Source: Clavelina lepadiformis (Eukaryota > Chordata > Ascidiacea > Aplousobranchia > Clavelinidae). From it: 64,000 nt of DNA. The notes beneath the pieces were generated by a model, which made no database searches, was not told the DNA's origin, and was given only the letters and a program-made list of their open reading frames with translations. Positions 1-64,000 of this stretch are shown in pieces (positions within the stretch are counted from its first letter, which is position 1; every line of letters begins with the position of its first letter). The DNA lies in contig NC_135248.1 of NCBI RefSeq assembly GCF_947623445.1, positions 12,347,820 to 12,411,819 on the forward strand, read 5' to 3'. The translations under genes were made by a program, and so were the position numbers.

Positions 1-247
1 AATATAATGCTTAAGTTTTTTATCCCTATGATTGTGCACAACTTGACTAGGTATTTTGATTTGATCGTGCACTAAACCCCATTTTTCTTAAAGTCCAACA
101 CAATACCAAAATCGCTACGCAAAAAATTCTGAAAACAGTCTGCACCAAATCATAATTAAACTGAAATCATCAGCCCGTATTGTAGTTTACAAAAAATTAC
201 ACGAGGTGACTCAACAAAATGATGGTTCTACTTAATCGTGTACAACA

Positions 248-3200
248 TCAGACATAGTCGCCCAGCTCGGCATGAAATTCTGTGAGCATCTGGAAAAGTT
301 GTGTGAAAGTCGGTCTCTGATCAGGGGAATAATGCCAGCACCCAGCCATTATATTGTACCTGTCAGATGTAAAAAATTTAAAAGATAATTACCAATCAGT
401 GCACGTGCTTTCATGACAATAATGACCAGGATTGTAATGATTCGGGTCCTTGACTTGACTTGAGTCATGTTTTTTTATGACTCGAGTCAGAAAAATTACT
501 TGGTTACAACTCTGACAATGGCACATTGTAACAGTCTATAATCTGCTCCTGTAAATAAAATGGTCAACTTACAATGAATCAGGACAATTAATTGGCTGAC
601 TTAGACGGAATCCTTCACTCAGGTAATCCGCCATTTCAAAATCGTCGATGTCTCCATACGGCATTGCTGCTAATGATTGAAACTCCCAAAGTAATACACC
701 GAACGACCACTGAATGCAAAATACAAACATTGCTGCTACTTCAATCCTGCCACAAAGATTCAACAACTAAGCCCCTATGTGCTTGTAAAACTATTCAGCG
801 TACATACACACAAACAAAGTATTACATATATCAGGTATATCACATGATTCTCTGAAAGTTAATTTCCCATGAACGACAAATTCCCAAAAATTAAGAATCT
901 CACAAACAGCTTAAAGTATGAAATGTTGATGACTGGACGGCAAAAATTTAGTTGTGTGAATGTTTAAAATTAATTATTTAAAAATGGGGTTGGTGCTGTA
1001 CATACCACATCACTTGCAGAGGAGTAGACTTTATGTATTAGACTTTCAAGGGCCAACCAGCGCACAGGTCTGTTTTCATAATCACCAAGACAGCAGTAGT
1101 CATTTGGAAATGCATCCCGTGAAAGAGCGTAATCCGTAATTTTAATTTTAAAGTCATTGTCGATCCTGGAAGATAAATATCTGTTTAGCAAATTCGAAGC
1201 AATATTACAGAAAATGGTTTGAAATGCAATCACTTTAGTTGTTTTTATCAAGCAAAACATCTCAATTCAGCCAACACATACTTACATGCAGTTTCTAGCC
1301 GCCAGGTCTTTGTGTACAAGGCCTCGTTTTGAAAGATAAGTCATTCCACATGCAATCTGAATGAGGCAATTAAAGAAATTTAAGTGTTTTGCTGTCATAG
1401 GTAAACTAGTATGATAGTTTTTATCTACATATGTTCAAATGGGTGCCTTGGTTTCAATACTGGAATAACCCAATTCACATTATAAAATTATTTCAATTAT
1501 TTTCACATTATAAAAATCCCAACTACAAAATTTTTGCATTTTACCCAGCACCATTCCCAAAACAAACAGAAAATTTCAAAATCGTTCTAAAACATCAAGA
1601 TTATCAACAATCTCCAAGTTTTCAGTTTGTGATGTGGCAATGGAATTGAATCATTGAGTGTAGAATGGTCCCCTTCAATTTGCAACCATGTGAAGTACAC
1701 ATAATTTACATATACACTCACTTGATTAACTATTATGTTGATAATAAATCATTATCAGCTTTATAAAATAATCTTTACAACAAACCAGTTCACAAGAGTC
1801 ATCACGCAGCAGACTATTCTCACCGGTGCGATACAGTGGTTGCTGTTTGGAATGCAACCTCAATTGCTCTTTGTCAACACCAAGTGGTCAACTATGTTAT
1901 GTTGTGTATTGCAATCCTTAATGTCATGGAAGTGTTATTATTGTTATATTTACAGTTCGTTGTGCCTTGATCATGATAACATGAATATTGCCCAATCATA
2001 AGCTTTAGCTAAAGACATCATTAGACGATATTTTAGAACAAATTCAAAGAAAAATGTGTATATATTGAAGTGAATAAATGTGAGGTATGAACTGGCAAGT
2101 TTGGTGGTAATTATTCTTTTTTGTCAATGCGCTTTGTTCTTATTCTGACGTGTTAATCTGGTGTCAACCTCTTGAAATGCAAGCTGTATCATGTTGTGAA
2201 CAAGGTAATATGTTATTGTTGATGTTTGACTAGTATACAGACATTGCTGTCATTCTGTGTTATTAGCTAAGATGTCTATGAGATGTACAATCGTAAGACT
2301 AAGCTTTAAGTTTAAGCTTTAATCAGCATAATTGCAACCTTTTGAAGAGACTGAATAGAAGCATGCAATTAATAAAAAGTCTTTGCTTCAGCTACCTGCT
2401 GTGTGGTGACATGTGGGATTTTTTTCTTACAAGTAAGTGTTCATATTGCACAAAGTACACGGTTGGAATTAAACTAGAGATAAATTGTCTTGCTGCTGTT
2501 ACTGTGAATAATCACCTGTATGGCCATTTCCACAAGGTCCTGGGTGGTCACCTGCTCATACTTCTTGAGGTTCGGGCTGAATATTCCTGGCACTAGGCCA
2601 GGTGCTTCATTCAGTTTGATAGCTTGCAGATAACGCTTTAAATTCCCTCCTGAAACACGACATTATATTTCTATTGTGAATTCCCAATATGAACCAAGAC
2701 CGACCAGGATAAATTCTTTGCCGAGACAAATATGTCAAGTACGGCTCGAGTTAAGTATAACAAGTGGTTAAGCGTTTAGCGCTAAAAATGTTTGGTGCAA
2801 AAATTCCAGATTATATTCTAGCTATGGCCTAGTGCAGTGCTTCTTAACCCCTGGGTCGTGACTACATGCAGGTCACGGAGCTTTTTGATAACCGAGTACC
2901 GCATTCTATTGCATATTCATTTGACGATTCTGGCGAATGCTCGTAACAACAAATTGATACTTGACTAATATCCCTGTGACATAACAACAATGGTGGCTGG
3001 TATAGTGTAATATTTTTTCTTATCCATTCTAGAAGAGAATGCGAGAACACGTTGGTGATTTCAAACAAGAAAAAAATCAGAAGTGAAAAGAGTATTGTTG
3101 GCATGCCCACAATAAAAGTTTGCCATTTGATACTGCCTGCCTATGTAAGAGTGGGTCTTCTGTGGTTACTCACATCAAAGCAAAGATGAGAACATGTCAT

Positions 3201-6200
3201 CAGTCTGAAGATAACATGAAATTGAAACTGAACAAAACTGCCTCAAATTTTGACAAAATTGTAGAAACAATACAATATCAAGGAACATGTAAACTAAATT
3301 CGGACTTTCCTGTTTATGTTAAATTGTCTTACTTGTGTATTGTTAACTTTATCCTTAGAAGAAGTTGTGTGATATGTAGTTTGGGAAATAGGGTCACCAA
3401 AGCTTCGCTATTAATATACAGTTAATATCTGGGTCGCCGCAAGAAAAAGGTTGGGAAGCACTGGCCTAGTGAACAATGCACCAACGTTCACTGCACAGCA
3501 GGCACAGTACGAACAACTTATTAGAGAATTTCTATTGAAATTGTAACTAGGGTGTTGTTTTTTTGCCATAGCTTTACCTTCCATTAGTTGGAAGAGGACA
3601 AGCGGAGTGCCTTCCAGGACCACGTGTTTCATGGGGAGTAAGTTACGATGTTGCATGCCTCGAAGCAAAGAACTTTCAAAGAGAAGCAATCTCTTTTGTT
3701 CATCAGTTGCCGCATCTGTTAATAATTTAGTATTGTTTAGATCACAAAGAAAAGGTTTAATTAAATTTTTTTGGTGAGAAAAACCCGTTCATGTAACATC
3801 GAAACCATCATTGACTGGGGAGATCCTGATGGTACCTGTATTGTCATTTATTTTTTGGTATGTTCCATGCAAAAACATCCAGTGAAAATAGCTACTGCTA
3901 AGGTTATTTATTCATAGAACCGATACAAGCGTTGCGTCAGTACTGGAGAAAAAATTGAAAGTATCAACATTGACTGACCAGTGACAGTTTTCACCAGAAC
4001 ATCGGCTCCGCCTTCAAGTGTGCCTTTGTATATACGAGCAAATGTGCCTTTTAACATCAATTCACCCAGTGTGACCTTCGCTCTGAAAATTCATCCCGGT
4101 TATATGAGAAACTTAAGGTTAACAAAATCAAAACCATTTATCCAAAACATCACAGCTTCAATGTTACTTAAACTTTATTATACAAAAGTATTTAGAGACT
4201 TGCTCAAATGACCATTTACACTGGTATATCTTATTCATAACTATTCATGCTACTACATTTTCACAATATCGAGAGCCTGTTCCTGATCTGCACAATGAAA
4301 TCACCGAGTGTTTTTTCTGAGGTAGGATTTGCATTAATTACTTGTTCCACCAGGCGATAGCTTTAATAGTTTATTTTTTGTGAAAACACAACAAGATATA
4401 CTTAGTAACTTAAACATAAACAAATTTATGTCATACAACATCAAATATATGTCCTCTAATATTTAATACTAAAGCTAGAGCCAAGTTACAGATCAGGTCA
4501 GATAACCTAGAAAACATAATACTTCTTGCAGCTCACCTCGGCAAAGAAATGTCAACAAGCTTGCTCTGTATTTCACTTATATCAGTTCCTAGATCGTTGA
4601 TCAGCGGAGTAAATTGGATGAGGCTTGAGTGAGCTTAAACGTAAAAACCAGACATAAACAAGGACAACTTTGAATGCATAAACACCATATTCACTGGTGA
4701 AAAAGAAACAAGCAGCAGAAAAACGTATTTCCAAATGAAAAACTAACATTTAACACAAAAACTACATTATCGGACTAGTTGGCTGGGTGGAGACTGACTT
4801 CACTGAATACAAACTTCAAATTAATTTTTTAAACTGACAATTTAACAAGTCAGTTACGGCAACAATAGAAACTTACAGGGGGGTTTTTGTGCATTGTTTG
4901 GCAAGTCTAGCCTGAGAAACTGGTTGCCATGGTGTTGCGCAACTTGCATGCGATGTAGAGTTTCTGGTCTGTTAAAAGCAAACAAAAATGTACGAAAGTA
5001 TTAAGTATATCCTAAGCTTCAACACATGCAAATTGATATAATCATATCACGAAGCAGCTTGACGTCTATGAAGTGACAATGGTTAAGCAAAAAAACTGCA
5101 CAACTCACTAAATTAAAAACTTTTTTCTAAAACTGGTCATTCAATTCACTTGAAGGTGACATGAGATGTTTAACACAGCGTTTTGCAATCAAATTTTTTT
5201 TGCTACACAAAATTGTTGGAAGGCAGTTTCACACAAATGACAACGACTTATCAACTATATAACATAACCACATCCTGACACTCGGAATAAAGTATGGTAG
5301 TTACCTCACCTCCCTGTTTAAAAGTTACAGTATAATAGCTGTGTTGATGTGTCTGTTTATACGCAAAAGATACTTTCAACCCATAAGCATGATACTTGTG
5401 TCCCCCTTCTAGCTCACAACCCATGGTTTAAGAAGTGCTGAGTTAATACAATACACTTACCTGTGACCCTGATGTCTTTTGTTCACTCTAACATGCCACA
5501 GGCTGACGGCCACAACGATAAGTACAATGACTGATGATACGACAGACACAGATATGTAAAATGCCGATGTGCTTTGCTGGATCCCGCTACCAGGTGGGAC
5601 CAAATCTACATCTTCTGGGAGTAAAATATAGTAAAGAAATCTTACAAGAAAGCCCACTGAGCAGTGTAACATTTGGATAAATAAAGATACTATCTGTGGA
5701 AAAAGTTTATGGAAGGTTGGTTTTTGGACTTTGCCAGTGGATATTGTTAAACTTCTACATCACCTGGATTATGCTTTGGATCTTGAGTCGGAAATTGCAG
5801 ATCTTTGTCTTCCTCATCACTGTGGGCTTTAAAATTTAAAAAAAAGTGTCTAAGCCGAAAAATAATTTAATTTTGTAATTCATTATATCAAGAATTTTAT
5901 AGCCTCGATACATTAACGGGAGCAATTTAAATGAAAAAGAAGACTTACTCTTTTCACATTTTTTTAATCTTTTAATGAAAATTGGAAAGTTTCGAGAAGA
6001 ATCTTCTGAAGATATTCGTATAATAAGTTTCGTGACAAAGGTTATGTTTCCTTTTTTCAATCCAGTACAATCAACATGCACCTCAAACATTTCTGGACTG
6101 GTTGGTACTGTTCCGCTGGTTCCTAAGGAAGTCTACAAACACAACAACTTCTGAAAACACTCAGTCTGTTTCAAGAAAAGATCACAGATACCAACGTTGA

Positions 6201-7427
6201 TTTCCAGATTTCTATATTTAGTTATCCAGTGGAAAGCTTCAAAATGCTTTTCAACATCATCAAATGAAAACAATGTTCAAGTAACGGCAAATTTTTTCTA
6301 CAAAATTACAGTAAGTAGATGTAATAGAAAGTTTAGATCTGAGTTTTGCTCTATTTGTTATCTTACTGATGGTTTTTGGATAAGTTTCTGCATGTCGTTG
6401 GCGAGACTACCTGATGTATCAGAATCATTCTAAATAAATTGGATCATTAGTGCAGTACCAAATCACATGATACGCAATCACTCAACGAAGATTACAACAT
6501 ATATACACTATAACAATATGTAAGATGCAACGTCATACCAATGAAATTGTTTTTTGAAACAAGAAGTGTATGATATTGGTACACAACAAAAATACAACAA
6601 TGCCTTTGAAGATATATATATACAATTAGTTTATGAACCAAACACAAAACATATATACATATGTATTCATTTTTCAGTTAAAATACCTGTGACAAATCCA
6701 TTGAAATTTCGTAAAAGGCATTTGCTACAGTGGTGGTATGCCAGATATATTTCAGCACGCTATGCTCTGGCTGCACACGAGCGACAAAGTTTAATGCATT
6801 TTGATTAATGCGACCATCCCGAATGTAGTACAATTGAGCATCCTGTATACCTGTTCCACCATTGAAACCAAAAGTAATCATCAATACGTCAAATGTTTGA
6901 TAGCAAAAGAAAACTTAGATTTAATTATACAAGAGTCAACAGAAAGACTTAAGGTCAAGCACATCGAAGTAGAGCTAGTTCTGTATCGAACTAAGTAGTC
7001 TGGGTCTGTATATTTATCAAAAAACAAGATAAAGCAACATAACATAGGCTACATAAATATACCGAACCACAGGCAAAGACAAAATTCTGATGTGACAACA
7101 CCGTTCACTAGACGTTTAATTCTTTATTTATTGTATATGATACCGGATGGGATTCAAATAACTACCTAATTGGCTTATTATAAGTCTGATGACCATGTAA
7201 AAGGACAATTATGATATATAACTTTTAACTATTGCTATAGCATAGCCATATACATACAGTTCCAATGAAAAGGTCTTAGAATAGGCATAAATTTAAACAA
7301 ACAAATTCTTACCAAACAACTTATAAACTTGATCTTCAGGTAGATATAAATCAATATCTCCATTGCAATTTACAACATAAAAGAGAAGAAAAATTAAAAT
7401 TGTGAAAGTTGGCATTCTAGGACTCAT
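248..7427 (-). CDS. ryk: RYK-type Wnt co-receptor (WIF domain, pseudokinase-like receptor), about 15 exons
   Basis: Single-pass receptor for Wnt ligands at the plasma membrane. Exon 1 (about 7313-7427) starts MSPRMPTFTILIFLLFYVV, a signal peptide, and runs into DIDLYLPEDQVYKLFG, the start of the WIF domain. The WIF domain continues in exons near 6690-6849 (AQLYYIRDGRINQNALNF), 6364-6433 and 5950-6133 (VDCTGLKKGN). An acidic linker lies at 5760-5827 and the membrane helix at 5462-5614 (ISVSVVSSVIVLIVVAVSLW). The kinase region follows in order: glycine loop KGTFARIYKG with VLVKTV (about 3976-4084), RGMQHRNLLPMKHV (about 3560-3715), KRYLQAIKLNEAPGLV (about 2504-2650), LVHKDLAARNCM (about 1290-1360), ITDYALSRDAFPNDY (about 1003-1165), SFGVLLWEF (about 570-710) and the last exon LTEFHAELGDYV-stop (248-358). 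The changed glycine loop, HKD in place of HRD and DYA in place of DFG are the known RYK signature of a weak or dead kinase. The in-frame Met at 7415 could also be the start. Family assignment is very secure; exon edges are approximate. Confidence 0.93.
2835..3463 (+). mobile_element. hAT DNA transposon fossil in a RYK intron
   Basis: The ends are inverted repeats, CAGTGCTTCTTAACC on the left and GGTTGGGAAGCACTG on the right. Both sides carry a perfect 8 bp target duplication GCCTAGTG (2827-2834 and 3464-3471), the hallmark of hAT elements. Inside, plus-strand sequence from about 3120 reads FDTACLCKSGSSVVTHIKAK and then EDNMKLKLNKTASNFDKI. This resembles the C-terminal part of ZBED-like hAT transposases (typically IK-K-R-----EDD-RL-L). 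At 629 bp it is far too short for an autonomous element, and only a tail of the transposase remains. It lies in the intron between the RYK exons near 2.6 and 3.6 kb and was probably transcribed passively with RYK in antisense. Confidence 0.85.
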
Positions 7428-7674
7428 TCACTTTGCATCCTAGTGTGAAGACCTGAATAAGAAGGAATTATGACTTGACATTCTTTAAGTTAAAAGTTTA
7501 TTTTTCATCATTGACCTTGGAAAGAGAAGATTAGTGCTAACTTTGTTAAAATAGCAACACATAACAAGAAATACGCTAACAATCAACGAACGGGAAAAAA
7601 GCGGCAAAGCCCAGAAGCATAAAAGGTGCACGGGCTGACAGGTGTTAACTAAATACAATGGTGCTGCATTGATG

Positions 7675-8264
7675 CCAGACTGCAGAGTATGGCCATTTTC
7701 AGCAAGATCTTGGATGCACTAAACAGTCAAAACTGAGAAGTGTGGTGCGCAAAAATGCTCAGATGCAATGGAAGTGCGCACAAAGGTGCACAATTACATA
7801 GTAATGTACATAGTTTGACTTATTCAATTTTCAAATCAATTGAAAATTGAGTGCACAGTTCGGAAAGTACTGTTCAAGTCATTTACTGCAAGATAACGCG
7901 ACTTAAGAGCAATATTGAGTGTGCCTATGCCAAAGTCTGCAGTCTGGTATCAATGGACAGTTTGCACGGCCAACCAGACTGCAGACTTTGACATAAACTC
8001 ACTCAACCCTGCTTTTGTTGAGCTTCAATGGTGCATTCAAGATGCGTTATTTTGCACTTAATGACTTGGACAGAACTTTTGTGCTACTAATTTTCAATTA
8101 ACGTTAAGATTGAATAAGTCCAAAGGTGTACATAACTGTGCAATTGCACACCTTGGAGCACACTTCTATTGCGTCCGACCATTTTTGCACACACCACTTG
8201 TGATTTTTGGTTGTTTGGCACACCTAATATCTTGCTGAAAATACCCATACTCTGCAGTCTGGAC
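7675..8264. repeat. Long inverted repeat (fold-back or MITE-like element)
   Basis: The left arm (about 7675-7949) begins CCAGACTGCAGAGTATGG. The right arm (about 7971-8264) is its imperfect reverse complement and ends CTCTGCAGTCTGG. Matching blocks run the length of both arms, including the ATTTTCAGCAAGAT block near each outer end and GACTTATTCAAT in the middle. The spacer is only about 20 bp, so the transcript would fold into one hairpin of nearly 300 bp. No coding potential was seen. It lies about 250 bp upstream of the RYK start. Divergence between arms is visible by eye, so it is not recent. Confidence 0.75.
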
Positions 8265-8854
8265 CAACACTAAATGTTATGTTATCAAAAATCACAAAAT
8301 CGGTGAACACTTAATGTTGCGATGTTACGCATCTTTTCACTTTCGTCAGATTAGTGTTGTTAATATAAACAAATTTTTGACTTCAGCAATAGGCTAGGGC
8401 CTAGTGCACCACCAATAAACCTTTTTCACTTTCACTCACAGCACGTTTCTACTGACGTAGACTAGCCTAATAGGCCACCGGTAATGTAAATTCAAGAACT
8501 GTGGTAGATTAGTGCTCCTCTTACTTTCATACTATACGCAGATAGGCTAGCCTAGGTCTCTTAGATCTCAAGAAAACTGAAAGAGAGTGACTAGTCTATT
8601 TCAACGAACACAGGTAAGTCATTCAGCTCGCTGTAAAAGATAGACTTATAGGCCTAGGCCGTTAGAAGAATCGAGAATGGCTGAATTGGTATAGGCCGGT
8701 AGGCTATAGGTTAGACTAGCGATTTAGTTTTCAGTTAAAGTTAGATTAAAAGGTTGATTTGGGTTACTATGCTATAACAATTAAGTTAGGTTAACTATAG
8801 AAACTGTGACAAACAGCTTCGAACGTACGATTTTTATCGGTAGAATAATGACAA
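8265..8854. other. Intergenic stretch between inverted repeat and palindrome element
   Basis: About 590 bp without a coding frame that I can support. It contains several short TAGGCCTA/TAGGCTAG-rich runs (8390-8720), typical of the simple low-complexity sequence elsewhere in this window. Nothing regulatory can be claimed. Confidence 0.4.
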
Positions 8855-8862
8855 CTTCGGTA

Positions 8863-9720
8863 GGGCACTGGGTAAAACCTGGACACGACGCAATCCGCGG
8901 ATCGTCCATGGACGGTTGAAAATGGACGATTTTTGCGTAAGCGTCCATGGACGCTTTTACGCAAATCCGACGTTTTCCCTTAATCGTCCATGGACGGTTA
9001 TTGAAATAGGCTTAAATGAGTTATTTTTTAACAAAGCGTCCATGGGTAGTTTTTAGGATAAGTTTAAAGCAGTGTTTTCGAGAACGTCCATGGAGGGTTG
9101 AAAATGGACGATTTTTGCGTAAGCGTCCATGGACGCTTTTACGCAAATCCGACGTTTTCCCTTAATTGTCCATGGACGGTTATTGAAATAGGCTTAAATG
9201 AGTTATTTTTTAACAAAGCGTCCATGGGTAGTTTTTAGGATAAGTTTAAAGCAGTGTTTTCGAAATCGTCCATGGAGGGTTGAAAATGGACGATTTTTGC
9301 GTAAGCGTCCATGGACGATTTTAGGAAAAGCTTAAATAGCGGAAATAGGGAAATCGTCGATTGACGGTTGTGGGATAGGCTTAAAAAGCGTCCATGGACG
9401 ATTTTAGGAAAAGCTTAAATAGCGAGATGATGAAGTATCCATGGACCATTATGGGATAGGCTTAAATAGTGGATATGATGAAGTATCCATGGACGGTTAT
9501 GGGATAGGCTTAAATAGTGGATATGATGAAGTATCCATGGATGGTTATGGGATAGGCTTAAAAAACGGCCATGGACGATTTTAGGATAAGCTTAAATAGT
9601 GCATATGATGAAAGTATCCTTGGACAGTTATGGCATAGGCTGAAATAGTGGATTTGATGAAGTGTCCATGGACTGTTTTGAGATGGGCTTAAAAAGCATC
9701 CATGAACGATTTTTGTTATA
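8863..9720. repeat. Left palindrome array of the 4.8 kb element
   Basis: Degenerate tandem units of about 50-60 bp, each centred on the palindrome CGTCCATGGACG or a variant such as GTATCCATGGACGG. They are separated by spacers such as GGATAGGCTTAAATAGTGG and ATATGATGAA. A longer unit of about 180 bp (GGTTGAAAATGGACGATTTT, then GCGTAAGCGTCCATGGACGC) repeats at about 8915-9095 and 9095-9280. The array is the mirror image of the right array. Confidence 0.85.
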
Positions 9721-10112
9721 AGATGAGCTGACAGGAGAGAAGTGACCATCATCGTCAATCCAGTAAAAACTCACTCAGTATTTGAATGTGAACGCGGGGG
9801 AGGAATATAATTAATTGGGCGTACAATGGCTATTCTTTCATAATGTAGCACAGGGGATTTCTCACCCAAGAACAGCGAACTTTCCAATCTGGGTCTGAAT
9901 AAACTCCAATTCCAAAAACTTTTTAAATTATGTGATTAAAGACTTTAACCAAGTTGTTTTCATCATCACTCAAGCTTAATGTGTTAAATTGTACATATTT
10001 TACTATAACTGTGAGCAGCGTAACACCTAATCTCGATTTTATTTCGTCATATATTGCTTAAAATTGAATATATTCACTTTCGCGTCAAACACAAAAATTT
10101 GTATTAATCCAT

Positions 10113-12207
10113 TTATTCTTTTTTGCAGGTGCTGCAAAAATATTCCTGCGACAAATACTGTATTAATGGTACACAATTCTGATGAACCCATCGACAACAA
10201 AGACTGCATTCAATCTGAAAAAACAATATAGACAATTAAATCCTGTAAAGTGATCTCTTAAGCAAAGAGGTGAACAGACAGCACTTTTCGTGTAAAAGAT
10301 GCTGCAGCAAATGCAATATTTGCTGCGGTAAAGGTTACTTGTTCGCAATTTTGCTTGACACTTCTAGATTAAAAAAGATCAACAGATGCTACAATTGGTA
10401 TTAAGGAGTAATTAACATGTGTTTTTTGAACATAAACTTGTTAAATTTTAACTGATCACACGAAAAGTACTGATTACCGGGACTGACTGTAATTTCTTGA
10501 AAAAAGTAATTCGGTACTATAGTACCGCAGTACTGCCCACATATGCTTGAGCATGGTATAGGTGTTCTATAAAGTTAAAACAACCTATCAAAAAAAACAC
10601 AAGTCATTAACTTAGTTTTTTCATAAGTGTTTTGGAACCACGAGTGCAAAATTAAAACAACTAGAATTTTAAAAGTGATTTTAAATTTTCTAGTTGTGTT
10701 TGAGTTAAGTAATTTTTATGTACACAATTTTGGTTGTAGAACAGGAATTATACAAAAATAAAACTATGCACTGCTGGACCTGTGTGCTCGTAGACATTTA
10801 TTATCTGAATGTAGAAACATAGAGTAACATCTGAAACAAATGAGCAAACTTTGTGCATGGCTTGTGTTCGGTTGCAGTTGCATACTCAGTTGCAATGCAT
10901 TAACGACGCTAGGTCTTTTTATTTAAACTGGCAAAAAGTTTGAATTTTGGGCAATATGATGCAAAAACCAATAAAAAATATGTCACAATCAGTGCCAGGT
11001 TTAAGTCATGCGAAGAAACGACGATAGAGATTATCATGGTCCTGTTGAAGTATCAAGCTAAAAGTAAAAAGTTCAAAATTTGGCCTAGACCACAGTAAAA
11101 CTGAAAATAAACTTCTCCAAAATCTGATATCTGCCGCTGCCCAGTTCGAAATAGTTTCACTACAGTGGTAAAATAGTTGCAGCTTATAATACCTACTAAA
11201 CTGTATGCAATGATGGTTAAATCTGCCTAAGTTAATATATTATATGATGAACAAGGTTTACCCATTCTGTCTTTTGCTGGTCAATTTCAGATGGGTCTTG
11301 ATTGTGGCATATATTGCAAAAACTCAACAATACATCATAGTCTGCAAAATGAAATAAATCTATCTGCATTTTTACATTAAAATACTTTGTTGTGAAAACA
11401 GAAGTATACAGTTTTTAAAAATATTTAGTTAACAAATTCAAGACCAACAATGTGCCAGTTACAAATACAACAACGAACAAAATAGTTAATCTGTTTAAAG
11501 TCAGGTTAAAAATGTTGGTGGTTTTCCTATAAATCTCTTTTACATTAACTTTATACATAAGTATGGTTTAGTGCTCTTCTGGAAAATTATGTGGTGTACT
11601 TCAACGACCTTAAACAACAACAAGGTCACAACATGCTACAAATACTGCAGTTCTAATTAAAAGCCCGACAGCCTCTCACCGGTGGAATCAAGCAGTAAAT
11701 TGCCAAAGTCCATGCGATACTTTTTGCAGGACTCGCTGTCCGTATCGATCTGTTCCTCGGAAGAACTTTCATTAAGGATTCTTTGAGCTTCCTGCAATAT
11801 GCCACTTATTGATAGAAAAGCTATTTTTTACAATCCAATTTGATTTTAGGAATATACACGATTACACATTGTGATGTCAAATAGTTTGAATTAGTGATAA
11901 TATATACTAATAATAATAGTGATTATATATATACTTAATCTTCACAAATTTGAATTCATCCTTTCTAAAAATACCTTTAAAGCAAGTGAGCCACAATTCA
12001 AACTGTCTTGTTGCCTTTCATGTTTGCTATGCTGAAACATCCATTTATCCCAAGTGCCACAAAAACATTTGCCATTAGCACGTAAAAATGATCTAAAATA
12101 CACTTACAATATCAGAGTAATATGTATTGAGATCAGTAATGTTATATCTAAATCAGAATAATAACAACAATTTACAGTAAAGACACATAAATAAAAAAGT
12201 TGGTCAT
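10113..12207 (-). CDS. Small PHD-finger protein, 5 exons, nested in the 4.8 kb element
   Basis: Five exons fit in frame and phase: 12176-12207, 11975-12092, 11680-11791, 11262-11341 and 10113-10214, giving 444 nt, 147 residues plus stop. All introns have GT/AG ends. Residues about 1-50 include SFLRANGKCFCGTWDKWMF. Residues 51-87 are acidic (LNESSSEEQIDTDSES). The C-terminus is a full C4HC3 PHD zinc finger: CNIC, then a 17-residue gap, CSLC, CRWVHQNC, a 12-residue gap and CSTC before KKE-stop. The Trp two residues before the zinc-binding His is the usual PHD Trp. PHD fingers commonly read histone H3 tails, so a nuclear role is likely; nothing else is known. Exon 1 is the weakest part, since only phase and a GT donor support it. 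It could be the C-terminal part of a larger element-encoded protein, or a captured host gene. Confidence 0.6.
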
Positions 12208-12235
12208 GCCACGAAATAATTACTCAAAATTTTCA

Positions 12236-13651
12236 ACAGTCCATGGATTGTGTCGTGTCCAGCTTATAGATGCCTATAACTGTATCACTTTAGCCTAACC
12301 CAAAACCGTACATGGACGTTTTTCCAATATCCATCATTTAATTTTAAACCTAGATCCCAAAACCCTTAAATGGACGTTAATCCAAAATACATCATTTAAG
12401 TCTATCCCAAAACCCATGGACGTCTTTGCATGTCCCATCATTTCTGCATATCACCCCAAAACTGTCCATGCTTGCTGGATGCTGACATCATATCCACTAT
12501 TTAAGCCTATCCCATAACTGTCCATGGACACTTTCATCATATTCGCTATTTAAGCTTTTCCTAAAATCGTCCATGGACGTTTTTTAAGCCTATCTCAAAA
12601 CAGTCCATGGATACTTCATCATATCCACTATTTAAGCCTATCCTATAACCGTCCATGGACACTTCATCATATTCGCTATTTAAACCTATCCCATAACTGT
12701 CCATAGATACTTCATCATATCCAATATTTAAGCCTATCCCATAACCGTCCATGGATACTTCATCATATCCACTATTTAAGCCTATCCCATAACCGTCCAT
12801 GGATACTTCATCATATCCACTATTTAAGCCTATCCCATAACCGTCCATGGATACTTCATCATATCCGCTATTTAAGTCTATCCCATAACCGTCCATGGAT
12901 ACTTCATCATATGCACTATTTAAGCCTATCCCAAAACAGTCCATGGACACTACCGGTACATCATATCCACTATTTAAGCCTACCCCAAAACAGTCCATGG
13001 ACACTACATCATATCCACTATTTAAGCCTACCCCAAAACAGTCCATGGACACTACATCATATCCACTATTTAAGCCTATTCCATAACTGTCCACGGACAT
13101 TTTCATCATCTCGCTATTTAAGCTTATCCTAAAATCGTCCATGGACGCTTTTTAAGCCTAATCCCACAACTGTCCATGGACGCTTTCCTCATATCCGCTA
13201 TTTAAGCTTTTCCTAAAATCGTCCATGGACGCTTACGCAAAAATCGTCCATTTTCAACCATCCATGGACGATCTCGAAAAACAACTGATTTAAACCTATT
13301 TCAACAACCGTCCATGGACAATTACGGGAAAACGTCGGTTTTGCGTAAAAGCGTCCATGGACGCTTACGCAAAAATCGTCCATTTTCAACCGTCCATGGA
13401 CGATCTCGAAAAACAACTGATTTAAGCCTATTTCAACAACCGTCCATGGACGATTACGGGAAAACGTCGTCCATGGACGATCTCGAAAAACAACTGATTT
13501 AAGCCTATTTCAACAACCGTCCATGGACGATTACGGGAAAACGTCGGTTTTGCGTAAAAGCGTCCATGGACGCTTACGCAAAAATCGTCCATTTTCAACC
13601 GTCCATGGACGATCCGCGGATTGCGTCGTGTCCAGGTTTTACCCAGTCCCC
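12236..13651. repeat. Right palindrome array of the 4.8 kb element
   Basis: About 1.4 kb of tandem units centred on GTCCATGGA(C/T). From about 12600 to 13080 the unit is a regular ~54-60 bp (CCATGGATACTTCATCATAT, CCACTATTTAAGCCTATCCC). From 13150 to 13651 the units are longer, with ACGCAAAAATCGTCCATTTT blocks shared with the left array in opposite orientation. At 12244-12275 a degenerate copy of the element end (ATTGTGTCGTGTCCAGCTTA) lies inside, suggesting nested or successive insertion. The regular array produces long open frames on both strands that are not genes. Confidence 0.85.
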
Positions 13652-13658
13652 TTCGGTA

Positions 13659-15010
13659 GGCCAAGTCGGTAATATTAACTGGCAGTGCACGGGCGTCATT
13701 AAAGTCACGGTGTGTCGGAAAGTACCTGTGGCTGGCGGTGAGGTCAAGGTACAGCATTAAGTAATACCAGGATCTTATTTCAATCTTTGCGGTGATTGAT
13801 ATATACTGCACATTAATACCTATGGCCACATTTCGTTGTGGTATAGTGTTTAAACCTTTATTCTTGGACCAAGGAAAGTTTTTGCACTTAAACGCGGCTT
13901 AAAATTGGACACGCGATGGTTTTTCATCGTCATCACGTAAGCTTTGTTTACAAAAGTAGCCCCATGCCTTTTCGGAAAGATGCAATATTTTTTGTATGTA
14001 GGCTAATGTAGTCCAAAATTGGAACTGTACACCAGGACAACCGTGGCTCGAGAGATGAGGAAATATCGCCGAGTTTTATTAACTTTCCACAATCCGAAGA
14101 TACATATTCTTGGCAAAAAACATATTACACCACACAACAATTGGAGCTTTCTTTTGTACAACCAAGATAACGTGACCCATAATTTGAGAGTCTCTTTCCT
14201 CTTCGGACCTAGATTAAACTTTCAGATTTTCAACTCCAACTTCTTGTCCTGTTTATGTTGTCTGAACCGTGTTAATCAGATTTATAAATAGTAAAATAAG
14301 TAACAGGATATAATTTGGCACACCAAAGATTAATTTTATATTTTTCAATACATTGAGCTGTTATTTGCTTAGACCAGTAGTGATTCACAAACTGTGCTCT
14401 TCAAGAGCAGCTTTCAGTTTATGTTCAAAATTTTGGGAAGTCTTATATTACAACTAAGTTACTTTTAGCATGAATAGGCTTGTTACTGAACTTTGCAATC
14501 AAACCCCACTCTATTCATATGATCCGGCAACTCTGTAATGCATCAGACGTGTTGTATGAAGTAAAGGCAATTTTTGCGATTAGGGAAAACCGGTGTCTTG
14601 CCCAACTTGCTTCAAATTTAAAACCCCTTTGTGATGTAATATAATTGGTGGTGTTCCTCCCATAAACCAGTCTGTGGAGAAGAAACAGTTGCATCACTTA
14701 CATTAAATTGTGTTTTCTTGTTGGTTCATTTATGATAAAGCAAATTAAGTTTTTCTGTAGCCAGAGGGTACAAAATGTAGCAAACAAAGCCATTAGGCGG
14801 TCCCCTATCAGACAAAGTTTGAAAAACACTGGCGTAGATTTTCTACAAAACGTTCTATTTAATAAAAATACTTAGCTTTCTAAGTTCCTTCTGTTATTGC
14901 TTTAAAAAGTTACCAAAGCTCTGCCATCATCCATGTTCAACCTTTTACATATATTGGCAAAGAATTCTGTGATAATTCCTGTCATTTATCTTCTGTTTGA
15001 TATTTATCAG
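13659..15010. other. Stretch upstream of the PLP-enzyme exons
   Basis: It should hold the promoter and first exon of the class V PLP enzyme, but I could not identify the expected N-terminal motif (Asn-His-Gly-Ser-x-Gly) in any frame. Sequence at about 14085-14190 has weak resemblance in one frame (IFLAKNILHH, IGAFFCTTK) and may be a decayed or alternative first exon. No repeats or RNA genes were seen here. Confidence 0.3.
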
Positions 15011-17464
15011 GCTACTTCAAGAGCAGGACGAGCAACCAGATGTTTGGTTTCGACTGAACATGAACAAATACTATCATGAAGCCGTTGATGCTGTTGCAGA
15101 GTTTGTTGGCGCAGACAAGGAAGATATTTTTGTGATTGACAATGCAACAACGGGTAATGGATCGTTTGATTCTGGTTAAACTTGGCATTTTTTGTGATTG
15201 AAATCGATTAAAGCCTGCCAATGGTAGACCAACTGAGATCCACCTGACGTTTTTTGTTGCAGAACACTTTCTGCGATATGACATGCTTTACTATTTTGCA
15301 GGAATAAACTCAATAATGAAATCTTTGAAATTCAAGGCCGGAACTAAAGTTCTTATGACAAACCACACATACTTAGCCGTGAAAAATACAATAAAAGACA
15401 TTGAGGAAATGAATGGCGGTAAGTGTGTGCGGGTATGTGAGTAGTTTCCATAGACATTGGCACATTATACACCCTTTACAATTTTGGACTTGTATATACA
15501 TAAGTTCAAAGTCGAATATGAACAAAACTGATCTGATATGAAGTATGTTAACAGGCTTTCAAAGAATTTTTATGGATATTCCTGTGCCTATTAAGAGTGA
15601 AGGCGATATCATTGACCTTTATGAGAAATACTTCTCTACTAATGCGGACATCAAGATAGCAGTTATCGGTAAATGTAAAACTTTCAATCAATGGTTCAAA
15701 TCAAAATAATATGTAACTGAATTTGTTTACTAATTGTTTTTTTCATTTGTTGCGTGTCATAGTGTGAGAAGTTTTAAAGTCTTTGCAACCTCTAATAAAA
15801 GCAATAGCTGGTTAACTTAGCCCCTTTAAGGTTAACATTTGTTCTTTTAGTTGAGTGTGCTTTTGTAAGCTTGCTTTCTTTAGCTATGCATGACAAAGCA
15901 AGCATCAATGTTTGAAAGCTTGTGTAAACTTTCAACTTGTAGACTCTTAGCTGCAAGAGTTTCTTTCGCACTGACCCCTTAAACCTCAAAACTGTTACTT
16001 AATATATAGGATATTTATGAAGAATTAAAGTATAACTTGCCAACCCCACGTTGGGAACTACACATTACAAATATTACATATTTTGGTTCTGCAGACCACA
16101 TTACCAGTCCCTCCGCTATTGTATTGCCAGTTGAACGTCTAATTGGTTTGTGTAGAAAATACAACATTTTAAGTGTTATTGATGGTGCCCATGCACCCGG
16201 CCAGGTCAAGCTCAACTTGAATGAAATGCAGCCAGACTTTTATGTTGGTAAGTAAGAGATATTTGAAGGCGAACTTTAAGCGAGAAATTTCAAATCATGA
16301 TGCATGACTCGTGAGACTTCAACTTATGCAAACTTCATAATTTTCTTGCGACTTATTTAGTCCTTGTTAAGGTAACTTGCACAAATGGGTTTACACTGCC
16401 CGATCAACTGGATTTCTGTGGGTATCACCCGCCTTTAGGGGTACCATTTATCCACCAATCTCTTCCAATTACGTCCAAACCATGCATCACAGATTTGCCT
16501 ATATGGGTACACGTGATTATTCTGCATTTTATACCATACCGGTGGCGCTCAAATTTTTCAAGGACATTGGAGGGTTGGTACGTGCATCCATTTTAAATTC
16601 TTCAGCATTTAATAATTTGTAACGGTTAAACGTTACTGTTTGTAGTTTTACATACAATATACTTGGTTGCATTTAAGCGTTACTGCAAGTTCACACTTGC
16701 AGGTATTTTTGCACATTTAAATTTGATTCAACTTAACAGAGCCCAAGACAGACACAATTATGCATTATTGCATGTCATTTGCATAATGTTATTGATATGC
16801 AGTTTTAATTAGACATAGATTAATACCTACTTTAACCAAAAAAATTGCAACAGTTTTATTAAATATGGTTTATGTGATGTTCACATGGCATTACAAACCA
16901 GCAATTTTGCAGCGAAAGTTTGCATTGATTGGGTATTGTATGATATTAAACCCATCAAAGAAATTACTTACGGCAACCACTAACCAGTTTGTGGTTAGCT
17001 CCTGTTCATTTGTAATGAGTATGACATTGCAAATGTCTTAAAACCTCTTTCCTATTACAGGAAGCACTAACCAGCTACACGAGTGGATTATTATCATGGG
17101 CGGTGAGATTGCTGTGTGAAGCGCTAAATACAAAACCACTGGATATTCCAAGTACAATGAAATCACCAGTTATGGCGATTATGAGCCTGCCTCCACTACC
17201 TGATGGTGTCAGGTAAACTGGAGTTTACAAAGTTGGTTTATCGTCTGTGATTTTCGACTGCTTCATTTACTTTCTTGCAGAGACTTGACAGCGGATCAGC
17301 TTACAGTGGACTTTTGGTTGAAGTATGCCGTGCAAACTTGTTTTACTTCTTTCAATGACAGATTGTGGCTGCGGATTAGTGCCAACATTTACAATTGTAG
17401 AAGCGATTACTTGAAACTAAGAGATTGTCTTTTACACTTCTTTGAGATGAATCCAAAGGATTAG
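15011..17464 (+). CDS. PLP-dependent class V aminotransferase / isopenicillin-N-epimerase-like protein (5' exon missing)
   Basis: Cytosolic-type fold-I PLP enzyme of the cysteine desulfurase / isopenicillin N epimerase group; the substrate cannot be told. Eight exons fit in phase: 15011-15153, 15302-15418, 15555-15668, 16095-16247, 16372-16577, 17061-17212 and 17281-17464 are clear, plus at least one upstream exon ending in phase 2 that I could not find. Motifs in order: DEQPDVWFRLN; ADKEDIFVIDNATTG (cofactor phosphate side); LMTNHTYLAVKNT; AVIDHITSPSAIVLPVERL; VIDGAHAPGQ, with the Asp that contacts the pyridine nitrogen; and NLHKWVYTARSTGFLW, whose Lys is the expected Schiff-base residue. 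The protein ends FFEMNPKD-stop. No stop or frameshift interrupts the seen exons, so the gene is probably functional. The split codon G|AC joining 15668 to 16095 restores IDHITSP exactly. Confidence 0.85.
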
Positions 17465-17730
17465 GCGTTTGAGAAAAATGTGTCAAGTTTGATTATTAGC
17501 TAACATAGGATGATTGTTAAAAATCATGCAGAATTTGGGGATCGTGACCAAAATTAAAAATGAGGTAAATACTGCTGACAGAGAATTGATGTAATAACAA
17601 CTTAGTTTCACTTTTGATTAAACTGATCAATCTGATCGCTTGTTCATTCCAAGACATTTCTGTTCATGAATGAGCTTACTTCAAAAATTTTTTACTGATT
17701 GGCATTTACTAAAAGCCAGCTAAAGTTATA

Positions 17731-18355
17731 CAGTCGACTCCGCTTAATTCGGACACTTTGGTTCCGCTCACTTTTGGCCGAATTAAGCGGAGAAACGGCT
17801 TTGTCCGAATTAAGCGGAAAATCAATTGTTCGTTTCATGGTCATGCATAACGGCAGAAAACTCATTTAAAATACTGTACTGTTGCGTAATAAATGAATTG
17901 CAGCTGCGCTATACTGCAGTAATTGGCATTGATCGCATAAAACGTCTTCGTTTACTTTAGTAAGCAATTTCACTTTTTGTGCTAAACTTTTCTGTACCAT
18001 TCTGTCCTACAAGATGGACGCAATTGTACCGAAGTAAAAGCGACTATGATCGAAGCTGGCATGGCCTTATATGAGTTTATTGTCGATTGTTACCGCATCA
18101 ATCGTCATTGTTTCACCATAATCACTCATAATGCAATTTTATCTTGTGTTAAAACGAAGGAAGTACTGTTTATTGTGTAATAACTAATAACCTAACGATG
18201 GAATTGCGAACCTGTGTCCGAATTAAGCGGAGAATTGTCCGAATTAACGGGAGTTTTTTACGTTCAATTTTTACTTTTGTTCCGTTCCCGAGCATTTTGG
18301 CCGAATAAAGCGGTTGTCCGGGTTATCCGGTGTCCGAATTAAGCGGATTCGACTG
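17731..18355. mobile_element. pogo/Tigger-like non-autonomous DNA element
   Basis: The ends are inverted repeats of about 26 bp: CAGTCGACTCCGCTTAATTC (left) and GAATTAAGCGGATTCGACTG (right). Subterminal repeats of CCGAATTAAGCGG occur several times at both ends. The left flank is TA; the right flank is GA, so the TA duplication expected of the Tc1/mariner-pogo group is not exact. No transposase frame was seen in the 625 bp. It lies about 270 bp after the PLP-enzyme stop, possibly in its 3' flank. Confidence 0.75.
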
Positions 18356-18540
18356 GATTATTATTATGTGTTGTTTTACATAATGCGGACTTTCATCATT
18401 CAATCATCATTTCAACTTTTGGCGTGCAATTGTTATATTTATATATATATGCATTAATTTATCTGCAACTAGATTTTTATAATTTTGCTGGATCTGAAAC
18501 TGCCCAGAAAGTGCTCTGAAAAACGGGCATTACAATGGTA

Positions 18541-18611
18541 TGGCGCCGCTGAGTATCGAACATGCGACTTGAGTCGTATATTTTGCGAGGCGAACCACTC
18601 GGCTAGAGAGC
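18541..18611 (-). pseudogene. tRNA-like relic (tRNA pseudogene or SINE head)
   Basis: On the minus strand the segment starts GGCTCTCTAGCCGAGTGGTT, which contains a good A box (TAGCCGAGTGG). It later has ATGTTCGATACTC, a weakened B box (GTTCGANNC). Acceptor ends GGCTCTC and GGCGCC pair only partly, and the T stem does not pair, so a working tRNA is unlikely. It may be a degenerate serine/leucine-type tRNA or the head of a tRNA-derived SINE. Confidence 0.45.
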
Positions 18612-19651
18612 CGACAATAAGATTGCAGTGGATGTTTTGTTAAATAAGGTCATTTCGTATGTGCAGTATTTTTCTGGCATAAAATCGCTATGGTGATCCA
18701 TATATTGCTATTATTAACTTAAGTATAGCTGCTGAAAAAATAAAAAGATATATAAACATCTCTGAATGTTTGAAGTGTAGTCATTATAATGAAGCTTTTT
18801 AGCAATTAAGCATCTCCTCAAGAGACAGCTAAGTCTTGATTTAATGTTTGGTTCTGTTGAACATTATTGCTGAGAACGGATAGACGTCACAGTGTATATT
18901 AAATATTATTCACCTGATCAATTTCGATTCGAAACACGATGCAATCTTTGTCAATGATAGATTGTTTTTTGTGTTTTTTTAGTAACAACAAAACAATATA
19001 ATAACGTACTATATTAACAATACATACATGCACCTTCAGCAACTGTGAGTGAGTCGACTCACTTCAACGAAGGACTGCTGCTGTTAAAGTACAACCACAG
19101 ATTATGCAAGATACGAAACTTAAAAATATACCGACAAATTTATTAAACGTGTCTTGGTTGTCTGGCATGGGCATCTAAATCAATGAAAATTGTTCTAATC
19201 TGTGCGTACTGGTGTTGCGATACGTGTATTTTCTTTCCTGCAAAGAAAACAAGTTGAAACATCTTGTTGATCATTGCATAAAGCTCATAATTGCTTGTTC
19301 GCAAGCATGGCGAAACGTGAGGTCTTACGTAGATACGAAACACACTGACAAAAGTTTACGCATAGCGGAACATACGTTTTAAGCTATAAACGTAACACAT
19401 ACGCTACGTTTCCTTCTGAAGTCCATACGTGATGACGTATTCACGCAAAACTAAATTCCCGACGCAAAGCGCCACGCACCATTGCCGTTCAAAAATGTTG
19501 TCATCAATTGTCTTTGAAACCGATTCCAAAAACAAGAAAAGCAGTCCACCCAACGTCGAGCCAGGAGTTGTTCATTGTCGACACTTAGGACTTACTACAC
19601 TGGTCACGTGCTTTATTTGTCCGAGGTTCGGTTAGTCAACCAAATACAATC
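18612..19651. other. Intergenic stretch before the INO80D-like gene
   Basis: About 1 kb of AT-rich sequence with no frame I can support. It presumably includes the upstream region of the next gene. A short (AT)n run lies just before it at about 18437-18450. Confidence 0.35.
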
Positions 19652-22600
19652 ATGGAAAACGTTAGCGATGACGATTGCTCAAAATGTATGCGTAAGAATA
19701 CAGTTCGGCGACCATCAGTTGCCAGCCTGACATGCAGCTGTGTCGTTCGGTTAGGAAGGCAGTTACGTTAAGGTGATAGTAAACATTTATAGTCGTAAAA
19801 CGCAATTTAACATCCTAAAGTTTTGCTTTTTTGTCTCATTGAATTTCTCTAAGCTTGTAGCAGAAAGACGTCTCCATGCCAAATATTCTTGTTCAATTTG
19901 TCGCATATTTGCAGGCAAGATGGCAGCAGGACCGTAACCATGGTTCATTCCGGCGTTTTTCGAACGTGCTACGCAGAGGGGCGTTTCAGCTATGTTAGTT
20001 TGGCGAGTGTGCCTCACGGAGGGCAGGGTGTAAAATAGCGCAGAACACGTAAAAAGTTTCTATTACTGAACAGCCGTAGTCATTTTATAAAAATTGTTTT
20101 CACCTGAAATAGAGTTCAGTGGTTCGTGTGTCTTGGTGTCATAAGTAGTCATTTGTACCAGCTCTGTAGGAATAAGATGGACCGTAGGCCATGTCGATCA
20201 GTGGTTCCCTACAAACTATGGAGAATACGCGTTGCTCAACTCTGTTTAATTTTGCCGCGTCTGTGCAAGGGTTATTTTCTCTGCCGGAATTGGATATTGA
20301 ACGCTTTGGGACTTTTTGTCAGGTAACATTTTGTTTTAGCTTTGTTCCATTCAGATATTGGTGCTGCAAATAACATATTATAGCCTTGTTATCGTATTTT
20401 ACCGATGTCCAATCATCGCTGTATTATGTCCTCATCACTACGAATGAAAATAAAGAACTATCGAGTGACGTCAAAACAGCTGTTTTCCGATTGGTCGGTT
20501 TTCAATAATATTCATCCGCGACCATACTGCTATGTTGGTATCCGCTTTATTAAAAAGCAACAAGCACTTATCGTTAGAAACACAACGAGATTTTCAAATG
20601 TGTTGATTAGTAGCTTGTCAAAGTAATTTATGTAGAAAATATTTAATCAAATCTTTGAATAAAGTGTAATTCGCCACATTTACTTAATGAACTGACCTGA
20701 GGGAGACATTTTCTTTGCTAACATTTATCTATGACTCATTGCATGGCCATAAGCAACCACTTTGCATTGATCGTATTGACTGATTTAACGTAAACTCTTT
20801 ACGATTATTTCTTTCACAAAGTTCTATAGTCGTGCTTAAAAATATCTGAAATTACAGTACAAAAAAAACACAGAAAAGTGCTGCTGAAATGATCACGATA
20901 CATACTTTTAAACAAAAATTTGTCATTTTGATTTTAGTTTTTATCTTTGCTTGATATTTGCAACAGATTTAACTACTATTAAGAAACTACATTATAATCT
21001 ATAATGACAATCATTCATTTCTTAATCAATCTTGAGTTCGATGCAATTGATTCGACCTTAAATAATGATTAAAATGTTGTCGATGGCAGAATGCGTCGTT
21101 AGAGGGCGCTTGCTGTTACTGACCTGTTTATTCAGAAGCGATCGATACCGTACGCATTTATGATAAAATTTAATCAACTTTGTGGGAAGTTAATGCTTTT
21201 AGGGATAAGAAGATACCATAAAAAAGGAAAATATTTGTTGTAGAAAACATGAAAGTTTTTATTCATCATTTGTAGTTTATTGGTCACTTCAAAACGTTTC
21301 GGGAAGCGGCAGACAGTATAGCAAGTATAGGTTAGGCTATTTCATGCCCTGTCTCTGAATCTGAATCCAAAATGTTTAGTCTGGCAATTAACGCAAAATC
21401 TGCATAAAATTTGTTGCCAAAAAAATTCAACCTGTCAAATTCCAAACTCTTCCATTCGGATATCAGCAAAGTTACAGAAAATTGTTTCAGGCACTAACAT
21501 TTGCTGTGATTTCAAGAACTTAAGAATTGCATTAAGTGATGTCAGTTTGACTAGGCCCAATAAAAATGTAAGGTGAAATATGGTACACGTGTGTTTGCCA
21601 CCAGGTTGGCTATTTAATCAGAATTGGAAGAATTTATTTTTCTTGTTTATGATTGTCAAACATGTACTCTTTTAACTCTCCAATTAAATCACACATGGGT
21701 GAGTTATATATATATATATCTACAGTATCACCTTGTACTCAACACAAATATCTTTTATATCATCAATGATTACTTAAATTGATGTTCAACTATTCTTCAG
21801 AAACACCAGGAATAGACACAGTATCACCGACAAAGGGAACAAGAGTTTCAATATCATTAAATGGATTATTTGGAGAAGCCGGAGGCCTTGATGATCACTT
21901 ACCTGCTTCCTTGTCTGTTCAGTCGCCGCCTTGTGGAAGTGGACATTTAAAAAGTATACAGACAAGTCCATACAAATCTCAGGTTAAACATGATTACATT
22001 TTGAATCTTACTTTGATATGTTTGTTGGATGGTCTATGCAGCTGCTTCTTATAGTTTTGGAATTTGTATTTTAAAGGCTATATAGCCTATATGTGATTAG
22101 GCTATATTATGGGTAGGTGGAAAGTTATTAAACTTTTCCTGTGCTGTTGTGGTGTAGGTAGTGAATGTACCGGGTCAAATCCGAGGCTGAGTACAGACAT
22201 TGTGGTAATTTGTAATTTGCCGTATTCGGCTGGTATGTCATTATTTACATCAAGTCTCTTAGTTACCAACATTTCAGTCTAATTATTCCCACACCTATCC
22301 AGTATATTCTGGATTACTCGAGTTTTAACCATACTTTAAGAATGCACGTAGTTGTATTCTAAACTCCTGCACAAGATATAATTAAAGAAAACAAGAGACC
22401 CTTGACGTGTGCCGGAGCACGACCGTAGCAAGCTCATATGAAAAAATGAGTAAGTTGACTGGACAGTGTCTTGACCCGTGCGCATTCTTACCAAAACCTA
22501 ATTGTTTACACGTAAGATATAATGACAGGAATTGGGAAACAACCTATTATTACGTCAAATGCATTGCGCAATAGAAAGGGTTAATATTTTCAGTTAGTAG

Positions 22601-25600
22601 CCTACCAGTTTCGGTTTTAGTCATCATACAATGTTAGTTACACTGCTGCTTGCTAGAGCAAGACAAAGAAACTTAGAGTATAATGCGGCTGGTAAGTTTT
22701 CACCGGTTTGGTCATATTTCACGTTCTATGCAACTGACTACGCAGTGAACATATGCAAATTTTTCCAATGCAAAATTAGCCACTTATAACTTCTTCAATG
22801 ACGAAGCATTTGCTTTCTGCTCTACTGTGTTGCGGTTAAGTTGATTATGTAGCTTGATGATTGCTGCTCCAGTTACGTAATATGGGTTGTTGCCATAAAC
22901 TAAATAACTATTAAAACAAAAAAGTGTTGATTTATTTCAAGTTCAGTGATAAGTTTTAAAAGGAAAATGTTATGTCTTTGTAACAAATTGCATTAAAAAG
23001 TTTGGAAAAGCTAATACTAAGGTATTAAAGGTTTTGCAAAAATTAAAGATTTTGCATTTGAAACAGGGAAGTTGAAAGTAGGTGCTGCTTAATGTAGCAG
23101 CTCAATACTGTATAATACTCCTTACTGTGTTCAGCGTGCATATGGTGCATTGTATCATGCATAATCGGTGTTAAGCCTCCATGCGTGTGAAACGTGTGAA
23201 TGTTTGACCAAGTACTTAAATTCAGATCATCCATTTCCTACTATTTATATATATCTATGCATGTTAAATAGAAACAAGTTTGTTTTGTTCTGGATTTTTA
23301 GACTGGGCTGTTCAATGGTGGTCAGCAACCAATTCTGCTTTCTGAACTTGCTGAATTCTCACCTCACAACAGAAACTGTAGTCCTTTCTATGGCAATACA
23401 CTCTGTTCTTATGTGTCACCACATGACAACAGCAGATGTACTAATTTAGCTGCTGCCACTTGTGGAATTGGAAAGAGGTTCACTTACAAACAAGATTATG
23501 CAATAATAGCCTCAAATAGAAAGCCGCTGTGTATAAAATTCATTTTACTACTTTCATAGTTTCACTTCTTTGTATATTTATATATACACACATACAGGCT
23601 ATGGAATGCATTTTGCCACTTTACTTTCTGTTCACTGTGACATTAAAGGGACTGTTTTATTTTAGTTTTTGTCGTAATCATCTGGAATTGCCAAAACCCG
23701 GAGAAATAACTGTTAATGGAATACCTCAAAAGAGCTCAACCAATTTTGCTGTCCACCCCCAACAACTTAATGAAAGGTAGGCTGTTAACGCCTTCAGACT
23801 TTATGCTTGAAATGTAGTAGGTTGTAGATTGTGAAATGCAATAATATTTGTAGCATAGAAAAGTTTTCAAATTTGAGCTTTCAACAGTTACTGAATGTTT
23901 TTTAGGTATTTAACTGCTGACAGGAGTCAAGTTTTGGTCAATGGCTCAACTTGCCCAGGCACAAAACCAGGTGATTATACAATAGTACAACTTAGCTGCG
24001 AGATTTTATCTCTTGAAGCATCACTCTCAGTAGATTTTTATTAGTACGATATATGTTAGTTCTGAGCCCAAAGAAGGTTTTTAAATATTGAAATAATTCT
24101 TTCTGATTGTTTTTAAATAATTAATAAACATTTTAATCATATCTTTCTCCTCAGGGAATATGCAGGGAATTACTCTCAATACACTGAATGGTGGATTTAC
24201 AGACACTTTACCCAGAAGGTACATCAGTCTTGTTTTGATCAATGTTTCCACGTCAATAACTGTACGTATCATTCTATAGACAGTGGGGCATCGATGTACT
24301 GTATACTTAATACTTATATAGGAATTCTGTTGCGCCAAAACTTGGTGGAGGAAAAGGGATAGATAAGCCAGACAGCAGGAGCGTAGGTGTGTCACAGAAC
24401 TCAGCCGCTTCTAGCATAGCAGTTCCAGTTTCTTTGTTTTCTAATCCATCTCTGGTCACTGATAGCAATCGGCTCACAAAAGAAAAGAAAATACAAGCGT
24501 CTATGAATGTAAGCACTAAGTAGTAAATAAGTATGTGGTAGAATAATTACATTATTCGTGAAAATAATATTTAATAAATCGTTATACTAATGTCTAGAAG
24601 AAACGTAGAGACTGTTATAACATTCTTGAATATTGAATTGCATAATGCACTTATGTGTTTAAATGTCGTTCAAAATATGATTATTAGATATTAGTATTTA
24701 CCTATATATATATATACATATAAATTTGAGCGCCAGCGCTGGTTTCCTGTTAGAGCACAATGCATGTGCAGTGTATTTTTGTGATATAGTGGCCACTGGA
24801 ATATATGTCATGCTGTGCTAGCCTATATTGTCACCATTGTGATGCAATCATACATTAAGGTTTCGTACATCTTTGATAAATGTATGAAATAGATGTTGAT
24901 CGCATTCAAATTGTGTTGTTTATTGTTCATCTAACTAGTGATAACTATTAAATATTTTGGGCGTGTAGGTGCCACAATCAACAGCTGGTGGCAATACTTT
25001 TGCGATGGATGGAGAATTTCTGCAAGCTTTTGTGGATTTTCTCAACCAAAATCAAGATCGTTTGACTGCTAAGCAACAGATCGAACTGCTCAATTCATTG
25101 GGAGTAACTGTGGCAACCGTTAAAAATCCAGAGGACCTACATGGAATATGTGCTTCTAAAAAGCAACAGACACACAGACGTGTGAATAACAATGTTCAAA
25201 AGTCTGTTAAAAACAGCCACAAAACAACTGTGTATAACATGCCAGCTTCTATGAACACATCAAGTTACGGTACTAACCACGTCACAAATCAAGCAATGAG
25301 TACTGTGAATCAAAGCAATCAAGTAAACGTCACTGGATTACAACCGTTTTCCCAGACTTCTGATTTGAAACGTAAAGCTGATGCTTGTGGTCAAGCACCA
25401 AGTAATGCGAAGAAACCCAAAAAATCAAGCACTTCATCAACTGCCAGTTCGTTGCAGCATTTGTCGTCAAGTGAGCTGGATAGACGTGTGCTGGAGGCCT
25501 TGGCTTCTGTTGGTGGCCTAACTGTACCACATAAGAATGACAATACAGTGGAAACGCCAAAAATTTTGAACAAGAGCAAGTACGCCAAGTTAAATTCCAC

Positions 25601-28600
25601 TTCCAGTCGCCTTACTACAAAGTTAGACTTCAGCAAGCAAATTATATTGCCATCAGTGAACATTTCCGTGAACCGCAACAAGAATTCAGACAAGCTTAAT
25701 GTGGAAACATCTGTGAATGCACTGAGAAAGTATGTTGACTTGCAAATTGACAACAGTTTAAGGAACCAAGACTTGTTTCCATTGGGGCCTTTTTGTGATG
25801 ATGGAAGCTTAGGTCTGTGCACTTGTGTGCCATCACAGTCCGAGGTGCAACCCGTCATTAAATCAAAGAACATTCAACCATTTACGAAAAGACACAAAAA
25901 TGTAGATTGTGAAACATGCAGAAAGATGTTGTATGCAGATCCATCTCAGAATTATTTTCACAAACATTTACATTTTCCTTTTATGACATGCATGGAAACA
26001 AAACAAGTAGAAAAACTAATGCGTGGCCATGAATCGCCTGGAGTAGCAACAGCACAAGGCAAACAGTGTGTTACGGACGATCCTGCTTCACCAACAAAAC
26101 GATCTTCTGTCAGTAGACATTGCCGTCGTTTGAATCAAAACACCAAAAAGTGGAAAGCGTTATACAAGAGAGAGAAAAAACAAATCAAACTTCTTACAGA
26201 AGCAGCCAAAGCAAGCCCAAAAGAGACAGCACTTGTGTTAAGCAAACTTGGTACAAAACCAATTACTTGTGCAGCACAGCGTAAAACATGTGCCAAAGTT
26301 CCATCGCTGTGTACCCTTACAGATCGTAGTGGTGCTCGGCAGTGTGAAAACAAAGCCCTACCATTTGCTTGTTATTGCCATAACCACATCTGGCATTCAG
26401 AGATACAACAACTTTACAAACTGGATACTTCCATGAATGTAGTTGCAGACATCTATGTGGACCCACCAAGTGCAAAACAAAGAAAGAAAACTAAACTTCC
26501 ACCTTTGAGCAAACGAAAGAGGAGGCGCATTAAAAAGGGGAAACTGTCTAAAACGGACCCTCAAGCTTCAGACAGCCATCAAGAGAATAATTCTCCAAAG
26601 CCGATTGCAAAGTTAGAAGTCCTTGCTGACTTGCCATCTCCGTCTAAAGAAAAAAGCTTGAACACTCCTAGCGAATTACAGGGCGACAGTGTTGACGAAA
26701 ATAAAAACAACAATGCAGATGGAACAACCAATCTTGCCTCGAATGTGTCTGGCAACGGCTTGCCCATAGCAGTTGATGATGACAGTAACTGCGGTGTATT
26801 TGAAGCATTTAGCCTGGACGGAAATGAGCTGCTGAATGATGTTATGCCTAACATGTTTTCCGAACTAGGTTTATTTTCTGGAAAATCAAGCGAAGTTTTG
26901 GACAACGCATTGCTTTTGGCAGGAGCTGTAGATTCAGAAAACTCAAATATTGACATAAACATTGACGAACTTAATGAAAATGGACTATTTTTTCCCTCAA
27001 TTAACAGCATGGAATCACGTAATGCGGCTATAAATGAAACCATTGTAATAGACAGCAGTGATGACCAGAAAGACACGTCAACTACTATTGGAAGTGCAAA
27101 AGCTTCTGCGGAGTCTTCAGCACAAACAAACAACCCAAATTTACCTTCAAGTACAAATGGTTCTCGAAGCACATCTCCATGCGCTGTGGCCTCACAACAA
27201 AGTATTGGATTAAGCCAGTCAAGCAGTTCCTGCAGTCAGATTTCACTTGTGCCACCGCAGATCAATTCAGATGAAGATATTTCAAAGTGGTTACCTGGGA
27301 CCCAGTTTTCTGACAATGTGCTGACTGAGAAAAAAGAAAACTTGAGTATGTGCTTTTTTTCTGTAGACTAAGCTTTAACATAACAACCGTAACCTTTTTA
27401 CTTTAAATATGAGTGCTCCAAATTGATTTATCATTGTAGTTTCCTAGTGCAACGGTTCCAAACCTTTTTTGGTTAGCAACACCCTAAATTGCTTACCCTA
27501 CCGATTTTATTTTAACATTAATTATTGGCTTGTAAGTAATTATCGGCATAGAACGTATAATTATATATATATGTAAATATAGCCCAAGTGTTAGACTACC
27601 AATCAGGTAAAATTGGATAATCTTTGTCGGCGTACCTGATAATTTCTTACGACACACTGGTGCCGCTGGTCAGCGGTTGCTGTATATATGCATAACTGTC
27701 GTCCATTCGAAAAGCTTATAAGTTTATGAAACAACAGAAAGATAAGTTGAAATCGTTAAAATATCACGCGTGGATGCAATAACACAATCACTTAATCACA
27801 GCAAAAATCCTATGAAATGTTTTTATTGTCCTGTTTACCATTCTAAAGCTAAAACTTGAATCATTTCATGGTTCTGTGATATATATAGTCTGGTATGATT
27901 CAATGCAACTCAGTCATAACAACGAGATATGAACACTTTATAAAACAAGGTGTAGCTGGTGAGTCCACGTCGTTGGATTCTTCAATTGTTGAAGACCTGC
28001 ATGAATTGGAAGGAGTAATACAGAGCTTACAGGACGAAACTGCTCAAAACAACTCACAATGTAACAGGGAGTTATCCACCAGTTCATTAAACGCTGATGA
28101 GTACACCAGCATTCTGGCCAGAGAACTTTCAATGGTATGGTGTTTGCACTTTAATGGAATGTTCTTGTGTAAGTTGTGTTGCTCCAATTCGAGTTCTTCT
28201 GTTGTAGCATGTTAGGTGTTGACTAGTTTCAATCATAGTGTTATATAAAATGTCACAAAAGTCTGGTTGGTAGATCAGAGTACACTTACATAAACAAATA
28301 CACTTGATATATCTGTAAATCCAATACAACTGTTACAGGATGCTGAAAACAAGGCATTTCATTCTTCGTTGTCAAGCAGCCCAATAATTACTCCACCACC
28401 AGAAACCGTGTCATGGAGCAGCGTACCATCAAGTCCTGCAGAACACGCAAATATCAATATAACAACGGCGAGCAACATCACTTTCAACCTTACACAAACA
28501 AACAGACTTCAACAACCTACCGTGCTTAGCACTGATGATGCTGGGATTAGAATAAAATATTCCAATGTTGGATTGAAAGCAAAGGGTCTTAGTCCAAAAG

Positions 28601-31253
28601 GAAACCGCAAAACCAAAAACAGAACCCCAAGTAAAAGAAAACCAAATAATGCCAACAGGTCAAACTTACCGATGGACCAAATCCTGCCTTCACTCAGTGA
28701 AAACAACTTAAAAACCGGTCCAGGAAGATTGTCCAACACAAGCATTTTAAACAACAGCAAAACCACCCAGGCAAAGCCTACCAATGTCATTAAAGCGGCA
28801 ATGAACTCGGTCAGTGTGAAATCAAAAGGAGGCAAGAAACCCAGATGTACTGCTCCAGTACCAAAGTAAGACATAACTTATTATTTCTCTGCATAAAATG
28901 TGCTTCATTCGCAGAAATTGCTTTAGTGTTGTGGGTATTTGCATAAGAAGATTCTGAAACATTTTTGTTATAATCGCAGAGTAAAACAATTTACAACTTG
29001 TTTTCAGTTTCTTTCCAGCGAACACTCCCCATACAGTTGCATTTTCACCGCAGTCTATTCGCATGCAACCCAGACTGGTGACTGGTAATGTAGTTTGCGC
29101 GTCAGTAAAGGGGAATAGTGCGGTAAGCTTCCTACTTAACCATATTCATCTTGTGCAGCAGCAGTGCATTGAACTATAGATATATCATGATTCTCTGCAT
29201 GGGTATTGATTGATATAAATCTTTATATGTTGTCATAATCTGCATGCGGTTAATGAATATTGATTGCTGTATTTTTGTGTGTTTTTATCTAGGTAAACAA
29301 CCAAAGCATGGTCCTAATACCAGTCAGTGCTGTTGTACGCACCGCAAATCAAACAGTCTTACAGGGCACAGGCCAAAATCTTGGCATAGCTTTTGCAGTT
29401 CCAGCACAAGCCAATTCTGCAAGCCCAAACATGAACACAATAATTCCAATACGAGGAAATGCCTTGCTATCTGGAGTGAGTAATGGTCAGCAAGTGCTTA
29501 TCTTGAATGGAGCGCAGACGACTTTGGCTTCAGTTAGCGGTAATTACTGTTTTAGTACTTACAATTGAACTTGTATGTGGTTATAATGTTGACTGTGGTG
29601 AATGCATTTGAGAATTAGGGATATATTTTGGTGTATTGTTAATTGTAAAACTAACTAAACAACAGTGTTTTTTCTTCCACTGGTAGTTTCTATGTAACAA
29701 ACAATAACACATGGGTTAGGTTTGGTTGGATTTTACGATTAGTTGCAATAAAAGATTTTGAAATTGATCTGAATTTTCATTGGTTATAGTTGCAGGTGCG
29801 GTTCCAGTTAATACAAATCTAAACCAATCACCTACTGTAAAACCAGCAGAAAAAGGTATATTGTCAAGTCATTTCATGCTCGTTTGTTTCCGGAAGGTTT
29901 TATATTTACAAATTGGATCTTAATTGCTTCATTTATCGCTTTTTTTATACAGAGCAATGTCAAAACTTAGGTCATGGAATGTCCACAAAAGCAGGCATCG
30001 CTACATACCAGCAAAATCCATCTTTTGGACCAAATGGAACATCTAAACCGGTTCTTGTACAGTCTGCTGTGAAACCAGCCACAGAACATTCTAAAACGCA
30101 CAGAATTTCGTCTCCAACAGTTGTGCTTCCATCAACATCAGTCGCTCAAACTTCATCGCCTGTTTTTACAAATATTGACCGCAGTGTTGGTTCGATTGTG
30201 ACCACAGCAGCTCAGAATCAAGGGTCACAATTGCTTTCACCAAAGTTGTCGCTGAACGCTACCATATCCTGTTCTGCATCATCGCTTTTGTCCAAGACTA
30301 CCACTGTGAAAGACGCTAGAACTGTGCCCGAAGTGATGAAGACTTCTCCATCTAGTAAAGGGGGTACAGTGCACTGGAATCAGACTATGGCAGGACCAGA
30401 CGCCCCTTTGCCGCAACCAAGAATGTATGGGTCCGTCGGGGGTCAAACTTCAAACATGTTGTACTGTCGACGCATCAGTCCTTCTTTAAATAACACTCAA
30501 CATGTCATAGTTGGACGTTTGGGTTCACTCGGAAGAGTGGGTCTGTCAAGACTGACCATCGGTGATCAAGCCAATGGTTTTGAAAGATTAACTTTCAGCA
30601 ATCAAATAAAAGGCCCTTTGGTTTCAAGTGAAGTCATTTCAGAGCCAAAAAATCTTGAGCAAGCCAACAATGAAAACTTAAAGACTGTTACTTCCAGAAG
30701 CAACAGTACCCAAGTAAATAAAAGTTGTTTGCATTCAACAACTAATGACCTGCAAGGTTCCAGTTTGAATGCTACAGACGCTAATGTTGTAGTTGCCTTG
30801 GGTACATCACAAGATTCGTGCACTGTGTCAGATGCAAAATCTCCTGGAAGTAATTTAGACACAGAAACTGGTAATTCTCCTCTGCCTTGCCACAAAGTTA
30901 ATCAAACTTTAAACAATGAGGAGATCATAAAGCTTCAAACTTCAACGCCAGTCCGGCACAATTCAAGGAAGTCCGACCACAAAATGACGCTGCAAGATCC
31001 AGACTTTTGCGACTCACTGGAGGAAGAAACGGATCGACTTCAACCTGACATCAGCAGCACCTATCCAATGATGCACCTGATGAAGGATAAAAAGGTTTCG
31101 AATCCATTTCCTTTAAAGCCGAGGACACCGAGCAGTATAAACGAAACGGTTTTACCATCTTCTGTTGATAAAATTAAAGATGGAGACAGTGGGAAAGTGC
31201 TGGTTAACTGTGCAAAAGCGACGCGTAGAGCTGCGATTCTCAGAAAACGTTAA
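19652..31253 (+). CDS. INO80D: INO80D-like subunit of the INO80 chromatin-remodelling complex
   Basis: Nuclear accessory subunit type. Exons in phase: 19652-19691 (tentative start, MENVSDDDCSKCM), 21801-21982, 23302-23477, 23666-23776, 23906-23970, 24155-24218, 24322-24508, 24969-27345, about 27958-28134, 28339-28865, 29008-29122, 29293-29539, about 29790-29864 and 29953-31253, giving roughly 1,880 residues. Family marks: half zinc module CSYVSPHDNSRCTN joined across a splice to FCRNHLELPKPG (human form CEYV...RCTN...YCNSHL); a CRRLNQNTKKWKALYKREKK helix; second module CTLTDRSGARQCENKALPFA then CYCHNHI; basic tail KQRKKTKLPPLSKRKRRR; acidic stretch MPNMFSELGLF. These follow human INO80D in the same order. 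The protein is much longer than human (about 1,027 aa), with Ser/Thr/Asn-rich C-terminal exons. The first half-module seen in vertebrates is not clear. The start exon rests on phase and a strong GTAAGA donor only. Confidence 0.78.
27441..27690. repeat. Possible hAT-like relic in an INO80D intron
   Basis: The left part reads GCAACGGTTCCAAACCTTTT, like many hAT-related insertions, and the right part near 27650-27683 reads ACACTGGTGCCGCTGGTCAG then CGGTTGC. The termini do not pair well and no target duplication was seen. This is a weak call. Confidence 0.25.
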
Positions 31254-33023
31254 CCTTGTGTGTTGTGTACGATGTCTATGGTGCTCCCTTTTACATTTCT
31301 GTCGAAAGATTTTTACCTAGAGGTTAGAGTTATGTTACATTGTCACATATTCTTGGCTGTGTTTTTGATAAAAGCTTTTCTTACCGTTAATGAATGCATT
31401 TTCTGGATTCAGATGTGTTTCTTTTAACGAATCTACTTCTCTGATTTTTAAAGTAACAAGCCGTAACATTAAGAAAATCTATTCACGTTTCAACACTGTA
31501 GGAATGGTGCAGTACCCTGAAAGCGATCAAGTAATGTTTACTTTCCCTGCTGGTATTGGCATCAAATTGTGCTATGAAATGTTTCTAGCATTACAGCGGC
31601 GATCATAAATGAATTGTTTTTATGTGTCCCCGCAAACTGCCTTCAAGAAATTTATATTTTATTTCAAGATACTTTCCGCGTGTTCGTGTAATTGCGCTTG
31701 CAGTAGCAATCATAGATGATATTGTGCCGTCCTTACAGCTGTTGTTATTGTTTCCTACATAAGATCTTTTTAGTGTTCTGTTTCAAATACACATTTATCC
31801 TATACAAAGGTGTGGTCAAAACATACGCGCGCCATTATTGCCGCCTGTGCAATTATTTTTATTGGGCCATTACGTTTCAGATAAATTCCAGTTAAACACA
31901 CTTTGGTAACGCCCACATTTCGGCGGCTGGGTATGACCGTTGTCAGTTTATGACTAGCATTAATGATTAACAAGCGTTCGCTGTTAATGGTCACTGCTCG
32001 TAGCCGTAAGTGGAACGTGTGCGTATAACGCTGGTCAGAGTTATTTTGTGGGACATCTTCTACAACTTTTCTATTCGACTTTGAAGTAAATTTACAACAG
32101 TTAACTTCCTGGTGACAAATCTGTTGAGCAAGGACTAAGATGTCTACAGTTTAGAAAAAGGCAAACACTTGAAGTAAAAATAAGTGAACAGTATTTTACA
32201 CAAAGTCAATCCCAATCAGACATCAACATTTTACGCCACAGTTAATACTGTTTCTACTGGGATACGTAATGCATCACATAAAAAGCTTGTCCCGTCGCTA
32301 GTTTGTTTCACAACTGTAGACGTTGGTTGTTTCTGTGTTTTCGTTTAGGCCCACTGTCAGGCGGTGATTCAACAGCATTTTGGAGTCAACCTGAGCAGCA
32401 GGTTAGTTGATCAGAATTCAATGTAATGAGTAATGACGTTACGTAGCACAGTTTGTAAGCAAATTTACGTCACGATGTTACGCATCAATGCACGTGATCA
32501 GCTGGTTGGTTCATTCGCTTTATGTGGTTCCGTTTCATGATGAACGTAAACAGTTATCTCCAGTACCGGCAATAAGCTAGCGTAAGATTGTGTTTTGAAT
32601 GCTTCGAAACCAGGTTACGATCAAGTAATTGCAGGGTACATTTCAGACAAAACAAGCTTTAGGCGTTTTACCAACAAAGGCAAGTGTAGTGTAGTAAATA
32701 ATATTTAAAAATGCCTTGTGGTCTAAAACTTAGCTACCGTTCTGTTCTGGGCCGTCTGAAAGTGGCATTTACCCTGTCTACTACTTGCGTGATCTTCCCA
32801 AACGTCAGATATCGTGTTAGTTGTAGATGTAATACTTGCCAGAAATAGTTCCTTGTAGCCTATTAAGTCTCCTCTAGCTTACGTTGGAAATGTAAAGTTT
32901 TACTAGTAAAGCTAGATAGGACTTACTGACTAGATAGAATACAGCATGTAAATTAAGGCAGTTCATAACTTGTTAACATTTATTTCAGCATTTGTTGCCA
33001 CCAGTGAATAAAATTTGACAATT
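31254..33023. other. 3' flank of INO80D-like gene and upstream region of PCTP-like gene
   Basis: No supported gene. A splice acceptor (TTTATTTCAG) at about 32980-32989, 34 bp before the PCTP start codon, suggests that the start exon begins there and that a non-coding first exon lies further upstream. Nothing else stands out. Confidence 0.4.
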
Positions 33024-34558
33024 ATGGTTACTTCCTTTAAAGAACAAGAATTTGACATTGCCGTTAAGGAAATGGAATGTCCAGATGTTTCTGGATGGGA
33101 ACTGTTTGTAGAGACGCATGGAATCAAAGTTTTTCGCTACTACAGAGTTGTAAGTGTTTGAAACAACATTTTCAACACATTCTATTGCCAACAAGATAAG
33201 AAGTGATTTTGTAATTTCTTTACAGCAATCAAAGCTCTATGAATACAAAGTTTTTGGCATAACCAATATGGATGCAGATAAGTGTGCATTAGTTTACATG
33301 GATATTGCATACAGAAAGACATGGGACTCTTATGTGAAAGGTAAATATTGTAAATTGTATCGGTTTACGTTATTCCGTTTACACTTAACTGGTAAGCCAT
33401 GGAATGAATTTTTACGGTATCATATTGGTTATTAGATTGCATAAAGGTACAGTTCCAGTATTTTGTTATATTTTTAAGCATCTCAGTGCAAGGCATACTA
33501 GTTGGTTTTATCAATGTGTAGAATCAATCATATCAATGTGTTCTGGTGTGGCTTGAATTATTAATTGTGGGCTTCATGTCTGTTATAGAGTTAACATATT
33601 TGCGAAAGGGCGATCCAGAAGTCATCTACTGGGAAGTTGCTTATCCCTGGCCGATGTCAAACAGAGATGTATATTTACGCATTTTTTCGTTTTCTTTACT
33701 TCTACTAGCTTTGATTTATTGTGCTTATGAAAGTCTGTTTGTGTTATATGATGAATCAATGCCCACTTGCAACAGTGGAAAGTAGACCAAGACAAATGAT
33801 ACACGCTGATTTTTAAATTAAATTGCTTTATTTTAATATGTTCAGTACGTGTACTTGAGACAGGCGAAGACGATGATCAAAAACGAGAAAAATGTCTATG
33901 CAATTTTGGGAAGGTATTCTCAGCATAAATATAGGCAATGATGGGAAGCACCTTATTTAAGAAGACGTTTTGAATAATTTTAATGCGCAACTAACTACAC
34001 GTGTATATTTCTAAGTAGCTTACTTTGCATATTGAATGTATAATGCACAAGTTGTCAACATAAATGTATGTTTTACTATAGATTATAACAGATTTGTTGT
34101 TACCAATTTTAATATGATGTAAGATCTAAATTTATTTCAACATCCGTAGATCAGCAAAACCTGGTGAACTTGAAGAAAGAGAAACGGTCGATCCCAAAAG
34201 AGGAGTTATTCGTGTCGATGATTACCTGCAATCTATGGTCATTGCTGACAATGGCAAAGGCACAAGTAGAAGTAAGCCTGTGTGTTTATGCTATGTCAAA
34301 CACTACTTTGTGATACTTCTATATTGCTGGGTCCATACGTGTTATTTTATGTGCTAAGCTATATTTAAGAACTATGTACTGTACTCACTATTTCCACACA
34401 CTACGACAACTCCGTTTATGTTTCTAGTATACATGCACTATTATGACAACCCAAAGGGCCATATCCCGGCCGTGGTGGTGAATTGGGCGGCAAAGACCGG
34501 TGTTGCAAGTTTCCTGACAACGCTGGAAGAAGCTTGCAGGAGCTATCGTTTGGAATGA
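33024..34558 (+). CDS. pctp: Phosphatidylcholine transfer protein (START domain, PCTP/STARD2 type)
   Basis: Soluble START-domain protein that carries phosphatidylcholine between membranes. Six exons fit in phase: 33024-33149, 33226-33340, 33589-33668, 33846-33913, 34150-34271 and 34428-34558, about 213 residues, matching the known length of roughly 214. Diagnostic blocks: SGWELFVETHGIKVFRYY, YEYKVFGITNMDADKCALVY, MDIAYRKTWDSYVKE, EVIYWEVAYPWPMSNRD, YVYLRQAKTMIKNEKNVYAI, RGVIRVDDYLQSMVIADNGK, and IYMHYYDNPKGHIPAVVVNW followed by AAKTGVASFL. The whole protein is START domain, with no signal peptide or membrane helix. The join NRD|YVYLR uses the donor at 33669, not the longer open reading through it. 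PCTP fits better than other START proteins because of the NRDYVYLR and DNPKGHIP blocks. Confidence 0.93.
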
Positions 34559-37081
34559 AGCTCTGTTATCAAAATAACCAACAGCCCGTTACGCCGCCAC
34601 CCACTTCAAGCGTAAGCCCGTACAGTGGCCTCGATTCGCTTCAAACGTCACATGTTGCGCCTCTGTTTTTTGAGTCACAGCTTCGTGTTATGCATATGTT
34701 TGTTTTTAATTTTAATATTTTAGTATTTACATCTAGATGTTTCAAATCTGCTCTTAATAACAACGTGAATCGCCATGTGCTTTAGAGCACCTGGGAGTGT
34801 TACAACCGTACTGCAATTGCTTTGCATTTTGTAAACGTAGCTGTTGATTTGCAGTAGTAGGCTTGCTGTACTAACTAGTGTACTTTCTTTACCTAAAAAC
34901 TGTTTTGAGTTGGGGATTGATTAATATTGTGTTTTTTTTCTGCTGTAAAGCAATCGAAGTAGCAAAGTCCTCTTTAAATCTTTTGCTAGATAATAATTGA
35001 AGTTAATCACATACACACACCGTGATTTTCTGTTCAATTGAAGGTAATTTATCACTTTTTTTGATTACGCGATTTGTTTTTCACGGTTGAATAAGGCGGG
35101 CCGAAAAATGTGCTCGTAGGCGTTGGTCGTATGAATGTGGTCCCGTTCAAACAAAATTTTATTGACACAGGGGCCGACCTCTCACTTAGCAACATCGTCC
35201 CATATTTGTTAAGTAATCACGTTTGGATTGGCAAATTCTAAGAGCCTTTAACTGTAGTGGCTTTGTCTTTGTGTCTATTGAGCATGTTTATCTTGCACTG
35301 TAGATTAATTGGGCACTCCTTATAATTCTTTCAAAGAAATAATATCATAACCAGCACAAAATGATAAACAGCGAAACAAAACTATCGCCGAGTGAAATAG
35401 TTCCAACTGCTTATCGAGTGTACAACAGACAAGATTCGTTTCTGTTGTTTGTTGTTATGTAATACAAAACACGTCCTTGTGTAAACAGCGGTATAGCTGG
35501 CATTCAAAGCATTTTAAAGGCATTTGTTTTGATGTTAAACAACGGAAGTGCCCGATCTGTCACGACATAACGACTATCGTGATTAGCACCGCCCTCGCGA
35601 TGGTTTAGTTTGTGACATGATTTAAAGTTCCACAATGTTTGATTGTGCTAGTTATTGGAACTAGTTTTTATTTCTTTCAGTTGTTTATTTGAGCATTGAG
35701 CCGTTTGACTGTTGTCTAAATTTTCTGACATATGTTTCGTTGATTTGTCGCGTTCCTCACCCCTTGTACAAAACTTTTGATGCAGTATTGTGAAACGTGC
35801 TTTGTTCATCATTGTGCCTTGCTACGTTTGTTTGTACACATCCAGCTCGCTCTTGTACCGCAATTACCAATTTTTAAATTTTAGTTGCTTTGTGTTCGTA
35901 ATTTTTATAGCATTATTTATGCATTAACATTTATTTTTTGTCCAATGCCTTGTTCTAGATTATGTTGCTGACATGGCTATATCACAAGGTTTCGTTTTAG
36001 TCGATCGTATTACTTCAATTTTTCAGCGCGAAGTTTACTACATAATCAAGCAACTTTAAATTATGCTGTTTTGTGTGAAAAGTGGAAGGGCGAAAGACAG
36101 CTTGACATGCCCCCGTTTAGTCCCCATGGAGTTGGCAAAGAATGCAAGGGCAGTCCAAGCTTGCCCTGCTCAAGGACTTTAAATTAAATCTATAAAAGCA
36201 ATCTAGAGGTGTCATTATTGAAAGGGGGGATATAGAGAAAAATGTTTTCACCCTTTCTATGTCTTTGCTTTAGTGCCGTATATATATAAATGCCGCCACA
36301 TTCTCAGTGGCTTTTTGCTCCTGTCTTTATTCTTCGATTAACTTCTGGTTCTCAGCACTTTTCTTCTATGTTCAATGCGGGCTACTGTAGGAATGCAGCC
36401 TTGAACAACTTTAAGGTTCGCGTCTTTAACTGACTGGCATAATCAAGGATTTGTTTCAAGCTTTCTGGGTGATTTGAACCTAGAACAAAAAGTTACTGAA
36501 GAAGACAAAAACACCATTGATTAGTTGTTGATTAGTTCACCATGAAGTATAAGTCGGCTTTACCGTTTTCGTCAGAATTTTGCGGTTTGTTGTTCCGGCT
36601 GAAATCCAGCTTTCTTGCTCAAGGTTGTTGATAGGCAGGTAGCGGCAGGATACATCAGTTTTTAGTGCGGAAAGTTTTTTTTGTTTGCGAATTTGTTAAG
36701 TTGTCATTGTTACAGAAGGCTATAAAACAGACAGTATACAAGCTAATGTTTTCTACATATCTGCTTTTATTTTCACATTAACGTTTGCCATATTGATATC
36801 GGAAGACACGCTTTGCTCAATACTACGCCTCCAGAAATAACATATATCCAGGAATTTCCAAATTAGGAATTATATTACATCATGACACAAAATTGTTCGT
36901 ATAACAAATAACAAAATATTTTGAATAAAAGTTAAGTTTTTTGTTGTTTAAGTCGTGGACGAATATGAGACAAAGTAACAGCAACGACAAACTTATGCAA
37001 AAATATAAATACAAAATGAGTGGGTGAAGCCGACAGAACTTGCTATACACCTGTTTTAAAGGTCGTATCTTTTGTTGTCGG
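34559..37081. other. Long gene-free interval between PCTP and the GTPase cluster
   Basis: About 2.5 kb in which I see no credible exon on either strand, no paired repeats and no RNA gene. I looked for the missing C-terminal exons of GTPase copy A here (minus strand) and did not find them. Confidence 0.4.
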
Positions 37082-37087
37082 TTTATT
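37082..37087 (-). terminator. Polyadenylation signal of GTPase copy A
   Basis: AATAAA on the minus strand, 20 bp after the copy A stop codon. It supports a real transcript end here rather than a chance break. Confidence 0.5.
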
Positions 37088-37107
37088 GTTTCAGTACAGA
37101 ATTAAAC

Positions 37108-39360
37108 TTAGTGGCTATTTTTGACAGAAGTAAAAGGAATACGAACAGCGTAGTTATACAACTGCCGACATGTAACTTCTTTGTTTCCAATCTTCTTCAA
37201 TACGATGTTTTCTTCATCGCAAAGATATTCGAAGAACTCACTCGCATGTTGTTTAAAAAGCTTATCAATGTCTAGAAAGAAAGACAAGACTTTAATATTT
37301 TACCTAAATTTGTTGAAAAACAACTTTAACATGAACTAGCGTAGACAACAAAGTATTCATTTCTTCGCACATCTATATGTGATTGAGACAAGAGTACCAT
37401 TCAAAGTGATAATGACGTCTTTTTCAGCCATTTTTTTAACTGCTTCAACCGGTGATGGAAAAAGAAAACAGTACAGGGCAGAAAATGTTTTCCGCAAACG
37501 ACGTGCACTGTTTCTGTGTTCTTCAGAACTCATTTCATATTCCAATATGTCTTCTAAATAGTTTCTCTGCCCCGCTTGGTTATTTTTACCACCGGTAAAA
37601 CCGTAGGAATATGCTTCATTTTTCCAGTCTCTTATCAAGAACATAAAGACCTGTAAAGTTACAACTTTTCAGCAAAAAACTACAGTTTTATTTTAGAAAA
37701 ACCTTAGCAAATAGTATAATCAATGTAGTAAACGCTTAATCTTTCAACAAGTCGAATACAGTTAGACTCAAATCAAAGTGCATGCAATCAGTACTAATCT
37801 GTAGCCTACTGTTCTAGTATATACAATTGAAATTTATTGTTTAGTTTAACGGCGCTGACCGGAAATTGTGAGACGGGTTTATCGATGTCTTTTAAGTTTT
37901 TGGCGAATTCAACAATTGTCTGGTAAAAAGTACAAGTGTAGTATAAACAAAACATATAGCCAACTGTATTAATGGTAGAATGCAAATTAAAAGATTTTTT
38001 CACAAAGAAAATACGTTGCCAAGTGAACAATCTCACATTAATTTTGTCAATGTGCCAATGTTCTATGTTTGATTTTAGATTGAAAAAGTGGCAAGAACTC
38101 AAAAGAAGACTGATGTCCATAATTAAACTTGCGGCTTCTGACGATGTGGATTGATCAAACAATCCTTGAGTGTCCATAAGGAATACAGCAACCTTTACAG
38201 AATAACAGCTACTTTATAGTGCTATGATATATGCGAATTGCAAACAGCAACAAACATGCCACGAATTTTTGTGCTCGCCTTGGGATGAGTTTTCGTTGCA
38301 ACCGTAATTGGTTCTTTCTGAACAACTATCCCTTTGGTACAACCGGTTAAGAGACTTCTTCGACACGGGAAAGGTCCACTAATAATGTCATCTTGAGTGT
38401 CGAATAGTAACTGAAAACATGATATTTGCAGAGTTTTGGGATGTAAAAACCATTCATTCATTTGAATGCAAGTCCAGTCAGTCAGTTCACAAATCCAAAT
38501 AAACAAATGGCCGCAAGTCATAGGCTAATACATGCTGAAAAAGATTACCTGCAGTTACAGCAAAGGAATTGCTTTGGGATTTACTTTTTGTCATTTGTTG
38601 GTACTATCACAAATACTACTATCACAAATTAATCACAAATACTGACGTAAATTAACATTCCATTACATATACTATCAAATTTACGTATTATATTTTATTT
38701 TGTTTTTACAGATTCAATAGAATGCGTGGCCAAGAGGCGTTGAAAAAAGTTTGAAAAGTAAGAACGATTCTATGACGACTTGAATAGAAACATTAACGAT
38801 AAACGACACCAATCTACCTTTTTGAAATGAAAATGTTTTTAAGAAAATGACATTTTTACCTCTCCGGTATCCGTGTATCGAACAAACAAGTTCAAGAGTA
38901 ACGATTTTCCCGTTTGATACGTCCCTGCTATAGAATATATTGCAACCGGTAAATCTGCTACGCTCTCTTGCATTAGAACATTTTTGAGCGCCTCAAGGTC
39001 AAGCATTAACTGACCATCTTCTTCCTTGAGGATATTTACAACATCTTGAGATGAACCTGCAAAAGTGCCGTATCGTGTAATACTTTTTATAGGTGACGGA
39101 ATTTAAGGCAATCCTTTGGTGACTCAGGTGACTTTGGTGACTCAGCTAAAGTCATTCATTGATTCATTTGAGACTGATCCTATTTGTCATTGTTGTGTCA
39201 ACGTTTAATTTCAGCAGCAATTATAAAGAGCGTCACCCTGTCCATACCCGGTGTCACTTAAATTTTTTAATCTCTGGTAAAATTAATGTATGAAAGTTCA
39301 AGATGTACCTTGTTGTTGAAAAAAGCTTGGTATTTCTGATATTAGTTTCAGTGGGTTCAT
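37108..39360 (-). CDS. Atlastin-like GTPase, copy A (short, GTPase half only)
   Basis: Dynamin-superfamily GTPase of the atlastin type. Seven exons fit in phase: 39309-39360 (MNPLKLISEIPSFFQQQ), 38860-39056, 38279-38410, 38037-38192, 37860-37919, 37398-37650 and 37108-37271, giving 337 residues with no frame break. Motifs: P-loop AGTYQTGKSLLL; switch 2 LMDTQGLFDQSTS; base-recognition FLIRDWKNEAYSYGF; then CFLFPSP. Exon 7 matches copies B and C up to TCRQLYNYAV, then diverges (RIPFTSVKNSH-stop). It therefore lacks the rest of the middle domain and the membrane domain. Intron 3 has a GC donor (THPK|GCGAGC) where B has GTGAGC. An AATAAA follows the stop. It is either a soluble short paralog or a decaying 3' truncation. 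A soluble GTPase half could bind nucleotide but could not tether membranes as atlastin does. Confidence 0.75.
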
Positions 39361-39452
39361 AACGTTTAAGGTTTTGACAGTAGCAGGCGACTTTTGACGT
39401 TTTAGCCTTGTTCAGAAACGCAACTTTCTGAAATACGCGAATTCCCTAAAAA

Positions 39453-39668
39453 TTATGGTACAATTTCGTTGTCTGCAGGAAAAAAGCTTATGTTTAGTAT
39501 AATGTCTGTCATAGGCTCATATCTTTTAATTTGAAGCAAAGCGATCACATCAAAATTCCAGGTGTGTATGAAAGCTCCACTTTCGTCTGACTTGAACCAA
39601 ATTCTTAAACATTCCCGATTTTGAAATTCAACACGTCTCATACGTAGATATTGAATAACTGAAAACAA
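39453..39668 (-). CDS. Orphan exon-like open frame, unknown
   Basis: The frame ends in a stop and has ordinary protein composition, e.g. YLRMRRVEFQNRECLRIWF, SDESGAFIHTWNFDVIALLQ and RYEPMTDIILNISFFPADNE. An acceptor-like TTTTCAG precedes VIQYLRM at its 5' side. It lies just upstream of copy A and could be the last exon of an otherwise unseen gene. I do not recognise the family. A chance frame is possible. Confidence 0.3.
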   Translation of the reverse strand: MFSVIQYLRMRRVEFQNRECLRIWFKSDESGAFIHTWNFDVIALLQIKRYEPMTDIILNISFFPADNEIVP

Positions 39669-42233
39669 AAATACTAAAAATACTGAAAATCATCTCAGGC
39701 CAAGGACTGGGTTGCATGTCATTATCAACAGATAAAGCGAAAGCATGGCTTCGGCTTCTCAGCTTATGTTTGTGAAATTTCGTTGGACTGACGTAATAAT
39801 TTGAAGTTATTCCTGGAAACGCCTGTCTAGAGGACTTTCACAAAGTCCATGGAAACCAGCCCACGATGCCCAGTATTTGAAACATTTAGACCGATTTGTC
39901 GGTCATCAAAAACATTTGTCACGTTCAAGCTTCTAGAATCTAGCGTGATTGGCTTTTTCTCGAACTGACTGACCCCAGATCGAAGGATTTATTTTAATAA
40001 AGCTGATCTGATAGCCTAAATAAAAAAGCGCGATCCATAACAATCCTACAATAGGCTATGGTTGGACTTTCGTAGCCTACTGCCAGTTTTAGACATTGTT
40101 AACAGCATCATGCGACTTGGGCTAATCAAGCTGATAAAGATTCCAGACCTTACGCTGGTATATTGTAAGTTCTGTATTACTTAAGGTTACAAAGTTGCTT
40201 TTTAGCTGTTGTGGGCGTATTTATAAGCGCAGCGAACAGTAAAAGGATTTCATAATACTACAGTAATTACAATAAATAGCGCTTTGAATTGGAATATTCA
40301 ATTCGCCTAAGTAAAATGGGCTTGTCAATATCCGTAACGATTTATTGATTTAACAAAGAACCTTCACCGGAATATGAATCATGCGAGTACAAAAGGATTG
40401 CCACTTTCAATAAATACCAAAAGCTCAGCGCTTATTATGGACGCAGTAATGCCGCATTTGATTGCTATACAATGTCAATCGATCGACATGTATAAGTGAT
40501 GTAGATGTGTGTGCATTTTCGAAATTAAAACAAGGTGATTGAGGTAGAATACAGCACATTATATAATTAATTGCAGATTTTAAAGCATTGACATTTTTAA
40601 AAACTTGTAGATAGCAAAAATTAGCATTTTGAAAATAAAACCAGATGTTTATAACAGAAAATGTCCGATTGACATAATTTTATACCTTATAGACCAGGGC
40701 CTAGAAACAACATTTCCCAAACTTTTGTGAACCTTTTAATGCTTTTATAACTGTTATAAACACCATAAAACTTTACAGCTAACCAGAGAAATTTGTTTGT
40801 TTAAACTCGTAATCGCTTCGATTTGGAATGTGTGGAAAAATCACGACTGTAAAATCATCACTGTTAAAAACGCAGTAAAAGGCATAATTAGTCAAATTTA
40901 CGTTCAAAAGAATTCAAACTACTTTAGGTAAAGCAATTTAAGAAAATTCGTTTACTATTTAAGGCAAAACGTTTGCCTTCACCCCGCACACAGAGGTCAG
41001 GATGTATTTGCTACTAACTTTCTCTAAGAAGCACAATGAAATGTGTCACAAAGCCGTTGATGAAACACTTGAGTATAAGTTATTTACACTGTGTTTCAAA
41101 CTCCAGTTTAGAGATAGTTGTAGCGTATTTGTGCTTATTTGAATCGCAAGATTAGGCTTTAAACAAAACACAGTAATATACATTTCATAGTTATCGACGC
41201 AAAAAGCTAATCTCAGTTGAGTCTCATAAATCAACAATAACCAGCTAAACTGGACTGAAGTTCAAGTTAAAGTGTTAAGTTCAATATTTAAACACTTGCA
41301 AAATCGGGCATCAGGCTGCATATATGAAAGTTAATTGCGATTTTTAAAACCAAATTCTCAACTGTCGTTTCGTACTTAAGCTTATGGCCATTGTTAATTA
41401 CTTGATTGCTAATACGAAAAGAGTCCCGTAAAGATCAATTATCCAGTTGTATCCAGCATCAGTTTTGTAAATATGCGATTTGAATGATCGAAGTCTCCAT
41501 CTGTGTTGACCTTAACTTTATGAAGCCTTGATGATTTTACCTGCACACTTGATGATTTTATTATTTACAACATGCAAGATTTTGGTAGTTTTCTCGGATA
41601 ACTTCTCCTGATTTCTTTTTTTTCTCTTTCTTCTGATTCTTCTCGCTACAACCTTAGCGAGTCTTTAACCGACGCTAAAAGCGAGAAATATACGTAAGCG
41701 CAACGCATGGTGGTTCCAAATCCGCGAATATATTATTCTCCCTTGTTATATATATTTTCGATGCACAAAGAGGTCAGTTGGTCTCTAACAGCTGCAGCCT
41801 TAGAAAACTTTGTTCAACAGTTTCTTTTGAATTTACAATCGAATATATGATGTCACTATAAAACCAAGATGCACATCAGCGCGAGATTTTGGACTACATA
41901 CAGTATATCAAAGCCACATTACAGTGTATGTCAGCAATATTATTATACAGACTGCATTGGTAAAATATTTCAAGAAAATATAAAATATTACAATACACCG
42001 TAAAAATTATTCGTGTTCATGATTAGATAAATTTAATTTCAGAGAGCATTTATTGATTCACTACCAAACTTACTGTACATTTTACTTAACAACACAAAAC
42101 GATAATTTAACACGTTATATTTGGCGACTACAGTGCATTCATCTTGCTGGCATGTAGTTTGTCTACAAGTTGCTATATAACTGGGCATGACGCAATGATC
42201 CTGTTACTGAGCCTATGTTTTTTTATCAATATA
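39669..42233. other. Gene-free interval
   Basis: About 2.5 kb of AT-rich sequence with no supported exons or paired repeats. Short open frames here have no family resemblance. Confidence 0.35.
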
Positions 42234-44622
42234 TTACAGGATTGGACGAGTATCGCTTGTATCATTGTTGGTATGGTCGGGTTCTTCGTTTGGCTCGTCA
42301 ACTTGGCCTGCTTCGTCGGCGTCTTCTAATGCTCTTTCTTCTTCTTGTTTTATCATCATTGCTGAAATGAAAACTTCCGTATCCATGACTTCTGCGGCGT
42401 TTGGAAGAGCAACTTTCAGCGGAAGAAGACCGGCTGTAACGATGCTTTGTTTGAAGTCGAATTCTGACGATCCTTTTAATGCTAAAACTATACCAGCTAA
42501 TCCACCACCCACAGCCCCACCTCCAGCAGCAGTGCCAGCAATTAACGCAGCGATCAGACCAGCGGTGGAATACTCAGCAGCCGCCAAGTAGGGCAAAATT
42601 GGAGGTAGTAATACGGTTGCTGCAATGCTGCCGGCTACAAGAACTGAACCTAATATTCCAGCTCCTGCTTTCCATTTTAAGTTTCGCTTTTTAACGTCGG
42701 CATAAACCGTTTTGGTTTCGTTGAGAAGCTTTTCGTACACCTCAGGCGCACATTCTGGAGGAAGTTGCTCTTGTATTATCTGTAGACTTTCCCAGACCAA
42801 CTTCTTATGTTTGGTTGTTAAAACTCGGTTGAGATTGAGATGAGATCTCTAAAAATTGAAAAATATTTAAGTTTGTTTTTATTATCATTAACTCGATACT
42901 GTTGGCTTTACTGTACAATCGATTATTTCGTGCTTTTTATTATAAGCGCTATTATAGAATGCATTACAAAAAGACAAGCAAACATTCCCGATGTATAGTG
43001 TTCATAAGTGCTTACTTTCTTCAGGCATGCTGTGTATTCTTCGAGAACTTCTTTAAAAACAAGATCTGCATTCACTGTAAACTACGAAAATAGAATAATC
43101 TAAAACAATTCATTTGAATTATAACTTATAACCAGCCCAACTGAACTAATAACATTGATGACAACGACATGTAAAACGGTGAAAGTAAGAACATATTCAC
43201 AACATGAATCACATGTGTACCTTTTTTCTGGTAAAAAAACGTTCCATTTTGTTTTTTAGAATCTTCTTTGCTCGTACTTGGAAGTCGTTTGTACCCGGCT
43301 TTTCAAGATCATCAAATTTCTTTATGGATTCTTCTTTCATACGCTTGTGCTCTGTTACAAATTCTTCAAGCTCAACGCCTTCCCATTGAGTCTGCATTGT
43401 ATAAATTTGGAAAGTATAATGAATGTAATTGCAAATGTCTCCAGAGAATATCTATGAATAATAACAGGAAAAATATCTTTTACAGAAGCAAAAATATAAT
43501 ACTTGTTTGTTTAAAATTAAGAGATGCCACTAAATCTACGCAGATTTTTTAAAGGTATCTCATATGCATAAATCTTTATTCATCTTTTTTACACGCAAAC
43601 TTTTTACCATTTTTTCCTCGTAAAGATGATTGCATTCCTTTATCACTTTGTCCATTGCTATATTGTCCTGTCAAAAGATTATAAGCCTTTGACTTATATT
43701 ATTATTGTTATTATTAGCCTTTAGCTGTTATGAACAAAGTGTACTTTCTTTCAACCTTTTTGATATTATATATATTTTTTGATGTTATGTTATGCTTATT
43801 GTGTTCAAATGTTTAGTGAAAACCACCAGATTATTTATAGAGTGATGGTTATTACGCTTACCTTTATTTCTATAAATCGTTCATCGATTTTACGTTCGAG
43901 TATCTGTCTTCATTCTTTGATCAACTTCTCTCATACATCCGACAGTGTTGTCGTACTTTTCGAGGGATTTCTTCTTCGTAAAAACGTGCATTTGATACAA
44001 GGTCTGATCATCTTCCTGAGATTCACAGTTACTTTCTTCAATCATTAAAAAAACTTTTCTGACCCGTTGAAATACATTTAAACAAACAAGTAGACGAAGA
44101 GATCATTAAACTGTTCTGTATGTGACAACTAAAATTAAAAAGACAACGTTTATGGTATAACTAAGTGTTTATTAAGACTTCTTGAATGTCTGATTAAATG
44201 ATTTTGTAAACATTCAAATTGATAACAGAAATAATATATCTGGTTTGTTAAAAATAATAGTAGTATATAATAATAATAATAATAATAATATTAATAATAA
44301 TAGTAATATATCTATCTGTCCTGTTCTAATATATCCTAATTTTATGCTCTAGCTTTTGTGGTTTTATTTTTAGGTTATCAGTGATAACTTATCACATATG
44401 CTTTTAGAACTTACAGTAGCACCGTCTTTGTTGTTTTAAATGTGATTGTTAAGCGCTTTAAAGCGGTTCTTTTTATCGGATAAAGGCACTATATAAATGT
44501 TACCGTAATTATTGCAAATGACGGCTAATAATTCTTATTACCTCATATATGTCATCCATGTCTTTGCGGTATTGCAGCAGGCAATCTTGAACAATATTTT
44601 CTACTGTAGCTGTTTGTTTGGC
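42234..44622 (-). pseudogene. Atlastin-like GTPase, orphan C-terminal half (cassette D), one exon out of frame
   Basis: Six exons correspond one for one to exons 8-13 of copies B and C: 44542-44622 (QTATVENIVQDCLLQYRKDM), 43862-44015, 43608-43667 (MDKVIKECNHLYEEKM), 43221-43391 (EGVELEEFVTEHKRMKEESI), 43016-43081 (VNADLVFKEVLEEYTACLK) and 42234-42848 (hydrophobic domain and tail). The second is 154 nt against 153 in B and C. Its frame changes after DQRMK, then ILERKIDERFIEIK continues in another frame. No GTPase-half exons were found between here and copy B. The last exon is fully open (TRPIL-stop), with Gly/Ala-rich segments like B and C. Most likely a partial duplicate that lost its 5' half. 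It could still serve as an alternative 3' end for copy B. Confidence 0.7.
44267..44312. repeat. (AAT)n microsatellite
   Basis: A run of about ten AAT/ATA units between exons 8 and 9 of cassette D, slightly interrupted at the 3' side. Confidence 0.9.
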
Positions 44623-45891
44623 CTAAAATGGTAGGTGTAGGTAATGGTAGCTAGAGGTAGCTTAATTAGGTTTATATATTTACCCTGTTGGGAAGCCATT
44701 AAAGAACACAGTCTTGACAAAAAGGTTCAAATAGAACATTGTCATTTTTTACACAAAAATGAGGCGTAACTATTTCTATACAGTACAAACCGTTGCTATC
44801 AAGTGTTATTTGCGTATGTCAAACTACAGTACACTTTCGACGCAACATTAAGTGCAATTTTTGCGTATACCACGTGTATGCATTATGTTTCACGGCAACT
44901 TGCACTGTATGCGCCTGCACTATTCACAGGGCACGCTTTTGCCTATGCTGCACAGGCACATGAAACTGTCATGAAAACAGATTCTGAAAACTGTTATGAC
45001 AACTGTTACTTCACTGTCACTAAAATTCGTGAAAGCTTCTGCTTTTGCGATCCATTGATGAACTGCATACAAATGAAGAAACCTTTGTGTCTCGCAAGTA
45101 TTTCTTTTACTGAAATAAGACTAAGATAGAGCCTGACACCGTAATTCACTTTGCATTAAGTTGGCTGACTATGCAGTGACTGTACTGTCGAATGTCTTTA
45201 GTAATTTCCCTAGAGCTCACAGCATGATGGAGTCAAAAGGAACACAATGTTCTGGTTAAAGCTTTCTTGCTTGCTACAATACTATTATACATACTTACTG
45301 CAATACTTACTTACTACTATACTTTGCATACTACACATACTATGCTCACTATACATACTATGCATACTACAGTATACATATACATAAAACGTATGCATAC
45401 TGGCATACTTCTGTTTTCTTCTTTTTATAATCCTACGAAAATGACCACTTTATAAGAATAGGCAGTTGCTTGTCTATTGCGCTACCGAGCTAATTAAAGT
45501 GAATAGTTTATGGCATGGCGTTGACACGGCACCAATTGCCGCATACATTCCCTATAATTGATTATTGATTTTTTTCTACCGAGCGGAGCAAGCAATTTTA
45601 AACTGGTAAGTAATGTACAGCATGTAGCTAAAGTTAATACGGAAATAAGGAAAGGAAATACGAATTAAAGTTAATGTTGCGTCTTATGACAAGAGTGCAT
45701 ACAGTTGTCATTCACGAAAAACCTTTTCATTAACATAAATCGAACAAAGTAAACTAGAAATATTGCAGAGATAACTGTATGTACAACAAGCATGTAAAAG
45801 TACGGGTTTGATTTAATTCAAATAGCAGTTCATTCATTCTTTTCAACAAAGTAATTTTTCTTGGAGACTCTTGCCAGGTTGCTTATACCGG
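44623..45891. other. Spacer between cassette D and copy B
   Basis: No gene supported. At 45280-45395 there is a degenerate ATACT/CATACTA-rich simple repeat. The open frame near 44.8-45.1 kb has no family resemblance. Confidence 0.4.
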
Positions 45892-48800
45892 TTAAAGCAC
45901 ATTATCTTTCTGATCTTTGTTGCACTCCTGCTCCGTCATGGCTGAAAGAAAAACCTCTTCATCCATCAGTGCTGCCGCGTTGGGAAGAGCAATCTTCAGC
46001 GAAAGAAGACCAGCTCTGACGAGACTCATTTTGAAGTTGGAAGGACCAAATAAGGCAGTTAAAATATCTTTGACTGATGTTCCACTGCCTTCCACTCCGC
46101 CGTAAACGAGTGATGCAAGCGTGGCTTCCGACAAAAATATACCAAGAGGCGAAAGCAATATTGAACTCAATGCCAAGGCTCCACTTCCAAAAATTGTCCC
46201 TATTATTCCTGCTCCTATTCTCCATTTCAAGTTCCTCTTCTTAACGTCGTCATAAACTGTTTCAGTTTCGATGAGAACTTTTTCAAAGACCTGTATAGAT
46301 TCTCCAGGAGGGAGTTTTCCTTCAATTTTTTCCAAAATTTCCCAGATCAACTTGCGATGTTTGGTTCTTAGAACCGTGTCGAGATTAAGGTAAGATTTCT
46401 GACCAAAAAAGTAATGAATAAGTTTTTTTAAAGCTCCTACAGAAGCTTCTTTTATGTAACTGAAATTCAGTAAGTCTAGTCTTATTCTTTTACCGTCTTC
46501 AAGCGCGCTGTGTATTCTTCAAGAACCTCTTTGAAAACCAATTCCATGTCTAAGCGAATCTGGCAAATTTGCAAAAATTAGTTTTTTAAAGGGTTTGTTT
46601 GCACAGCATCATTTTGTCAAACCAACACAATGTGTTTCGATAAAATTTGTCTTATTGCTTAGTTAAAAACGCTTATGACAATGCTCTATGACTGTATCCT
46701 ATACTGTATATATAATGCATGCGTATGCATACTGATTATGTTATTACTTTCTAAATACTTTCGTCATGAAATACGTATTACAGATGGTTCTATGAAGATT
46801 TGTGTACACCAACACGTATAATCTCAGACATTAGCACTGAACAACACCTAAATAGAATTGGATGCGCATCCGGAGCTTATAGATGGCAGGTAAGCATATT
46901 AATACAAACCTTGTTTCTTTGAAACAGTTGGTTAATTTTGGTTTCCAACTTCTTTCTTTCTTTCATATGATAATCTTTACCGCCCGGTTTTTCGCTAATT
47001 GCAAATATTTGCATACACTCCTTCTTCCAAGTCATGTGATCATTTTTAAAGCGTTCCGGATCGATTCCTTCCCAATGAAGCTACAAGAGCATTGAAAGCA
47101 AAATTTAACTGCGAGAAACAAATTGTAATACTATGCCAATGTCAAAGAACGATTTACGTCGTATTATCAGAAAACACTATCAGAAAACAAGTCACCAATT
47201 TGTCTTCATAGAACTTGAAGCACTTTTCCGTTATCAGGTCCATTTCTCGTTTAGTCTGTTTAGAAATTGCATTCAGCCTTTTTTGTAAACTTCTATTCTT
47301 ATCTTTCTCTTTGCTATTTTAATTTCAGAAAAATTTATTATATTAAACTATTAGGCCTATTATACTAGACTACATGCTTTAAACATGCCGCCAAAACCGT
47401 TTCATAAGAGAAAAAATTTTTACGACTTTCCTGTTGATAAATCTTCGTTATCATCCCACATTTGATTGCGTAATGTGTTGTTACCTGTCGTGTTGGCACA
47501 ATTCCAGCATACTACACCATTACAAGATACAGGAGATATGTTTTCATTGCCATGCCGCTACGTGTAAGCTCACATCTAGCACCGGTGCTATAACTTATTT
47601 ACAAACCAGCCTGCCCAGTATAGGCGAATTAAAGTTATAGTTATAGTTTAGTGTGTTTCGGAGTTAACTTACTTTTATTTCTTTGAACTGTTGTTGGATG
47701 AGAAGCTCTATACGTAAATAACCTTTTCTCTTTAAAGCTTTGTCACTGCATGGGTAATCTTCATATTTGGAAAGGTATTTGTGCATCTTTAAGAAATGTG
47801 TATGTTCCAGCCAAAGTATTTCAACCTATAGCATATTTTGAATGAAAGCAAAAGTATGATATTTGACATAATAAGGAATAGAACTCTGCCAGATTTATAA
47901 TGTCTGTTTTGTTATCTCTTTATATCAACTACCATAAATTCAATTACATAGCCTCATTTGGGTATCTTTGTGCACTTACTTGCGTAGTTTTCACAACACT
48001 GCACCCACGATCATTGAATATTCTATATGCAGTGTGGCCTGCTTTTGTCACATATCACACAAAACACAAAAATGTTTATTGATTCATATAAGATGTGTTT
48101 TGACTTACAGGAAAAAGATCCATTTCATGGCGATATTCACACACCAATTTGTGAATTCTATTATCGACCTGGGCTCTTTCCTTGGCCTAGAAGAAACAGT
48201 TGTAAGATAAAAGATAGTTAGGCCTAAAGATAGTTACGCAGTGTTTAGAAGAGAGTGGAACATTGACAGCAGTTTCGTTCTACTTATTTGGAACTTATTG
48301 AACTATTTTCAATTTGATACGCACGTGAGTAACATTTTTCGATTAGTAAGACAAGTGAAGGCAAAAATCTTAACAAAACTAAGCCATTCGGTATTTCCAT
48401 TTACTCAATCACTATCACATGAAGCATTTAGAAATAAAATAGACATTGAGTCATAAAAATGAACGATAGTAAGCTCTACACGACCGAGTGCATTTTTATG
48501 ACACTGCCAATCAATGAACAAAGTTTAATATTAATATGTGTATATCAACTGAGAAATTAGTTACTGCCAATTTAGGCAGTTTTAACTTATTCATTCACAC
48601 AATTAAAAACATTTTTATAACAAATAGCATAATGAAAGTTAAAACGTATCAGATTTTACCTTGACGAAGCTGTCCACGGAAGTCACCAAACCTTTTGCTA
48701 AGATGAAGTCATAATGAACAGCGTAGTTATACAACTGGCGACAAGTAACTTCTTCGTTCTCAAACTTCTTCAATACGATGTTTTCTTCATCGCAAAGATA

Positions 48801-51044
48801 TTGAAAGAATTGACTTGCCTGTTGTCGAAAACTCAAGCTAACATCTAAAAAACAAGGTAAAGTCGAAGTAAGCTGTCTGAATTTGTTTGTAAATCATTCC
48901 ACCGGTTGGTTATACAAGCAAATAGTAGGTTGGCAAACAGTAGCAAACAGGCACCTTGATCATAACCGGATTCTATCATCCTTTAATTTTAACTCAATTA
49001 AAGTAGGCGATCAAACGAAAATAATTCTGTAACCAAGTGTTCTCGTTCACCATGTAAAGAGCAAGAGAAATCCCTGCTGGTCAATGTTTCGACGACTTCA
49101 CCAGGCGAAGGGAGGAGAAAACAGGACATGTTGGAAAATGTTTCCCGCAAAAGTTGTCGAATATCTTTGTGTTCCTCCGAGCACCCTTTATATTCTAGGA
49201 CATCTTCCAAATAATCACTGTGTGCTTCAGATGTTTCTGTTTGCTTGGTGAAGCCGTAAGGATATTCTAGGTTTTTCCAATCCCTTATCAAGAACATAAA
49301 AGCCTGTAACGAGAAATTAACATTTGTCGATGCATCACAATGAGAACAATAGCTTTACAAAAATGTTTTGTCTTAATTAGTTAATAATTTCACTCAATGG
49401 CTACACCCATATTCAAATCAAAATGCATGCAATCCGTATTAAATCACTTATATTGCACAGAGTTCCAAACTACAGACTCCTACAACACGTTATACGTGAA
49501 AGGTTTAAAGGATTACACGGAAAGAATTAAAGTTAACCTTGAATAAATAAGAGTAAATTAGGTACCCGGCACCAAGGCACCAAGTACTAAATCCATGACA
49601 TTATTTTGTTTGATTGTACGGCCTGAAGACACAGGCTAAATTACCGGGTTTTAGGGAGGACCAATGCATAATTAAGCTTTAGTAAATCTGACCTGAAACG
49701 GGGAGCTGAGTGTGTTAATATCTTTCACGCTCTTGGCAAATTCAGCAAATTTCTGGTGATATAGATAACGATAAAACTTGAAATCATTGTACAAATGCAA
49801 ACTTTTTACAATTAAGCTCATAATGATTTCTTCAATGTAACCTCACATAAATTGTTTCCAAATTCTGAGAGTCAATGCCGGAGCTTAAATTATAGATTTG
49901 GTAAGAGCTCAAAAGAAAACTGATACCCAGGATGAGACTGGATACTTTTTGTGATGTAGAATGATCAAATAATCCTTGAGTATCCATGAGAAACACAGCC
50001 ACCTACAAAGCACATGTTACTATAGCCTATAGGCTACTCCATATTGACATGAAACCGCATAAACGCGCCGCGGAAAAGTTATCTATTGAAAAGTTGTAAA
50101 GCTCACCTTACGATGAGTCTTTGTAGTAATCATCATAGGTTTTTTCAAAATAAATATCCCTTCGGTACATTTCTTTAAGACACCTCCTTGAAAGCGAAAA
50201 GGTCCGTTAACGACGTCCTCTTGGATGTCGTCACCTGCATCCTTTTGGATGTCGTTGCACAACTAGAAATATAGTTTGATGTAACTTTTAGTTAACTTGA
50301 TTTCAAGCAGCGAAATTAATGTTGTATTATAGATAATTGTTTTCCATTTAGTCAACTTGGGCCTAAGCCACTTTTTTTCGACAGCTCAGTAGTTGTTTTC
50401 CAAACCGCTTATGAACCCCGGTCAACGCTTTAAGTGTAATGTTCAGAATGGGATGGCCGACTAGCATTGAGTCCTTGCATTACTGTAATACTCTAAAAAA
50501 TTATACCCAGTTTCTGCAGTAGCGAGTGATTGTAGTAGCCGACCTCCTCTGATGAGAACAGATGATTTTAATAACAGCGCTGTACATTACGCGGTAAATA
50601 CTCGCCGTACATTCGTACAAGATTCAAATTTGCTTCTGTCCATACCATCCTTGAGAAATCCGCGGCCGAGTGTTAATTCTAGTTGCTATTTCAAATATTA
50701 GTCAATATTCTTACCTCTCCAGTCTCCCAGTATCGAACAAACAGGTTCAAGAGAAACGATTTTCCTTTTCGAAACGTCCCTGCTATAGAATATATTGCAA
50801 CCGGCAAATCTGTAACAATTTCCTGTAACAAAACACTTTTGAGCGCTTCAAGGTCGAATTTAAAACACCCATTTTCTTCTTTGACAATTTTGACAACATC
50901 TTGAGAGGAACCTGCTCTCAAAACACAAGTCGTAATTTCTCATGAGTTGGCGTAGTTATTGTTAATAAGATTTGTGTCACAATTTGCCACTATTGTAACA
51001 CATTTAACGCATGTAAGTTCACCTTCTTGAGCCTGCCCAGACAT
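45892..51044 (-). CDS. Atlastin-like GTPase with Gly/Ala-rich membrane domain, copy B
   Basis: Thirteen exons in consistent phase: 51023-51044, 50715-50911, 50107-50262, 49847-50002, 49693-49752, 49051-49303, 48660-48844, 48109-48186, 47673-47825, 47196-47255, 46910-47080, 46494-46559 and 45892-46398; 687 residues. Residues about 8-340 are the GTPase domain: P-loop AGTFRKGKSFLLNLFVRY (near the atlastin GAFRKGKSF), switch 2 LMDTQGLFDHSTS, RDW base motif in FLIRDWKNLEYPYGF, CFLLPSPGEVV. About 340-540 is helical (VTCRQLYNYAV, VTSVDSFVK, several Lys/Glu-rich exons), like the atlastin middle domain but longer. About 540-687 holds KLIWEILEKIEGKLPP, a hydrophobic stretch (RIGAGIIGTIFGSGALALSS and on), then IALPNAAALMDEEVFLSAM. 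Family knowledge suggests membrane tethering or fusion; the C-terminal domain is not the usual atlastin helix pair. Start MSGQAQE is chosen for its match in phase to copy C. Confidence 0.85.
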
Positions 51045-51460
51045 TTTTTACAAATATTTTCGGTGATTAAAGTTGAAAAATGTACTCTCAGCAATCTTTA
51101 GTCTTAGCTACACCGATAAAACTAAGAAAACGAAACAACGCCTGCAGAAAAAGAAGCAAGTTGTTTAGCAAAACACGGTACGTTAGGGAGTCGGCGTCCA
51201 GTTCGTAATAAGCTTGCTCAAACAAAATTGCTGCCACCGCCGCAACTTTGCAACCAATCAAAGGAGCAAATGCACGGTTCTATTTTCGATTTCGCACGCC
51301 GTGTTTTCGGAATGCGCTGTTTGTTTGCAGCTTCGTAGTTTTGCAACAAGTTAGCGTTTGCCCAAATCACTTTGCGCGGTAGATTGTAAGTGGAATTTGA
51401 TCACAAGTTGCACATAACTGTCAATGCAACTTGAAGATACAACTAAATTAAATGTTGACA
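51045..51460. promoter_or_regulatory. Proximal upstream region of copy B
   Basis: About 400 bp between the copy B start codon and the duplicated upstream block. A promoter is expected here on positional grounds; no TATA box or other element can be assigned with confidence. Confidence 0.3.
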
Positions 51461-52244
51461 ATCAACAGCTTTTAAAACGCTCTTCTAAAATCTTTAACTT
51501 AATGCTATTCATGCAACAAACATACAGGTTTGTAGGTGGTCAATGTTGCCGTTAAGATAGTGAGTGTGCCAGCAAAGTGACGCTGTATGACACCATTGTA
51601 GTGAACAAGAACAAAATTAGCGCAACTACAAAGTTAACACCAATAATAATAATAACATGTTTCTGATCAAAAAGGGCAGTTTTCTCCAGTAAATGTTTTT
51701 CAATCTTAAAATAGACGGTTTGTGCTCTCTTATTTCAGGAACGTTAAAGGCACAACCACTCAGTGTTGATGAAGCAATAAAATTAACACGAACTCTCAGC
51801 TACGCTGAGAAGTATTTTTGAATCGATATGATGGAAGCCAACTTAAAACAAATGAAGTACGCAAGTTTTTTATCAGCTCGCTGTCCGCTCCGTATGTATT
51901 TGTCATCATTACTATCTTTCTTCTACAGGAATACACATTATATATAGAGTATAGACAATGCGGTACATACCGTCTCACAATTAGAAAAGCTCGTCAATTG
52001 AGCACAACAACGAAAGAGATAAACAAGCTTTTACATAAAACGCCCGCCCAGAAAACGCAGCTGAAATAACGCACGTTAGCAGCAGTTTTGCTCCCTGTAG
52101 CTCAACCGCAATGAGACTAATCCCAGCATGTCTCTCGTTCTTCAGCCTGACGTCATAATTTAGTCAGGCGTTTTGAGCGTCAAAGTTTGTAATCAGTGGA
52201 ATTCTTTTGACGTGATCATTGAAATTCAGTATAACCACGTTCGG
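51461..52244. repeat. Duplicated upstream block, unit 1
   Basis: Nearly identical to 63147-64000, in the same orientation. Shared text includes CGCTCTTCTAAAATCTTTAA, GTAGGTGGTCAATGTTGCCG, GAACGTTAAAGGCACAACCA and AACGCACGTTAGCA. It lies upstream of copy B as unit 2 lies upstream of copy C. It encodes nothing I can support and probably marks the duplication that made B and C. Confidence 0.9.
52146..52168. promoter_or_regulatory. CRE-like palindrome in duplicated block
   Basis: Contains TGACGTCA (52148-52155), the full consensus for CREB/ATF-type bZIP proteins. It sits inside a longer inverted pair CCTGAC ... GTCAGG. The same motif is kept in unit 2 at 63904-63911. Activity is inferred from the motif only. 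Confidence 0.4.
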
Positions 52245-52436
52245 TCCGTTGATTGAGGTTTGTGAAGAAATAGTTTTTAATATACAAAGAAAGATTTAAA
52301 TGTGAATATCGCTGCTGCGATTTTTACGAAAAGATTTCTAACAAAAACTGTCTGCTGTAGCCTAGCCTAACTGAGAGCAAATAAAGTTTCCAAATACATA
52401 CAAGTAACTTTTTTTAAGGTCACATAGTAGCCTATA

Positions 52437-53011
52437 TCGGTGGATGAAGAAGTTTTTGTTTCAATTATGTTATATTATGTTTCAAAAACCAAAACCGTCT
52501 TCGCCGATGTGAAGAAGAGCAATTTGAAATGGAGAATAGGGGCAGGAATAGGGGGCACTATTGCCGGAGGTGCCGCCATTACAGCTGCTGCAATATTGCC
52601 CCCACTTTTATCTGCAATGGTTGCTGCTAATGTTTCTACTTCAGCGTTAGTCACTGGATCAATAGCTGGTGGAGCTGTAGGTGGTGGAACTGCTGGTGGT
52701 GTGCTAACTGCTTTTGGTTTGGCCTTTTCTCCGTCTACTTGTTTACCAACTTTGACTTCAAACGAAGCATCGTCACAGCCGGTGTTCTTCCGCTGACAAT
52801 TGCTCTTCCAAACACCGCAAAATTCTTGGTCGAGAAAGTTTTCGTGTCAGCAACGACCAAACAAGAACGTAATAACGTGAGGAAAAGCTCGGATGACATT
52901 ATTTCTACCGACCCGATTGATGGCGGACCCAGCAACGACGAAACCAACGATTATAGTTCATTGTTACACCTTGTTGAGTGCCTTAATTACTGGGCAACAT
53001 TGTTGAACTAA
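52437..53011 (+). pseudogene. Inverted, rearranged fragment of the atlastin-like last exon
   Basis: On the opposite strand to all other copies. It begins with a DEEVFVSIM piece that belongs near the end of the domain, then runs SKTKTVFADVKKSNLKWRIG, AGIGGTIAGGAAITAAAILP and AGGAVGGGTAGG. The matching frame then changes once near 52735, continuing FDFKRSIVTAGVLPLTIALP and DPIDGGPSNDE to a stop. The tail (NNVRKSSDDI, DPIDGGPSND) is closest to copy C. No other exons accompany it. It is a broken partial copy. Confidence 0.8.
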
Positions 53012-54810
53012 TTTGACCACATCACATCAAAAAAAACAATCAGCTCAATCAAAACTCCAGTTAGAAATTACAAATTCTGTGTGCTACATGTATGTATGTA
53101 TATAGGCAAAAAGTAAGCTGGGAGACAAGATTTATAGCAGGATTTCATGCTCACCTTTGACAACCAATATGCCAGCAAATAAACAATAAGTTTGTGTGTA
53201 CACTGACTCGCAGGCAATGTCGTAACCACCCAGTTTCAGGTTTTAACAACAAACGAAACATGCCTTCGGTTACCGTATATCACGATTATGAGGTTTTGTT
53301 TCATATGTGATGGTTTGGTGGCGGTAGACGGCGATCGAAAGACTTAAGCATATAAATAACTTGCTAAGTTGTAATCTTTTGTGTTTTGTAAATTTCCTCA
53401 GAGTTTACATCGCAGGAAATCTTATTGGCCTGTTTTCATGGCGTAATTTTACATAAGTCACAATTTTGTAATGAGAAAAACGGCCAGGCTAACTCTTAGT
53501 GTAATCGCCTCATTTCAAATTTTTTTGTGATTGAAGAAATTCTTCTCATTGACCTCTGGAACTTCTCTGATTTTAAATTTCTTTTTTGTTAAAGCGTTTT
53601 CTTCTACAATTACCAAAAATGATAATGAAAAATTTTGGAATATCCAAGTTAAGATTAAATTCATATGGTATATTTGCAAAGAAATTTTCAACAAAACAAG
53701 TACGGATGGAAGACTTATATGAATTATATGCATAATCTTATATGGAAAAGCAGCATTCATTCAGAAAAATCAACAACAAGAAAAAGTTAAATCAAGCTAA
53801 AAGTTGAAGTAAACTGGATAAGTACGGATACCGTACATATACAAAATTGCTTTTCAAACATGAGAAACCAAAACCTATTAGAATACAAAATCGGTGCTGA
53901 CTTGCTAATAACTGCAAGGTCTTAAGGCCGATAAAAGATAATAATTAATCAATTAAATGATAAAACAACTTCAACAGTATGCCAAGGAACAGTGATAAGC
54001 ATCATCAGTGATAACGTCTGTTAAAAATAACACAAATTATAATAACTGAGAATTGTCATTTGTGTGATGACATCAACATGAACGGCGGCCAGTCACTCCT
54101 ACATCTCTCCTAACGGTTTAATTTAAAAAAGTCATTTTGTTAACTGGAGTGTTTTTGGTTATCAGTTCCCCGATGATTACTTATTCGTGATATTTACACA
54201 TAGCTCACAACAAATAGATTGATGGATAAGTACTTAGGTAGCACCGTGTACTTAGGTAGCACCGTTAGGTACCGTGTTGATCTGCGAATAAGTAACAGAA
54301 TTAAAAACCAACTGACGGGTAAACAACTCTACGTTTTGTAGAAGTAACTGATTAGTTAACCAGAAAGAGGTTAACCAAGTTTCTACTGGTGGTTTGTTAA
54401 ATAAGAATGTTGTACGAAATGTGTAACAAACATTATTTGTTTGATTTATTGATTTGGATTTTAATTATTTTTTATTAAATTACTTGCAATTGTAATCAAC
54501 TGCTGTCGCGTGTCTGGTTGGTCATGTAATGCAGGCGTACATGGGAACATATTCAATGAAAATAAGTGGTACCCCAAGCAATAAAAACGTTCATTACAAA
54601 AAGCAGATTGTTTCTAGAAAACAAACTTGTGCCAGGATGAACAAAAGTCAAAAATATGTCGTGGTGACTAACAGTTGAGGACTTTAATTGGTTTGACTTT
54701 AAATTCTGGTGTGATTATGTCCACGGTGAGTTACTTGTTTTCATCAGAGTTTGCAGGCGTGTCTTCATATTGTTTCATCAACATTGCTGAAATGATGGTA
54801 ATTAAGGCAC
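53012..54810. other. Gene-free interval between the inverted fragment and copy C
   Basis: About 1.8 kb without supported exons. A small tandem repeat of ACTTAGGTAGCACCGT occurs at about 54232-54275. Nothing else stands out. Confidence 0.4.
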
Positions 54811-57800
54811 TTATTGAACAAGGCGTAACAGTGAATTACAATCGTGGGTTTCATCATTGTCGTTGCTGGGTCCGCCATCAATCGAGTCAGTAGGAGCAAT
54901 TTCATCCGAATTTTCCCTCACGTTATTACGCTCTTGTTTCATCATCATTGCTGAAATAAAAACTTCCTCGTCAATGAGTGCTGATGCGTCGGGGAGAGAA
55001 ACTTTCAGTGGAAGAAGACCGGCGGTGACGAGGCTTTTTTTGAAGTCAAAGTTTGAAGACCCAGAAAACCCCAAGAATAAACCAGTTGGCACACCAACAG
55101 CCGCTCCACCGCCTACAGCTCCACCAGCTATTAACCCAGTAACCAATAATGCAGTAGAAGCTTCAGCAGCAACCATTGCAGGTAAAAGTGGGGGCAATAC
55201 TGCAGCAGCTGCAATGGCCGCACCTCCGACAATAGTGCCCCCTATTCCTGCCCCTATTCTCCATTTCAAATTTCTCTTCTTCACATCGGCGAAGACGGTT
55301 TTGGTTTCGCCGAGAAACTTTTCGTAGATCTCAGCAGCTCGACCAGGAGGAAGTTCCTCTTCTATTTTCTTCAAACTTTCCCAGACCAGCTTGTGATGCT
55401 TGCTCCTCAAAACTCTGTTGAGATTTAGATGGGAACGCTGACAAATAAAGCACGCGCTGTAAGCTCCTTCATAATGTTGCACAGATGTTTACTTCTTTAG
55501 TTTAGAATGAGCGATTGATGACGCATTTTCTTACCTTTTTCAAACCTGCTGTGTATTCTTCAAGGACCTCTTTCAAAACAATCTCCGTATTTACACGAAT
55601 CTACACAAATCAATCAAAGGCTTATATATATATATATATATATATATAGCTTATGGGGAAAAATCCTTTTTTTTTAAAGTTAACTCGTCTATGTTATCAA
55701 TACAACGACTAAAACCTTAAGGGTAATAACAATTTTGCAAAAAGACGTTAAACAAACCACGTCTTGAAATTATATAACTAACCGTTTATATACCTTTGTT
55801 CGTTGATAGAAACGCTCTATCTCGTTCTCGAGAAGATCCTTGGCTCGTACTTGGAAATATTCCCCCTCTGGTTTTTCAAGATCATCAAACTTCTTCCTGG
55901 ACTCATCTTTCAATAGCTGGTGTTCATTTTCTAAATCTTCCAACTTGGTGCCTTTCCACTGAAGCTAAGTTACAAACAACATTTGTGGTAAATTTTCCAC
56001 AAAATTTTTCCATATTTATAAGATGCAGGATGACAATGTAAACATAAGTCGTATGAAATCAAAATTAACCCTGGCACAGTAGGAATTACAAAAAGCATAC
56101 CATTTTATCCTGGTAGTGATTGAAGCACTGATCAACAATTTTAGCCATAAAATCTTTGTGCTATAAAAAAAAGGGATTTCTACGTTTATGCAATGAAAAA
56201 TATCAGGGCAAATAACCATCTTACGTCGTCAATATTAGTAGTCTTTAACTCTCAATTGCTTTTATTATTAGAAGTTAAAAGAAAAAGAAGACATTATAAT
56301 CGTGTGTTTAAGTCATTTACACATTTCTTTCTTTGCCTTTCGTTACAGTTGACATACTTTTACATCAGTAAATTGTTGCTCGATTTTGAAGGCAAGCTTT
56401 TGACGACCTTCGCGTTTCAAATCTTCACCTCCGCAAGCCTTGCCATCATATTCTTGCAGAATCATGTTCTTTTTGAAAATGTGTAACTCGTCCAAGTTTT
56501 CATCTTTATTCTAAAATGGATTTACTGTAAATAAAAGGAATCAAAAATCGAATGATGTTTGCATAATTTAGGTGAAACGAACTTGGCTGGAATAATCCGT
56601 TTCTTGACGATATTGTAAGACAAGGTCATGAATCAAATTTGCTGACGCACCTCTTTGTGTGGCCTGCAAGTAACAGAAGAAAGTTTACGTCATTCCTACT
56701 CAACAATCGTTTTTTCGTTATGAACAATCATTCATAAAATCTGCATTTGATTTCAAAGCACGGCAAAATATGATTACTTTCTTGATATTCTGTGTTACTT
56801 AAGACAATGTAAACTACAACAATGTATTAGTAGCCTATTTGTATTACTTGTGGTTGCAAAAGGAAGTAATCAAATCAAAAAAGTTTATATTTACTTTTAC
56901 ATAGCTATCCACCGAGGAAACCAATCCGCTTGCAAGAACCAAATCTAAATGAACAGCGTGGTTGTACAACTGCCGGCAACTCACCTCTCTATTGTCAAGT
57001 ATTTTCAAGCAAATGTTATCACGGTGGCAAAGATGTTCAAACAAATAACTCGCCTCTTTACGAAAAGCCAAGCTTATATCTAAAACAAAAATAAGCTAAA
57101 CAATGTGATTCTGTTTCGTGACGCAAAACTATGAGAGTTACATAAACTTTGTATTTTAAAAGTTAGACTTTGAAAGGTGGTTAAATTTACTGATCGATCA
57201 ATTCGCTTAAAACAAACAAGGATTATTTTGTATGTTAAATTATTATATTTATGCGTATACTGTAAGATTTAATCTAAATGAAATGTCGAAATGATTTCAC
57301 AATAAATGTTCGTTTATGACGGAATCATCGTCTTTTGATAGCTGTTTTGGAAGCTTTTAATATACAGCATTTTATGAAGGAAATATTACTACTTCAAAAC
57401 CTTTCAGCAAGCAGAATGTATCCTCTTTCTCCATCGCTTCAACGACGTCACCAGAGGAGGGAAGTAGAAAGCAGGACATTTTTTCGAAGGTTTGTCGAAG
57501 AAGACTTTGAATGTCCCTGTGCTCTTCGGAGCCACGCTCTTCATTCTGAAGAACTTCTTTCAAAAACTTTTCTCCCCCTTCGAGGCCAAGTGGGAAACTT
57601 CTTACTTTCTTCCAATCTCGAATTAAAAACATGAGTCGCTGCAATATAGTTATGGTCAGATGTGTCCACCAGGTAATTTCTCTTGCTTAAATAATTCTTA
57701 AAGTGTACAATCATTTATACAGCATATAATAGACTTTTTGAAACAGCATGCTATAGTTAGCGACATTTCTTCACACAATTTACCTGAAAGGGCGAGTCTA

Positions 57801-60800
57801 CTTGATTAATGTTCTGCAATTTTCTGGCAAAGTCAGCAAATTTCTGCAAGAAATGATAAACATTTGCATGTGTATATATGCTATATTAGTCGTATATTGA
57901 CATCACGTCAATAACAATCAGCAATGTTGTGTGTGTATAATTATATATACTGTCCATAACAAACCCGGTATCGTGATTTTAATTCGTGCTACAGACGTTA
58001 TCCACTGCTGATTACAGCTTTTTTGCGTACATATGAGACACACACATATTTATATATATATTAGAGGGTTCGCCATCCAGAGCCAAGTGTCTTTGTTAAC
58101 AGATTTCTTATCTTACTCCTGCATTTCATTAATAGCGTCACATACAGTAATTTTTATTGCACAATAAAAATTCGCACAATAAAATTCGTGGCTGTTTATT
58201 GCACAATAAAAAGTCCGCTGACCTGTAAACGTTTCCAAAATGACTGAAATTATCTTTATAGCTAATCTAGGGTTACCATATTTTCGTGGCCTAAAATCCG
58301 GACACTCTTTAGTGCCCACTAGCGGTTTTTAAAAATGAGGTATGAACACATTGTCTGTCAATATGACGTCACAGTAGCAATGCTTTGCCTATCCATTGTA
58401 TACCGGAGTGGATTTTTGAACATAGTGTCGTGAATTCAATAGGCTATTGGGCTATTTCTGATTTGACCTCTGGTGATCTCTAGGCTAGGGTTAGGCTATG
58501 GTGATCTCTAGGCTAGGGTCTAGGTCAGACACGTCGCGTGCCATGTGTTGGACACCCCTGATTTACAGGATTATTCCCGCAATTCTAATTCCCCCAAAAC
58601 GCCCATCATAAAATTCCGGACATTTGAGCATTTTTTAAAATTCCTCCCGGACGCAAAATTTAACCCTACATTCCGGACATGTCCGGAATTTTCCGGACGG
58701 TATGGCAACCCTAGCTGCTAATCGTCGTCAAACTTTTACCCTTGTTTACTTGTCATGTGATAACGTTACATTTTTCTCGCAAACAAAGTCTGTTACTTAT
58801 TAATAATCTTTTTTTAAAATGGCATGTTACCTATGAAAACTTTTTCTAAAGCTTCCTACTTTGCAATCTGTTTTATACAGATTTCAGGAAACACTTGTGA
58901 AACGTCTCATAAAACAGTTGCCAATATATACATTTACTTTCTCTTTATCGTAAAGAAATGTTGTATATCAAATATTTCAAACAACACTTATAAACCGCAT
59001 TGTGTATTACATCTACGTGATCTTATTTGAAAATATTAATCTTCCGTGATCGGTTCCGCAAAATGGGATCAATCAATCTAAAATAAGATAACGCAACAGA
59101 TAAATGGGATTGCGGGGGCAATACATTAAAGTGGAAATACGACATACTACGGTACACATTTTTGTTCTCTTGAAAAAGTAAACAAGGTTTTATGTTGCAA
59201 CCGATTGGACTGGGCAGAGTGCATTAATGTCACTTACAGCAGTTTGACTATTTTGCACAACTTTGAAAAAATCTATGTCAACTTTGAAAAATCTATGCTC
59301 AATAAACTTATGGTCAAAGTGTCTGCATCACATTTTGCATGAAGGAGGTAACGTCGCTGTGTAGTTTTTCAATGTGTAATGTCAATAATGTCAAAACTGA
59401 AAAATTATTGGTCAATAAAAATCGCTATATATAGTTACTAGCTATAATCAAATTTCTTTGTATTACTAAAATTTCCATTTTATACTTGATGAAATATTAA
59501 TTCAACACATTATAGACCATATTGGCAAGGAAATACTATTTAACTTAAGTTTTTTCGTATGTATTTTGTAAACTCACGTAGATTGTTGTCAGGTGGTCGG
59601 AGGATATATTTTGACTTAAATTGTAGAACTGATAAGAACTAAGTAATAAACTGAAACCCATGATGTCACCAGTAACCTCAGTTGATGCGGAATGATCAAA
59701 CATCCCTTGAGTATCCATGAGAAATACAGCTACCTATAAAAAGAATTCTTTGAAGTTACAGCTTAATTGCTACCGTTATATACAAAGGCATTCACATTGG
59801 TACAATTGAATAATTATTTGAATTTTAAGATTGTTTGAGAAAAGCACAAGTCCCGTGGATTTGTACATGGAGTTTCTGTCTTATTTTTACAAAATAAAAA
59901 AATCTCGTAGCAAACAGCTTATACCTTACGATGCTTTTCCGTTGCTATGAAGAAAGGTTTTCTCAAAATATAGATTCCGTTCGTACAAGCGTCCAGAGCT
60001 CCACCTTGAATCGCAAATGGTCCCTTGATGACGTCATTATCAGAGATATTTTCACACAACTGTGAAAATTCTGTTTTTAGTACGTACTGGGGGTCACTGT
60101 GTTTGTGGTTACCAATATCAAATCAAACTGAGCTTGTAAAAAACCAAAAACTTTTAAGGTCTCTTTTAAAATCAAAATGCTTCAATGGTGACTTCATTGT
60201 CAAACGTATTGTTTCACCACACAACTTATACAAGAATGAGCAATAGCATGATTCCTATTAAAACAAATTGGGCTTGAATTTTTGGATTAATTCTGAAATA
60301 TTTGACTTTAGGTTTAGTGTTTAGTTGTATTATTTCCCATGTTAATACATGAAAGCTTTGCAAACAGCCGGAACTTGTACAAAACGCAGTAAAAAATTAA
60401 AACAATAGTTTTAAGCTGTCAGCATTATACTTCTTCGGTTTCCATGTAACGGACGAAAAGATCCAAAAGAAGCGACTTTCCCATTCGAAAAACTCCAGCT
60501 GCCGAGTAAATTGCAACCGGGAGATCTTCGACCTCTTTATCCAGTAGAACGCTTCTTAGCGCATTCTTATCCAACACTAACCGTTTATTTTCTTCTTTTA
60601 CGATATTGACGACACGTGGTGAAGTACCTGAAACGTAATACAGGTATTTTGATTTTTAAGTAAACGTAACGTTTTCAGGTTAGAAGGTTATGCCTTTACT
60701 TAATCAGCATGTTTTTAAAGTGAAATTAAACTGACAAAATACGTTTAAGGACAAGCCTAATCTCGAAAAAAATGTAACTAAAATATATATAGGGTAATTT

Positions 60801-61339
60801 ATATACAAAAAACAAACACAAGTCAATCACCAAAATCCATACTCAAATTCTTTGTAACGTTTAGTTTAAAGCAAGATTATAATTTAGGTCCAGGTTATAT
60901 ATAGGTGTAGGCTATGCCACACGTTGCGCATGAAATTAACGGGCACAGGGTAAAAGCTGGACACGACGCAATCCGCAGATCGTCCATAGACTGTTGAAAA
61001 TGGACGATTTTTGAGTAAGCATCCATGGACGCTTTTACGCAAAACCGCTAAATCGCCCATGCATGTACGATCCGTGGATTGCGTCGTGTCCAGCTTTTAC
61101 CCGGTCCCCAGTATTGTTACTAATTAAAACAACTGAAACCGGTATTTTGGCACAAACAATTGATACACAGGCACAAAATAGAGGTTAATAGGCTTTACAT
61201 GATCAAAGGACTTGACATTCTAACTTGTAAACAATGAAATTTATCAGGAACATACTTGCTTATATACAGTACAGTATATAGGCTATTTGTAACGCAGCAA
61301 TAACGCTTTGCTCTTACCTGGTAAAGGATTACTGCTCAT
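54811..61339 (-). CDS. Atlastin-like GTPase with Gly/Ala-rich membrane domain, copy C
   Basis: Thirteen exons match copy B in number and phase: 61318-61339 (MSSNPLP), 60431-60627, 59925-60059, 59578-59733, 57784-57843, 57401-57638, 56895-57079, 56583-56663, 56358-56510, 56101-56160, 55794-55964, 55535-55600 and 54811-55437; 716 residues. GTPase motifs: AGVFRMGKSLLLDLFVRY, LMDTQGMFDHSAS, FLIRDWKKVRSFPLGL. The C-terminal domain has two hydrophobic Gly/Ala-rich runs, RIGAGIGGTIVGGAAIAAAA with VLPPLLPAMV, and TGLIAGGAVGGGAAVGV with PTGLFLGF. These are spaced like a membrane hairpin and rich in GxxxG. Then come LLPLKVSLPDASALIDEEVF and an acidic, Asn/Asp-rich tail (DSIDGGPSNDNDE). Exon 6 is 15 nt shorter than in A and B. 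Its introns hold two DNA-element relics (58267-58714 and 60941-61109). No frame break was seen. Confidence 0.85.
55621..55650. repeat. (TA)n microsatellite
   Basis: About fourteen TA units in the intron between exons 11 and 12 of copy C. Confidence 0.9.
58267..58714. mobile_element. hAT-like non-autonomous element in a copy C intron
   Basis: Inverted ends: CTAGGGTTACCATA on the left and TATGGCAACCCTAG on the right, with CCGGA-rich subterminal repeats (TCCGGACA, GTCCGGAATTTTCCGGAC). The 8 bp flanks TAGCTAAT and CTGCTAAT agree at six positions, fitting an aged 8 bp target duplication. No transposase frame is present. An internal direct repeat GATCTCTAGGCTAGGGT occurs twice near 58470-58525. 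Confidence 0.7.
60941..61109. mobile_element. 169 bp miniature relative of the 4.8 kb palindrome element
   Basis: Left end GGGCACAGGGTAAAAGCTGG then ACACGACGCAATCCGC; the right end is the reverse complement with few changes (GATTGCGTCGTGTCCAGCTT then TTACCCGGTCCCC). The inside has the same GTTGAAAATGGACGATTTTT and CATCCATGGACGCTTTTACG blocks as the large element. It sits in intron 1 of copy C. No clear target duplication was seen. Confidence 0.85.
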
Positions 61340-61384
61340 TTTTGTTGTGAAAGCTGCAACCCTTTCAAGTATGAATTCAATCTG

Positions 61385-61415
<31 letters not shown>

Positions 61416-63146
61416 ATTACTACGATCCGTTAAAAGCAGTAAAATCAACAATTCTAAACTTTTCAAATACTAGTCCAGCCCTATGTAATAATGTAAATGT
61501 TTTTGCAATCCACAAAAGCCTATTGTGGTGTAGATCAATGCTTGTATACCTAGAAGTGGGCAACGGGCAAATAAGGAAGTTGTTAACTTGATTCAAATAA
61601 CGGCAAGTACTTCCTGGTAAAAGCTCACCGCTACCACCTCTAAGCCAGACACGATTGTAATTTTGCGGCTTTCATCCACTACATGTTTTTGCAGCTGCTT
61701 GCAAACTATTGTTATACACTTGCAAAACTATTGATCGCTTTAATTGCCCTGAAAGGCAAGTTTTTGATGGTAAAGTTAACGGCAACTGGTCACATGTTAC
61801 TGTACCGGGCAGGTGGACTGTTTTTGTGCGGCGTGAAAGTTTAAACTGACGAAAATAAACTTTCTTTTTGTAGCCCACGTCATTGTTTTACTCGCTGAAA
61901 TAGATTGCTTAGGGTTCTATTAGAATGCTAGATGTTCACTACCTGCTGCCTTAAGCTTTATTACAACTTCTAAAACAGTGAAAACTTTGATCTGATTTGC
62001 AAGTATAGGATGAGCCACTGTACCAGCAAAGCTGCAACGTCTGAGCCTGCCTGAGTGAAGTTTCGGTTGCTCAAACTTCTCGCTTGATGTCACGAGGTGA
62101 AATCTGTTTATATTTGATATCGAATAGTTCTAGTCGCCCTCCCGCTTCAAGTTTGTAAAATGACGTCACCTAGCACCGTAGTTGAGAAACAGCAATTAAG
62201 TTAATATTTTATGAAATCTAGGCTATGTTATTCTGATTCGACGTAATGTTTGTCTAATTTGTTTCATCAGCATTAAGTTAACAACAATATACTTGTGTTA
62301 GATCAGTTATACATTATCGAATATTTATAGAACATTTTCCCTTAACATTATACTTACCGTAAAAGGTAAAGATTATTTTTGCTTTTAAACTTTGTTTTAC
62401 CGTTTGTTTTAGTTTACGCCATTTGCATAGAGCCCTACTGTATTAGTAGCTTATATATGCCAAGGAAATTAGGCAACAAGTTGATTTGAACTTTATTGTT
62501 TCAACTGATTGAGCATAAATAACGTTAATTCTTGTTGACTCGAAGCTTGACTTAGTTGTAGTGTTAGTAAGCCTATTTCTATAACATCGATTTCCGCCTT
62601 CTGCCGTATTACTCGTTGATCAAAATGTTTATAAGTAAACTATAACTTAGAGGGAGGACACTGTATAGCTTGTATAGATCTATTGACTAACAGGAACATC
62701 CCACCTGATAATAAGTTCAGAAAGTGAAGCGGTTGTGAATTCTGTATTCTTCATGATCCTATGTTGTATTCCTTATTGCTTAATTGCCTACTGCTAAGCT
62801 GTCGTGTTTGATTATAACAGTGACTGCTGCCTATAGTGTCTAGTACTGTCGCCATCAGCAAGCACTAATGTACAACATGTCCTTTGCTTCTGATTATAGA
62901 TATTTTATTTTTAAACATAGGCCTATGCATATTGGCATACCACGCTGAATTGAAGCTTTGTTATGCCGTTGATACACTTTTCATTCTTTAGCTTGATTTT
63001 ATGTGGAATGAGTTAGGTTTAGGACGTTAATTAGCGTAGGCTACTGGCACAGCTGTTTAAAAAAACTAAAAATTTTTGCTAACGTGCACAGAAAGAACGC
63101 CATAATACAAAAATGATCGCAATGTGATCTAGTTAGCCTACTGCTC
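61340..63146. other. Upstream region of copy C
   Basis: About 1.8 kb without a supported gene. The promoter of copy C is expected near its 3' (low-coordinate) side. A heptamer microsatellite sits at about 61384-61418. Confidence 0.35.
61384..61418. repeat. (TTTATAC)n short tandem repeat
   Basis: Five near-perfect TTTATAC units about 45-80 bp upstream of the copy C start codon, in its presumed promoter or 5' leader. Confidence 0.9.
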
Positions 63147-64000
63147 ATCAACCGCTTTTAAAAACGCTCTTCTAAAATCTTTAACTTAATGCTATTCATG
63201 CAGCAAACATACAGGATTGTAGGTGGTCAATGTTGCCGTTAAGATAGTGAGTGTGCCAGCAAAGTGACGCTGTATGACTCCATTGTAGTGAACAAGAGCA
63301 AAATTAGCGCAACTACAAAGTTAATACCAATAATAATAATAAACACATGTTTCTGATCAAAAAGGGTAGTTTTCTCAAACGGAAACGTTGATATCATGAA
63401 AATCAATAGGCTAAAATAAAATTTAGTTCACTATACCTACGGCCTCCTTGCAGTAAATGTGAATAAATGTTTTTCAATCTTAAAATAGACGGTTTGTGTT
63501 CGTTTATCTCAGGAACGTTAAAGGCACAACCACTCAGCGTTGATGAAGCAATAAAATTAACATGAACTCTCAGATTTTGAATTGATATGATGGAAGCCAA
63601 CTTAAAACATATGCAAAGTACGCAAGTTTTTTATCAGCTCGCTGTCCGCTCCGCATTTTGTCATCATTACTATCTTTCTTCTACAGGAATACACATTTTA
63701 TATAGACAATGCGGTACATACCGTCTCACAAGTTGAAAAACTCGTTTATTAAGCACAACAACGAAAGAGATAAAAAACAAGCTTGTACATAAAACGCCCG
63801 CCCAGAAAACGCAGCTGAAATAACGCACGTTAGCAACAGTTTTGTTCCCTGTAGCTCAACCGCAATGAGACACTAATCCCAGCATGTCTCTCGTTCTTCA
63901 GCCTGACGTCATAATTTAGTCAGGCGTTTTGAGCGTCAAAGTTTGTAATCAGTGGAATTCTTTTGACGTGATCATTGAAATTCAGTATAACCATGTTCGG
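63147..64000. repeat. Duplicated upstream block, unit 2 (runs off the window)
   Basis: Direct repeat of 51461-52244, with an extra stretch of about 70 bp at 63377-63450 that unit 1 lacks. It also keeps the TGACGTCA motif (63904-63911). The match continues to the last base of the window. Confidence 0.9.

Follow-up and report, generated by a model that had tools for sequence, protein, structure and literature searches.

What are the two complete genes that, on chromosome 9 of Clavelina lepadiformis, join an atlastin-like GTPase to a long helical region and a Gly/Ala-rich C-terminal part: a GTPase fused to a new domain, as the preliminary description of this DNA had proposed, or an atlastin whose own parts have been multiplied and remodelled? 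The window, i.e. the whole stretch of 64,000 nucleotides that was analysed (about 12.348-12.412 Mb), offers evidence on both sides, and we consider the second answer reasonably probable. The two genes, copies B and C, would then belong to a large, tandemly expanded family of atlastin-derived GTPases in which duplication of a phase-0 exon pair gave rise to additional helical bundles, followed by a membrane hairpin at the position where atlastin has its own and by a tail.

Copies A, B and C and the orphan half described below lie on the minus strand, and the models of B and C, built by hand from genomic DNA, are predictions. Copy C (54811..61339) is a complete gene of 13 exons, all open, encoding 716 amino acids, with GT-AG borders at 12 of 12 introns; its exons 1-7 lie at 61339-61318, 60627-60431, 60059-59925, 59733-59578, 57843-57784, 57638-57401 and 57079-56895, and its exons 8-13 at 56663-56583, 56510-56358, 56160-56101, 55964-55794, 55600-55535 and 55437-54811. 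Copy B (45892..51044) is likewise complete and open, with 13 exons, 687 amino acids and the same layout; exon 1 of either gene codes for 7 residues. An orphan C-terminal half (42234..44622), situated between B and A, consists of homologues of exons 8-13, with stops in exon 9 as read and with its last exon at 42848-42234, and copy A itself (37108..39056) is an N-terminal half only, whose P-loop Arg is replaced by Gln and whose final open frame ends at 37108. An inverted, frame-broken copy of the last exon lies at 52431..53011 on the plus strand, and the stretch 51470..52244 is repeated at 63157-64000 (91-98% identity in blocks), marking the edge of a recent tandem duplication that carries copy C. 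Just beyond the window, 12,257 bases further on, stands a second copy of C with 13 of 13 exons open, no exon indel and 22 amino-acid differences, again accompanied by the inverted last-exon fragment; identity to the first copy is 96.9% and 98.3% over the two longest DNA blocks and 82-88% over the shorter ones. C and its near-identical second copy are a recent tandem duplication (dN 0.0137, dS 0.0198). The synonymous changes between them are patchy, nine in exons 1-7 and none in exons 8-13, perhaps as a result of gene conversion. The local duplication and truncation remarked on in the preliminary description are thus borne out by the halved copy A, the orphan half, the inverted fragment and the second C.

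In exons 1-7 of C (56895..61339), which encode the GTPase domain and a linker, Pfam recognises PF02263 (GBP, the atlastin/GBP GTPase domain) with E 1.7e-35, and in B with E 1.6e-43; it is the sole Pfam family found in either protein when hits with E up to 1 are admitted. The best PDB matches to C are atlastins, led by atlastin-1 (E 1.4e-49, 172 bits), and both proteins carry the P-loop Arg, the switch I Thr and the DTQG and RD motifs. The GTPase of B and C is, on these sequence criteria, of atlastin type, as had been proposed. In a motif table whose 27 rows comprise the conventional atlastin of Clavelina and 26 family members, the duplicate of C included, the P-loop GK[ST] is kept in 23 of 27 rows, DTQG in 26 and RD in 25, and the Arg preceding the P-loop lysine in 19, with one member (L040) lacking a P-loop exon in the stretch examined. 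A G-domain tree of 26 rows, from which the duplicate of C and L040 were left out and to which human ATL1 was added, unites A, B and C in a supported clade (99/98) nested within a 12-row clade (100/100) together with genes of chromosomes 1, 2, 4 and 5; support is weak (76/72) at the deepest split, the one relevant to rooting against atlastin.

Could B and C instead be relatives of RNF112 (neurolastin) that lost the RING finger? The chain 9jju_A, presumably the Xenopus RNF112 of PMC12012479, does match C with E 5.7e-18, but at 68 bits against the 172 bits of atlastin-1. RNF112 is described as having the same general layout, i.e. a GTPase domain, a 3-helix middle domain and C-terminal hydrophobic elements (PMC12012479), and a scan of the window and 25 loci for the C3HC4 pattern within single open frames found none, a search that would pass over a RING split by an intron or lying in an upstream exon. 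The sequence favours atlastin over RNF112, and we regard such a relationship to the latter as quite improbable.

It is the helical region that sets B and C apart. Ordinary atlastins do not have the plain helix pair with which the preliminary description had credited them, but a three-helix bundle (PMC12312388); the greater length of the helical region in B and C, claimed in the same description, is borne out. C aligns with atlastin-1 over residues 4-310 and then again over residues 438-483, which fall on the end of atlastin's three-helix bundle, with about 70 extra residues between the two aligned pieces. The alignment is split because the exon pairs 8+9, 10+11 and 12 plus the start of 13 look like versions of one module, namely a helix-1 exon of 20-27 residues followed by an exon for helices 2 and 3; exons 8-13 of C have phase-0 boundaries. 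Accordingly, bundle 1 of C would be encoded at 56358..56663 (exons 8+9), bundle 2, the one nearest to atlastin's, at 55794..56160 (exons 10+11), and a probable bundle 3 at 55261..55600 (exon 12 and the start of exon 13).

How firmly can such short and diverged modules be related to each other? In the shuffle tests, 11 comparisons in all, 2000 shuffles were made per comparison, and between 1803 and 2000 of them were scored. A profile of bundle 2 from B and C scores 20.5 bits against the bundle of the Clavelina atlastin, a value reached by none of 1871 shuffles, and bundle 2 is thereby shown, at the level of sequence, to be akin to atlastin's bundle. The same is shown for bundle 1 of C and the family profile: against a profile lacking bundle 1 of C it scores 18.6 bits (0/1981 shuffles as high), and against a smaller profile 10.5 bits (1/1996). 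Bundle 1 of B alone is at chance (-1.2 bits, with 1929/1971 shuffles as high; 0.6 bits, with 1204/1990), and its assignment rests on position and on kinship to C. Bundle 3 is intermediate, its score being reached by 12 of 1975 shuffles for C and by 1 of 1985 for B. Profiles made from bundle pairs are less discriminating, in that the bundle-1 pair profile does not single out either the atlastin bundle (145/1905 shuffles as high) or bundle 2 of C (133/2000), and neither does the bundle-3 pair profile single out the atlastin bundle (596/1803). Comparing profile with profile (hhalign), the bundle 1 exons gave E 1.1e-5 at a probability of 82%, with none of 200 column shuffles reaching the score. 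The start of the last exon, compared with helices 2-3 of the family bundle, gave E 3.5e-4 over 46 columns (probability 37%) and, in the reverse direction, E 1.4e-4 (probability 52%), the real score again being reached by 0 of 200 column-shuffled controls; the linker exon, used as a negative control, gave E 0.24-0.41. Set directly against the bundle 1 exons, last-exon starts gave E 0.41. These profile comparisons leave aside 10 of 31 HB3 segments and 5 of 15 last-exon segments, namely exon 9 itself, L029, the duplicate L021, and fragments and second copies. The E value of 1e-12 that HB3 returns for exon 9 of C comes from an iterated profile and is inflated, the shuffle and column-shuffle tests being the fair ones. 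A PDB search with the helical region alone found nothing significant, the best E being 0.093 for an unrelated chain, with atlastin-1 helix 2-3 at 0.12. On balance, the best explanation of the long helical region is repetition of the one three-helix bundle that atlastin has, with exon 12 and the start of exon 13 probably encoding the third bundle.

This bears directly on what the C-terminal part is. In C it comprises a Gly/Ala-rich membrane pair and an LP-DEEVF-SAM tail (54811..55260); the last exon of B is 52%, and that of the orphan half 58%, identical to the last exon of C. The two Gly/Ala-rich hydrophobic runs of the preliminary description are real as Kyte-Doolittle peaks (best 19-residue means 1.84-2.13 for run 1 and 1.29-1.81 for run 2), Gly/Ala richness being lowest in B, and the LPxAxxxxDEEVFxSAM-like motif is indeed conserved, with LPxA, D, EVF and SAM invariant in all three last exons (C, B and the orphan half). 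Two close hydrophobic segments after the bundle, the arrangement of atlastin, are seen as hydropathy peaks in the same three. Counted from the lysine of the K-H motif, the segments of C begin 60 and 83 residues further on, and those of the conventional Clavelina atlastin 60 and 80. Given this spacing, the C-terminal part agrees with the atlastin membrane region in position and layout, but not in the sequence of the membrane runs and tail, and the agreement that the preliminary description had named as speaking against a new class is therefore found in part. The proposed fusion is thus only partly right: the separate domain finds no support, its start aligning with a bundle, whereas the odd Gly/Ala-rich membrane region does. 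The C-terminal ‘domain’ would be mostly a final bundle plus a membrane anchor where atlastin has its own, and a newly captured domain is mostly rejected because the start of the last exon aligns with the bundle and the membrane pair sits at the atlastin position.

The layout is not confined to this locus. Two hydrophobic segments follow the helical part in 8 of 8 family last exons that had been chosen for being recognisable, and chromosomes 1, 2 and 5 also have last exons with the membrane-pair layout, Gly/Ala-rich in some cases and of ordinary hydrophobic composition in others; with one of these as query, several places in the chromosome-3 cluster were matched, mainly by its helical part. In most other family loci no membrane exon was recognised within the stretches examined. 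The chromosome-9 copies stand out by their Gly/Ala richness, which is less marked in B, and by their tail motif. The tail gives no amphipathic-helix signal by hydrophobic moment (out of 1000 shuffles, 986 score as high for C, 820 for B and 887 for the orphan half), in a test that is weak, since the conventional atlastin tail itself is equalled by 72 of 1000. An AlphaFold model of the last exon from three sequences has a mean pLDDT of 36.5 and is unusable; its low-confidence helices 6-26 and 34-62 would fit bundle helices 2-3. Last-exon matches in Pfam below the curated cut-offs are to unrelated families and look like chance, and no relative beyond the Clavelina genome was confirmed among 62 pattern matches in viral_contigs and 59 in genome_contigs.

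If bundles were multiplied by exon-pair duplication, is the process still going on? On chromosome 2, the gene L028 contains a five-fold 478-bp tandem array of the bundle exon pair (5.0 copies at 97% matches); every pair consists of 69 + 171 nt, and all five are in frame with GT-AG sites. A single-sequence genome search with this unit, which detects close copies only, found seven places, the five plus one in each of two neighbouring paralogues, and the chromosome-2 unit scores 26.4 bits against bundle 2 plus atlastin (0/1983 shuffles as high). Judged from the sequence of this array, the bundle exon pair is still multiplying, and with a terminal bundle L028 could reach six. Its function is doubtful, because its P-loop lacks the Arg and the differences between its units are mostly nonsynonymous (40 nonsynonymous against 7 synonymous pairwise codon changes). 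Near-identical, tandem, in-frame pairs are also what one would expect of mutually exclusive alternative exons, which would leave a stalk of ordinary length with interchangeable bundles, and another member (L019) does have two candidate last exons. In B and C, on the other hand, the pairs are strongly diverged, their order is fixed and the terminal pair leads into the membrane part, and we find mutually exclusive use of the pairs improbable.

How large, then, is the family to which the repeated-bundle genes would belong, and is it more than debris? The genome searched comprises 209.06 Mb in 95 contigs (the published genome note gives 210.1 Mb and 102 scaffolds; PMC10884593) and contains 101 matches to PF02263, of which 43, counted by hand, cover the DTQG exon. 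One of the 43 is a conventional atlastin, with a membrane pair and a single open frame of 564 codons, and there are therefore at least 42 atlastin-like loci, mostly clustered, on seven chromosomes (C1-C6 and C9), a count that includes copy A and in which not each locus need be a working gene. The detailed reading covered 24 stretches, most of the chromosome-3 and -4 clusters lying outside them. That the expansion is largely non-functional turnover, with tandem copies decaying and playing little role, would agree with the broken state of copy A and the orphan half, with L031, where most GTPase motifs are gone, with the altered P-loops of L022 and L027, and with the dN and dS between C and its duplicate given above. 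Yet B and C are open over 13 exons, B and C differ by a dN of 0.37 against a nearly saturated dS of 1.84, which suggests constraint, and the P-loop is kept in most rows of the motif table, so that decay seems a poor account of the family as a whole.

Family size also lends some colour to an immune role, which is possible. The preliminary description had likened the pattern to immune GTPase families, and B and C could be fast-evolving, GBP-like effectors whose Gly/Ala segments insert into and permeabilise the membranes of pathogens or vacuoles. Clustering of at least 42 loci, recent tandem duplication, truncated copies and remodelled membrane segments would all suit such effectors; expansion by itself, however, is not immunity, and the membrane pair stands at the atlastin anchor position. 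The vertebrate GBPs are clustered genes, and B and C share with them the Pfam GBP GTPase domain and membership of a clustered multigene family. They differ in having a C-terminal membrane pair and no match to the GBP_C helical domain (PF02841) at E up to 1. The membrane proteins IFI6 and IFI27 (ISG12) have a similar Gly/Ala-rich hydrophobic pattern, but their family, PF06140, matches neither the genome at E up to 10 nor any of six last exons, and kinship of the runs with them was rejected. Permeabilising effectors thus appear to us unlikely.

The atlastin-derived reading suggests a different mode of action. Atlastin works through dimerisation of its GTP-bound G domains: the linkers cross, and the bundles come to lie parallel and tighten when GTP is hydrolysed, pulling membranes together (PMC10954664, PMC12312388). 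In B and C, the C-terminal pair would anchor the protein in the membrane with both ends in the cytosol, GTP-loaded G domains would dimerise, either on a single membrane or across two, and the stalks, about three bundles long, would pass through a crossover to a parallel arrangement, as those of atlastin do; by adding length to the stalk, the extra bundles would set the distance bridged, or else they would stiffen it. Sharing atlastin's type of GTPase and the position of its anchor, B and C would therefore most likely be membrane tethers or fusogens with an adjustable stalk length. A bolder scheme, for which we claim only modest odds, would see a superfamily expanded in tunicates whose stalk length is evolvable, with one bundle in atlastin, three in the genes of the window and six in the chromosome-2 gene, and whose remodelled anchors serve tethers of graded reach in cell-autonomous membrane defence. 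At least 42 loci beside one conventional atlastin would make a candidate innate immunity family in a chordate lineage close to vertebrates.

Among known systems, the closest are the atlastins (ATL1-3, the metazoan ER fusogens), whose domain order and crossover dimers with parallel bundles are described (PMC12312388, PMC10954664) and whose conformational cycle passes through a single three-helix bundle (PMC10954664). B and C resemble them in the GTPase motifs named above, in a stalk of three-helix-bundle type and in two hydrophobic segments directly after the last bundle. They differ in that exactly one bundle precedes the membrane segments of atlastin, whereas two are supported in C and a third is likely; in the Gly/Ala richness of the membrane runs and the unusual tail; and in having 13 exons and dozens of clustered relatives, where the Clavelina atlastin is one open frame. 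Our survey of the open-access literature (titles and starts of abstracts) found no report of atlastin expansion in tunicates or of multi-bundle atlastins, and growth of the stalk through visible exon-pair duplication in an atlastin-type family is apparently new. Stalk length itself is not: the fungal and plant ER fusogens, Sey1p and RHD3, resemble B and C in that their helical region exceeds that of atlastin in length and is followed by a pair of close membrane segments and a tail (PMC9804665, PMC3866526). The 18 PDB matches that C obtains in a single-sequence search (E up to 1) include no Sey1p chain, and the difference lies in how length was gained, in B and C by recognisable duplication of an exon pair within an atlastin-type lineage. 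The longer helical bundle of Sey1p ‘may also have another role’ (PMC9804665), and if a single animal does have a natural series of related GTPases with one, three and possibly six bundles, the dependence of tethering distance and fusion on stalk length could be tested directly in it.

Two near-identical stretches of the window (51470-52244 and 63157-64000; 91-98% in blocks) are the edge of a recent tandem duplication of ~12 kb that carries copy C, the complete atlastin-like GTPase gene at 54811-61339 on the minus strand. When copy C is compared with its duplicate L021, situated just outside the window, synonymous changes prove to be confined to exons 1-7, and their absence from exons 8-13 (zero changes) suggests gene conversion. 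The window also bears matches to kinase (PK_Tyr_Ser-Thr) and WIF domains (973-1266 and 5839-6132, minus strand), which probably mark a RYK-type receptor gene, and an 800-codon open frame (24969-27368, plus strand) with a zf-C3Hc3H match under the curated cut-off (E 1.6e-4), which is perhaps INO80D-like. At 12564-13151 (minus strand), an open frame built from repeated SMDGYGIGLNSGYDEV-type units is probably a tandem repeat rather than a gene.

Elsewhere in the genome, the exon pair coding one three-helix bundle forms an array of five tandem copies of a 478-bp unit in the atlastin-like gene L028 (chromosome 2, 1424000-1433500, positions 5479-7860 therein), which lacks the P-loop Arg. Ala-rich repeats occur within the membrane region of L028 (9117-9373) and in the last exons of L026 and L027. 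Those of L028 include an in-frame 24-bp tandem repeat, by which the hydrophobic length of this region may differ among alleles. Two candidate terminal exons lie in tandem in L019 (chromosome 5, 18255500-18264500, positions 6030-6500 and 6960-7511), possibly as alternative membrane anchors; a microsatellite adjoins the switch I exon of this locus. The sole conventional atlastin found, L001 (chromosome 7, 12756778-12757578, minus strand), is intronless and lies within a single open frame of 564 codons.
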